Shown in pieces: positions 1 to 64,000 of a stretch of DNA of 64,000 nt; position 1 is the stretch's first letter; every line of letters begins with the position of its first letter. Where the stretch lies: contig WFMF01000314.1 of assembly GCA_011033025.1 (NCBI GenBank), forward strand, positions 145,644 to 209,643, given 5' to 3'. The DNA is from Beroe forskalii. Lineage: Eukaryota; Ctenophora; Nuda; Beroida; Beroidae. The notes under the pieces were generated by a model. It searched no databases. It had not been told where the DNA came from and saw nothing but the letters and a program-made list of their open reading frames with translations. Both the position numbers and the translations under genes were made by a program.

Positions 1-44
1 TCATGGCAGTGTGGAGGAATGCCAACTCTCCTTTGGTGGACACA

Positions 45-165
45 CCCTAACTCTAATCTATATGTTGCGCTAACCATAACCTAACACTTACCCACAACCC
101 TAACCATCATCCTAAACCTAGCCATCATCTTAACCCTAATCCTTCCCTGATTAGATTCTTCATAG
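45..165. repeat. Degenerate telomere-like CCCTAA repeats (copy A)
   Basis: Irregular repeats of CCCTAA, CCATAA and CCATCAT-type hexamers to octamers. Copy B has the equivalent stretch at about 10,626-10,735. They resemble degraded interstitial TTAGGG telomere repeats, but the units are too variable to say more. Confidence 0.5.
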
Positions 166-835
166 CCTGCTGCCTAATGCCTGCATAAGGAAAGTCGGTG
201 TTCCTCCAGACTGCAGGCTTCTTTATCTTTACTGTAACTTCAAATTATAGGTAGGTGCAGTTAATTGAGAGGTTAAGTATTTTGGAAGGACATGACATAT
301 GCTATTACTCTTAATTCATTGCAGCCAAGCAACATGAAAAACTCTGATGACAGAACATCAGACATTGGACGGATAGATGATATTGGACAATTCAGTGAGA
401 TGTGGCACCAAGTTGCTGGACACAAAGGCCATGGTACTGCTCCAGGTGAATACCTTGTTATGTTTATTTCACTGTCTTGCTACTTCCTGTTACATACTGA
501 TCACTGGTCCAATCCAATGCCCCAGAATTTTCTGAAGATTAATTCAAGTATCAGGTAAGGAAAATGGATAGTGGGTACGCAATTATGGTTTATACAAATA
601 GTATGGCAATAATGAATTGTGCTTTTAGAATTATCTGTTATGCCTGTTGTGCTGATAAAGGTACTGAAATGTTCTGGTAATTTTATGTTCATTTCTTTTG
701 TTTCTAAAGCAATTCAATAAAAAGCTGTAATTAAGTTGAGATGTGAGAGGTCGTTCATCATATTTAACTGCACCATAGGCTGTCTGAACTGTACTAGATA
801 TTTAGATAACCTTGCTACCTAGTTGAGTAGCTAAT

Positions 836-2957
836 CAGAATAAAACAAAAATTTCAGAATAAAACAAAAATTTTATTTAGCATTTCATTGAACACACCTA
901 AAATTACTAAAAATATGTACGAACAAAAAGCTTATAATTATAAATGATTTCTGATTTCAGGGTAATATGGGAGTAATAATGATAGAGTGTTCTAGTTGAG
1001 GGATTCTGATTTCAGGGTAATAGGGAACTCTAGCATTAGAGCATTCAAACAATAGGGTTCTGATTTCAGGGTGTTAGGGAATTATTATATTGATAGGGAG
1101 TTATATATTGTTAAGGAGTTAAATATTGTTAGAGCACTCTAATATGAAGTGATCAAGGAACATAATCTGATAAGTGTTTGACTTAGCTTACGCCGATAGA
1201 AGACCTCCTACCCAGTGTGGGTAGGCTTTCAAATGCTGGTGAAATGCAAGGTCGCAGGGCTGGAGGCTTATTGCTTCCTTTGAGTGTACCAGCACTTGAA
1301 GCTAGGATAGTCTTTATTTCTAGTATACTTTATTTTAAGAATATTTTATTGTGTTCATATAGTGTAAGCTAAATCAATTTTCTTAAAATGGAGTTTCAAA
1401 CTCTTTCAACATACTAAGTCTATACCAAAACGTCTGTTCAATCTGAGGATATATTAATATTTTATTATCTTTATTTAATCATCATAATGTAAATCTATGC
1501 TTCAGAAGTGTCAAAATATCCTGAAAATTAATTCTCTTAATGTAACAAGAGGGTGGATTCAATTGACTATTTTTTGTATTATGGGAAATATCATTGAGTG
1601 TAACTGCTGCAGTTAGTATTATATTATAATATTATTATACTCGTGTGGCACTTTTGGTCTACCAATATTTTTGAATTTTTCCTTTTTCTAGTACCGAGAA
1701 TATTGCAGGGTGTTCCAGGTTCTGTTTTGCCATTCACTGGGGTCACCCTGCAGTTGTATTTCGAGAATTTTTACTTTCATATCATGTTTGATAGGCCCCA
1801 ATTTAAGGGAGAAGTCATAAATTTTGAGGAGTTCTCGGACAACATTCCAGATGATGCTACCTTCATAGAAAAGTTTTGGATGGGGTGGGAGTTAACAGTC
1901 GAGTCTCTCTTCCATTTCTATCTGAAAGACTGAAATTTTCAAATAAACATATGGGAGTTCTGAACTTTAGAATCTTAAAAATTTCATTAGCACAGTGATA
2001 AATATATAAATTTCTTATATTCATTATGCTATTTTTATTAAAGAGTGGTTTAGTGTTCTCTCTCCTGTAAAAATCACTACCTAGGATTTGTTTTTCGAAT
2101 TCTCTTGCTCTAGCACATGTTTTAAATTTGTTGAGGTAGGCTTCCTTTATCTCCAAATAAAATTCTTATACATTTTTTTCTGGAGTTTGAATAAAGGCTC
2201 AATTTTGTTGTTGGATACTCCTCCCAGACAGTTATACCATATGCGAGATGACTCTCAAATAGTGTGTAGTAAAGGTTTTTAAACAGCTCATCCGAATGTT
2301 GTCTTTAATCAAGTTAATGATACCTGCACTACAGGCAAGTTTTTTGTCAGATTTTTAAGGTGAGTGTTCCAGTTGAGGTTCTCATCAATAGTCACTCCAA
2401 GAAATTTGGCCTCATTGACTTGTTTAATTTTAGTGTTGTCAATTTTTAATATAAGGTTTTCAGCTGTGTTATTGGATTTTGGAGATTTGAAGTCAATGAA
2501 GCAGCATTTCGACATGTTGATGTGGAGTTTGTTTACAAGCATATAAAGGCTCACCTGTTCAAGAATTTTGTTAGCCCTATCGTAAACAAGTATTTGACTT
2601 GGCGCAGTAATGAATATGTTTGTATCATCGGCAAATAGAACAAATTTGGATTCATTATTTATGTTAGGGAGATCATTAATGTACACCAGGAACAAAAAGT
2701 GGGCCCAGGCAGCTGCCCTGCGGAACCCCAAACATAACTTGGAGCTCCTCAGAGGTTTCACCTAGAACATCAACATATTGCTTCCTATCAGTTAGATAGC
2801 TGTTAATGAGCCTTAGTGCAACACCACGTATGCCATAATTTTCGAGTTTTTTATGAGTATGCTGTGGTCTATGGTGTCAAAAGCCTTGCTAAGGTCAATA
2901 AAAATTCCAAGGACATGATTTCCTTCTTTCAGTGCCTTTTGGATATAATCAAAAAAA
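836..2957 (-). mobile_element. 5'-truncated LINE (non-LTR retrotransposon), CR1/L2/jockey-like
   Basis: The minus strand encodes the C-terminal two-thirds of a non-LTR reverse transcriptase with several frameshifts. Recognisable blocks in order are a palm motif [17 protein letters not shown] (about 2855-2910), PQGSCLGP (about 2715-2740), the catalytic FADDTNIF (about 2610-2640), KFLGVTIDENLNWNTH (about 2365-2415), and the downstream SHLAYGITVWGG region (about 2200-2250). Open sequence continues to about 1640. The element's 3' end is at the low-coordinate side. It has no poly(A) and ends in two tandem 19-bp AGAATAAAACAAAAATTTC units (about 837-880), the tail style of CR1/L2-type elements. The 3' non-coding part carries three copies of a TTCTGATTTCAGGGT motif (949-1070). 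Copy B of the duplication has the uninterrupted empty site, so the insertion postdates the duplication. The 5' part is missing and the copy is dead. Confidence 0.85.
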
Positions 2958-3442
2958 TAGAAAAAAAAATCTTGGGGACCAAGGCCCTATGTAGGATTTT
3001 CTATAAAAGAATAAAATCTTAGCACCCCCTTTGTTTACACCCCCCCCCCCTCAGTTAAGCCTAGGGATGACCTTGGCACTCACTAGCTCGAAAAGTGTGT
3101 AATGGCATGCACATACCTGCTACATATGAGAAATTAATCATAGGTACCTACTGCATTTTATTCAAATTTTCAACCAACTCCATATTCTTACTTTGTGGCC
3201 TTTTGAAGACCTTTTGATCATGAAAGTGGTTATTATTGCAGGTGACTAAAGGTTTAAAGAATAATATAAGGCTCAATTGAAAGTTCCAAGATTAATATTT
3301 TCACCATAATTCCTTAATTTCGTGAAAAATTATAACTCCTAAGTTCATTGGCTGGGATCTGGAATATTCGCGAGCAAATAAAATTGATGGGGTCCTTAAA
3401 AATGTGATTTAATCAAAGCAGAAATCTGTAATTAATGTTGTA

Positions 3443-4736
3443 TACTATGTCCTGTTTAAGTTCGTAAATTTTAAGGATACATTTTCATCCTTAAAAATTT
3501 ACTTATGGACAAATTTACACATCATTTCAGAGCAAAATGATGAACATTTATGGTAAATTAACTTCCATAACCGTTGTTATCGACACAACTTGTCCATCGC
3601 CTCTCAACTTAAGGCCTCAAATGAGCAAAATTACCCCTTTGTAGTTTCTTGAATCCCCACATTACAGCTCGTTCCAGGAGAGTCATAGTGGCAAACAGCT
3701 ATTGTTTTCCATTGAAGATGTTTCTTATGATTGTCAGCCATAGCCAGAAATCAACGGGAGTCAAATTTTGGGAGTAGGGAGGCCATGACACGAAGATGTG
3801 TTTCCTTACTGCTCTCCTACGAAAATGCATGTCAATAATGGCTCGACTTTTAAGAGCCATTTGAGGTGTTCTACTAACTTGCATGAACCATGACGACTTC
3901 AGCATGTGTTTCTACATCAGGTGACGCAAAAACTACGACAGATAATCATAGTGAATATGCCCATTTACCTTGTTGTGGGAGCCATTTTAGTGGAATAATT
4001 AAGGAAAATGAAGATTTTGGGGCTAAAAGCGCCTCAAACCATGACTTCAATAGGTGTTAACCGACTTCCAAGAGGCTGAACAGTGTCCCTGTTAAACGTC
4101 CAAAAATATTGATGCCAATTCTGGGATATCACATGACTGTAGAACCATGACTTGCCGGGAAACAAACTTAAGGTAATATGCGCTATTTTCTAAGCACACC
4201 CCTGCAGGCTGCGAACTAAGCCTTCCTCTGCTTGTCTTTCAATCAGATTTGAAATTTTGCCTCATGGGCTTCCATCAGTATTCTCAGACGAACAATCGTA
4301 GAAATTTTCAGCTTCAATAAATGATGTTTGGTTAATGTTTTTTGAAGTTGCGCACTTTTCACCTCAGCTTCTTTGATCGATGATTCCCGTCGTTTCTGCC
4401 TTCATGAGCAGTTCCATGGTCACAGAATATTTAGTTGATACACTGGAGAATACCAAGGGTAGGTAAAATTTTGGTGTGGTATCCAGGTTGCTTCCTGGAC
4501 GACCATTGAATCTTTCAAAGTGATGACCTCGAATGCACATTTCAATAACATGTATTTTTCACACTTCCAGTCGACGTGAAGAAATATGGACTCAAACTTC
4601 TGAAAACCAAATCAGGCCAAGATATGCCTAAATGTGCATCTATTTACTCCAGTCTACAGAACCATTTAGGGTTTTATCTCTATTGCAGTAGATGCAGAGT
4701 GTATTTCAAATTTACGAACTTAAACGGGACACACTA
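3443..4736 (-). mobile_element. Degenerate mariner/Tc1-type DNA transposon, full length
   Basis: The 1,294-bp element is flanked by TA on both sides (3441-3442 and 4737-4738). Its ends are imperfect inverted repeats of about 28 bp that share GTTTAAGTTCGTAAATTT. Copy B has the same flanks joined at a single TA (about 11,881), so both limits are defined by an empty site. The minus strand encodes a worn transposase. Its C-terminal part at 3699-3905 keeps a WPPYSQNLTPVDFWLWL segment, matching the PPxSPDLxPxDFxLW block around the last catalytic residue of the mariner DDE domain. Upstream the frame is broken by stops and frameshifts. The copy is non-autonomous and probably landed already defective. 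Confidence 0.85.
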
Positions 4737-6483
4737 TATTTATAGAGGTCACAAAATTGACTTGGTTCTTGATCGCCAAGCAGATGACTGCCAAAAAACA
4801 TAAGATCCCAATTTTGTTGCATTCATTAATCAACTATAACAGTTGCTTTTCAGAAAGTTTTGATTTGCCACAAAATCAGAACCCTCCAGCCCTACTTGTT
4901 TGGATTCTGATATTTGAAGGAAATCCGATGCAAAACCCGTTTTATATTGTTTAGTTGTTTGTTGCCCTATTAAAAAGCATAAAAATACAATCTTGTAGCT
5001 CTGCGGTGTTTGTTTCGTGAATGATCATCGATCTTTGCTTCCTTGTACCACCGTAAGACTGTACTTCAGTAAGTACACTGTTTATATATGACAGTGTGTT
5101 CACTTTTACCGGAAATAACAATAGCAATGTCTTTGTGCCATTAGATAATGTACCATGTTAAGGACAAAGAACTTATATGTTATAATATGAGATATAGATA
5201 AATGGTTTACACAAACTTCAGGTTTCCCACTAAAACTTTAAACCCATGGTGGTCAGGGATCTTAGTACCTAAATGAAATGTTACCCTAAATAGATAAGAT
5301 GTCAATAAGAGTCAGCACAGACTTGCTGCTTGGGCATTTAACAAATTTGTGGGACAGGATGGGCAATATATAATTCTGGAAGCAAATAAACTGTAGGCTA
5401 TTGAAGAAAATATCACCGATGTTTTTATTGTTTACAGACGTACAATTGCTAATGGCCATGGGAACGTCTTTGAGGAAACCGTAGGTATTTGAGATGAACC
5501 TTCTAGAAGCTTAGAAGATTCCAGAATGTTACTAATCATGCCTTATTTAAATACTCTCATACTTTCATACGATTATAGTCAGACTTTACTCTTGTGACCT
5601 TCGTAATTACGGAAAAATATTCGAATAATCGTATAATTGACACAGTTCTTTTCTTGGTGTTCCATCCAGAAGATTCTTGATTTAATATCCATATTTCAAA
5701 TGTATCTACATTCTTCAGTACAGAGTTGCTGCAATATGATCAAACATAGTCTCTATGATTAAAAGAAAGTTGGGTGAACAAAACTATAGACTCAGGCAGT
5801 TATGTGTTATAACATCAAGATCGAAGATACTAGTACCGTGTTGACATCGAATGTCAAAGGACAATGATGCGCGAAAAGTACCGAAATTAATAAGTTTTAT
5901 TTAAATTGTTGGAATCTCCGTAAAAAGTTTTGAAATTAAACTCAATTATCACCAAAATGTGCAATTTTTAATAGTGCACACCACACCCTACTCCCAGTGT
6001 TTTCACATCATCTCTGAAGGCACACTTTAAGTACCATATATGGCAAGGAGGTAGGGTTTAACAAGAAAAATGTCACTTACCCATTGAAGCCCTCAGTTCC
6101 CCATCCACCGCAGTGCCACATCTGTCCATCAGCAGTTCTGATATCCTCACAACCTCACCAGTCTTTCTATTGCCACAACCTTCTCTTTAAAACAAAGTTA
6201 ATAGTTATACCATGGCATCCATAACGGAACCGGCACCGCTGTGCCATAATAATGTATCCCGAAAATTAAAATGTACGTCTCAATAATATCAGCCTAAATA
6301 GTGACGGAATGTTTGTATTTTATCATAAGTGATTGAAAGCCATTCAAATGCATTCAAATGGATTTTATCGTCCATAATCGACAGTCACGTACTGATCTAT
6401 TCCTCGTACAGATATATGTCGTACATACAGTGTATCAGTTTCACAATTTCATACATATGGTCGTCTCTCGATTTCTTCCGCAG
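4737..6483. other. Non-coding upstream region of gene A, conserved in copy B
   Basis: No convincing coding sequence. It aligns along its length with 11,883-12,145 plus 15,437-16,880, apart from small indels, and must hold the promoter of gene A. Near 6482-6483 a polypyrimidine tract ends in CAG, conserved at 16,878-16,880. It is a likely splice acceptor for the 5' leader, 92 nt before the start codon of gene A. Confidence 0.6.
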
Positions 6484-6575
6484 AATTTTTACAAATAAGA
6501 TGAAATACTACAACTGAAGAACTGACTGCCACCAAGAACTCCAGTCACGTTTCAATTATATACAACATTTCCATC

Positions 6576-9500
6576 ATGTTTCGATTATTCGTATTTATTC
6601 TGTTCTGGAACGTACATTGGCGAACCGAAGCCGATCAGCTGATTGATGCAGAAACTGACCTTAGAGACTTTTCAGTTTTAATGACAAAATACCACAGTGA
6701 CTTGGCTAAGTGGAGTCTGCCAAACGACACTGATTCGCTTCCTGATACGATACTAAACCACATTGTACAAGGAGACATTCCGAAGTTAGGGGTGCTCTTA
6801 CCGGAAATAGAGAAACGTTCAAGGAACCTCACGGCAATACTGGACTCTATCGCCAGTAAGGGGGAGGCGCTTCCAATGAGAATGGTTTACGAACAGAGGC
6901 TCTATTCCACGACGTGGGACGCGATCAACATAGCGGGTTTAAAGTTCGAACACTCCAGAGCATCGTGCGCGGAATGGATTGAAATGGAGGAATTGGTGTC
7001 CCCTAACATTGCGGATTTTTTTGATTATATGAAAAATGTGGACAATGATCGGGAAATGACTCACCTGATTATGAGCCAAGTCGTTAATGCCTACCAAACG
7101 GAGACGAAATTACGAAGAAGCATAAGATCCATGGTGAGGAAGAGGAAATTGCATGAATCTTTGGATGTAATTCGTTCCTTCAAAAAGGCTTTCTTTCTGA
7201 CCACCTGGAGTGATGACCCTGTCAGATCATGTCAGCCTGGCTTACCTGGTTTCAAAGCACTCAATGCCCTTGAGGATCGTTTACTTCAACATATCAAACA
7301 TAGAGCATGCCGTGTGAGCTTGCTCACTGAACACTTCAAATTGGGTGTTGATAAAGCTCTGCAAATTCTTGAGGTTTACCTTCAGGACGAGGAACTTCTG
7401 GGTGCTGTGATGGAGTACAAAGTAAAGGAAGAGCTTCTGTCTGAGTATAACACAGTGAAAAAGATTGTGGGGAGGGGGAAATCAATTGCCCTCCTTTCCA
7501 TTGGAGTGGTTAGAGACATAATAAGACGGAATATAACTCTAGGAACGTGTGAGAAATGTAACTGTAAAATGCAACAAAAAGCCCTTAATTTGCTGGCAGT
7601 ACTCGATACTATCCGGAATGTTATACCGCCGTATATGGCGCCTTGCACTGGAGGGTTGACAACCGATCCTGGATGGTCTATCATCACGGATATCGAGCAT
7701 ATACCCGGAATAAACGATGTCCTTGAGGTATGAATGATTGAAAGCCCCAGTGGAGGATTGCATGTCCTCTTTTACGGGCGGAATTTATTAAGTATCATTA
7801 AAATAATAATATTTTATTTGATAAAAACAATAAAATCATACATAGAAGGGTTGTTGTGATTTAAACGTGTGCCTATTATCATCATAAGTCCCCGTCCAAT
7901 AAAACTAGTGAATCATTATAATCCTTACGATGACAGTTCAAACTGCAGTTTCGTGTGCGCGGCGTAATAACATTTCTGTGCACCCCACAAACTTACGCCG
8001 CGCACACAAAGCTGCAATTCGAACTGCCACTGTAAATCGATCTATTGGAGATCTTCGCAGGCCAGATATGTCATACAGTGGAAAATTGATGCTCTGCCAT
8101 TCAACCGATTTAGCCCCGCTCTGTAATTTTTCAGCAATTCCCTCTTATTACATTACTTTTGTAGGTGTACAACACGTCAGTTGACTATATGTGGTACTGG
8201 GAACCACACATTGGCATATCCTTCTCCGAAATGCCAGTCAAACATGCCCACTGGTGGATTGCCAGCCACCAACTAGACTATAAAACCTGTGGAGAGTACT
8301 ATCAAGTCCAATACGCGATACGTTCCCTGGAGGCCTTTGCTGCTCAGGTAACTTACCGCATGGATTATCTTGCTCTGGCAAATGGCTGTGGACTTCTACC
8401 CGTTTTGGAGCGATTCGATAGTGCTGTCATGACGGTCGCCGTGTTGAATATGGAACTTTGGGAGCATTTCAGAACTTATTTGAGTAGTGAAACTGACTAT
8501 TTCGTGTCTGCCTATTGGGATGACACCCCCATCCATTATGATGACCGGCTGTATGAAGCGTATAAAGTCTTCCAGCCAGATATCATTCCTCAAGATTATG
8601 AAACTGCAGAGCTGGACAAGACATTTTGGAACAACCTCCTCGGCTACTTGACGAATATGACGGGTTTTTTGGAAGGGAAGTGCGTCAAGTGCGAAGCGTA
8701 TCACTTCCTGCCCCACTTTTTCCAGAGTGTTGTGTACCTCGCTAAAAACCTCGCCGAGGGAAGGAACTCCATTCTTCCTTCGGAACAACAAACGTATGCA
8801 GAATTTCGGGAGAAAGTGAAGAGCAGACACTCAGAAGCGATGTCTCATTGTTTGCCGTTGAAGGAAAACATGCGAGCTACGATTGCTGCTGAGCAAACAC
8901 TTTTAAGATCTAAAGTTATGCAGGATGTCGAAGTGTTCAGAAGTTTTTATGGCTACCTGTTCGGCAAGAAGTGGCTTAAAGGCAAGGATGCTGTATGGAC
9001 AGTTGAGAATTTGGACGAATTTGTAATACCCTACCTTGATGACGAGTCGTTCGTTAAGGAGTTCGCTGATGAGTATGTGGAATTGCGTCTCGATGAAACA
9101 GGTCAATGAATCCATAACTTCTAGGTTTTGGGGCAAATTTCCAGTCAAGTCAGGTTAATTGACCGGTTGAGTCATGCATACGAACATACCTAAATACGCA
9201 TCAAAAAAGGAGCGCAATAGTTTTGTTTTGCATAAAATAAGAAAATAATACAAAATATATCCTATTCACTAAAACTTTTCACTTAATCCAGGGTTACGAA
9301 ATCCAGACAACAGATCCATTTACGACTACCATAGTGAATTCTATCTCCAACACCCGGATGATCCCCTCGCTCAAGAACTTAAAGAACTTCAGGAATGTCT
9401 TTTCATGAATTATGGAATTTTTAGGAAGAATGATCTGGTGTCTATGTATTCTTGTGAGGAAAGGGAGGAAAGGATGGCTAAGAGAGAAAATAAAGAAACG

Positions 9501-9674
9501 ACTGCTGGTTTGAGTAGTACAGAAAGTGGACAAGTTATTATTAAGAGGAAAGGTAAGGGTGGTGGTAAGAAGAAGTTCATTAATAAGAAGAATAGGTACA
9601 AAAACGATGAAAATGGTGAGAGGACTATAAAAATAAAGAAAGTAAAGAAGAAAAATCGTAATACATCACTATGA
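6576..9674 (+). CDS. Secreted protein of unknown family, gene A (three exons)
   Basis: Exons are 6576-7727, 8165-9101 and 9292-9674. Introns are GT-AG in phases 0 and 1, and the product is about 823 residues. I chose the ATG at 6576 because it opens a signal peptide (MFRLFVFILFWNVHW, then TEAD) and is conserved in copy B. The body is predicted mostly helical and has several N-glycosylation sequons (for example NLT, NIT, NMT). There are two CxxC motifs, CEKC near residue 324 and CVKC in exon 2, each followed by a similar hydrophobic helix. A TTWSDDPV segment in exon 1 is echoed by SAYWDDTPI in exon 2, which hints at an internal duplication. Exon 3 adds a very lysine-rich tail of about 60 residues. 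I recognise no domain. The donor of intron 2 is weak (GTCAAT, against GTAAAT in copy B); reading through it stops after two codons and would drop the basic tail. Probably functional. Confidence 0.8.
7934..8026. repeat. Foldback repeat in intron 1 of gene A
   Basis: Arms 7934-7967 and 7993-8026 are inverted repeats of about 34 bp with few mismatches (core GTGTGCGCGGCGTAA). The same structure lies in the intron of copy B (19,044-19,147), so it is older than the duplication. It looks like a miniature foldback element. Confidence 0.7.
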
Positions 9675-10584
9675 TAACTGATTGCATTGTCTCTCATCGT
9701 GATCCTTGATATTTTTTACTATTTTCATTGGAATTTTCTGTTTTCTGCTGTTCTCTCCTAGAAATCGGCAACATTAACATCATGATTTCGTGAGGATTTT
9801 CATACATCCCTACGTAATAGTCCAGAAATTTCTGGAAATTTCCCTCATCTTTTTCAATTATTCTCATGGTGCTTTCAAAATTACATGTAAACAAAAACTC
9901 ATGCGCCATCCCAACAACGTTCATGTCCCTTGCAAACGTAGCTTCCGAACTGCCCTCTTATTGGGAGGGCGCCCTCACATGTACTCTTTTGCCCCCCTTT
10001 TGGGTCTTGCCTCCAGCCCTCCTTTTCGCCCTCTTCTAGGCCCAATTTGCCATCCTTTTGACCCTTCCCAAAATACACCTAAGATTCACGGCCTTAAATA
10101 CTGTAGGTCTTTGTAGGCGGTTTCCAAAAAATAAGTCGACCATATATTTCGTAAATACACTTAATAATAAGCAATATCTCGGATTGATAATGTAAATCCA
10201 GTTTTAGTGAATGCAGGTCTAAAATACACCTAAGTTCATGAAATACACTCATGATTTTGATTATACACCTAACAAGCATTTTTGAGGCAGTCTCCAAAAG
10301 AATGCTGTCACTTTTTTGGCAATACTCTTTTAGTTTTTTAGAATATGCAGAATATTGTCTTCTTTTTTTAGCAATTTGCCCTCCTGTTTGGGGCAAAAAC
10401 TGCCCTCCGAACGGTATGTTATAAATAACGTGCTAAAGTTAACCCTGGTCGTCCTCCTTTTCGGATTCTATTACTACTGATATTCTAGGACGCATTTCAT
10501 AGGTTGCAGCTGGTTCATGATTCAAACTTGATTCATTATTTATAAAAGTTTCATATTTCAATAAACCTTTTATAATCGGCTTCG
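9675..10584. other. 3' flank of gene A and junction between duplication copies
   Basis: No gene supported. The segment up to about 10,414 is shared with 20,802-21,550 and is rich in TGCCCTCC and ACACCTAA motifs. The last 170 bp are unique to this junction. No clear AATAAA was seen just after the gene A stop. Confidence 0.5.
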
Positions 10585-10625
10585 TGGCAGTGTGGAGGAA
10601 TGCCAACTCTCCTTTGGTGGACACA

Positions 10626-10735
10626 CCCTAACTCTAGTCTACATGTTGCTCTAACCATAACCTTCAAACACTTACCCACAACCCTAACCATCATCCTAAA
10701 CCTAGCCATCGCCCATCATCCTAACCCTAATCCTT
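10626..10735. repeat. Degenerate telomere-like CCCTAA repeats (copy B)
   Basis: Counterpart of 45-165, with small indels between the copies typical of simple-repeat slippage. It lies close to the start of duplication copy B. Confidence 0.5.
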
Positions 10736-11400
10736 CCCTGATTAGATTCTTCATAGCCTGCTCCAGACTGCAGGCTTCTTTATCTTTACTGTAACTTCAA
10801 ATTATAGGTAGGTGCAGTTAATTGAGAGGCTAAGTATTTTGGAAGGACATGACATATGCTATTACTCTTAATTCATTTGAGCCAAGCAACATGAAAAACT
10901 CTGATGACAGAACATCAGACATTGGACGGATTGATGATATTGGACAATTCAGTGAGATGTGGCACCAAGTTGCTGGACACAAAGGCCATGGTACTGCTCC
11001 AGGTGAATACCTTGTTATGTTTATTTCACTGTCTTGCTACTTACTGTTACATACTGATCACTGGTCTAATCCAATGCCCCAGAATTTTCTGAAGAATAAT
11101 TCAAGTATCAGGTAAGGACAATGGATAGTGGGTACGCTATTATGGTTTATACAAATAGTATGGGAATAATGAATTGTGCTTTTAGAATTATCTGTTATGC
11201 CTGTTGTGCTGATAAAGGTACTGAAATGTTCTGGCAATTTTATGTCCATTTCTTTTGTTTCTAAAGCAATTCAATAAAAAGCTGTAATTTAGTTGAGATG
11301 TGAGAGGTTGTTCATCATATTTAACTGCACCATAGGCTGTCTGAACTGTACCTACTGGATATTTAGATAACCTTGCTATCTAGTTGAGTAGCTAATAGAA

Positions 11401-12145
11401 AAAATCTTGGGGACCAAGGCCCTACGTAGGATTTTCTATAAAAGAATAAAATCTTAGCACCCCTTTGTTTGCACCTCCCCCCCCCCCCTCAGTTAAGTCT
11501 ATAGGGATGACCTTGGCACTCACTAGCTCGAAAAGTGTGTAATGGCATGCACATACCTGCTACATATGAGAATTTAATCATAGGTACCTACTGCATTTGA
11601 TTTAAATTTACAACCGACTCCATATTCTTACTTTGTGGCCTTTTGAAGACCTTTTGATCATGAAAGTGGTTATTATTGCAGGTGACTAAAGGTTTAAAGA
11701 ATAATATAAGGCTCAATTGAAAGTTCCAAGATTAATATTTTCACCATAATTCCTTAATTTCGTGAAAAATTATAACTCTTAAGTTCATTGGCTGGTATCT
11801 CGAATATTCGCAACCAAATCAAATTGGTTGGGTCCTCAAAAATGTGATTTAATCTCAGCAGAAATCTGCAATTAATGTTGTATTAATGGAGGTCACAAAA
11901 TTGACTTGGTTCTTGATCGCCGAGAAGGGCAGATCTAGAGACTAGATGAATGCCAAAGAACATATGATTCCAATTTTGTTGCCTTCATTAATCTACTATA
12001 ATTGTTGCTTTTCAGAAAGTTTTGATTTGCCAAAAAATCAAAACCCTACTTGTTGGGGTTCTGATTTCTGAAGGAAATCCGCTGCCAAACCCATTTTATA
12101 TTGTTTAGTTGTTTGTTGCCCTATTAAAAAGCATAAACATACTAT
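11401..12145. other. Non-coding part of copy B before the large insertion
   Basis: Aligns with 2962-3442 and then 4737-4985 of copy A, with the mariner empty site at about 11,881. No coding sequence is supported. Confidence 0.6.
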
Positions 12146-15100
12146 GGGGGGGGGGGTAAGGCAAACTTTGGCAAACTTTGGCAAACGCTTCCACTTTTTT
12201 TGGAGTTTGCCAAAAAAAGTGTTTGCCAAAGTTTGCCATAGTTTGCCAAAGTTTGCCAAAATTTGCCAAAGTTTGCCAAAAATACCCCAAAGATTTTGTT
12301 ATTTCTGATTTCTTGTCCACTATGCATGCAGGACTTGTGCATAACGGTTTTTGAGGGAGCTGAATCGATTTCCAATGCTTAATTTTCATTCAGACTTCCC
12401 CTTAGAGGCTTTACTGGTGTCCACGCCTGGACCTTCCCTCTGCAAGCACCCATTGTTTACAAAAAGGCATCCTAAAGAACAAGGGTTAGAAAATTTCGAG
12501 AACTTTTTGGTCCAAGAAAAGAGATCTTTATAATTCCCAGGCCAGGCATGGATCCATGTATCTACTATCTACTACCAGTTCATCAGATAACGTGTCTTCA
12601 GCAAAATGGTACCACAGGAATATGACCAAAATTAGCCTCCATTAGCATCCATGGAGGCTGAGTGTAGGCTAATTTCAAAAATAAGCCTCCATGGATGCTA
12701 ATGGTTGCAATAGGCTAATTCTCGAAAAATAGCCCCCACTGTGGTAGCTAATTAGCCTCCATCAGCCTCAATGGATGCTTAATTTTGGTTTCGCCTCCAC
12801 TAACCTCCACTGAAGATAGGAAACGACTGGTTAACCGAACCGAAACCGAAACACCGGTTAACTTGGCGTTTTCAGCCAACCGAAACCGGAACTGTCACCG
12901 AATATTTTGATTTCGCAATAAACCGTTTAGGGAAATCAGTTGGTTAACCGGTCCGAAACCGAAATACCAGTTAAGCGGCGTTTTTAGGGAAATTTATTGA
13001 GAAATGGTAACCGGTCGTTTGGTAACTGAAGAATAAGCTTCCACGGAAAATAAAATACAACATTTTTGTGGAGGCTAATATGGAGGATAGTGGAGGCTAT
13101 TTGGAAGCTGAGTGGAGCCTAAATCAATTAGCCTCCATAAAACAAAATTTCTTGCTGAAAATGGTAAAATGTGCACTAAAACAATTTATAGGCTCCACTT
13201 TGCCTCCACTAGGCTCCATTCAGCATCCACTTGGCACCAAGTAGCCTTTACTAGGCTCCACTCAGCCTCCACTAGGCTCCAACCAGCCTCCACTAGGCTC
13301 CGCTCAGCCTCCACTAGCCTCCACTCAGCCTCCACTCAGCCTCCACTAGGTTCCACGCAGCCTCCACTAGGATCCACTCAGCCTCCACTAGGCTCCGCCA
13401 AGCCCCCAATAGGCTTCGCTCAGCCTCCACTAGGCTCCAACCAGCCTCCACTAGGCTCCGCTCAGCCTCTACTAGCCTCCACTCAGCCTCCACTAGGCTC
13501 CACTCAGCCTCCACTAGGTTCCACGCAGCCTCCACTAGGTTCCACGCAGCCTCCACTAGGCTCCGCCAAGCCCCCAATAGGCTCCACTCAGCCTCCACTA
13601 GGCTCCACACAGCCTCCACTAGCCCACATCAGCCTCCACTCAGCCTCCACTAGGCTCCACCCAGCCTCCACTAGACTTCACTCAGCCTCCACTAGGCTCC
13701 ACACAGCCTCCTCAAAGCTCCACTCAGCCTCCACTAGGCTTCACCCAGCCTCTATAACCACTAGGCTCCCACAGCCTCCACTGACCACTAGGCTCCACTC
13801 AGCCTCCACTAGGCTCCACTCAGCCTCCACTAGGCTCCACTCAGCCTCCACTAGGCTCCACTCAGCCTCCACTAGGATCCACCCAGCCTCCACTAGGCTC
13901 CACTCAGCCTCCACCCAGCCTCCACTAGGCTTCACTCAGCCTCCACTAGGCTTCACTCAGCCTCCACTAGGCTCCACTAGCCTCCACTCAGCCCTCAATA
14001 GGCTCCACTCAGCCTCCACTAGGCTCCACCCAGCCTCCACTAGCCTGCACACAGCCTCCACTAGGCTCCACTCAGCCGCCACTAGGCTATATTCAGCCTC
14101 CACTAGGCTCCACCAGCCTCTATAATAACTAGGCTCCACACAGCCTCCACTGACCACTAGGCTATATTCAGCCTCCACTAAGCTCCACTCAGCCTCCACT
14201 AGGCTCCACTCAGCCTCCACTCGGCCTCCACTAGGCACCACTCAGCCTCGACTTGGCACCACTCAGCCTTGACTAGTCTCCACTCAGCCTCCAATAGGCT
14301 CCATTTAGCCTCCACTAGGCACCAATAGCTGCCACTAGGCTCCACTCAGCCTCCACTAGGCTCCACTCAGCCTCCACTAGGCTCCACTCAGCCTCCACTA
14401 GGATCCACCCAGCCTCCACTAGGCTCCACTCAGCCTCCACCCAGCCTCCACTAGGCTTCACTCAGCCTCCACCCAGCCTCCACTAAGCTTCACTCAGCCT
14501 CCACTAGGCTCCACTCAGCCCTCACTAGGCTCCACTCAGCCTCCACTAGGCTCCTCCCAGCCTCCACTAGCCTGCACACAGCCTCCACTAGGCTCCACTC
14601 AGCCTCCACTCAGTCGCCACTAGGCTCTATTCAGCCTCCACTAGGCTCCACCCAGCCTCTATAATAACTAGGCTCCACACAGCCTCCACTGACCACTAGG
14701 CTCCATGCAGCCTCCACTAGGCTCCACTCAGCCTCCACTATGCTCCACTCAGCCTCCACTAGGCTCCACAGTCCACTCAGCCTCCACTCGGCCTCCACTA
14801 GGCACCACTCAGCCTCGACTTGGCACCACTCAGCCTTGACTAGTCTCCAATAGGCTCCATTCAGCCTCCACGAGGCACCAATAGCTTCCTTTAGGCGTCA
14901 GTCAGCCTCCACTAGGCATCGTTATGTCGGGTTATGTTGCAGGAATCCATGAAAACTGGTCATGGTGGTCACGGTGGGGCCATTGATTTTAGCCTGCTGG
15001 AACAGACTTATATAGCGTGGGTACTTTGGTTTCAGGGCTTCATACAACTGTTTGATCTGTTGATCAGACTACTTATCTGTTGATCAGACTACTTTTTAAA

Positions 15101-15430
15101 GTACTTAAATGCAAAAACTTATTAAAGTAAGAAATAATGAAATATCGTATTTGTTACTGTAGCCTTCTCCTCTCTTCAATGGGGATGTGGTCTCTGCTAC
15201 AGCTCCTGGGTAACGTCAAAATGTAAAATAGACCTTGGGAATCGATTCAGCATCCTTGAAAAGCATATTATCGGTACCTAAAAGGTTGCCAAAGGGCTCA
15301 GAAAGGCTTCTTATTTTTTGGCAAACTTTGGCAAACTTTGGCAAATGCTTCCACTTTTTTTGGAGTTTGCCAAATAAAGTGTTTGCCAAAGTTTGCCATA
15401 GTTTGCCAAAGTTTGCCTTACCTCCCCCCC
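12146..15430. mobile_element. 3.3-kb inverted-repeat element carrying a minisatellite
   Basis: Copy A has an uninterrupted site here (near 4983), so the limits are defined. Both flanks read TACTAT (12,140-12,145 and 15,431-15,436); copy A has TACAAT once, so this is a 6-bp target duplication. The ends are inverted repeats, a run of G followed by GTAAGGCAAACTTTGGCAAA on each side (left G11, right G7 then AGG). Each terminus continues as multiple TTTGCCAAAG units that can themselves fold. Inside are an array of TTAACCGAACCGAAACCG-type repeats (about 12,830-13,020) and a long minisatellite (13,190-14,920). No transposase is present, so it is non-autonomous. I cannot assign the superfamily. Confidence 0.85.
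13190..14920. repeat. Minisatellite, unit about 21 bp
   Basis: About 80 units of CTCAGCCTCCACTAGGCTCCA with variants, in higher-order blocks (for example the 13,790-14,110 pattern recurs at 14,350-14,690). Because 21 is a multiple of three and the unit lacks stops, long open frames arise on both strands (13,112-14,125 plus; three on minus). These encode only simple repeats such as LHSASTR and QPPLGST and are not credible genes. Confidence 0.95.
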
Positions 15431-15436
15431 TACTAT

Positions 15437-16880
15437 CTTGTAGCTCTGTAGTGTTTGTTTCTTGAATGATCATCGATCTTTGCTTCCTTGTACCACCATA
15501 AAACTGTACTTCAGTAAGTACACTGTTTATATATGACAGTGTGTTCACTTTTACCGGAAATAACAATAGCAATGTCTTTGTGCCATTAGATAATGTACCA
15601 TGTTAAGGACAAAGAGCTTATATGTTATATGAGATATAGATAAATCGTTTACATAAACTTCAGGTTTCCCACTAAAACTTTAAACCATGGTGGTCAGGGA
15701 TCTTAATACCTAAATGAAATGTTACCCTAAATGGATAAGATGTCAATATGAGTCAGCACACACTTGCTGCTTGGGCATTTAACGAATTTATGGGACAGTA
15801 TGGGCGAAATAAAATACTGGAAGCAAATAAACTGTAGGTTATTGAAGAAAATATCACCGATGTTTTTATTGTTTACAGACGTACAATTGCTAATGGGATC
15901 GTCTTTGAGGAAACCGTACTTGAGATGAACCTTCTAGAAGCTTAGAAGATTCCAGAATGTTACTAAACATGCCTTATATAAATACTCTCATACTTTCATA
16001 CGATTATAGTCAGACTTTACTCTTGTGACTCTCGTAATTACGGAAAAATATTCGAATAATCACATAATTGACACAGTTCTTTTCTTGGTGTACCATCCAG
16101 AAGATTCTTGATTAAATATCCATATTTCAAATGTATCTACATTCTTCAGTACAGAGTTGCTGCAATATGATCAACCATAGTCTCTATGGTAGATGAACAA
16201 AACTATAGACTCAGGCAGTCATGCGTTATAACATCAAGATCGAAGATAACAGTACTGTGTTGACATCGAATGTAAAAGGACAATGATGCGCAAACTGTAC
16301 CGAAATTAATTTGATTTATCTAAACTTTTAAATTTTTCGAATCTCCGTAAAACGTTTTGAAATTACCAACTCAATAATTAACAAAAATGTGCGATGTTAA
16401 ATAGTGCACCAGTCTTTTCACATCATCTCTGATGGCACACATTAAGTGCCATATATGGCAAGGACGTAGGATATTACAAGAAAAATGTCACCGATCTATA
16501 GAAGCCCTCAGTTCCCCATCCACCACAGTACCACATCCGTTCATCTTCACAACCTCACCAGTCTTTCTATTGCCACAACCTTCTCTTTAAAACAAAGTTA
16601 TACCATGGCAGCCGTAACGGAATCGGGATATATTATTATGTGCCATAATAATATATCCCGAAAATTAAAATGTACGTCTCAATAATATGCCTAAATAGTG
16701 ACGGAATGTTTGTATTTTATTATAAGTGATTGAAAGCCATTCAAATGCATTCAAATGGATTTTATCGTCCATAATCGACAGTCACGTACTGATCTATTCC
16801 TCGTACAGACATATGTCGTACATACAGCGTATCAGTTTCACAATTTCATACATTTGGTCGTCTCTCGATTTCTTCTGCAG
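15437..16880. other. Upstream region of gene B
   Basis: Non-coding and collinear with 4986-6483 of copy A. It includes the conserved polypyrimidine-CAG acceptor candidate at 16,880. Confidence 0.6.
16623..16661. promoter_or_regulatory. Perfect 18-bp hairpin upstream of gene B
   Basis: TCGGGATATATTATTATG, the 3-base loop TGC, then its exact reverse complement. Copy A keeps only the right arm (CATAATAATGTATCCCGA near 6240-6275); the left arm reads differently. It lies about 320 bp before the gene B start codon. Function unknown. Confidence 0.5.
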
Positions 16881-17741
16881 AATTTTTACAAATTTATTAA
16901 GAAGAAATACTACAACTGATGAACTGACTGCCACCAAGAACTCCAGTCACGTTTCAATTATATACAACATTTCCATCATGTTTCGATTATTCGCATTTAT
17001 TCTGTTCTGGAACGTACATTGGCGAACCGAAGCCGATCAGCTGATTGATGCAGAAACTGACCTTAGAGACTTTTCAGTTTTAATGACAAAATACCACAGC
17101 GACCTGGCAAAGTGGAGTCTGCCAAACGACACTGATTTGCTTCCTGATACGATACTAAACCACATTGTACGAGGAGATATTCCGAAGTTAGGGGTGCTCT
17201 TACCGGAAATAGAGAAACGTTCAAGGAACCTCACGGCAATACTGGACTCTATCGCCAGTAAGGGGGAGGCACTTCCGATGAGAATGGTTTACGAACAGAG
17301 GCTCTATTCCACGACTTGGGACGCGATCAACATAGCGGGTTTAAGGTTCGAACACTCCATAGCATCGTGCGCGGAATGGATTGAAATGAAGGAATTGGTG
17401 TCCCCTAACATTGCGGATTTTTTTGATTATATGAAAAATGTGGACAATGATCGGGAAATGACTCACCTGATTATGACCCAAGTTGTTAATGCCTACCAAA
17501 CGGAGACGAAATTGCGTAGAAGCATAAGATCCATGGTGAGGAAGAGGAAATTGCATGAATCTTTGGATGTAATTCGTTCCTTCAAAAAGGCTTTCTTTCT
17601 GACCACCTGGACTGATGACCCTGTCAAATCATGTCAGCCTGGCTTACCTGGTTTCAAAGCCCTCAATGCCCTAGAGGATCGTTTACTTCAACATATCAAA
17701 CATAGAGCATGCCGTGTAAGCTTGCTCACTGAACACTTTAA

Positions 17742-18448
17742 GGGGGCCGGGGGGGGTCTGAGGTCGATTTTCGGTTTTTTGTTGTTTCTGATAGAGCTGA
17801 ACGCCAGCTACCAGTAGGTTTTTACCGCATCAAAAAATATTGTTCCTAGCCGAAGTTACGAATTTTTCAAATCGCGATTTCACCTGTAATTACAGTGCGC
17901 GCGCAAACTTACGACGCGATTTGCCGAGAATCAACTTTAAAATCTATCTCCTCCTACAGTTTTTGAGGAAAACCCTTGAAACTTGGTAGTTGTGTTCTGG
18001 GGCATGGAACAGAACTTTCATGCGAGCCGATTTTTGATTTGGGCCTCAGAAGTGAAAATATGAATTTTTGAAATTTGAAAATCGTCATTTTTGACCATTT
18101 TTGGGACAGGAGCCAACTTTGAAAATTCATATTTTCACTTCTGAGGCCTGAATCGGGAATCGGCTCGCATGAAAGTTTTGTTTTGTGCCCTAGAACATAA
18201 CTACCAAGTTTCGGGGGTTTTCCTCAAAAACTGTAGGAGGAGATAGATTTTAAAGTTGATTCTCGGCAAATTGCGTCGTAAGTTTGCGCGCGCACTGTAA
18301 TTACAGGTGAAATCGCGATTTGAAAAATTCGTAACTTCGGCTAGGAACAATATTTTTTGATGCGGTAAAAACCTACTGGTAGCTGGCGTTCAGCTCTATC
18401 AGAAACAACAAAAAACCGAAAATCGACCTCAGACCCCCCCCGGCCCCC
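17742..18448. mobile_element. 707-bp foldback element with TTAA target duplication
   Basis: Flanked by TTAA on both sides (17,738-17,741 and 18,449-18,452); gene A has the empty site (ACTTCAAATTGGG). The element is an almost complete palindrome starting GGGGGCCGGGGGGGG and ending with its complement. The arms are about 330 bp, with a short centre near 18,080-18,100. TTAA targets are typical of piggyBac and Kolobok transposases. It has no coding capacity and must have been mobilised in trans. It sits in exon 1 of gene B. A subterminal TTTTTACCGCATCAAAAAA motif also occurs in the tandem repeats at 29,407-30,304. Confidence 0.9.
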
Positions 18449-19043
18449 TTAAATTAGGCGTTGATAAAGCCTTGCAAATCCTGGAGGTTTACCTTCAGGA
18501 CGAGGAACTTCTGGGTGCTGTGATGGAGTACAGTGTAAAGGAAGAGCTTCTGTCTGAGTATAACACAGTGAAAAAGATTGTGGGGAAGGGGAAATCAATT
18601 GCTCTCCTTTCCATTGGCGTGGTTAGAGACATAATAAGACGGAATATAACTCTAGGAACGTGTGAGAAATGCGTCTGTAAAATGCAACAAAAAGCTCTCA
18701 ATTTGCTGGCAGTACTCGATACTATCCGGAATGTTATACCGCCGTATATGGCGCCTTGCACCGGAGTGTTGACTACCGATCCTGGATGGTCTATCATCAC
18801 GGATATCGAGCATATACCCGGAATTAACAATGTCCTTGAGGTATGAATGATTGAAAGCCCCAGTGGAGGATTGCATGCCCTCTTTTATGGGCGGAATTTA
18901 AGTATCATTAAAATAACAATATTTTATTTAATAAAAACAATAAAACCATACATCAAAGGGTTGTTGTGATTCTAGCTTGTGCCTATTATCATCATAAATC
19001 CCCGTCCAATAAAACTAGTGAATAATTATAATCCTCACGATGA

Positions 19044-19147
19044 CAGTTCAAACTGCAGTTTCGTGTGCGCGGCGTTAAGACTTATAAATAACATGTCTGT
19101 ACACCACGCAAACTTACGCCGCGCACACAAAGCTGCAATTCGAACTG
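19044..19147. repeat. Foldback repeat in intron 1 of gene B
   Basis: Copy B counterpart of 7934-8026, with the same arms and a slightly longer loop. Confidence 0.7.
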
Positions 19148-21589
19148 CCACTGTAAATCGATCTATTGGGGATTTTCTCAGGCCAGATATATCATACCGA
19201 GAAAAGTTTATGCTCTGCCATTCAACCAATTTACCCTCGCTCTGTAATTTTACAGCAATTCCCTCTTATTAACATTACTTTTGTAGGTATACAACACGTC
19301 AGTTGACTACATGTGGTACTGGGAACCCCACATTGGCATATCCTTCTCCGAAATGCCAGTCAAACACGCCCATTGGTGGATTGCCAGCCACCAACTAGAC
19401 TATAAAACCTGTGGAGAGTACTATCAAGTCCAATACGCGATACGTTCCCTGGAGGCCTTTGCTGCTCAGGTAACTTACCGCATGGATTATCTTGCTCTGG
19501 CAAATGGCTGTGGACTTCTACCCGTTTTGGAGCGATTCGATAGTGCTGTCATGACGGTCGCCGTGTTGAATATGGAACTTTGGGAGCATTTCAGAACTTA
19601 TTTGAGTAGTGACACTGCCTATTTCGTGTCTGCCTATTGGGATGACACCCCCATCCATTACGATGACCGTCTGTATGAAGCGTATAAAGTCTTCAAGCCA
19701 GATATCATTCCTCAAGATTATGAAACTGCAGAGCTGGACAAGACATTTTGGAATAATCTCCTCGGCTACTTGACGAATATGACGGGTTTTTTGGAAGAGA
19801 AGTGCGTCAAGTGCGAAGCGTATCACTTCCTGCCCCACTTTTTCCAGAGTGTTGTGTACCTCGCTAAAAACCTTGCCGAGGGGAGGAACTCCATTCTTCC
19901 TTCGGAACAACAAACGTATGCAGAATCTCGGGAGAAAGTGAAGAGCAGACACTCAGAAGCGATGTCTCATTGTTTGCCGTTGAAGGAAAACATGCGCGCT
20001 ACGATTGTCGCTGAGCAAGCACTTTTAAGATCTAAAGTTATGCAAGATGTCCAAGTGTTCAGAAGTTTTTATGGCTACCTGTTCGGCAAGAAGTGGCTTA
20101 AAGGCAAGGATGCTGTATGGACAGTTGAGAATTTGGACGAATTTGTAATACCCTACCTTGATGACGAGTCGTTCGTTAAGGAGTTCGCTGATGAGTATGT
20201 GGAATTGCGTCTCGATGAAGCAGGTAAATGAATCTATAACTTCTAGGTTTTCCGGGTCAAATTTCCAGTCAAGTCAGGTAAAATGACCGGTTGAGTCATG
20301 CATACGAACATACCTAAATACGCATCAAAAAACGAGTGCAATAGTTTTGTTTTGCATAAAATAAGAAAATAATACAAAATATATCCTATTCACTAAAACT
20401 TTTCACTTAATCCAGGGTTACGAAATCCAGACAACAGATCCATATACGACTATCATAGTGAATTCTATCTCCAACACCCGGATGATCCCCTCGCACAAGA
20501 ACTTAAAGAACTTCAGGAATGTCTTTTCATGAATTATGGAATTTTTAGGAAGAATGATCTGGTGTCTATGTATTCTTGTGAGGAAAGGGAGGAAAGGGTG
20601 GCTAAGAGAGAAAATAAAGAAACGACTGCTGGTGTGGGTAGTACAGAAAGTGGACAAGTTATTATTAAGAGGAAAGGTAAGGGTGGTGGTAAGAAGAAGT
20701 TCATTAATAAGAAGAAAAGGTACAAAAACGATGAAAATGGTGAGAAGACTATAAAAGTAAAGAAAGTAAAGAAGAAAAATCGTAATACATCACTATGGTA
20801 ACTGATTGCATTGTCTCTCATCGTGATCCTTGATATTTTTTACTATTTTCATTGGAATTTTTTGTTTTCTGCTGTTCTCTCCTAGAAATCGGCAACATTA
20901 ACATCATGATTTCGTGAGGATTTTCATACATCCCTACGTAATAGTCCAGAAATTTCTGGAAATTTCCCTCATCTTTTTCAATTATTCTCGCCAAATTGCT
21001 TTCAAAAAATAGCATGTAAACAAAAACTCATGCGTCATCCCAACAACGTTCATTTCCCTTGCAAACGTAGCTTCCGAACTGCCCTCTTATTGGGAGGGCG
21101 CCCTCACATGTACTCTTTTGCCCCCCCCCCCTTTTGGGTCTTGCCCTCCGAGCCCTCCTTTTCGCCCTCTTCTAGGCCCAATTTGCCATCCTTTTTGACC
21201 CTTCCCAAAATACACCTAAGATTCACGGCCTTAAATACTGTAGGTCTTTGTAGGCGGTTTCCAAAAAATAAGTCGACCATATATTTCGTAAATACACTTA
21301 ATAATAAGCACTATCTCGGATTGATAATGTAAATCCAGTTTTAGTGAATGCACCTAAAATACACCTAAGTTCATGAAATACACTCATGATTTTGATTATA
21401 CACCTAACAAGCATTTTTGAGGCAGTCTCTAAAAAAAGGCCGCCACTTTTTTGGCAATACTCTTTTAGTTTTTCAGAATATGCAGAATATTGTCTTCTTT
21501 TTTTAGCGATTTGCCCTCCTTTTTGGGGCAAAAACTGCCCTCCGAACGGATTTTGAAAGGTCAGAAGCTATGCTTGCGAACCAAAGACT

Positions 21590-21850
21590 CAGTGTAGCTT
21601 CATATTGACATCTTACCCATTTATGGTAATTTCATTAAAGATACCTGCCACCATAGGTTTAATGGGCGACCTGAAGTTCATGTAAACCATTTAGCTATCT
21701 CTTATCTCCAACTTATCTATATTCCATAGCTGTAACTTACATATCTAATGGAACAAAGACATTGCTTTTGTTATTTCCGGTAAAAAGCTCCCACTCCCTG
21801 TCATATATAAACAATGTGGTTATACTGATGTACCGTTGGTTTACTAACGG
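21590..21850 (-). repeat. Inverted, diverged fragment of the duplicated unit
   Basis: The reverse complement of this stretch aligns with about 5065-5310 (copy A) and 15,505-15,765 (copy B). Shared stretches include GTTTATATATGACAG, TTTTACCGGAAATAACAA and GCAATGTCTTTGT. It is clearly more diverged than A is from B. It is either the relic of an inverted third copy or a dispersed repeat present in all three places. Confidence 0.75.
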
Positions 21851-22875
21851 ACATTGCTGGACTCTTAGCACAGTCTATATGAGTTCGGCCCGTTGACTAC
21901 AATTAGTCTTAGGACAGCTCATACATTAGAATTACTGTATACGTTTAAGATTTGACTCCAAGAGCATGTCGTCTCGACTTACATATGATTCTCAGGGATC
22001 TGTTTAAATTCTTTACTGTCATTAATTATGAAAACGCCCGAGCCCGACCGTTCATTTAAAGTTTGTCAAAATATTGACTTCCTCTGGATAGTTGGATGTC
22101 TCGATAATTCGATCAAGAATTTAAACTTAACGCCGCGCGCGGAAGACATAAGCAAAATTTTTGTTGAGCTAAGCGCGCACGTACGTACAAATTTAATCAA
22201 TTTAATATTTCAGGCCAGAAATGGATATGAATTGCTCATTTGCATATGTGTAGTTTATCGTTTATGTAGACATTCCATAATCACATAACGACTGACATCT
22301 GCTTACATTACGAACGTGTATTCTTTCACCCATCTCTTTCCATTTATAAGACTGCCGGGAAAAACGCAAAATAAATAAAGGTAGAGAACATGAGTATAAT
22401 TGTAGGAGTTCATGCACATTATGTACTACAGTCCGCAGTATATTGTTGGAGTTAATTACAAAATATAAATGGTAGAAGAGGAAAGCGCGGGAAAGCGCCG
22501 TTTAGATTCCCTGGATCAATCACACAGCAGATCCTGCAATTCTTGAGTTGTGCATGGTATAAACCGTGCAATTTCAGGAAGGCGGATGCGATCTTATTCG
22601 TTTTTAGGGAGCCAAAAGTTGGGTAATTAAGAGAATTAATGGGCTTATAAATCGTACAAGAAAACTCCGCAGTGATCCTGTAGTATTCCAAGATTTTTAG
22701 TATTCCAAGATTTTTTCATCTTCCCAGTCCCTACTAGGCACTGCTACTTACATTCATGATCTTAATCTAATATGAAAAATCTAATCTGAATTGCAGCATT
22801 TCACAGATATTATCTGATATTTTCAGTTTTCTTCTAATAAAATCCCCCGTTTAGTCCAATCATTACACTCCACAG
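21851..22875. other. Intergenic region upstream of the IPK-family gene
   Basis: No recognisable gene; short open frames (for example 22,028-22,288) have no family features. A first exon of the kinase gene, carrying its true start codon, may lie here but could not be identified. Confidence 0.4.
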
Positions 22876-25800
22876 GGTTTCTGATGGGCAAGAACGGTCG
22901 CCTTTACAAGAACATTTCCCACGATATACGGGGAGAAAGGGAGGAAGAGTTTTACAAACGCGTGTTCAGTGACGAAAACTTCACAGCTTTCCGGGACTTC
23001 GTGCCGACGTGAGTAAAATTTAACCTGTTCATTTGATGTATTGTTGACGGCATACAAGAGCCGGAGATACGGATATCACAGAAATTAGGAAAAAGGAAAC
23101 AAGAATGTTTCTCAACATCGCGAGAGTTTTTTCTGTTGAATATTATAAATCGTGCAAGGAATAAACACTTTGGGAACGGTTTATATTGTCTGGTGATGCC
23201 ATGCTTTTACACCAGATAATTGAATTTTGTTATTCAATCATGAAACACTTATGTTCTACATTTATTTTTATTTTGAGAGAAGGTTGGCAGAGATGAGATT
23301 CTTAGCATCCGGGAATTATTCAATATACAAATTACCAAATTATCATGCTTATCAATAATAAAACTCAATAGAATTCCCGCCCTGGCCAGGGCGGTAACCC
23401 CGGGCGGTAACCCCCCGCGGTAATAAAAAAGACTGGCCAGGGGTATATATTAGGCGAACGAGTGTCACAGGGTGATATAAGATCATGATAATTGGGAGCA
23501 AATTTGGAAAGCCGAGATGTCAAGAACGGGAAATGGTAGAGCCATGATCGAGGTCAGGTTTTGTTCATATAAGATGGGAAAATGTTATAGGCTATAAGAG
23601 AATTTCTGGTGACGTCATTTTCACGTCACTATGACGTCATCAACTTAGCAAAATTTTATTGCTTTTTTAGCGAAAATAGGCTATTTTCGAGGGCATTTTT
23701 CACCAAGAAGGAAAGGAGATAGCTCTCTGATTTTTCAGAATGATTTTTAGCAAATTTAAAGAGCTTTCAGAAAATGATATGGATTATTGGGCTATCTCGA
23801 TTTTTCATCGAGATATACGCGATTTTCTAAGGTACGGTGAAAAATCAATTTCCAAATTATAGGACAAAACTTTAAACGAGTGAGATGTCAAGAACTGCGA
23901 CTTATCTTGAGATGAGACCGGTCAAAGTATGTTGTACTAAGGCGGAATTGTCTTATAGGCTATAATCTATATGGCAAGTTGGTTTGAGCCTATTTGGGTG
24001 CTGTGATGACGTCATCAAAATCGCGTAAAACCACTAAAATTGCGTATTTTGCGATAGAACGCTATTTTGCGCTAGTTTGGACAGCTCCAACTCAAAGAGT
24101 TTTCATCGAATTATGTTTTACTTTGATATGCTGCTTTTAGACCTTGAGATTCAACTATAAAACGATTTTCAGGGCGATAGGTCGAAGATTGTTGTCGTGA
24201 GAGGCTTCTAAAAATTGAACTGCAAATTGATTGAAACTATGTTTATGACAAAAATTTGTACTGTAGTCCTATTCTGTGATACGATGGCGAACTGATAATG
24301 GTTCTCCATGTCTCGCAGTGAATAGGGATGGGAAATATACGATTGACTAGTAAAGCACGTGAGTTCACGCGGACGTTTTGTAGAAATTAGGGGATTTGAA
24401 GAAATTTATATTTTCACGGGATTTTCGACATGATCACGTTGAAATGAGTTTAAATACGACTAATGCACGTGAAATTAGATCTGGTTGCTATATTTTAGCA
24501 CGTGAGATCACGTGGACGATTTGTAGAAATTAATAATTATATCAATTCTAGTAATTCCAAGTTAGAATAACGTATTTTTGGAGTTTGGACTGAGTCTGGG
24601 TAAGTTGCGTGTGGGCTAGTAACGTGGGTTCGGACTACGTGAGGGCAAGTTACGTGGGTCCAAACTGCCTTTGCGCAATTAACATGGGTTCAAACTACAT
24701 ACATCTGGCAAGATATCACCACCAAAACCGTTGGACGGTTGGTCTAGTAACCCCCGCGGGTTTGGATGTGACAACGGAACCTGAAAAGAGACAAAATGGG
24801 CTGATCACATCCAAACCAGCGGGGGGTTACTAGACCAACCGTCCAACGGTTTTGGTGGTTATTATGTTATTTAAATAAAAATTTTAGTTTTCCTCAAAAT
24901 ATACCAGTATTTCTAAGCTGCGAGTGATCAAATTCCAACTTCTACGCTGAACTTTGTTTATAATTTCCTTTGCAGAATAAAGGCATGGAATTCAATTTGA
25001 ATGAAAATTTAGAGAACCAACTTTTGCCCGATAAAATCATCAAATATTATGAGCTAGCTGCAAAGTCATAGTTTAAAATGGTCATTTTAATGTGATTGGC
25101 AATTTATGAATAAGGAATCTTCACTTGTCTGTCGTTGACAGACCCTCTTGGAAATTGACGCAGTCCGCTTCGCGGCTTGCTTTAGTGGGTCAGACATCGC
25201 CCCGACAAGTCTTCACTAGTTAACATCATATGTAGAGCAAGATGAAGAATAAGCGCTTCTATCTGTTCTGAACACCCCAAACAAATCCTCGCATTTGGTA
25301 TCAGGTAAAACGCAGCGAACCCGCTCTGTCGTAGTGGACCCTCTCAAGTGGCTGGATTTGGTGCTCTGCCTTTTAACCAGCTTCTTACAGACTTGTCCCA
25401 CGGGACAGGGGGACGGGATGACATCTGAAAATAATTGGTTTATATGGTCAAAAAGAAACCCTTAACAGCTCTTTTTTGGAAATCATTTCTGTCATGGTAG
25501 ACATTGAGGACTTCACAGCACAGTAAGTTTGTAGGTTCGGTGCAATTGTCCGCGCTCCGCGGAATCGCACCGAACCTAGAAACCTACCGAACCTGCTATA
25601 TCATGCCAGCGAGGATTTTACTAATTCACTGCGCGTTGCAATTCACATTCACTGGAACAAGTAACATATATCATTTACCGACCTGGCCAGGGCGGTAACC
25701 CCCCTGCGGGAAAGAAATAGAAATCGGGACCTATCTATAGAACGATTCGTCGTAAAAACCACAGAACAACACGTTACAATTCGGGTTTACCTGAACAAGT

Positions 25801-27705
25801 ACCATATGTCAATGTTTCTGACGGGAAACAACCGACAATAACCATGTATGTGTCACATTCTTGGCACAATGGTCCTGTAGCCGAGGATTCGTCATCAGTG
25901 AGAGAACTTGATTCATCTTTAACATCGGTTATGGAGGTTTCATCAGTGGATTCTTCGAGGTATTCGGACGAGGGTTGTTCGTTCTCCGCTGGGAAGAGGA
26001 ATCCGTCGCCTTCGAACACAAGAAAGAGAAAAACAAGAAGTAAAACTTTGAGCATGATAAACAGGCTAGACTGAATTGCTACTTTGGAATTATGACAGAG
26101 AAATGGGTAGCGGAGCACTGAAACTTGGCATTTTATAGTGACCCACCTACCTCACATGATGCTTTGAATTATTTCCTGTTTTCGAAGTATCGAAGTAAGG
26201 TCGAAATTTAATGAAAAAAAATAAAGCAGCAGTTTAAGGGTTCGGCGGCGGTGTTATCTTTCAAATCAAATTTTTTCTATGTGGATATTTTTGTTAATTT
26301 AATATCAGAAATTTACCCGAAATCATTTTTTCTCAACAGCACTTTCCCGTACCAACTGCCAATCGTCACGTTTCCTTTTTCAAGACGTCTCGAGGAACCC
26401 GGGATTGAAGTCTAAACTTTAAACGATATAACTGAAACGAGAGAGCTTTCGAAAATCTTGTGATTATCGTCGTCAACCTGGAACAGCTTATAAATGATTT
26501 GTGGGATTTATTAATCTCCTGAATCTTACAATATCATGAAATTTATGCAATCTCCGGAATTTCTTGTTGCCAAATCCACCAGAATTCTGGTTTCAATCGC
26601 TGGCTGTTCGAATGCTGGTTTCAACCTTGTCTGTATTTCAGGTACTATCAGACTGTATGCCACATGAATGACAAGTACTTGGAACTCAATGACGCCTGTT
26701 TTGGGTTCAAGGTGCCCTGCGGCGCGGACATTAAGCTTGGATCAGTGGATTTCTGCAGTTTGGATAGCCCCAAGAAACAGGAAATTCATCGAGAAAAGGT
26801 AGCGGTTGACTACATATGGATCATGATAAAAGCTTCACTCGAATTACAGACTGTTATACTGTTTTTCTCCAAAATTCTAATCATTTTATAAATTTGCAAT
26901 ACCTCAGAACCTCGGTATTCAACGGGCTCTTGGGTTCCGGTTTGTAGGAGCTAATGTTTACAGTCAACTGGACTCAAAGGTCCATTCGAAGGACAAGGTA
27001 AATCTTACGGTGGAAATTCAGTAAATCTCATTTGAGTGAGAAATATCGTTAGTTTAGTCTCTCATTTTAGTTAGAAGTTTAGTTAATTTCGTCTCATTTT
27101 CATTCTCCCATTTTTCGGAGGTCCTATTTTGCTACTTAATATTAAATAAAAAAAGTTGGTACCCATTTCATAGCTCTCCAAAAATAATTTTGATGAGGAA
27201 CATAAGTTTTGAAAATTCAGTGATTAAAACTTCCTCGATTTCAGAAATGGGGCCTAAGTTTCACAGTTCAAAACGCTGCGGTTAAAACTGAAGAGTACTT
27301 GAACAACGGTAGAGAAATCAGACGAGACGTATTGGCTCCCATAGTCAGGTAGTGTTTTGTTCGAGTGTTCGTGTTTGTTTCTTTTTCGTCTTTGCGTATT
27401 CTTTTTGCACAATCCACTCTACAGCACTACCTATTTGCTATTCAAAATAAGTGGTCTCTTACTGTGTGGAACCTCACCAGTCTGGTATTATTTCAGGTAT
27501 TTATCTAGTCTACTCGACTACCTGGTATTATTTCAGGTATCTATCTAGTCTACTCGACTACTACACTTCACAACGACTCTTCTGGTTGTGTCGCTGTTCT
27601 CTGTTAGTGGTTTACGATGGAGTAGCACACGGAAAAGCAACTGTGAAACTGATAGATTTTGCACATAACATTACACAGGTTGGACAAATGACACAACGAA
27701 CATAA
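22876..27705 (+). CDS. Inositol polyphosphate kinase family (IPMK/IP6K/IP3K type), partial
   Basis: Exons are 22,876-23,008, 26,642-26,798, 26,908-26,997, 27,245-27,348 and 27,537-27,705, all GT-AG with matching phases. These kinases phosphorylate inositol phosphates. Family landmarks in order: GKNGRLYKNI then RGEREEEFYKRVF (N-lobe start), FVPTYYQT at the first junction, the signature PCGADIKLGS (PxxxDxKxG, substrate and catalytic Lys), LGFRFVGANVY, SLLVVYDG, and LIDFAHN (the metal-binding DFAH). Family members normally continue about 35 residues past DFAH to a GYxxGLxxL segment. Here a stop follows after about 10 residues, and no later exon was found, so the C-terminus is missing or unrecognised. 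The 5' end is also open: the first exon begins in phase 1 behind an acceptor, and the earliest in-frame ATG is 22,882. Intron 1 is 3.6 kb and contains a nested minus-strand gene. The subfamily cannot be decided. Confidence 0.75.
23380..24310. repeat. Repeat-rich part of IPK intron 1
   Basis: A GGCGGTAACCCC cluster at 23,388-23,450 recurs at 25,690. Two degenerate direct copies of a GAGATGTCAAGAAC...CTTATAGGCTATA...TGACGTCATC block lie at about 23,510-23,645 and 23,885-24,020. No coding potential. Confidence 0.55.
24718..24859. repeat. 142-bp hairpin element in IPK intron 1
   Basis: Arms of about 57 bp, starting ACCACCAAAACCGTTGGACG and ending with its complement, pair almost perfectly around a loop of about 30 bp. 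The stem contains GGTCTAGTAACCCCC, related to the GGTAACCCCC cluster nearby. Likely a miniature foldback element. Confidence 0.8.
25126..25209. mobile_element. 84-bp miniature element with 8-bp target duplication
   Basis: TCTTCACT flanks both sides (25,118-25,125 and 25,210-25,217). The body has a CCGCTTCGCGG hairpin and the motifs GTCGTTGACAGACCCTC and GACAAG. A second copy with its own 9-bp flanks (CACTGCACT) surrounds the Ty3 element at 49,184-55,913. The duplication length suggests hAT- or Mutator-type mobilisation. Confidence 0.75.
25532..25578. repeat. Short hairpin
   Basis: TAGGTTCGGTGCAATTG and AATCGCACCGAACCTA form inverted arms around a GC-rich centre. It lies between the miniature element and the nested small gene. 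Role unknown. Confidence 0.5.
25774..26055 (-). CDS. Small secreted acidic protein, nested in IPK intron 1
   Basis: 93 codons on the minus strand, inside the first intron of the plus-strand kinase gene. The start ATG at 26,055 opens a classic signal peptide (MLKVLLLVFLFLVFEGDG). A region of about 40 residues follows that is rich in Ser, Thr, Glu and Asp, then a short cysteine motif (CQEC, then two single Cys) at the end. A TATAAAA box lies 76-82 bp upstream, which supports a real promoter. The last codons contain CAG|GTAAAC, an excellent splice donor, so the C-terminus may be completed by a further exon and the stop at 25,774 may only be read if the intron is kept. Codons upstream of the ATG stay open but have no ATG. 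Family unknown; it could be a secreted peptide precursor. Confidence 0.6.
   Translation of the reverse strand: MLKVLLLVFLFLVFEGDGFLFPAENEQPSSEYLEESTDETSITDVKDESSSLTDDESSATGPLCQECDTYMVIVGCFPSETLTYGTCSGKPEL
26131..26137 (-). promoter_or_regulatory. TATA box of the nested secreted-protein gene
   Basis: TATAAAA on the minus strand, 76 bp upstream of the ATG at 26,055. Transcription would be expected to start near 26,105. A TATA box at this distance, with no other gene nearby on this strand, supports the small ORF. Confidence 0.5.
27484..27563. repeat. 40-bp direct duplication across a splice acceptor of the IPK gene
   Basis: Two tandem 40-bp units, each containing TATTATTTCAG|GTATxTATCTAGTC, give acceptors at 27,496 and 27,536. 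Only the second keeps the kinase frame (PIVR|YLSSLLDYY leading to DFAH). Use of the first adds 40 nt and hits a stop after about 17 codons. Confidence 0.9.
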
Positions 27706-28763
27706 CATAAAATATTGATAATGATATATAGGAATTTTTAGAATATGACTTATTATCTTGCTGATATCCTTCACGCACGCCCGCCCATTAAAATCTTAAT
27801 AATGGGTCTGACAACATCTGGCAAAACTGGACAGGAACTTCAGCTTTCTCTACAATATGTTTAAACAATAAACCATGTTTGTCTGTCCGAAGGGGGCCAG
27901 GCAGCGTCTGGCCATGTTTTCTTCCCTAAAACTGAAAAAATAGACATCATGTTTAACAGCACGTCACTCTGAATTCCTCAGGAAAATCATTTGTCAATTT
28001 ACTTCTTTACTGATGGACTGAGCCTCTGTTTCTTTAAATATTGTTAATTTTTCTGCCCTAAAAACAAGAAAAAAGTCGTCACGATGGCGAAATTATCACC
28101 TTTTAATTTAAGTTTTACCAGTGACGTCAAATTTCCCAGGAAAATCCGGCTGATGACACGCATGTGGACGCAGGGCTGAGGAATCTCCTCCACATCTTCT
28201 CCTTCATCCAGAACGATCAGACTAGTTCTTGGGTTCACGAGATGGCAAACGATTAAAATCAGCAGGGATGATTTATAGCTGGTAGTGATTATAGAATCTG
28301 CAGGATGACACGAACTGCAGATTAAATTCAAATTACAACGATTAAAATCTGCAAGAATGATTTATAACTGCAGTAAGCGATTAAAGTCTGCAGGTTAAAT
28401 TTAAACGATTGAAGATAAAATCAGAAATCTGCAGACAGCAGGAGTGATATACAAATGGTATGACGTCATTAATTATCATAGATCAAAGCAAAAGTGGATT
28501 TTTTGAGGAGACTTAACGAAGCACGTGCATGAAATATAAGCATGAATGATAATAATGAAATACTGCGTGGTGTGAATGTGATGTCATTGTCAAAATTGCC
28601 CATTTCGAACATCCATCGGTGTTAAGATGAATTATTGATGACTGCAGTACAGTACTGTTTTGAATTTTATTCTTTTTAGTGTTTAGTGTTTTTAAATGGT
28701 TTTAAAATTATGGCAATCAGATCAACTTTATATATAGGGACGTCGTGTTCGTTATTACTATTA
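27706..28763. other. Downstream of the IPK exons: non-coding with short repeats
   Basis: Contains several copies of a GATTAAAATCTGCAGGAATGATTTA motif (about 28,250-28,430). I looked for the missing C-terminal kinase exon (a GYxxGLxxL segment) and did not find it. Confidence 0.45.
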
Positions 28764-29406
28764 CTAGAGTAGCAGACCAAAGTTGAGCATGCATTTCGGT
28801 GTCCAGAGTTTTTGAGAGTTGGGGGTGGTACTTGGGGTGTTTCTGCACCAAGATCACCTTGGTACACAATATGTATCCGTACCCGGTGTTCAGGAGGGCC
28901 ACGCCCATTTCCGCCCCCAGGCGCAAAGTCGGATTTTACGTAACTTGGCCCAGGAAGGTCGAAGAGACTTCGTTTTGGGCTCAAAAGAATCGCAATGACC
29001 ATGTTTATATACAACTTTCAACAAACATATGCTCTAAAATGCCCACAAACCAAGTCATCGGCGAAAAACTGTTTTTTTTTTAACTTACGCAAGAGTTGAA
29101 ATAAGTCCTTTCTTTTTAGATTTGCTCTTGAAGGCTCTGCAGAATTTGTTCAAGTCCCATTAGAGTTGCAAAAATGCCCCTATGCCAATCGAATAGACAC
29201 ATACCTCAAAGACAGAGCATTGGCTTCAGGCCCGTAGCCAGGGGGAAGAGCCTTGGCTATTGGCCTGATTGTGTTATGAACAAAATTGCATGACACACAC
29301 TATAAGGATCTGAAAATAGGGTAGTATAGGCCTTGTTTTTTTTGTTTTTTGTTCTTCGTTTTTTCCACACCTTTTCATGTAAGTTCCTTAAAATTTTATG
29401 ATAATT

Positions 29407-30304
29407 ACTAGCAGGCCCGTTGAGCCTGCAAATACACAGCTCACTCGGCGCTGCTACGCAGCACCTCGTTCGCAAGTTTCAAATCAACTAAATACTTTTT
29501 ACCGCATCAAAAAATTCCAATCCGTTCAAAAGTTACGCGAAGCAACGTATTCAAAACATCATTAAACAGAAATGAACGCGCGCGCAATATGTAACCATAG
29601 CAACGCGCGCTTCTACACCAAAACTGCACGCGCGCGCCCTAAAATGTGTCCACAAAAAGGACTAAAAACGTGACAGTCCACAAAAGGACGAAAAACAAAT
29701 TTACAGAGGTTGCGAAATTATATAAGAGACTAGCAGGCCCGTTGGGCCTGCAAATACACAGCTCACTCGGCGCTGCTACGCAGCACTTCGTTCGCAAATT
29801 TCAAATCAACTTAATACTTTTTACCGCATCAAAAAATTCCAATCAGATCAAAAGTTACGAAGCTCCGAAATTGAAACACCATTAAACAGAAATGAACGTG
29901 CGCGCATTAATCTGCACGTGCGATTTCCCCCATTGCGCGCGCGTTGCCATGGGGCGTGACGTACAAAGAACATACAGAAAGCGCGAAATTATAAGTAAGA
30001 CTAGCAGGCCCGTAGGGCCTGCAAATACACAGCTCACCCAGAGCTCGCAAATTTCAACCAATGCGATTCAAATCAACTAAGAAAATTTTTACCGCATCAA
30101 AAAACTCCGATCCGTTCAAAAGTTATATTAGAGATCGCGCAACGTAATCAAAACACCGTTAACAGAAATGAGCGCGCGCGCAATTCTCCGTGCACGTGTG
30201 ATCACCATGGTAACCCGCACAAATCGTAATGCGCGCGCGTTCCGAAGATGTTTCCGCCGTTACGACAAACAAAAAACAGAGGTTGCGAAATTATATAAGA
30301 GATT
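29407..30304. repeat. Three tandem copies of a ~270-320-bp repeat
   Basis: Units start at 29,407, 29,729 and 30,000 with ACTAGCAGGCCCGT, then GGGCCTGCAAATACACAGCTCAC, followed by a TTTTTACCGCATCAAAAAA motif and CG-rich GCGCGCGCAAT stretches. The unit ends with GAGGTTGCGAAATTATATAAGA. The middle motif is shared with the foldback element in gene B. Confidence 0.85.
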
Positions 30305-30479
30305 ATAATTTTCTAGGCTAAATCTTATTTATAAGCACTACCTACACAGTCTCTGATCACTGGCATCAGGACCAGTGCAAGGCGCAAGCGGTTACATACT
30401 ACATAGCTGCCACCAGCCAAATTTTCAAAAATCGTGGGAGGGCAAGATATTTGGCAGAAAGAAAGGCAATAAAGCAATA

Positions 30480-31090
30480 AGTACCTTTGCAAAGCGAGAT
30501 TGGCTGTTGTAGCAGCCATTTCAACCCATCCCATTTGCACTATGGGTACCTTGCTGAACCATCACTTCAAATTTCAACCCATCCCACTTTAATCATAGTC
30601 ACCACTTCTACCCAATCCGATATATGTGTGTATGTTATACATACCAACATTTCTAAACCACCACTGCAACCCATCCTACTATTAGTACCTTTCTGAACCA
30701 CAGCTTCAACCCATCTCAATACTTCAATATAGGTACCTGCTACATTTCTAAACCACCACTGACAAAGGCAACCCATCCCACTATTGGTACCTTTCTGAAC
30801 CACCAGGCACCACTTCTTCACATCCCACTATGGGTATTAAGTACCTTCCTGAACCACCTATTCTACCCATCCCAATATTGGTACCTTTCTGAAACACTAC
30901 TTTCAGCCTTCCTTATAGATACTTTTCTGAACCAATACTTCAATACATCCTAATTCTATATGTACCTCTCTGAACCACCAGTCACCACTTCTGCCCATCA
31001 TACTATATGTACAATTTTGAACCAATACTTCAACTCTTCAGCCCATCCCACAAGTTTCTCAGTATACGCCCCTTTCTGTACCAACACTTC
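30480..31090. repeat. Degenerate minisatellite, unit about 38-45 bp
   Basis: Repeats of a GGTACCTTTCTGAACCACCA and CTTCAACCCATCCCACTAT consensus, about 13 variable units. It lies inside the 3.8-kb inverted-repeat element. Non-coding. Confidence 0.8.
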
Positions 31091-31942
31091 TAAATCCAAA
31101 AGCGTGATTGAAAAGTTACAAAGTTACAATTGATAGTCATACTCACATCCATGCCATAACGATGGAAATTCAAGTCGTATTTGGGTTGGTTCTGGCTTAA
31201 GAAGATGGTGGACAAATTTAATCCCCCATACACTCATAAACCTGTCAATTATAGAATTATGAACTCATGAAATACATGAAATACATGATTAACATACAGT
31301 AATGCTGAAATATAAACATTGAAAAGTTTTCCAGATCAATTAACATTTAAAGTGTTCAATCCAAATCTTCGGGCAAAATCTTTGGATATACTTGATGAAG
31401 GAAGATAGCTTATATATCAATAGGTTCTATACTGTAATGCTCAAAATGCCATTCAAGCCAAATGACTTTTGAGAATTTCTAATCATGAAATACCTCATTG
31501 GTTTAAAACAAGTTCATTTCAAGCCAGAAATCATTGGAAACTGTCCAAAAAACATAGCCCAAGAATCGAAAAATTAGGGTAGGGCTTGAGTTTTTGGCCT
31601 TTGGGTCACAAACCCCCTACATTCAAGCACATTCATTAATTACTGTATCTACACAGATTCTGTTAGCCTGGTGCTTCTGAATATGATTTCTCTCTTCGCG
31701 CTTGTAGGGTAACATCTCAGTCAACTATGAGTAGATCGGAGAAAGGACTACTAATTTAAGTTCTTGCATAAGCTCAAAAATTAGTTTCTGGGCATTTTAG
31801 AGCATAAAAATGTAGGCAAGTCGTTTATAATATGAAAGTATAAACATGGCCTTTGCGATTAGTTTTCGAGCCAAAAAATCTCTGCGACCCTCCTGGTCCA
31901 AGTTGGAATAAATTTATCATTCTCTCATTGATGGCTTGCAAG

Positions 31943-32122
31943 CAGGGGCATAGCCAGAGAGAAGGCAACACAGGCAGCTGCCTCCCTCTTTTCAGACAGG
32001 AAATGTAAAAACATTGTTAGTTTCTTCATAATGAGAGCTTTAAGCCAAGAAAATTTAACATTCAATAGGTTTTGAATTTACCTGATCGCCGCCTCCTTTT
32101 CAAAAATCTGGCTATGCCCCTG
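31943..32122. mobile_element. 180-bp hAT-like miniature element
   Basis: Inverted termini CAGGGGCATAGCCAG and CTGGCTATGCCCCTG resemble the CAGGGG-type ends of hAT elements. Flanks CTTGCAAG and CTTGCTGG match at 6 of 8 positions, consistent with an aged 8-bp target duplication. It is nested in the 3.8-kb element. A partial related terminus (GTAGCCAGGGGG) lies at about 29,235. Confidence 0.7.
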
Positions 32123-32609
32123 CTTGCTGGTGATTGAAAATTCAGTTTTTCGCCAATGACTCGGTTTGTGGGCATTTTAGAGCATATGTTTGTTGAAATT
32201 TGTATATAAACATGGTCATTGCGATTCTTTTGAGCACAAAACGACCTTCCTGGGCCAAGATATAAACATTTTCTCATGATGGCTCGCGAGTGACCGAAAA
32301 ATCCGTTTTGGCCTATAACTTGGTTTGTGAGTATTTTAGGTCATATGTTTGTTAACAGGTCTTATATAAACATGGTCATTGCGATTCTTTTAAGCCCAAA
32401 ACGAAGTCTCTACGACCTTCCTGCATTAGGTTAGTTACGTAAATCCGACTTTGCGCCTGGGGCGGAAATGGGCGTGGCCTCCTGAACACCGGGCGGATAC
32501 ATATTAGTACCAAAGGTGATCTTGGTGCAGAAAAACCCCAAGTACCACCCCCAACTCTCAAAAACTCTGGACACCGAAATGCATGCTCAACTTTGGTCTG
32601 CTACTAGAG

Positions 32610-34879
32610 TATATTAGGCTGAATGGTATTAATTAGAATAAGTATGATTTCGTGATTCTTTTACTCTTCAGGCTCTGTTATGCTAGTAGTAGTAGAGACA
32701 GTAACATTTATGCTTGAAAAGAGTTAATTATAACTATATTAACTCTATGAGACAAATTAACCTTATGAGACAAATTATGTAAATTCTAAAAGTTGAATTT
32801 GTTAAACATTGAAATCCTCTATAAATATATTTTTCATATCAACATGATAAACATCAAAATAATTAGTGCTGTGATAGAACGAATAATGATATTTGATTTT
32901 CTAAGCTTATGAGTCATTTTCTGATTAACAGTGGTCCGCGCAAATTTTGACCCATTTATTATTTTTACGCCCTTTGTGAATGTCCATTGATGCAAAATTT
33001 GCAGGGGAATAGAGCAACTCATGACATAAGACAGCCTCTGTGAAGAAAAATTTATTTTCATTGTAAAAATGACGAAGATATTGCAAAATGAAGTCGTTTC
33101 GAACCGAAACTGGCGGTTCTGGTCCGAAACCCCCGACTAAATTTTGCTACATCTGCGTAATTTTGCATTATCTGCGTCTATTATCAGACGCTTTGGATTA
33201 TGCCAATATGCCATAAACTGTATCCGCTGCAAATTTTGGTATCGTTTGGACATTCTAAATGTTTTTCTTTAATGAAATGCACAGAATTAGTGCATGCTTT
33301 TTTCCCAGTCCGAAACTGATTCATTTTGAAAACAGTAAAAATTTTAATTTTTTTTAACGGGCGTACATTTTTAATTAAATCTGTTTTTAATGATTATCGA
33401 TAAAATAACCTTAATTAAGTCTTTTAAATTTTTCTTATAAAAACTTTTTCCTTTTAATTTTTTAAATTTAAAATGCAAATATATAAAAATTTTTGATAAC
33501 AATTTTATTGTTGTTGTTTTTATAATGAAAACCATTGATTTGCAGTGTTTCCCGATTAATCGATTAAAATTTAGTGATATGTTTGCATTATGACATACTC
33601 CCCAGTTAAAAAAACAGTTTAAGTTCAAATTATAGTTATAATTTTTGAATTTTGGGGGTTTTAATTATAGTTATAAGTTTGAACTTCATCCTTAGCTTGT
33701 CAGGTCCACTTAAACTATTTAAACTTGTATCATGATCATTCCCGGCTACCCCATCCCAAAATTCCTTATTGACAAATTTGTAAACTTGACACGTTGTCTA
33801 GTTTGCTTTGTCCCGTCTGACCCCTTCCCTTCGGCGGGCGATGACAAAAAACATAATTTGATATATTCATTAATCATTTGTAATATTGAGCCGCGCACCA
33901 CAAGAAACGTCGGATACGCAGCGTTTTTGTGCGGTGTACGGCTCAAGTTTGCGCGGCGGCGAAACAACTCTCAAAGACGCGCGCCGCAATCAGTTGCAGT
34001 GCGTTTGAGAAAGCATTAAATTTAACTCCAGTTCAAAATTTTAGAAAATTACGATTGCCTGCACATATCACACATAAGGAGTCAATGTGGGTATCATTTT
34101 GCACAGTAGTTCATTTTATTTCGGCAAATTTAAGAATACAAAGAAAACAATATTTTGATTTTTTATAAATTACTGTAAGCAAAGACAATCAATATCACAC
34201 TCGTAGCAAATTCATTTGAAAGTCAGCAATGAAAAATGCATATAAAACCTATCAAATAATAACCCATGAGGAAATATTAACCTGGGTGAAATGTGTCGAT
34301 ATAATAATCAGAATTTAAAACAAATATGCAAAAATATGGTTTCAACTTTCAGTAACACAACTTATAGTGAATATTTAGTAGTTACATCTGGAAGGCAATA
34401 TTTAAATGTTCATTTATCATGAAATTGGTTGAATATACTGATTTCACAGATAAGGTTGTTGAATTAGAGTTGCATAATTACAATTAATGAGTTATTGTTA
34501 TCTAAGCTGATGGTGATAGCATGCTATGTGTTACCCTGTAGACTATATTTTCAATGATGACAGTTGATCGAATATAATGTTAATTCTGAGTACCATGTCA
34601 AGTACATAATCGGCAGTCCAGCATGTTCTTCTTGTCGACCACCTGGGTCCGCGCACTACGCACCTACCGGCAAGGGACATGTTTTAGATCTCATTAAAGG
34701 GTTCAAAGTTCCGCGAAAGGCGAGGCAGGACCCAAGAACGAGTTATAAACTTTAAATATGACACCTCATCTTGTAATATTTCAACTACAAGCAAAGATTG
34801 GGGCCTGATCTGATTTAGGCTTAAAGTTAAGGAGATGACGTGTCGTGAGATGAAATGTTGTGAGATAAGATAAGATGAA
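32610..34879. other. Intergenic, AT-rich, no gene supported
   Basis: Contains an inverted AATTATAGTTATAA pair near 33,630-33,680 and a short CG-rich block at 33,890-34,015. I searched the minus strand for TM6-TM7 of the GPCR that lies upstream on that strand and found none. Confidence 0.4.
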
Positions 34880-34899
34880 ATGTAGAAATGTCGTACCAC

Positions 34900-35060
34900 T
34901 CACCTGCTTCTTCACTTCCACGAAAATGATAGTATAAGGGAGAAGACGATGATGAGAGGGTGATCTGGCTTAGGCTTAGAGTTATTAAGATGATGTCCTC
35001 ACCTGTTTCTTGACTTCCGTGAAAATGAGGGAGTGGAGGGTGATGATAAGGTGATCTGGT
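34900..35060 (-). repeat. Two decayed copies of GPCR exon 3 end plus donor, within the next intron
   Basis: The segment coding EVKKQ with its donor (plus strand CTCACCTGCTTCTTTACTTCC at 35,175-35,195) recurs at 34,901-34,930 and 34,998-35,030 with neighbouring exon sequence. All three copies keep a GT donor. Confidence 0.75.
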
Positions 35061-35179
35061 TTAAGCTTAGAGTTAAGGTTAGGGTCAAGACAGCTGGAGA
35101 TGAGGTGTCGTGAGATAAAGTGTCGTGAGATCTCACGACACTTAATGAAGATGAATTCTAGTACTCCTCAAGTCCTCAC

Positions 35180-36692
35180 CTGCTTCTTTACTTCCATGAA
35201 AATTAGGGAATAGAGGGTGATGATAGCCAGGAGAGGTATGACTTGGAGGGCTGTGAAGATCCCGTACAACACGTAGCAGAGCGGACACTCTGTGGAGGTG
35301 AACTGCAGGGCACAGGTACCGTAGGGGAGGGTGAACTCGGAGTAGGCCTGTCCTGTCCGGATCAGGGTCTTCTCAACGGGAACTAAACTCAGGATCGGGA
35401 TCTGAGGGAGAGGACATCATAGGGATTAATGTGCTTTAAGGGATTATTAAGGGTCTTGAAATCTGCTTGCTATCATTGTTCTTGAGGTATAATACAATGG
35501 ATCATAGTGATTAACTTTTAGATAGTTTACTAACCAGTTGAGTGCTTCTAAGCTGCGGTTGGAAGCACTCAATACTCAACGCAATATTAAATCAAGGGGA
35601 ATATGCATCGCAACATTTTTTTTATAGAAGGTACAGACTACAGACCGAACCATTTCATTCTCCTTCCCGAGTCTCCAAGTAGAAGATTACGCAGGCTAGG
35701 ATCAAATGATAGATTAACTGATACTCACCATAACGCGAGCTAGAATCAAGTATTCGATGAATTGGTAACTCACCATTACGCAAGCTAGGATCATTACGCA
35801 CACAGTCCTCTTGTCAAACTGATACTCACCATTACGCAAGCTAGGATCATGACACACACAGTCCTCTTTGTGACCCTCCTGTTGTACTGCAGAGGGTACT
35901 TCACTGCAATGAACTTGTCAATGCTAATCACCACCAGTAAGTTGAAAGGAATGGCAGTGAGGAGGACCACTGTGATGCTGAACATGTCACAGAAGTAGGT
36001 GTCGTCATCTGAGGAGATTAGGTTAGGAGAAAACAGAATAAGGGAGAGATGAGATATGAGATGTGTACAGAATAAGAGTGTAGATTGTAAAGTGTAGATA
36101 TGATGTGTACAGAATAAGGGTGGTTTGAGATGACGTGAGGTGAATGCTAATAAGGTTGTATAGACTGTATATTCTTAGATCGTTAAGGTTTGAACGTTTG
36201 TATGGCACTTTTGTTACATCAGAGCCATATTTAGCCTGATTCTTGAAGCGATGTGCACTTTGGCGGCTGGCTTTTATCAGACACCATATTCTCAGATAGT
36301 GTGCCATCTGTTTTACTAATTAAGTGATAGCAAGATGAATGCCCATATCACACTAACTCCTTCCTCAATAACCGCAACTGGCCTGATTACACTCGAATCC
36401 TTCGATCCCTGTCATTGGCTGTTCAGCTGTTGGAATGGAAGTAAAACATCTACAATAAACACTAACACTAACCTCCTGCTATCCAATGCCCAGTAAGGCA
36501 GCTGACCCCAATGGGGACCATGCTGAGTCCGGCACTGAGGAGATGGAAGAAGCAGAGGACAGCCACCAGAACATGGGAAGGAGAGTGGAGGAAGGAGGAG
36601 GAGAGGGTGGCAGCTATCACACTCACATTACCCACCAGGGATAGAGTGGCCATCACCATCATGGTGATACCTCGAGCAAGGAGCATCGTCAT
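35180..36692 (-). CDS. Rhodopsin-class (family A) GPCR, partial: TM1-TM5
   Basis: Exons on the minus strand are 36,473-36,692, 35,830-36,008 and 35,180-35,401, joined in frame with GT-AG introns (phases 1 and 0). Exon 1 has TM1 with the LVGN motif and TM2. Exon 2 starts DDDTYFC with the conserved TM3 cysteine, has VISIDKFIAVKYPLQY at the cytosolic end of TM3 (a DRY-type site read as DKF), and begins TM4. Exon 3 completes TM4, the second extracellular loop (with its cysteines) and TM5 (VIPLLAIITLYSLIF), ending EVKKQ at the start of loop 3. No TM6-TM7 exon (WxP, NPxxY) was found downstream before 32,600. The gene is therefore truncated, or its last exon is unrecognised. The ATG at 36,692 leaves only about 10 residues before TM1, so an upstream exon is possible. 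Ligand unknown. Confidence 0.75.
35728..35829 (-). repeat. Two further copies of GPCR exon 2 end plus donor
   Basis: The exon end coding ILACVM followed by GTGAGT is repeated in the intron with donors at about 35,774 and 35,731. The copies carry substitutions but keep ATG|GTGAGT. Confidence 0.8.
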
Positions 36693-36889
36693 CTTCTATT
36701 GGGGGTTAGAGAGGCGTTAGAATGAAGCAAAAAATTAGAGCTGAATGTTCAATTGGCGCTCTGGCGACCGCCAACCCATGTCTGGCGGCAATAATGCTCA
36801 TTTTCAGGAGCGCATGTGAAAAATGCTCATTTTCAGGAGGGTTGCCCTAGGAAGTAACTTTGAGCAGTCACGGACAAAATCCTGAAAAC

Positions 36890-37500
36890 GAAGAGGGTTA
36901 GAGTGGCGACATCACCATCATTGTGATGGCCCGAGCAAGGAGCATCGTCATCTTATGTTATCAGCTGTACACGAGAAAGAGGGGGGGGGGGTTTAAAATG
37001 TAAGAAGCATCGTCATAGTCTATTGGGGGCTGAAGCTCTTCCATGAACGGTTTTTCGTATTCGTAAGTGTACAGTCACGTGACAACTATACATTCCCTTT
37101 TCTTTCTTTTAAAAGTCACGAATAAGCTCATGAGTTACGATATATCATATAACTCTACGATCACTATGAAGTGGTCTTACGAATACTCTTGGAAAATTTC
37201 CACCAATGAGAAGGCGCGATTTTTGACTGAATGACTTACGAGTATTCGTAAGACCACTCCATAGTGGTCGTAGAGTTCCTTCGTAACTCTGGAGTTATTC
37301 GTGACGTAAAAAGTGAAATGTATAGTTGTCACGTGACTGCACGCTTACGAATACGAAAAACCGTTCATGGAAGAGCTCCAGGGGGTTAGAATGTTAGAAG
37401 AGGGATAGGGTGGCCATCACCATCATGGTGATACCTCGAGCTAGGAGCATAGTCATCTTATGTTATCTGTACATGGGGGAAGAGGGAGAAGGGTTAGAAT
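36890..37500 (-). repeat. Decayed copies of GPCR exon 1 start, in upstream sequence
   Basis: The exon 1 start region (plus strand CATCACCATCATGGTGAT, then GAGCATCGTCATCTT) recurs at about 36,905-36,955 and 37,410-37,460, with an extra partial piece at 37,005-37,030. A foldback element (37,034-37,377) lies between copies. Confidence 0.75.
37034..37377. repeat. 344-bp foldback element
   Basis: Arms start AGCTCTTCCATGAACGG and pair along most of their length around a centre near 37,200. Arms include ATACGAAAAACCGTTCATGG and GTCACGTGAC. No coding capacity. Target duplication unclear. Confidence 0.8.
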
Positions 37501-38112
37501 ATCAGAAGCAAGGCCATCTTCTTATTAAGATGAGAGAGGGGTAAGAAAGGAGGAGGGCTGTAGAAATCGGCAATAGTAAAAACTTTTGATGCCCTTCCCC
37601 CTTCGGGTGTGACTTCATCACTCAAAATTACGACATTTTATGTTGAAATTCCGGTTTTGGAGTAAATACTAACTAGCTAACTACGCTCCAAGGATTAGGA
37701 TTTAACAACCCTAATATGAATTAGAAAGTTATAGATTTGTAAATTACAGTGATGCAACCGAGCCATAAATTCGAGCCTAACTGTCTCGCCTTGTTACCGT
37801 TATTTTATTAAACAATTCGACAAATCGCTACTTTCCGGGCCAATAACTTAACAACAACTAAAGTAAATTTCCCTCTAAGTAGGGTAAATTTAACAGGCAC
37901 TACTCGAGCAACAAATCAAAATAAGACAGGCATTACTATATTAAGTGAGAAGATGCCTTATAGTTTACCAAATAGTTTAAAACGCAGCGATGTTTTCAAA
38001 TAAAACACTTGGCCGCGAGATTAAAGTCACATTAGCACTTAGTAAACTATAACTGGTGGTATAATTTGGTGCGATTAAATGGTGATGCTCTGACGATGAC
38101 GATCGTCTGTTG

Positions 38113-38230
38113 TATTAGCTTACCCATAGGATCGCGAAATCGTCATGACATTGACCAATCAGCGCGAGAGTTAACGGTTACCTCGCGCGCTGATTGGTCG
38201 ATGTCAATTTGACCTGTGGGTAAACTAATA
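38113..38230. repeat. 118-bp foldback element
   Basis: TATTAGCTTACCCATAGG and its near complement CCTGTGGGTAAACTAATA bound an inner stem of TTGACCAATCAGCGCGAG and CTCGCGCGCTGATTGGTC (with slips). It looks like a miniature inverted-repeat element. Confidence 0.75.
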
Positions 38231-39702
38231 CGCCGTGTCGATATAAGTGAGAGACTGAGAGAGGGGGCTGGTGAGTGCGGTGAATTGAATGAGGGGGATC
38301 AGTATAAATATAGCCATTATCTTGAAGGTAACTGCCAGTCATTCGCCACTTCCTAATGCAGTTACCCCTGGAATCAGCTGTCTCAGGGCATAGCTTCATC
38401 CTGGGTCCAATCCCAGCACAGGATGAAACTATGGATCAGTGCGAGCAATAAGTCACCCCTGGAATAAGTTACCTCTGCTCCAAGAATCAGCTGTCTGAAG
38501 AGTCAGGATGAGCAACAAGTCATATACCACTGTCATGGATAATGGTACTAGAATCTTGCTAAAGGTAACTACTACTTTAATGCAACACAGGGCTGTGTGA
38601 GGATGTGAAAAGTCAATCTACGTCACATCCTGTGGGCTCCGAGAGTATAGTAGCACGACGAAAATGAAACTTGAGTTGGATATTATTATCATCGGCCATC
38701 TAACTCTAAGACGTTAAGGTAAAAATAACCAGGCTCATGTACTTGAACCAAAATCAGTACTGGATTTTTGCAAACTAGTAATTTGTGCGTGCAATTAAAA
38801 AGAAATAATGTAATTCAATGCCCCTCGATCCGGTCACGAAGGCTATATTTGCGTCTGCGCAAAATAGAAAATTCTATAAATTCTTCTTCTCAGCCGAATA
38901 GACGTCTATTCTGATAGTTGACACGATTATATTTTCGGTTCAAATAACCCTTCACGAAAATTTTCTTTTGGGCCCAAATTTTCTTTTGGGCAAAGATGGT
39001 CCGAAATAGACTGATAGTATGTGATAAAAGATCTCAAATTGGAATCGGAGACTTTTAAATCCCCGACATTCTGCACCTGGGGGACTGTCTGGACTAGTCG
39101 AAGATCCTCGTTTAGTTAGGAGAAAATCTGCAGATACCCGACCCTCCTACCCAAAGTTCTCGTGCTTACTGCTTATCTACAGACTTCCAAATAGATCCTG
39201 TAAACTTGTACTATATGAACTCGAGTAGTTCTAATGAGTGTGGGCCGTGAAAATTCGTTATATAGAATGGAGGAGTTATCAAACTTTAACGAAAAAGAGG
39301 AAAAGTTGTCGACACTTCTTGATGATGAATTACTACACTAGCAACAACGTATACCACACCGCCAAAGTAATCAGTGTTAAGTTTTCTGGTAACTATATGT
39401 TGCTACTGTCAGCTAATAAGGAACGGATGTTTTACGTGTGTCAAGGCAATAAATGGCATTTTCCCAAAAAGTCCCTCCATCCACTCTGTATTTCTGTAAC
39501 TCTTACCGCCACAGCGCACTCACTGAAGGAGACTGTTTTTATCTGTGCTGTGGGCTGCCCGTTTCAGTTGACTCCTTACCCCCTGACATACTTAATATGC
39601 GCTCAGAATAAATAGGCGGTCGCAATGACGTCATTCACACCGTGTGCGCTGCCGAATTGCTAGAAAATAACTGCCTATTATTCGCGCGCGGGGTATAGAA
39701 AA
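38231..39702. other. Intergenic; weak open frame only
   Basis: An open frame at about 39,240-39,615 contains a stretch reminiscent of a WD40 blade (AKVISVKFSGNYMLLLSA). It has no further blades and no clear exon borders. I do not call a gene. Confidence 0.3.
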
Positions 39703-39875
39703 TACATAGACACGGTGCGCGAAGGGATCTATTTCAGATAGAACCCGCGTAGCGGGTTCTATCTGATAGAATGATACGAGTGCGCGCAGCGCACGAGTTT
39801 TCATTCTTTGTGTAATCCCGAGACGAAGTCGAGGGGTTACACTTAAATAGACTCTGAGAGCACCGTGTCTATGTA
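39703..39875. mobile_element. 173-bp miniature element, 16-bp perfect inverted termini
   Basis: Termini are TACATAGACACGGTGC and its exact complement. Inside is a perfect CAGATAGAACCCGC hairpin. A relative with the same TACATAGACAC ends lies in the sulfotransferase intron (62,086-62,221), so this is a family. Confidence 0.75.
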
Positions 39876-42800
39876 TTATAGATGAGTCCGGGTTATTGCA
39901 TGAGAGTCTAAAAACACAACTAATGGAAATAACTGGTAACACAATTGGCAGAACAAGCATTTCAGCTTTTCAAGAGATCCAGTGCTTTGATTGGTTGATT
40001 TGAAACTTTGCAGAATTGACTTGAGGATGGCAGGAGAAGGATGGTTCATGAACAGAAATAATTCTATGAATTAAACAAGAGTATGTTTCAAAGAGGACTA
40101 TTGTACGATAACAAATGCAACAACAAAAACAATATCAATCAAAGAATCAAAACAACAAACACAATATGAATATCGACGAATATTAGGGCATTACGATAAT
40201 CTGCAGGAGCATGCAAAAGAGGTAAATTGACCTCTTCTCGCCGTGTTAACAAGTAGAGCAGAGCCAGAACGGCGAAACGAAACAGAAATTAAGTGCAAAA
40301 ACTGTGTATGAGAGAATGAGAAACCGTTTGCTCCGAAACCAGTGGCACGTGCGCGCGCGCAACACGTGACCTTGATTTGGTACAGTAACAGTGGCACGTG
40401 TGCGAGTCACGTGGGACGGTAATTACATGTTTAGAGAGATTCTCGTGGGAACGAAACATTTGGTATACATGTTGTGAGTAAGAGTGCGTGTTGTTTGAAA
40501 GGAGTACAATACACTGAAACTATGTGATAGAGACAGTGAATGTATTTGATAGAGGGATTATGCCAGCGTGTCTATCGCTCTATTTTTTATCCCCTCCCGC
40601 TGGCTAAATCCTCACGCAATAACCCGGACGAATCTATAATACCTTGCATCTCTGACCAAGAATGCTTTTGTGCTGTGCTAGGTGAATCTGAGTGCTATGG
40701 ATCTCATTCGTAGGATGTTGTGCTATGTGTGCAATCATTCTTTAGAAGAGCTGTTAATTGCTAGCATTAGCTGTTTCTCTGTTAGTGCTAAGTGTTTTAA
40801 AAAAGAAATCATACTAATCTCATCAAATCATCAAGGAAATAGCAGAGTTTTTAGCAAACAAGGAAATTTGGAATGGCCAACAAACATTTCCAATGTTCGG
40901 TCAGTTATGCATGGCAACAGACCCTAATAAATAAATCGAGTTGACTTGAAATTTTGTATCATTTCAAAAGATGCACGTCCTTCTGATCATAGTAATTTCT
41001 GTCAAACATTCCATAATATCAGCTGTTTATAACATCTTGGCAACATACTCCTTTTTTTGAGGAGCATACATACTCCCTTCTATGCTCCAGGCTCCTACCA
41101 ATTCAAATTTCATGGAATGTTTCCCATCATCAGTACTTAGTCTGGTACAGTAGGTAGGTGCGGCTAATGTTTTTTGTCTTTAAATATCAACACACAAGTC
41201 TATTCATGGCTCATACTCCTATCAACGTAGGATGATAATTGTCATAGATTTTGATGATTTTCAGAGGACAGACAATGATAATCTTCCTACAATGGTAGTT
41301 TTCTGCCCTGATGAATTGTGATGATGTTAAATTTGTCGAGTTATGTCAAATAAAACTCCTGTCGTCTTCCTTAATTGCCCATTGTTTCTCCAAAGTCTAA
41401 GATTTTTCAGTGCTGTAAAAATGGGTTTCACACAAAATCCTTTGGGCATTGCAGAACTTTTTATACTCTGCAAAGTCAAATAAGATTAGGAACAAAATAA
41501 GTCGCCGACTGATTGTATCATTTCTAAAATGAAGTGGTTGTCAATGAAAAGGGCGGGACTGAAAAACAATGTGTTTTGTTTTTGTATAATGAATTGGGGC
41601 GTTTTTCAAACAGAACAATAAAACAGGGCTTATTTTGGTGTTTGTCTGAAACTGGTTAATTCTAATGGGACTAATTTGGACTAATCGAGGAATCAGTTTA
41701 TTAATGGATTAAAATTTAAAGACGTATTTGAGATTTAATAAGGAAGTGTTGAATGGCGTGGTTGATATTATGGAATTATGCGTGGTTATGATGAATTGAG
41801 ATCTGAAAACCACAAGTTAAGAAACGAATAGTATTGTGTTGAGGTGTTGTAATGATTTGCACTTCACCAACATTTACTACACAAAATAACGCACAACCTT
41901 CCCTTCGTCACGCACAACAAAGCATGACGTATTTTACCACCATAATAACCCGAGATAGGTACAATTCATTGCATACTATTTATTATAAATAATAATATGA
42001 TAATAATAGAGTTAAGGTGGGGAGTGATGAGCATGTGTTGACAGTTGAGGCTGCCCTTCACTCCAATTGGTTGACGAAATAGTGACGTCATTATCATGGC
42101 TAATCAACCACCCCCATGTTTGCCATGTTTGCCATGTGTCTGTACATAAAGTGCCCTGTAGTAGCACCAGTATTGCAGATGGTGCATTAAGCAGGGCAAT
42201 TATCCGATTATAGGTTTAATACACGCTGATAAGTGCTGTTATCAGCAACATACGCTACGTAGTGCTCTAACACCTGGAGTACTGATTAGGTACTTGGTAG
42301 GCCCAATCCAAAGGATAAGATAGGGCACAAAAGCAAATTGTAGATGGATTATTGCTGTAATGCTGTGAATTAGGTTGAGGATAATAATTACTTGATAATG
42401 GCAATTGTGTTGATGAAATTGTAATCTTCTCACTTCTGGTGTCTTCTAAAAATCACGCACTTTACTCCAAGGGCGGGAATGGTGTGATTTATAGCGCTGA
42501 ACCGTCTTTTACTCGAGTACACAAAATCTCTAGTCATATATTTTCATTTTTAAACATAAAGCAAACGAAGTGTTGCAAAGTAAACGAGACAAGGACCGCA
42601 TTAGCCGAGACACCCTCTCAAAATCGGGTCGTAGCAGTGAAAATGGAAAGCGCGTACTAAATTCCTTCGACAGGAATGTTCCAAGTCCAACAAATGTTCA
42701 AACAGCGCTCTACCTACCTTTCCACGCACGGATCGCATCGCTTTACACCACTGATGTTTTCTAAGGTTATGCTAAAAGCTTAAAGTACTATGTCCTAAGT

Positions 42801-45522
42801 TTGTGTAGCCGTTGTTGCCAGTTGCTACCTAGGTGGCTATCCGTTCGGGCTTGATTGCAGCGTGCGCAGTGTGATAACGTCGCAAACTAATTGTTTAATA
42901 TATCAGATAGCGACACCAAACTCAAACAAGCTGAATATGGTACTTGAATTATGGATATCGCTTAGCGCTATGAAACACGTGAGTTTATCGAAGTTATAGC
43001 ATATAGCTGGTTATAAACATATTCAATTCTCCGAATTCTATCCCTGTTAAAGTTTTAAGTTGCAGCAATTTTCCTGGTTGAAATTTCGGCACAAATATAG
43101 AAATATATGCATATTTCTATTTTCAATAAAAGCAAAATTTACACTTTATGCCTTTAAATTTTACAAATTAGTTTGCACCGTGAGCGTACAAAATATGAGA
43201 ATATAGGGTTGATGAAATAATAAACTGTTTGTCCAAACATAATTTCGCTTTCATTTGCATACCTTCACGAATATGATATTTGAATTAGGATATACCTCTA
43301 TAAGATTATTCTAATTGGGCGTTCTAGCTGTGAACTTGTGAGTCGTGTTGGCATGGTCTGTCCTTGATAAAACCTTGGTAAGGTACAATAGACTTGAATA
43401 GGGCGGATCAGTTTCCATATTGAGACGGTTCAAACCGATTCTCCCAGCACGAACAGGACAATGGAGGAAGGGACAAAGGTTTTTTTTTAACAAATTAACA
43501 ATCATAACGAGGCTGTTACTGACTGCTACTGATTCTAACTAAGAAATAGACGCTAGATTTTAAAACATGATTTGATAATTTACGGCTGCAAATTATGGAA
43601 AATAAATTGTGAAACTTCGCACTCTAGCAGTTTTATCTGCGTCTCGGATAAAAATCATTCTCAAAATTCCATTCTTTAACGCTCATCAAGGATCAAGAAA
43701 GGGAAAGTCGGGTCAAATTCTGAAATTTGGATAAATATAAGAAAAGTTACTAAAGCATCACTCACTAGTGTCCAGTGTCCACTATTGATATGGTCGGTAC
43801 CGATTGTTACAGAGCATATTTTGGTGCCATAAATAGAACCGATGCCATGGCTCAAATTATTTGCTGCGCGATCTTTCATTAGAGTCACCCAAAACAACCT
43901 TACTTACTGTGATCAAATTTTGGCATTAATTCAATGATTAAATTATTGTCTGCTAGAAGAATGATTTCAGCTTCATTCTGGGCCCTGGGGGATACAATAT
44001 AGCGAATATTTGAGGTATGGTCGAGCTATTTTACGCATTATTGTAAAGCATTTTTTTGATATTTATATACCTAAATGGAAAGGCTGAAAACGTTTTATTC
44101 CACAAAATTGTTAATGGTAGCCTAAAACTTGCTATGCGGTGTGAAGTACTCTTTCTGTTGAAACCTTTGTCGTTAAGGCCTTTCCCTAACTCCCATTCCA
44201 CCAGACTTCACCCCTACTTGATTATCCAATAATTAACTTTCCTGCCGCCAACATGCTGCAATGTGTTATGTGGTCCTAATATAATAACTAGCTTTAGCGG
44301 TGCTCTGAACCATTAGCATATTATCACTTGCCCAACCCATCTCCTATTCTCCTTACCCACCCATCATTGTGTTTCAGAGTGACACTCTGGCAGTGTCAAA
44401 CGGGTAAGTGTGGTATTTGAGTGTTTGAGTGTGACACGGGTAAGTGTTTGATGGAGCGTGTGTGACTTAAGACACTGTGGGTTGTGGAGTGATTATCGAG
44501 CACCTTACAGCACTTGATTTAGCATAACTTTGGTCTCGTGTAACCACGAGGTTAACTAATTAACTGCCAGGAACTCACCGTGACTTATCATGCCCATGAT
44601 GGGGATCGCTGTGCCTAACCTAAATGCCAGTCGATAGTCTGGAGTTTAATATCCTTCTGACTCAGAACTGAGCCGTCCATTGCTCAACCCTGCCTCAACT
44701 TGCATATTCCGCCCTATCCGAACATTTTCACTGTCAAATTAGTCCCCATTTATTTTCACATTTTCATTTATGTTCCATTTCGTTTCCCCCAGTAAAACAG
44801 TTTCACGCCCTAAATCATTGAACCAATGTTGACAATTGAGACTTTTGTCTGAACCCCTCTACTACTGATCCATCTAGGTAGGAGAATTAAATATTTATAA
44901 TTCATTTTTCCTTTCATTCGCCCTTTATTGAAAACAAGAAAGGGTGCATATACGTGCGTAACTAGTTAATGATATGAATTAACGTATTTGAATTTACTTA
45001 TTAACGACGTAGAATATTATTTTTCATATGTTCAAATAAATTTAGTGACAAATCCGAACCATGCTGCATAACCGCTCAAGTTATAAACATCGAACTTCAG
45101 AGTTCCGTGGTCGAAATCAAATTAAAGAATTAAGAGATGCTGACCAAGTGACAAATTTCTTGAAAAAGTTGATTATGCAAATCTGCTCACTTCTATGATT
45201 TAATTTTAATTAGCTTTTCAAATTCTTCTCTTTTCTGTGTTTCATCTTACCTTTTGGATTGTTTCTGCACTTTTACACCCCACCTTTTTGGAAATATTCC
45301 ACATTTCTGTGTCAATTGGCAATGTAATAATTAAAAAGGATTAGAAAGCTCAATTTAGTGATCGTAGGTTTTCCGCACATCACTGATTATTTTCTCTCCA
45401 AGCGTAATACTTATTTCATGATACCTCGGAACCCTCAACCAAATTTCTCGATTCCTATGGTTCGAGCTGTGCAACCGCCTCGACTTTGTCTCTGCAGTAT
45501 CTGCACAGCTCTCAAAGTGGGA
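39876..45522. other. Long non-coding stretch
   Basis: No gene is supported on either strand; the open frames are short and lack family features. CG-rich palindromic bits such as CACGTGCGCGCGCGCAACACGTG occur near 40,345. Missing 5' exons of the RNF4-like gene could lie towards the right-hand side but were not recognised. Confidence 0.35.
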
Positions 45523-45917
45523 GGGGGCCATCCATAAACTTAAAGGACGTCCGTAAAGAGGGGGGAGGGGAAGTCTGGCCAAGGCGGACAATTGCGGACG
45601 TTGGGGGAAGGGGGTTGTTTGGCCAAATGCGGACGTCCGCAATTTTTGAAAATTTTGGTCGATTCGACTGTTTTTTCACTAGAAAATAGTTTATTTTTTA
45701 GAATTTCGACGAAGATTTTCGACATTGAGTCAAATAATAAAGTTTTTTTGTCACCAAATTTGAGAAAACTGTCATGAAAATGATGACACAAAAGATTTTG
45801 AATGAAAATGCGGACGTCCGGAGGGGGGTATTTCAGGTTGCGGACGTTTGCGGACAAGGGGGGAGGAAGGGGTCTAAAATAGCTGAAATTTTGCGGACGT
45901 CCTTTATGGATGGCCCC
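45523..45917. mobile_element. 395-bp non-autonomous element with GGGGGCCATCCATAAA ends
   Basis: Left end GGGGGCCATCCATAAA...GGACGTCCG and right end CGGACGTCCTTTATGGATGGCCCC are inverted. Extra GCGGACGT motifs lie subterminally on both sides. No transposase. Target duplication not clear. Confidence 0.8.
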
Positions 45918-47968
45918 GAAGGTATTGATTTATTCGGCATTCGGCAATGTGGTCTTATTCAGTCTGAAATCGGAGTTTGAGTAACTGGGAGTCACTCTTC
46001 TTGTAAAGTTGTATGATGTGAACGTCCTCCCTTGTCAACTGTGATGTGGTGCATCAGGAGGTGATAAGATAAAATGAGGGTTTTTGCCGATCAGATCCCT
46101 CACCGCTTACACCTTAAAACTGGTACATCCAGATGTTATAGTAGTACAGTTTCAACTTTTAACAAAATCATTCCGGCAAAATCTTACCTTAACAAGAATT
46201 CGAAGGGCAACAGAACGGTTAAACAAGTTAAAATAAGTTAAATATCAAGCGGTATTAACCTAAATCGTTTGCAAATGCTGTCAAAGAAAATAAACTCAGA
46301 AGACGGCCACAGAAATATTTATCTAAAATTAATTTGAGTAATTATGTCGATTGTTAAAAATCCAGCGAATTGTCATAAAATTCAATTGCGTTGAATTTAT
46401 TCACCAAATAACCAATACCCCCTCTAATATAATATCCTCGGAGATATATTTCGCGAACCATAATCATCATCCCCGTCTTCACCAACGCCGAATTATTCAC
46501 AAGTCGGGTGGATATATGTTGACTCTATATTCACATAAGTGAGTTAGGAGAAAATGACTCCAATAATTGACATGTAATTGTGATACCACTGTTTAGAGAG
46601 TATGAACTGATGAGTGCTGGCCCCATGAAGTCGCCTGATTGACCGCACGCCGCGACACAAGAGTGAAACATGTGTCACCATGGTAACACACGGGTGAAAC
46701 ATGTGTCACCATGGTATTACACAAGAGTGAAACATGTATCACCATGGTAACACACGGGTGAAACTTGTGTCACCATGGTAACACACGGGTGAAACATGTG
46801 TCACCATGGTAACACACGGGTGAAACATGTGTCACCATGGTAACATATGGGTTAAACATGTGTCACCATGGTAACACAGTGGTGAAACATGTGTCACCAT
46901 GGTAACACACGGGTGAAACATGTGTCACCATGGTAACATATGGGTTAAACATATGTCACCGTGGTAACAATAGTGTGAACATGTGTCACCATGGCAACAC
47001 GTCTGCCATCATAGCAACAAATGTTTTATCATAGCAGCACAAGCACACCCGCACACCTTCCAGATCAACCATCCATGCTCTAGATCGCTCCACTGCTTCT
47101 CTTGATCTCTTTGCCAAGTTCCCGACCTTCTAATCCTTCCTCTCTCTTCTATCCCTTCTCTCATCCCATGACCCATCCCTGATCCCTCCTCCCATTAGCT
47201 CTCCCGTCCCTTCTCTCATCCTTTCTCTCATTATAATCTGATTTCTACTCTCTAAATATGGTTGCACCCAAATTGTGTGAGGGGAAGGGTTAAAGGGAAA
47301 TGGTGGCTTAAAAGTGTTCAAGGGTGGCTTATTTAGATCAACAATTCAATGAATGGCTGATCTTAAGATGGTTTGAATCACATAATTTGTGCTATTTTTC
47401 AATTCACACGGTATCAAGGTGTGGTATTTTCTTCTCACGCTTCTTTTTGTGAAGGGCGTACATACAGGGAACTACCGCCATTCACCACGTTTTATCTACG
47501 AATGATTTCCTAAATAATTTCCTACTTGTGGTGTTTAAAAAACAGTTCCTTATCTACCTACATTTAAAAAGTCTTCGAAACATCTTTTAAACACTCTGTG
47601 AATTCTATATGACAGTGGTACAATGTTCAAGATGAAATAGGGATCATGTAATTTGCTATTTAATGCCATTATTAATGATGATGTTAATGTGGCGAGAGGA
47701 GGGTATTTCCTTAACCTCATGACATGTCGCCATAAATAGCACTGAGATCACCATTCGTATCTGTAGAGGAACAGACCTGCATTACAGATAATATCCACAA
47801 TGTTCAAAATGTGGACAAAATTTCAAAATCAGGAAGTGTAGATTTGGAAAGAGGGAAGGTGTCCTTTGAAAACCCATAAGTCTATTGCTCCATATTACAC
47901 CCATGTACCTGCATGGGCATATGCCGCTTCACTTCACCCCAGTGCTTTTAACCTGCTTTTATTTTCAG
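45918..47968. other. Non-coding, with minisatellite and polypyrimidine tract
   Basis: Apart from the minisatellite, a CT-rich tract runs at about 47,090-47,240. No exon recognised; if the RNF4-like gene starts here, its first exons are too short or diverged to call. Confidence 0.4.
46650..46990. repeat. Minisatellite, 31-bp unit, about 11 copies
   Basis: Unit consensus is two consecutive parts, GGGTGAAACATGTGTCACCA and TGGTAACACAC, with variants. Each unit contains the palindromes CCATGG and ACATGT. It lies about 1 kb upstream of the first recognised RNF4-like exon. Confidence 0.9.
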
Positions 47969-48810
47969 GATAGGACAGCGTGCCCTTGCCGCTGGAGGCA
48001 GACCCCACACTGCAAACCCACCCCAGCCCCCCAGCAGACCTCAGCAAGGGGTGCAGCCCCCACCCCCTCCTCCCTCTACCCATCTACCTGGAACATGGCA
48101 GCAACCTGCAGTCGTTGATGAGCGGTGAGAAATCTTAGTGTACGAGCCTGGAACATGCTGTGTTTTGTAATCTCATATGTTTTGTCCCGGGGTTAATATA
48201 AAATATTTATCTTCTGTAATTATTGATGATCGGATACAGTGTTCCAACTTTCCCTCTCAAAGTGCGTGTCTGACATTTCCTGATACCGCTATTTAATATC
48301 CGCAGCCCTGTCAGACCTGGAGGTCCTTCTCTAGACGAGCTCCCTGCTGCTCCCCCTGATGCTACAGACTCAGACTCCTCCTCCCTGTCCTGCCCTATCT
48401 GTCTGGACAGCAAGAGACAGGTCTGTGTGCTGTGAGTTGTCTGTTTGGACAGAAAGAGTAAGGCTTGTTTGCTGTTTACTGTACAGCAAGATTCAGGTCT
48501 ATTTGCTCTTCGATTTTGGCTCAGTAGTTTCATTGTATTTGCTGCGATCTGTATTTTGAAAATTTGAAATGAACCCCCCACAATCCAATTTACAGTTCTT
48601 ACTTCATGATATCTCCAATCATAGTAACCACACCCTCCTTCACACCTTTAATCTCAGATACAAGCCTCCGGTCGGAACCTGGTGGTTACCATTTGCGGGC
48701 ATGTGTTCTGCAGCTACTGTATCCTGCAGATCGTAAAGTCATCCAAGCAGTGTCCCGTGTGCAGGAAGAAACTTACAGCCCGGAACGGATGGCACCCCCT
48801 CTACGTTTGA
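47969..48810 (+). CDS. RNF4: RNF4-like RING-type SUMO-targeted ubiquitin ligase, C-terminal exons
   Basis: Exons are 47,969-48,124, 48,306-48,420 and 48,658-48,810, in one continuous frame (phases 2 and 0). The first is proline- and glutamine-rich; the second adds an acidic Ser-rich stretch ending SCPICLDS, the first RING cysteine pair. The third gives CGHVFCSYC and CPVCRKKL, completing a C3HC4 RING, and ends GWHPLYV, closely matching the YHPIYI terminus that RNF4 needs for RING dimerisation and activity. RNF4 ubiquitinates poly-SUMOylated proteins in the nucleus. Its N-terminal SUMO-interaction motifs are not seen here, and the first exon begins in phase with a missing upstream exon. The donor of the second exon (GTCTGT) is weak and lies in a three-fold tandem duplication. 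Confidence 0.8.
48395..48510. repeat. Three decayed tandem copies of an RNF4-like exon end and donor
   Basis: GTCTGGACAGCAAGAGACAG|GTCTGTGTGCTG is followed by GTTTGGACAGAAAGAGTAAG|GCTTGTTTGCTG and CTGTACAGCAAGATTCAG|GTCTATTTGCTC. Only the first and third keep a GT donor. Confidence 0.7.
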
Positions 48811-49174
48811 TGGGGTGCTGCCTTTTAATGGTGGAATATTAGTATGAAGTAGATGGATTCACCTTAGCTCGCAACACTTGGACATATCTTGCTAATTTGG
48901 AGGGCAGGGTCTCAGGGTCGCGAATCAATTAAAATTAAAAATGCGCGCGACGGAGAGTAAAATCCTAATTTAGCATTTTCAGATATTCTAGTTTCTAATT
49001 AAAATTCAATATTCATCTATCCTATGTATTTATTAATTTCTATTAAAATAAAACGTAACTGCCGGTGGAATTAGCAACTCAGTTGACCGCGCTTTTACGT
49101 TACCAAAATGATGATCATAAACAACAATGATGTGCAGTGTGCACATTGTTGATATTTTGTACACTACCAAGTAC
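48811..49174. other. 3' flank of RNF4-like gene, non-coding
   Basis: AT-rich spacer with no recognised feature before the nested transposon complex. Confidence 0.4.
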
Positions 49175-49202
49175 CACTGCACTTGCCTGTCGTTAACAGA
49201 CC

Positions 49203-49405
49203 TGTTATAACCTTATAACTTCAATCCAAGTTGGCTTAGAATCAATGAGTAGAAATGAAACGATCTTCGTAAAGGAAAAAGGTCAAAGCTGAAGTTGAAA
49301 CATCACCTATAAAAGTAGTCGGTGAAATAACCGTTATATAAATCAGATATAAGAATAAATCTCAATATATAATCAATATCAATAAAATCAAATATAGTAA
49401 TATAT
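49203..49405 (-). repeat. 3' LTR of the Ty3 element
   Basis: Matches 55,633-55,835. The outer edge is intact; the inner edge is cut about four bases short and continues directly into a palindrome. Confidence 0.9.
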
Positions 49406-49678
49406 TTTCCCAAAACCAAAAAGGATTTGGTTGTGATGGTCCGCGGCGGTTTTAAGGCGTTCTTTACTGTAAAACCCATGATATGAGAAAGAACGCGACG
49501 GTTAAAACTGCTGCAACGTCACAATATACAGCATTCACGTAACTATGATGCATCAAAAAAGTGCCGTTGCGGCAGTTTTAACCGTCGCGTTCTTTCTCAT
49601 ATCATGGGTTTTACAGTAAAGAACGCCTTAAAACCGCCGCGGACCATCACAACCAAATCCTTTTTGGTTTTGGGAAAA
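49405..49678. repeat. Foldback element at the LTR inner edge
   Basis: About 110-bp arms, starting TTTTCCCAAAACCAAAAAGG and ending with its complement, pair almost perfectly around a centre near 49,540. It replaces the last bases of the 3' LTR and the usual polypurine position. No clear target duplication. Confidence 0.85.
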
Positions 49679-50552
49679 AATATCACCCTTTTTCTGTGCC
49701 TAGATATTGAAATTTGGCGTCAAATCGCGCATAAAAATTCGCGTTACCTAGCATTACTGATGACGTCACAATTACGTCATAAAATTAGATAAGCTATCTG
49801 AGACCCATTCATTAACACAATTGGGACTATGACCGACCACATATCCAAAGATGAAGTTCTGGGGTTGTCCCGTTCTCTCTCCACTAGCTTCACAAGTTTT
49901 GCCATTTTTTGGGATTTTTTTCGTGTCAAAGTGTTTCAAACAATCGCATATATCTCAATGATGCTGGGGAGCTCAGAACTTTTCAACCACATTTTTGAAA
50001 AGTAAATTAAATTTCCTTTCTACGCTAGGAGGAGCATTTTTTCCTATCTCGAAAGCTTCATACCGAAAAATGGCGATGAAAAACGCCTATTTTTGGGAAA
50101 ATCAACATTTGAAATTCTTAGTTTTGTGACGTCATTATGACGTCATTATCGTGACGTAAAAAAATTTTTAAGGGCATAATTCGTAAGTTCCATCTTTCTA
50201 CTTTCCAACGCTGGGTCGATGAGCTCTGTATCTTTTACTGTTCCCGAGATATGGCCGTTTAAATAGGGTATACTTCTTGCACTAAAGCGTCATCTCTCTA
50301 TATGTATATACCTCTATATATCTGTATATACATATATGTGTATATATATGGTCGTAACCCTATTTAACAAGAACACCCTCGATTTTGGCAATATTCAAGT
50401 TGTAATAACTCGGCCATTTTTAATCCAATCGATCTGACAGTTGCACCTTTGACCTCTAAACATGCGATGTTCAAATTTTGGTGCAATTTCGGCAACGGGA
50501 ACTTACTCAAATTTTAACGTGAAATATGGCCAACCCATGAAAACATATAGTT
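49679..50552. other. Ty3 3' non-coding region, with inserted sequence
   Basis: No ORF. Includes TGACGTCA-rich sequence and a TATATGTATATA simple-repeat patch near 50,300-50,350. It resembles repeats in the IPK intron (23,500-24,060) and is probably not original Ty3 sequence. Confidence 0.4.
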
Positions 50553-50850
50553 GGGGGCTGGCAAGCAAAGTTAACAAAACTCACTTCCGATGTCCGGAAG
50601 CTCGTTTACTGTAAGGATCGCCGTTCAATGCTCGCCCTCGGACCCTTCGGGTCTCGGAGCTCGTGCTCGGGCCTTCGGCCCTCGCACTGTTAGGTCCGCC
50701 GTCCAATGCTCGCCCTCGGACCCTTCGGGTCCTCGGGCTCGCGGCTCGGGCCTTCGGCCCTCGCACTGTTAGGACCGCCGTCCAATGCTCGCCCTCGGGC
50801 CCTTCGGGCCCTCGGGCTCGCAAACCGCCGCGGGGGGCTTGCCAGCCCCC
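50553..50850. mobile_element. 298-bp GC-rich element nested in the Ty3 3' region
   Basis: Inverted ends GGGGGCTGGCAAGC and GCTTGCCAGCCCCC bound three tandem units rich in CCTTCGGGTC and CTTCGGCCCTCG snap-back motifs. The base composition contrasts sharply with the surroundings. Open frames here are by-products of the repeats. Confidence 0.8.
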
Positions 50851-51211
50851 TGATAACACCCCTTCAACACAATTGTTAAAGTTCTACATCGACAAAAACG
50901 ATTCCTTTCGAAATACTATAAGTCTTAACAAGATCAATGGTCCTTGTAACACGTTGTTACGACTCAAATATGAGCCGCGCATTTAAAATTTTTAAAAAAT
51001 TGCGCGCAAGTGCTAAACAACTTCATCGCATTAGAAATTTAAGCGAAAAACTAGCAATAGCAACACACACTCGACAGAATTCACAGAATTTACGTCGATT
51101 AAAAATCAATGTTAATAGCCTAAAACATTGAAATATGATGATAAAAACCTGATAAATATTAAATAGTTTTAAAAACAGATGAATTACATTACAATTAAAA
51201 CCAAGCCATCC

Positions 51212-54200
51212 TTAACCACCCAATTTGGTGTAGTTGGTCAGTTGTATCGGTTTGCTAATTCGAGTACTACGTCTGACTGGTTCAGGTAAGCTCGGTGTTC
51301 GTGGTGCCTCACTACCACCCTGTACAGGAATTGGGCTAGGATTAGTTAAGTCAGACTCAGCACTATCCTCTAACAAACTACTAGGGCGTTTATTATGCAT
51401 GCTAGGTGCCTGTGGTTCCATAGACCTGTTTCCTGCACTGTCACCAACGGTAGCCTCCCTGTGATCCGTTCCTGGCGTTCCTCCCTCACGCTGAGACACA
51501 AGCTGATCCAGGTGCTTTCTTTCTCTCCCTGCTGACGTCTCCACTTCATACATAATGGATCCCTCGGGTCTCAGCACAGTTCCTTCTTTCCACTGTTTCT
51601 TGTTCTCATCTCGACACAGCACTTTGTCTCCTGACTCAAACGATCTCTCCCGAGAGTTCCTCACCTGCTGCTCCTTCTCTAACTGGTTCCTCTCAACCTT
51701 GCTCGCACAGCTCAGAGGATTCACCAAACTTAACATCGTTCGAGTTCTCCGTCCAAACATCGAGACAGCTGGCGCCACACCAGTGCTAGAGTGTGGGGTA
51801 TTCCGGTACAACAGTAACCAGCTGTTCACACAGTATTCGAGATCCTTGTGCTTGCTCATCATCTTCTTCATAGCACACTTGAAGCTCTTCACAACTGCTT
51901 CCGCCTGTCCGTTGCTCTGTGCTTTGTAGTAAGCTATGGTAATGTGTTTAATCCCGTTTTTCCGCAGGAAGGACTCAAATTCCTCGGAAACCAGCTGAGG
52001 ACCGTTATCAGAAACACATACCACTGGTAGTCCCATCCTACTGAAGATCTCCCGCAATTTCCGGATCAACTGCGATGACGTCGTATCTTTCCTCATGTTG
52101 ACAATCTCAATCCACTTGCTGAAAGCGTCGATCACTACCAACCACTGCAGTTCTGCAAAGGTGCAGAAGTCCAAATGAATCCTTTCCCAGGGAGCTGATG
52201 GAGTTGTCCACGGATGAGGTACTGCTTTAGCGGGTCTCTGCTGGTTGTACTGACACACTTTACACGACTGGGCTAGGTCCTCTATCTGCTTGTCCATGCT
52301 AGGCCACCACACGTAGCTTCTTCCCAGAGACTTCATGGAACAACTTCCCAAGTGTGTGCAGTGCAACAAATCCAGGATATCAGGTCTCAGCTTCTCAGGA
52401 ATGATGACTCTCGAGCCCCACAACAGACAATCCTGTTCCACTGATAATTCAAATCTGCGCTGAAAATACGGTTTCATAAACTGACCAGCCTCCTGTTTTT
52501 CATCATTTGAGGCACTGACCGTCTTTGTCTTTCCCTTCACACTTGCCGGCCAGCTTTCAAGGACATACATCATAACTTTTGAAAGCACCGGATCTGTCCT
52601 TGTATGCCTTGCGATCAATGAGCTGTTGAGTAACGGCTTATCTTCGTACACTGAAAACGCTGATGCCAGACCGTCCTCTTCCGTCTCAGGCTCCTCTCCC
52701 TCACAGCCTCGCTTCTCACTCGTGCTCTGCTTCAACGGGAAGCGAGAACACACATCAGCGTTGTAGTGCTTGTCTGTAGACCGATGCTCTATAGTGTACG
52801 AATAACTGGCAAGTATGATGGCCCATCTCTGAATCCTGCTAACTGACATCTCGGGAATTCTCTTGTGTTCGTGAAAGAGAAACAGGAGTGGTTTATGATC
52901 CGTAATGAGAGAAAATGGGCGAGCATAGATGTACCGATGCAGCTTCTGAACACCCCAGACGATGGCAAGGGCCTCTTTCTCAATCTGACTATATTTCCTC
53001 TCTGCAGTCGTCAATGTTCTTGAGTGAAACTCCACTGGTCTTTCAGATCCATCAGGGTACGTATGCGACATGACCACTCCTAGTCCAACTGATGACGCAT
53101 CTGCATCCACCTTGATGGGAAGCTCTGGATTGTAGAATACTAACACTTTGTCCGAAGCTAACATCGACTTTAGCTTATCAAATGATGCTCTTTCCACGTC
53201 ACCAAACGTCCAGGGCTTCTTATGCTCTTTAGAACGGAGAGCATTCAGTGGCTCAATAACAGTTGACAGATTGGGGAGATAACGGGAGTAATAGTTCACG
53301 GCTCCTAAGAACGAAATCAGTTCACCTTGGTTAGTGGGGTATGGGGCTTCGAGCAATGTTGCCACTTTGCTCTCACTCGGCTGGATCCCCTTCCTGCTCA
53401 CAATATGACCGAGGTACACCACCGATTCTTGCAAGAACTCTGTCTTCTCCTTCTTGCACTTGAAACCAGCATCTTCCAATCGGTGTAACACTTCCTCCAC
53501 TCTTGACATGTGTACCTGGTCATTGGGCGCTGTGATCAGTATGTCGTCCACTCGACACACGACCCCCTTGATGCCAGCCAGCACTGAGTCCATAGCTGAC
53601 TGAAAGATGGCACTGGATGAGGACACTCCGTAAGGCAATCGAGTCCACTTGTAGAGTCCTTGGTGGGTATTAATGGTCGTCAGGATCTGATCTTCTTCTC
53701 TGAGTGGTAGATTGTTGTATGCCTGTTTGATGTCTATCTTCGAGAACAGGTCTCCGCCCACCATTTCTGTAAAACAGTCCTCCACTGTTGGTAACGGGTA
53801 CACCATGGTATCCAGTGAGGGATTGAGAGTGCTCTTGTAGTCCCCACAGATCCTCACAGTCTGGTCTTCCTTCAGCACAGGAACAGCTGGACTCGCCCAT
53901 GCACTTGAGTCCACCTTCACCATTATTCCTGCTTCTTCACTTTTGTCCAGCGCCTTAGCCACCTTCTCCTTCAGTGCAAACGGGACTGGTCTTGCCTTGC
54001 AAAACTTGGGTTTTGCACCAATCTTCTGATCCAGGCACGCCTCAAATCCAGTAACTAAGCCTACACCCGGCTCAAACACCTTACTCTGCTGGACTTTGGC
54101 AACAAACTGCTGGTGTGCACGGCTTCTGCTCGCCTCTAACTGATGCACATCCGTGTTCCCCACGAAGTCCTGGAGCCACGCTTCCCCCAAAAAGGCACAG

Positions 54201-55630
54201 ATCCACTCTCTCCCGAAGAGTGCAGGGAATTTACCGTCAATAACATGCAGTGACAGATCATGTTTGGAACCACGCCATTTCACAGACACAGAGGCAATGC
54301 TCATTGTTTTAATGCATTGACCATTGGCTACACTCAAATTCCTATTAGACGGCTTAACTATACAATTAGCGAGTTTTAAACTGTCAAACTGCTCCTTACT
54401 TATACAGGACACAGCAGCTCCTGTGTCTAATTCCATGAGCAGTTTGGTATCGTTCAAAGATACCTTCAACATGGGTTTGCCACCCTTATTCAACACACAA
54501 TCACTACTAGTACTATAAACTGAATCATTAGGATTACCTATTGATTGAATCTCACCAGATGTGACAAAATTACAGTTATCAATTTCATTGACAAAATTAC
54601 AGTTATCAATTTCAGGGTTAATTAAAGAAGATTGAACAGCACAAGAAGATCTAGTTATTGAATTTGAAAGAGATATTATGCATCCAGAAGATACATTTGA
54701 GCTACAGATTGCAGAGTTACATGCATTAGAGTTCATAAAATTTTGAGAATTTTCAACATGTAACTCACCACAGTTCAGCTCATCAACATTATCTCCTCCA
54801 ACACCCACAGAGTACCCCTCAGCGTAGTCAGTGTGGCTATCAGAGTGTGTCTCGAGGGTATCAACGTTCTGCACGTTCTTCTTGTTCTTCTTCGTACAGT
54901 TGGCCACAATGTGGCCCGGCTTCTTACAGTAGCGACACTTCGTCCTACAATCCGCTGCCTTGTGACCTTTCAGCGTACACTTGTAACAGGTCACACCAGG
55001 TTCACCCTGCTTCCCACCAGATGCTGGAGGCTGCGTCCGCTTCCGCTTGTCTCCTCCAGGCATTTTCCGGAAGTTCAACTGATTGATAACCGATTGAGAT
55101 TGTCCCATCATTGAGCATGATGTTTCAGCATTTTCCTTTGCCACAGCCTTATCAAATGCTGTAGCCGTTGTGAGAGGAGTTGTCGAGTTTAACAGATGAT
55201 CTCTAGTCTTAGCATTTGACAACCCTCCTACAAATCGATCACAGATCATAGAATCGTAGAAAGCTCCAAAGTCACAATATCTCGCAGCTTCTCTCACACG
55301 AGCCAGGTACATGTTCAACCCTTCACCAGCACGTTGTTTGACCTGATGAAACTTGAACCTCTCACTAGCAACAGGTGGTTTGGGGCTAAGATGGTCTGTC
55401 AACAGTTTCTTCAGTGCAGCATACCCTTGATCAGTAGGTTTGGCCACTCCACACCATGATTTCAGGAGATTGTACCCTCTGTTCCCAATGTGACTCACCA
55501 GAATGGCAACCTTCGTTCGATCTGCAACCTCATTCCCCTTACTGGCCAAGATGGCCTCATCAAGCCTCTCAAGCCAACTATCCACATATTCCAGGTCCAT
55601 TTCTTCAATTAGAACCGTCCTCGTCGCCAT
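51212..55630 (-). CDS. Ty3/gypsy Gag-Pol polyprotein, single intact frame
   Basis: 1,472 residues without stop or frameshift; gag and pol are fused in one frame. Domains in order: Gag with two zinc knuckles (CYKCTLKGHKAADC then CRYCKKPGHIVANC, about 212-247); aspartic protease LLMELDTGAAVSC (about 400); reverse transcriptase (about 560-800) whose active site reads CRVDDILI, with Arg where Tyr is usual; RNase H from about 840 (KVDADASS); then integrase with the zinc motif ending CKVCQ (about 1130), first Asp in LDFCTF, second in VSDNGPQL and the Glu in SNGQAEAVVK. The tail has no envelope gene. Domain order RT-RNaseH-IN is that of Ty3/gypsy. The start ATG overlaps the primer-binding site. Apart from the unusual RT residue nothing predicts inactivity. 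Confidence 0.95.
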   Translation of the reverse strand: MATRTVLIEEMDLEYVDSWLERLDEAILASKGNEVADRTKVAILVSHIGNRGYNLLKSWCGVAKPTDQGYAALKKLLTDHLSPKPPVASERFKFHQVKQRAGEGLNMYLARVREAARYCDFGAFYDSMICDRFVGGLSNAKTRDHLLNSTTPLTTATAFDKAVAKENAETSCSMMGQSQSVINQLNFRKMPGGDKRKRTQPPASGGKQGEPGVTCYKCTLKGHKAADCRTKCRYCKKPGHIVANCTKKNKKNVQNVDTLETHSDSHTDYAEGYSVGVGGDNVDELNCGELHVENSQNFMNSNACNSAICSSNVSSGCIISLSNSITRSSCAVQSSLINPEIDNCNFVNEIDNCNFVTSGEIQSIGNPNDSVYSTSSDCVLNKGGKPMLKVSLNDTKLLMELDTGAAVSCISKEQFDSLKLANCIVKPSNRNLSVANGQCIKTMSIASVSVKWRGSKHDLSLHVIDGKFPALFGREWICAFLGEAWLQDFVGNTDVHQLEASRSRAHQQFVAKVQQSKVFEPGVGLVTGFEACLDQKIGAKPKFCKARPVPFALKEKVAKALDKSEEAGIMVKVDSSAWASPAVPVLKEDQTVRICGDYKSTLNPSLDTMVYPLPTVEDCFTEMVGGDLFSKIDIKQAYNNLPLREEDQILTTINTHQGLYKWTRLPYGVSSSSAIFQSAMDSVLAGIKGVVCRVDDILITAPNDQVHMSRVEEVLHRLEDAGFKCKKEKTEFLQESVVYLGHIVSRKGIQPSESKVATLLEAPYPTNQGELISFLGAVNYYSRYLPNLSTVIEPLNALRSKEHKKPWTFGDVERASFDKLKSMLASDKVLVFYNPELPIKVDADASSVGLGVVMSHTYPDGSERPVEFHSRTLTTAERKYSQIEKEALAIVWGVQKLHRYIYARPFSLITDHKPLLFLFHEHKRIPEMSVSRIQRWAIILASYSYTIEHRSTDKHYNADVCSRFPLKQSTSEKRGCEGEEPETEEDGLASAFSVYEDKPLLNSSLIARHTRTDPVLSKVMMYVLESWPASVKGKTKTVSASNDEKQEAGQFMKPYFQRRFELSVEQDCLLWGSRVIIPEKLRPDILDLLHCTHLGSCSMKSLGRSYVWWPSMDKQIEDLAQSCKVCQYNQQRPAKAVPHPWTTPSAPWERIHLDFCTFAELQWLVVIDAFSKWIEIVNMRKDTTSSQLIRKLREIFSRMGLPVVCVSDNGPQLVSEEFESFLRKNGIKHITIAYYKAQSNGQAEAVVKSFKCAMKKMMSKHKDLEYCVNSWLLLYRNTPHSSTGVAPAVSMFGRRTRTMLSLVNPLSCASKVERNQLEKEQQVRNSRERSFESGDKVLCRDENKKQWKEGTVLRPEGSIMYEVETSAGRERKHLDQLVSQREGGTPGTDHREATVGDSAGNRSMEPQAPSMHNKRPSSLLEDSAESDLTNPSPIPVQGGSEAPRTPSLPEPVRRSTRISKPIQLTNYTKLGG
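55615..55629 (-). other. Primer-binding site, matching the 3' end of tRNA-Ser
   Basis: TGGCGACGAGGACGG begins three bases inside the 5' LTR. Its first 12 bases are complementary to the 3' end of tRNA-Ser(GCU) plus CCA as known from other animals. The same bases form codons 1-5 of gag-pol (ATGGCGACGAGGACG). Confidence 0.7.
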
Positions 55631-55632
55631 TT

Positions 55633-55839
55633 TGTTATAACCTTATAACTTCAATCCAAGTTGGCTTAGAATCAATGAGTAGAAATGAAACGATCTTCGT
55701 AAAGGAAAAAGGTCAAAGCTGAAGTTGAAACATCACCTATAAAAGTAGTCGGTGAAATAACCGTTATATAAATCAGATATAAGAATAAATCTCAATATAT
55801 AATCAATATCAATAAAATCAAATATAGTAATATATAACA
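55633..55839 (-). repeat. 5' LTR of the Ty3 element
   Basis: 207 bp, TG...CA bounded. On the minus strand it ends two bases before the gag-pol start codon, so almost the whole transcript leader must come from the LTR. Confidence 0.95.
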
Positions 55840-55922
55840 AGACCCTCGTGAGAATTGACGCAAGCCGCTTCGCGGCTTTCGTCAGCGGGTCCGACAATGC
55901 CCGACAGTGACAACACTGCACT

Positions 55923-57262
55923 ACCAAGTTATGAAATAATTTAATATTCTTATGATACTAAAATTGTTAAATTGTAAGTTTGATAATCGTATATGCAGCA
56001 TTTATTTTTAATTGTTTAGCAAACATTAACAATGTTCAGAACCCTAATTGCGATGTTACGATGTAATTATTTATGAAGTGTCCACTTCTTTTTTAATTTT
56101 TGGGCATTAAAATATTGTCATAAATGTTTTAACTTTTAAATCATGGAATTGGAATGGAAAACCACGTCAATTAAAACGTTGCTTACTTAAACTGTGCTGT
56201 GTGACTTATCCCTGTTTGGCTCGCGCCCCGCACGACTCACGAGCCACAGGTATATAATTATACGTGTTTAGCAAACCTTCCCCTAAACTGAAACAGTAGC
56301 GTCCTGGTTTGGAGTAAGGGTTTACGCCGCCCGCTTACCACATGTTACGTGTCACTAGCCAACGCGCGCCTAGGCCTGTTCGTTCCCGCTTTTCGTAGAA
56401 AAGTCCTCTTTTCTATTTATATTCTTAGCTTTCCTTAAAGCACGCATAGGTGTGTGTTCCCGCGGCCGCGCAAGTACGCAAACAGGGATATACGTGTTTA
56501 GCAATGTCGTACTTCCTCAGAATAGGCCACGCGTGTACTGTACTGTGTGTGTGTGTGTGTGTACGCGCCCGCGCGCGCTTAATCCCTTCTCAGCAAGGAA
56601 AAAGCGCTGCAACGCAAACAGGGATATACATGTTAATTGAATTGCCCTAACCAGCGCTCTGGTTTGAAGGATGTTACCCTACCCTCCGCCGCGCACGCAA
56701 CGTTTTCCAAACCTCCGAGTGTTGCGCGCAGGGATGGGAGAAATCCATCAACGTGTTAAGTAACTTATCTAATATCTATGCAAGATACTCATTATTACTC
56801 ACCTGATCATGATGCGATGGCATTTAATTGGACTCAGCTCTGAGCCCTGCACTCTGCCAGCCTTTGGCTTTGCTCTAACCAGATCCCTAGTTTTACGCGC
56901 GCGCCGCGCGACACCCCTGGTTAGGGGAACCTTTGGCTTTAGAATGATAATTTTTTTGTTTTGGTGAGAAAAGACATAAAAATTTTCAATTAAATGTATT
57001 TACTATTTTTATTTGTTTTCAACTCTGTACTTTTTTACCCTATTGCATGATATATTTATGTGCATCCTGAGATTGTGAATTAAAAACATATTTGAGAATT
57101 TTTGTATTTCACTGATACGATCAATCACTTCAAACATATTGAAAACTATTCGTTCAAAACAAAAGGAAATCTTTCTTCAAGACATCGATCTGCAAGAAAC
57201 TAAATGGAATTGATTTAATTCAGTTTCAAAAGCTACTAAACTTTGATCAATAAAGGAGGTAC

Positions 57263-57303
<41 letters not shown>

Positions 57304-57446
57304 ATATTTGATTTATTGAATGTATGATACACCACTTGTCATGGACACCTGGTGCTTTCTCAGCCTATTTAATATTTATTTTTATTTTTATTTCTAGAAG
57401 ATACATGAACTGATTCTCTGATGTTAAATTTGTTCCTTTTACACAG
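55923..57446. other. Intergenic region upstream of the CGRRF1-like gene
   Basis: Includes a (GT)n tract at 56,544-56,562 followed by GCGCGC sequence, repeats of a GGGATATACGTGTTTAGCAA motif (about 56,265, 56,485 and 56,615), and a (GATT)n microsatellite at 57,265-57,302. No gene supported. Confidence 0.5.
57265..57302. repeat. GATT microsatellite
   Basis: About nine GATT units, roughly 160 bp upstream of the CGRRF1-like coding exon. Confidence 0.95.
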
Positions 57447-57462
57447 GTCCAAGATTCATACC

Positions 57463-58299
57463 ATGATACCCCCTGGATTGTTTCAACAATTGATGGATTC
57501 ATATAATCTCCCTTTCATATACATCGTTATTGTTGCACTTTACATTGTAGTGATGGTTGTTCTGAGACTATCATTCAGGTTTCAGACTAATGATTCACAG
57601 CCACCAGTCACAATCAGTTATGTCAAACCAAGTTGTGCATTTAAAAAGACATCAATTCCTTTTAAACTGATGTTGAATGATAGTTCTACTCTTCCTGACA
57701 GTAGTTTAAGATTAATCCTCAAATGTTCTGAGTCCTGTAAAGTTACTTACTACTGGGGAGTGGAAACTAAGATATTGGCACAGATTGCTGTGAACAATTA
57801 TTGTATTCTTCCTGTAAATGTTTCATTAGTGGATAATTGTATGAAATGTGATGAGGTGGCTAATTTTGGAGTTGGTGAGCATATATTGGATATCAGATCA
57901 GATGCTCTTGACTTTGGTCCTGTTCCAAGAAAGATAGTTCCATTGGTTATCTTGTTATCTGTTGAAGAGGAAATTGTATCTATCAGAAATTTACTCACTG
58001 TTTTTCACATCAAAGACAAACAATGCAGTGAACCCACAAGGAAACTGAATGAAATGGTTTTCATTATGAACAGTGATGACAGATTAGACAGGCAGCCAAA
58101 TAGTGGTAGATGGCTTCCATTGTACAAATATTTCTCCGAAAATGAATCCAAATGTTGTATTGTTTGTCAAGAAAATAAAGTATCTCATATACTTATCCCC
58201 TGTCGACATGCATGTTTATGCAGTATTTGTAGTGATAAGATTACAGACAAATGCCCTATGTGTAGGTGCATAGTAACCTCATTAGCTAATATTGATTAG
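57463..58299 (+). CDS. CGRRF1: CGRRF1-like membrane-anchored RING-finger protein
   Basis: 278 residues in a single coding exon. An acceptor (CCTTTTACACAG) ends at 57,446, so I take ATG 57,463 as the start, not the in-frame ATG at 57,421, which lies upstream of it. There is one N-terminal transmembrane segment (FIYIVIVALYIVVMVVL, about 18-36). The central region keeps features of CGRRF1: TYYWGVETK and DFGPVPRKIVPLVILL. The C-terminus has a C3HC4 RING, CCIVCQ, then PCRHACLCSICS and CPMCRC (about 234-270). Human CGRRF1 is an E3 ligase of the endoplasmic reticulum; ligase activity here is inferred from intact RING residues. The 5' leader seems spliced, from an upstream exon not identified. Confidence 0.8.
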   Translation: MIPPGLFQQLMDSYNLPFIYIVIVALYIVVMVVLRLSFRFQTNDSQPPVTISYVKPSCAFKKTSIPFKLMLNDSSTLPDSSLRLILKCSESCKVTYYWGVETKILAQIAVNNYCILPVNVSLVDNCMKCDEVANFGVGEHILDIRSDALDFGPVPRKIVPLVILLSVEEEIVSIRNLLTVFHIKDKQCSEPTRKLNEMVFIMNSDDRLDRQPNSGRWLPLYKYFSENESKCCIVCQENKVSHILIPCRHACLCSICSDKITDKCPMCRCIVTSLANID

Positions 58300-58773
58300 T
58301 TTAATATTTGATCTATATAAATCTATAAAAGCAGGCTTATAACAAATTATTTTGGATTTTTTGATTTCGTTTACTACCCATGTATTTCTTGGAGAAGTTT
58401 AAAATGTTATGATTTTGAGAATATTTACATACCAATTCGTTAAGTTTGAAGCATCAATGGACTTTTGATCTCTCAGGAAATTACCTCATGACACTTAATT
58501 ACATAATTTTGACGTCCACACAAATGGCAAAGGGTAAAGTCAGTCATTTGGGTTCGGTTTTGGGTCAGAATTTGGGTATTGGGTTGAGTTAGGTTAATTG
58601 TAACTATGACTATGAGAGATGAAGTAGGTGCCATAAGGTCAAATACTATGAGGTATTAACTATGCACATGTAACTACACAATTATACTTTTAACACTATC
58701 AATCTCTTATAATAAACTTGGAAGACATACTGCCTTATTATTACTTGGTCTTACTAATAATTCACTGCAGCAG
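58300..58773. other. Short spacer between CGRRF1-like and CUSTOS-like genes
   Basis: Only 485 bp between stop and next start. It ends in a double acceptor CTGCAGCAG (58,765-58,773) eleven bases before the next ATG. No clear promoter element. Confidence 0.5.
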
Positions 58774-58784
58774 GTTTTTCTTGT

Positions 58785-59303
58785 ATGAATTGCATGGAAG
58801 ATGTCATATTGGACTTTAGTGAATCTGAATCTGAAACTGATGACGAGAATTTGAGATTATGTTGTGAAGAAAATGAACAAATGTTGTTGCATCAAAAGAA
58901 GGAACTTGAAAATCCCAAAAATGTTGTTGTTCCTCAGTCTGATGCTCGGCGGCACATGTTTGATTTGAGAGTAGATCCATCCACTCGTGAGGTTCTTGCA
59001 AGAAAACTCAGTCTATTCCTTGACAATTGTGTTGAAGAAGTGAACGCCAGCAAAAGTACAGATTCGAAAATTCCCATATCAACCAGAAAAAAGAGATTCA
59101 AGCTGATATCAGCATCGAACTTTGAATATGACGATGACTGTTTTGTTGACAGCTATTGTACTGGAACCAGAAGGAAGCCAATTCCATTGCATGACCCAGA
59201 TCTCAGTGAACTTGTTTCGGCCATTTCACCAACCCTGGATATAACTGGAATTTTAAAATCTTTGAAAAATGAAAGCTGTGGTGAACCTTACTCTGATACA
59301 TAA
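58785..59303 (+). CDS. CUSTOS-like protein (probable)
   Basis: 172 residues, one exon, preceded by a NAGNAG acceptor. It opens with an acidic Ser-rich segment (DFSESESETDDE), as CUSTOS proteins do. A block FDLRVDPSTREVLARKLS then LFLDN follows (about 60-85), resembling the conserved helix of CUSTOS (TPEF..HVAKKLGALLD). A basic RKKRFKLISASNF stretch corresponds to the next conserved strand. CUSTOS is a nuclear Wnt-pathway modulator in vertebrates; the function here is only inferred. The lysine-rich tail of vertebrate members is absent. The assignment rests on short blocks and needs a profile search. Confidence 0.55.
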   Translation: MNCMEDVILDFSESESETDDENLRLCCEENEQMLLHQKKELENPKNVVVPQSDARRHMFDLRVDPSTREVLARKLSLFLDNCVEEVNASKSTDSKIPISTRKKRFKLISASNFEYDDDCFVDSYCTGTRRKPIPLHDPDLSELVSAISPTLDITGILKSLKNESCGEPYSDT

Positions 59304-59995
59304 CATTAATTATGATAACATTTTTCAAGTTCATTTGCATATAAAAGCATGCAATATAGACATGGTAAGAAGTCATTGTGTAGCATATGATTGTGAAATT
59401 GATAACCTCCATCTGTCAGTCGATTTCAGCATTTTGTACCTTAATGCTGTATTCTTAACAATACTGCATTCTTAACTGTATTCCAACTGCAGATAAGTAA
59501 CAGAGATTATAAAATATCAGAAGCTTTCAATGATCATGTGAAAATCGTTGTCAGTGTTTACTTGTTAATCACAAACTGTTAATTGATGGCATAAACGAGA
59601 TGAACTTTGCACATCTATGTTTCTATAACTATCTATTTTCTTGCGTTACTTACTTACAACTTTACAAGGATACTTTTCATATAGTCACTTTCCCGGTTCA
59701 ATTATGCCCCAACTATTCCCTGTGCCTTAAATGTGGCACATCTATGCCTAGTGTTCTGCCTTAAGTGTTTTGCCTTAAGTGTTTTGCCTTAACAATTCAT
59801 CAACATATTGGACCGAGTTTCATTCCAAAATCACCTCCCTGCTCCTTCCTTCCCTTTAGTGATTAAATATCATTTCATTTGCATGATGCAATCAGTAGAT
59901 TTACTAAACAGTACAACCATATATTATTATATTCAGCTTCACCATATTATGCATACAATGTATTAAAGTTTAACTCAAATTAACCTTTCCAACAG
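59304..59995. other. Intergenic spacer before the sulfotransferase gene
   Basis: AT-rich, includes a short TTAAGTGTTTTGCC repeat at about 59,760-59,790. It ends in a polypyrimidine acceptor (CTTTCCAACAG) at 59,995. Confidence 0.5.
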
Positions 59996-60031
59996 ATGGA
60001 GTTATCGGAATTAGATGCTCCCATATTATGA
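59996..60031 (+). promoter_or_regulatory. Upstream ORF in the sulfotransferase leader
   Basis: ATG follows directly after the acceptor at 59,995 and opens an 11-codon frame (MELSELDAPIL, then stop), out of frame with and 51 nt before the main ATG. It could damp translation if this is the leader. Confidence 0.4.
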
Positions 60032-60082
60032 TCGGAAGTCCTAATCAACCTCGGGGTCACCATTACTTTCCTTTTTCCTGCG

Positions 60083-62749
60083 ATGGTGCGAGTTGGAAAG
60101 ATTAAGGCAACTTTGAAAAAAATTACAATCCTCTCATCTCTGTTTATAATCTGCCTGACAACAATTACGTGGTTCCCCACTGCTATACCATTCCTCAGTA
60201 TTTTCCATGAACCTGAGCCCCATTATATGACCGAAATCCTCAGCACCAATCATAGTGATGAAAAGAACTCATGTTTCGTGAGGAACTTCGTCTTTGTGAA
60301 GACTCATAAAACTGGAAGTAGCACACTGACAAACATTTTATTCAGATTCGTTGAAAAGCACAAACTCAATAACCTTATTGGCACGTGAGTTATGGTGTTG
60401 TTTGGAGGGTTATCTTTCACTGAATTAACTCAAGTTGAGGCTCAAGCACGAGAGTCAAAAGTTTATAAACCATATTTTTTCATGTTTATAAACCATTTTT
60501 TAGTATGATATTTAAGTCTACATTTAAACAATATCTACATAAATACAAACTTCTTATTCTGCCACATTTCTTCAAATGTTAATGCATCAAGTGAATAACT
60601 GTCACTTACTTCTGATGGTAATTCCATCTAATTTCAGGTTCCCCACTGGAACTGAGTATTTCGATCTGGAGAATCATACCTACTCACCTCCACTTTATGG
60701 CGGCAAAACCTACAACGCATTCATGATGCATGCTAACTACAATCCTTCCTTCTTACTCAGCAAGCTCCCGCCCCCAGTCAAGTTCTTTACCATAATCAGG
60801 CACCCTGTAGCCAGATATATCTCGGGTTTCTCCTTCTTTTGGACCTACAAACTCTACAATGACACAGATATGGACGATGCTATTAACAAACACTTGGATG
60901 CTAATAAAGACTACATGGTTTCCACAACTCATTGCGTAGAATGCTGGAGGATGGTCAATGCAGTGGCTTTTGACCTTGGTTTTGATTTCGAAGGTTACTT
61001 GAGTTCTTCTAACAAGAAGAAGTGGATGGACGAATTTCTGGCTGTTAGGGACAAGGAATTGGACTTGGTCCTAATCCAAGAACATTTCGACGTATCTTTA
61101 GTCCTTCTGGCAAGGCGCTTCTGCTGGTCATTACGCGACATGGTCTACCTCAACAGTTTGAAAGCTACTGCATCGTTTTCAGTCAAAGAGGATACGAAGC
61201 GGAGAATTCTTAAATTCCAGGATATTGATGCGATGATATATGAACATTACTTCAAAATCTTCTGGGATAAAGTGAACCAGGAACCCTTGATATTCAAGGA
61301 TGTGGATAAATTCAAAGCCATTAACGAAGACGTTGTCAATAAGTGTGTGACCGCCCAGGTATAGCCATTCATTGTGTTATCAAGTAAATAGTCTGTTACG
61401 TTTTACAGATATACCCACAGCTTATAGTGACCACATAACAAATAATACATTATGTAATAGTCCCCTATCTGATTAGTCCTTCCAATTTGGTTGCTTATAA
61501 CATTATAATTCGTCCTTATTAGTCCTCCTAATAAGTGCTCACTAATTAAATGTCGCTAGTCTCTGGACGAAAGCCTTTTTGAACTTCTCGAGATCCCCTT
61601 ATGTCTTTTTAATACTCTTTTGATGAGTTGCTTCTGACTGATCAGGACACCTGCTTGTTATGGGTCAATAATCTATGAAATTTTACATGTTAATTATATG
61701 TACATCTGAGTTTTTGCACAAGTATCATGTTATTTGGCCTTTTTTCTTGAAGAATTTAGGCCCCTAGCCTTCCAAGATACTAAAAATGATATCAAATGCC
61801 TGAAATTTTGGCTAGTGTCCCATATAACTCTGGGCTCTTCATTATCTATGATAATGACGTCAGTCAGAAAAATATAGTTAAGCGCACCTAGCGCTTTAAA
61901 GGTTAGGGTTAGGATCAGGATTAGAGTCAGGATTTGTTAGGTTTAGGGTCAGGATTAAGGTTAGGGTTTTGGTTAGGGCCATATTTAGGTTTAGGATACA
62001 GAAAAATTGAACTTTAGATCTGTGACGTCACTTAGCCAGAGTTATATGGGACACATACCGAAATTTTGTTCAAACTTTTATAAAATACATAGACACACGC
62101 CTATGGCCCATTTTGGGATACTTCCAGAGGGCGTTTGCCTGAGGGATTTACCCGGTTTTGCCCGAGTCCGTAGGGCGAGGGTCTAAACCAATATGGACCC
62201 GATCAGGAAAGTGTCTATATATTATAGGCCCGCATGAAAACATCAGAGGGTTCTATAAAGATATAAACTGGCTATAAAATTTGTTTAATTTCATTTCAGC
62301 CTGGTATGACCCACAAGCTGGGACTCCTCGAACATACATTGACTGAGTTTGGGAGGAGCAGCTTCGAATGTAAAGCTTTGAACACGAGGGTTTCTCCTTT
62401 TACTCGTCTCCTTGAAAATCGAGCCCAGGGTATGAAAGTTAATTGCTAGATTGGTTGGATACCTCAGTGTTTTTGCTTTTCATTTTACATAATTATTTTG
62501 GCTTTCTGGATTGAATTTTAATACAGATACAAAGATAATTCAATGATGTAATTTTGCTAATTGAACATGGCCAAATTCAAATTCAACTACTTCTTTTCCC
62601 TAAATAATAAAGAAAGTAAGCAATGTTTTGTTTTAATTGCAAGAATATTGTTGCAGGGTAATCGCCACTTCAAAGGATCGAGAAAAAGTAGCCTCCGCCT
62701 TGAGGACTTGTACAACTCCTATAACCCTAAAGATATTCATTATTCATAG
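60083..62749 (+). CDS. Galactose-3-O-sulfotransferase family (Gal3st/cerebroside sulfotransferase)
   Basis: Exons are 60,083-60,384, 60,638-61,358, 62,300-about 62,428 and 62,657-62,749. It transfers sulfate from PAPS to galactose of glycolipids or glycans in the Golgi. It is a type II membrane protein: a short basic cytosolic end, then a signal anchor (ITILSSLFIICLTTITWF). The PAPS 5'-phosphosulfate loop is FVFVKTHKTGSSTLTNILF (about 69-87) and the 3'-phosphate site is FTIIRHPVARYISGFSFF in exon 2. Length of about 415 residues fits the family. The last intron is odd: the frame-preserving join after NRAQ needs a non-canonical border, while GT-AG after CAGG gives an immediate stop. A canonical in-frame alternative uses a donor at 62,390 (NTR|GNRHF). 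The start ATG at 60,083 precedes the basic-TM pattern expected. Acceptor substrate unknown. Confidence 0.88.
61802..62067. mobile_element. 266-bp miniature element with telomere-like core, in sulfotransferase intron 2
   Basis: Inverted termini are GAAATTTTGGCTAGTGTCCC and GGGACACATACCGAAATTTT, each followed by a CATATAACTCTGG arm. The centre (61,895-61,985) is made of degenerate GGTTAGGGTTAGGAT repeats. Confidence 0.75.
62086..62221. mobile_element. Miniature element of the TACATAGACAC family
   Basis: Ends TACATAGACAC and GTGTCTATATA match the 39,703-39,875 element. It lies next to the preceding element, in the same intron. Confidence 0.65.
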
Positions 62750-64000
62750 TCCATACTCCATACGCACGGACAGCTCGTTGTATTGATATACAGGATCTTC
62801 AGTGTCCAATAAGAGACCCTCAAGAAACCCCCCTTATTTACTTACAGAGGGTATATTCATTTCAGCTTTGATATATTAAATTATTTAGTACTGTTTTTAT
62901 ATTCCCATTATTCAGTTACATTTCGGTGATAATATCTTATAATATTCTCATAAGTTTAGGGGATTTATTGTAGTAACCTAGAAGATATTCTTTACATGAG
63001 AATTCTTTAGAATCTTATCCGGTTAAGATATTCTTTACATGAGTTTTTAGTTTGCCATTTTCTTGGAATCTAAGCTCTTTTGTAAATTAGTTTTGTATTG
63101 GGACTGCCATGAACCAAGGCACTAATTAATCGTTGATAGGATTCAGAAAGATTTTTGTATACCATTTGTGTGAGAGATGGATAAGAAGGTTCTTAACCTT
63201 TATAATAGAATAATTATTTACTTTGTATTCTGTCCCCAATCTTAAAAAAGGAACTTTGGTTGGGATTTGGGAAAGGAATGGGAGAGGCCAAATTAAGTTT
63301 TAATGGTTAATAAATACATTTCAGAATACCGTTATTCCATATTATTTGAGTTTAAACTCATTTAACTTTTTTGTGGAATAATGTGGTTCAAACTTTCAAA
63401 TGTGCATTAAAACATTCTCATTAACCACCACCAAGACTACACCAGAAACAAAATGAAATTGCTGCTGTGAATTTTCATTGTCAAGGCTATTTTGTGTTTG
63501 TTGTTACAGTGAAACTATTTTAGTGGATGAAAATTCATAAAAGTTAGTAGGGGTACTGCTCCTTGCTTGAAATGCCTTGGTGACTAAATTTGGTTATTTA
63601 TGGATATTACAATGCCTTTTACAATTGTTAAAAGCAGTTTTCTATCCATGGCCATACCAGTGGATAAAAGTTCGCATATACTCAAATAGTAAACTGTATC
63701 CTTAATTGAACTGTTGATGATATCAATTTCATGTTTTCAGATTTATGTGCTAGACAATTGTTATTGTTCATCTCAATTGTATCATAATCATAGGTACAAT
63801 CAATGATATGGAAAACGGAGAAGTACGGAAAATGGTAATGGGTAAGGAGGTGAAAATAAACAACTAGATCAGAGGAAAACTACAGGTTCGTTTGTTTGGA
63901 AACCAACAGTGGCGCTAGCAATGTGCCGAAATAAAAATGTATTAAGTCCAGTGCAGTTCATCAAGATTTACATTCAATGTATTCAGTTTTGATAAATTAA
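62750..64000. other. 3' flank of the sulfotransferase gene, no gene seen
   Basis: AT-rich with no extended coding frame. TAATAAATACATTT near 63,308-63,320 could serve as a polyadenylation signal. Confidence 0.4.

Follow-up and report, generated by a model that had tools for sequence, protein, structure and literature searches.

Tandem repeats at exon-intron borders of the ctenophore Beroe forskalii are likely mirages of splice-blind local duplication

Why should the edge of an exon be repeated inside the neighboring intron? The question is raised by a 64,000-nucleotide stretch of the Beroe forskalii genome (here called the window, at its full length), in which segments covering splice borders occur in tandem in an IPK gene, a GPCR gene, and an RNF4-like gene. 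We consider it likely that these repeats are mirages, generated by local tandem duplication that is blind to splicing, tolerated at intron edges, and able to lengthen introns.

Repeated borders in three genes of the window

A sequence-only reading had listed tandem copies of splice-border segments in all three genes, and TRF and self-comparison recovered them at or very near the places given. The spliced IPK domain matches Pfam PF03770 (1.6e-25). On the + strand, the end of IPK intron 3 and the start of exon D, which begins at 27537 according to the frame of the spliced domain, make up the real unit (27522 to 27561). Directly upstream lies a decoy unit of the exon D acceptor (27482 to 27521, +), composed of 15 nt of intron end, ...TATTATTTCAG, and 25 nt of exon start; TRF and self-comparison define it, and it is identical to the real unit at 39 of 40 positions. 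The duplicated 40-bp acceptor unit is therefore present as two units, placed at 27482 to 27561 instead of 27,484 to 27,563.

The GPCR gene, whose product matches 7tm_1 (Pfam), is encoded on the - strand and carries repeats at three exons. The real end of exon 3 with its donor CAG|GTGAGG (35172 to 35225; the exon ends at 35180 by the 7tm_1 match and spliced frame) is accompanied by a copy with the same donor (34995 to 35048, 89% identical by self-comparison) and a far copy with CAG|GTGAGT (34897 to 34955, 75% identical by sequence comparison), so that the segment occurs three times, as had been proposed. The end of exon 2 had also been counted three times. It is indeed repeated, but as a real copy with donor ATG|GTGAGT (35824 to 35868, exon end at 35830, by sequence comparison) plus, within 35680 to 35812, one good copy with ATG|GTGAGT (35768 to 35812, 96% identical by self-comparison) and two partial ones (35680 to 35754, by sequence comparison), one keeping ATG|GTGAGT and the other having lost the donor. 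Sequence comparison likewise bears out the copying of the exon 1 start, real at 36636 to 36700 (ATG at 36692), with copies at 36888 to 36962 (85% identical) and 37397 to 37467 (91% identical). Between these exon 1 copies lies a hairpin MITE-like element (37030 to 37381, no strand assigned), detected as a self-inverted match, with dozens of genome matches among 40 of 690 candidates scored, the full matches mostly at up to 95%.

In the RNF4-like gene, whose product has a RING match (Pfam), the RING and the spliced frame place the real exon end at 48420, with donor CAG|GTCTGT (unit at 48395 to 48433, +). It is followed, in agreement with the earlier claim, by two copies reaching 48512 (48437 to 48512, +; 77 and 78% identical by sequence comparison). 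In the first, GT is missing from the homologous position, with a donor-like AGA|GTAAGG beside it; the second keeps CAG|GTCTAT. A putative upstream RNF4 exon of 26 nt (44378 to 44403), with donor CGG|GTAAGT and a donor copy ending at 44439 (feature 44378 to 44440, +), was absent from the earlier list; its junction score of 17 was reached by 0 of 400 shuffles.

Two generalizations about these units hold in part. The unit straddles the exon-intron border in IPK, at GPCR exons 2 and 3, and in the RNF4-like gene, but the start of GPCR exon 1 may be either a splice site or the point where translation begins. Decay away from the exon, proposed for every case, is seen at GPCR exon 3 (89, 75%) and exon 2 (96, 78, 74%) but not at exon 1 (85 then 91%) or in RNF4 (77, 78%).

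The repeats themselves are real. Four annotated junctions (the IPK acceptor, the GPCR exon 2 and exon 3 donors, and the RNF4-like donor) lie inside local direct repeats, and for each the observed repeat score was reached by 0 of 400 local shuffles. The real window holds 409 repeat pairs with a score of at least 16, compared to 2 to 5 in four whole-window shuffles. Many of the 409 belong to one satellite. Offsets between border repeats range from 28 to 244 bp, and border copies differ from the real unit by 3 to 26%.

Recurrence outside the window and change in copy number

Border repeats were also found at a PIK3R4 exon 7 acceptor (score 69.5) and a PIK3R4 donor (26), at a CCT donor (62), and at kinesin donors (50 and 38.5), and they recur on five contigs (C375, C296, C558, C212, and C928). 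Tandem units spanning an exon-intron border are thus present in the GPCR, RNF4-like, IPK, PIK3R4, CCT, and kinesin genes, acceptors being affected in IPK and PIK3R4 exon 7 and donors in GPCR, RNF4-like, CCT, and kinesin. Many copies keep the AG or GT splice signal, including those of the IPK array on C296. At PIK3R4 exon 4, an upstream copy of the exon start was seen by eye; this junction was scored as a miss, its intron side being too short for the scoring rule.

The number of border units is unstable between gene copies. The homologous IPK border on C296 has five units compared to two in the window copy, with the exons of the two genes 96 to 98% identical; in that one array, units 1 to 3 share AGTCTGC and the real unit has AGTCTAC, a difference that may bear on the homogenization of a cluster apart from its border unit. 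Two CCT gene copies carry one and three units at the same border, next to a 233-bp match of 97.9% identity. The kinesin intron on C212, 311 nt long, consists mostly of copies of its own exon's last 23 nt plus GTTTA. Together, the unit-number differences of IPK and CCT and the kinesin intron support the suggestion that a local mutational process lengthens introns from exon edges.

Splice borders compared to the background

Across four gene sets, 11 of 114 junctions were high scoring and 10.7 were expected from background, a count in which some automatically placed borders are doubtful and not all junctions are independent, since 3 of the 31 window junctions come from a segmental duplicate and the CCT pair is paralogous. 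The 95% confidence interval (4.9 to 16.6%, compared to 9.4% expected) still allows an excess of up to ~1.8-fold. The sampled genes do not support a preference for borders, a claim that was to fall if repeats proved no commoner there than inside introns; the statement that the cases exceed chance expectation stands for the repeats, by the shuffles, and not for their position. Because borders are affected no more than nearby DNA in these genes, the repeats look like ordinary local duplication tolerated by introns.

At a score of at least 20, 4 of 31 window junctions were high, compared to 7.1% of array-free non-coding positions (P=0.17); array-free intron positions reached 11.6%. Exon interiors were repeat-poor, with 1.8% of window positions at this score compared to the 7.1% of non-coding positions. 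The donor of the window sulfotransferase had a junction score of 0. This sulfotransferase is only 30% identical to a Branchiostoma protein; on this low identity and the ctenophore-like spliced leader, an origin of the window from a lancelet was rejected.

Backgrounds were defined for each set: non-coding DNA without arrays and mobile elements for the window; all positions, exons included, in the nearest 16 kb for PIK3R4 (6.1%, with 13.9% for the whole 80-kb flank); and non-coding DNA including arrays for chaperonins and kinesins. The chaperonin sample used 37 of 45 matches (seven genes, 30 neighboring exon pairs, 17 resolved), and the kinesin sample used 32 of 120 (seven compact genes, 25 pairs, 18 resolved), with C212:75325 and C671:28466 set aside as wide matches with internal stops. 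Tandem arrays with a period of at least 10 cover 9.0% of 254 kb; 50 kb of C469 served for repeat coverage and the spliced leader only. Codon usage gave too weak a signal (0.05 per codon) for exons to be found de novo.

Between the halves of the segmental duplication in the window (7.1 kb of alignment columns in five blocks, 83 to 95% identity), the 12 indels of at least 6 bp included no clear tandem duplication. This comparison, which covered the blocks themselves and had only 3 indels of at least 12 bp, thus gave no sign of duplication.

Competing explanations and known systems

Exon-intron borders could instead be the preferred targets of a duplication mechanism linked to splicing or transcription. 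The kinesin array on C212 is located exactly at the donor, and 4 of 10 genic repeat events in the window span a junction, compared to 1.3 to 2.7 in four placement simulations (P 0.03 to 0.24, depending on the null). However, more genes show no excess: of 83 junctions outside the window, 7 were high when 8.5 were expected, and we regard such targeting as improbable. It seems about equally improbable that the copies serve a function in splicing, as alternative or decoy sites, for example in unproductive splicing that tunes expression. Many decoys do have good splice signals (ATG|GTGAGT twice, CAG|GTGAGG, and CAG|GTGAGT), which strict neutrality does not require and which counts against the mirage explanation. 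Nevertheless, all five decoy routes read, past four real donors and from the IPK decoy acceptor, meet a stop within 3 to 51 nt, so that protein variants are unlikely and the proposal of useful alternative splicing loses its support; unit number differs between gene copies, and the first RNF4 copy lacks its GT.

A further possibility is that introns were gained recently, either through duplication of exon sequence containing AGGT or through introner-like elements. In its favor, mirages have been proposed to provide material for new introns (PMC3087553), and a recent potato case is known in which a duplication crosses an intron-exon border (PMC4974935). Here such gain is very unlikely and the earlier suggestion of it unsupported, because donor and acceptor flanks were unlike in all 12 introns tested (lowest p 0.07) and the copies are confined to one end of a pre-existing intron. 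Nor was dispersed similar intron sequence, as expected of introners, found for the RNF4 region, which matches itself alone (1 of 1 candidate), or for the GPCR region, where the scoring of 40 of 690 candidates gave the region itself, MITE copies, and one stretch of 48 bp on C469. Misassembly commonly arises at repeats, but the divergence of the copies and the recurrence of like repeats on five contigs make an assembly artifact scarcely credible.

Under the mirage explanation, the border repeats would be tandem duplications of a minisatellite-like kind, in which the unit lies across an exon-intron border by chance. Short stretches of non-coding DNA in B. forskalii would be copied by a local process blind to splicing, first perhaps by break repair, with slippage or unequal exchange altering them later. 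Where a unit lies over a border, the exon-adjacent copy would preserve both the frame and the real splice site, and the remaining copies would become intron. Selection would maintain the real copy, leaving the presumably near-neutral extras, as decoys ignored by the spliceosome, to decay, expand, or disappear; introns would therefore lengthen from the exon edge. More tentatively, ctenophore exon edges may be a standing source of intron sequence: units would duplicate, grow to up to nine additional copies, and occupy introns entirely, as in the kinesin on C212. A notable share of intron length would then originate in exon ends, and splicing would have to find the single frame-keeping site among near-identical neighbors by position or branch-point context, not by the site itself.

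The occurrence of such repeats in a comb jelly, set against a measured background, suggests that no special mechanism is necessary for mirages and that they could arise wherever local duplication is frequent in a genome. They offer a concrete route of intron lengthening from exon edges and ready-made natural constructs for testing how one of several near-identical sites is chosen in splicing.

A ctenophore trait described in PMC8527503 is a spliced leader present in many copies, which ends in AATTTGAG and has a GT donor after it. When at most 2 mismatches are allowed, this end plus GT has 989 matches in the genome and the reversed control has 0; one copy matches the Hormiphora leader at 35 of 45 columns.

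Mirages are known as tandem duplications of exon-intron borders in Branchiostoma, in Adh3, TnC, the globins Gb6 and Gb9, and PGBD5 (PMC3087553, PMC3902484), with splicing apparently undisturbed by RT-PCR (PMC3087553). The repeats of B. forskalii resemble them in that the unit straddles the real border, donors and acceptors are both affected, units are short (10 to 160 bp in Branchiostoma; offsets of 28 to 244 bp here), AG or GT is kept in many but not all copies, and copy number varies. They differ in that the host is a ctenophore, variation is between gene copies and not haplotypes, normal splicing is presumed, and the positional null was examined and not rejected. The model of Rogers, as named in PMC3087553, likewise involves a short segment, with a splice border or AGGT in it, that is duplicated in tandem, but in B. 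forskalii no new intron was seen and the copies extend existing introns from one end. Introners (PMC9860276) are also repeated DNA bearing splice sites; their copies are inserted genome-wide, whereas the border copies here are local. With descriptions of mirages in these accounts coming from lancelets, the comb jelly appears to be a new taxon for a known phenomenon.

Gene models and repeats at splice borders

Spliced translations, with exon borders set by open frames and GT/AG, yielded an inositol polyphosphate kinase (IPK; PF03770, 1.6e-25), a minus-strand rhodopsin-type GPCR (PF00001, 2.3e-17), and a RING protein resembling RNF4; the names RNF4, CGRRF1, and CCT3 are presumed. The exon borders of the sequence-only reading were correct, with one exception: the start of GPCR exon 1 could be either an acceptor or a translation start. 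Protein searches found no close named relative of the sulfotransferase and CGRRF1-like proteins. Positions 1-10414 and 10582-21549 form a segmental duplication with main blocks 91 to 95% identical, containing a multiexon gene (6576-9674) and its copy; a Pfam scan of three large exon frames of this gene gave no significant matches. Open frames like small secreted proteins occur at 25774-26151 and in another stretch, L008 (~1668 and ~3237); one carries an acidic repeated stretch, STLEVKDESSSL, which is absent or shorter in the others.

Tandem duplications over splice borders are present in the three genes as that reading described. The 40-bp unit at the IPK acceptor occurs twice (39/40 identical), the GPCR exon 2 end has three copies (96, 78, and 74% identity), and two copies each were found for the GPCR exon 3 end (89 and 75%), the GPCR exon 1 start (85 and 91%), and the RNF4-like exon end (77 and 78%). 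Given the last two pairs, the proposed decay of copies with distance from the exon is not general. We scored each junction by the best local repeat crossing it, within ~600 bp and with a minimum of 5 points on either side. Four junctions scored 38, 41.5, 42, and 22. Two were weaker: the donor of a putative RNF4 exon at 44403, with a score of 17, and the GPCR acceptor at 36008, with 16. At each of these six junctions the observed score exceeded those of all 400 local shuffles. Elsewhere, the acceptor-like TTCTGATTTCAGGGT occurs three times within an intron (948-1080), adjoining no known exon, and 37030-37381 is a MITE-like hairpin element with dozens of genome copies, the best full ones ~95% identical.

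Position of repeats relative to splice borders

Scores of at least 20 were reached at 4/31 window junctions. Among background positions the proportion is 7.1% in noncoding DNA free of arrays and mobile elements (P = 0.17), 11.6% in array-free intron sequence, and 1.8% within exons. Removing border clusters lowered the background to 5.4% (P = 0.083), with P values of 0.03 to 0.05 at two other thresholds. Among ten genic repeat events, 4 span a junction versus 1.3 to 2.7 by random placement (P = 0.03 to 0.24, depending on the null). Border preference could not be decided from the window alone.

The test was extended to PIK3R4, chaperonin, and kinesin genes in the 216-Mb assembly (1134 contigs). 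PIK3R4 lies on the same contig as the window, its exon order backed by alignment to PDB PIK3R4 (E 7.2e-58). Strong repeats cover 2/13 junctions in PIK3R4 (background 6.1%, nearest 16 kb), 2/34 in chaperonin genes (9.9%), and 3/36 in kinesins (12.0%), or 7/83 outside the window versus 8.5 expected. The four sets pooled give 11/114 (9.6%, CI 4.9 to 16.6%) versus 10.7 expected (P = 0.50), and the counts are 15 versus 14.3 at scores of at least 16 and 7 versus 7.5 at scores of at least 30. Strong local repeats thus span roughly a tenth of junctions, compared to 6 to 12% of background positions. The idea that splice borders are hit beyond chance therefore fails at this sample size, by the outcome that the sequence-only reading had itself named as refuting. 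Its argument that chance would not produce five cases in 21 kb holds for the repeats themselves, given the shuffles, but is not supported for their position at borders. Borders of the 114 junctions are partly automatic, the backgrounds are unlike in makeup, and some paralogues are nonindependent; a border excess below ~1.8-fold remains compatible with them.

Origin of the repeats and consequences for splicing

Similar arrays occur elsewhere in the genome, where tandem arrays with a period of at least 10 occupy 9.0% of 254 kb sampled. Contig C296 bears an IPK copy with exons 96 to 98% identical, within a block homologous, in pieces, to window positions 22125-34197; the same acceptor has five 40- to 44-bp units there versus two in the window. 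For this copy, paralogy is more likely than allelism, since no second copy was found of the RNF4 region in a genome search or of the GPCR among 40 scored of 690 genome candidates. A chaperonin (CCT) gene has two inverted paralogues, one with a single donor and the other with three 37-bp units. By eye, the PIK3R4 exon 7 acceptor shows five units of roughly 40 to 50 bp; the exon 7 donor is present twice, 50 bp apart. A 311-nt kinesin intron on contig C212 is largely made up of one repeated unit, the last 23 nt of the exon plus GTTTA, with nine further copies by eye, one of them partial. On contig C291, tandem kinesin exon matches at G000:C291:171201-174881 (profile 221-264 three times, ~266-300 four times) are possibly an exon duplication array.

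Most likely, the border repeats are the product of local duplication blind to splicing. Such a process would copy short stretches, and where a unit lies over a border, the exon-adjoining copy would retain the frame and splice site while the remaining copies would turn into intron. Two other roles had been suggested. As useful alternative splice sites, the copies fare poorly: on all five routes read, four continuing beyond a real donor (GPCR exon 2, GPCR exon 3, and the two of RNF4) and one starting at the decoy acceptor of IPK, a stop follows within 3 to 51 nt, and read-through in the C212 array gives GTT TAG immediately, so decoy use would not yield normal protein. For intron gain by duplication of AGGT-containing segments, no similarity between donor and acceptor flanks was found in 12 introns compared, and thus there is no sign that duplications created these introns. 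As to how splice-blind duplication might proceed, the two breakpoints of the window's IPK unit have 0 bases in common, which hints at break repair rather than slippage. The hint is weak: it comes from one case, and, given the five units on C296, the array in the window may have contracted. At ~173135 on C296, a branch-point-like CTAAC is found a short way upstream of the real IPK acceptor, and CTAAC also precedes unit 1, the one farthest upstream, but units 2 to 4 are preceded by CTACC instead; CTAAC is perhaps a cue for splice-site choice.

Mobile elements, spliced leaders, and known border repeats

An LTR retrotransposon (49203-55835) has identical 203-bp LTRs (49203-49405 and 55633-55835), so its insertion is probably recent. 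Among the best 120 of 2643 matches to a piece of it, the highest-identity named relatives are from Mnemiopsis and Bolinopsis (54 to 59%), and pseudoscorpion records (36 to 46% identity) rank high by E-value. Similarity to the Hormiphora spliced leader was seen in two stretches: one matches at 35/45 columns (score 23, with 2000 shuffles reaching at most 14.5), and the other scores 12.5, equal to its shuffle maximum. The 22-base leader end plus a GT donor has 989 genome matches with at most 2 mismatches, and the reversed pattern has 0. According to an excerpt of PMC8527503, Hormiphora has 718 leaders and Mnemiopsis 491. In the stretches L035 (~2518) and L044 (~1964), leader-like sequence is followed by GC or GA, not GT.

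Tandem border repeats of this type were named mirages in amphioxus (excerpts of PMC3087553 and PMC3902484). Searches of mostly open-access literature, judged by titles and abstract openings, showed none described for ctenophores. The border repeats of B. forskalii are thus of a known kind, that of the amphioxus mirages; what is new here is the taxon, a ctenophore, and the null test of position.
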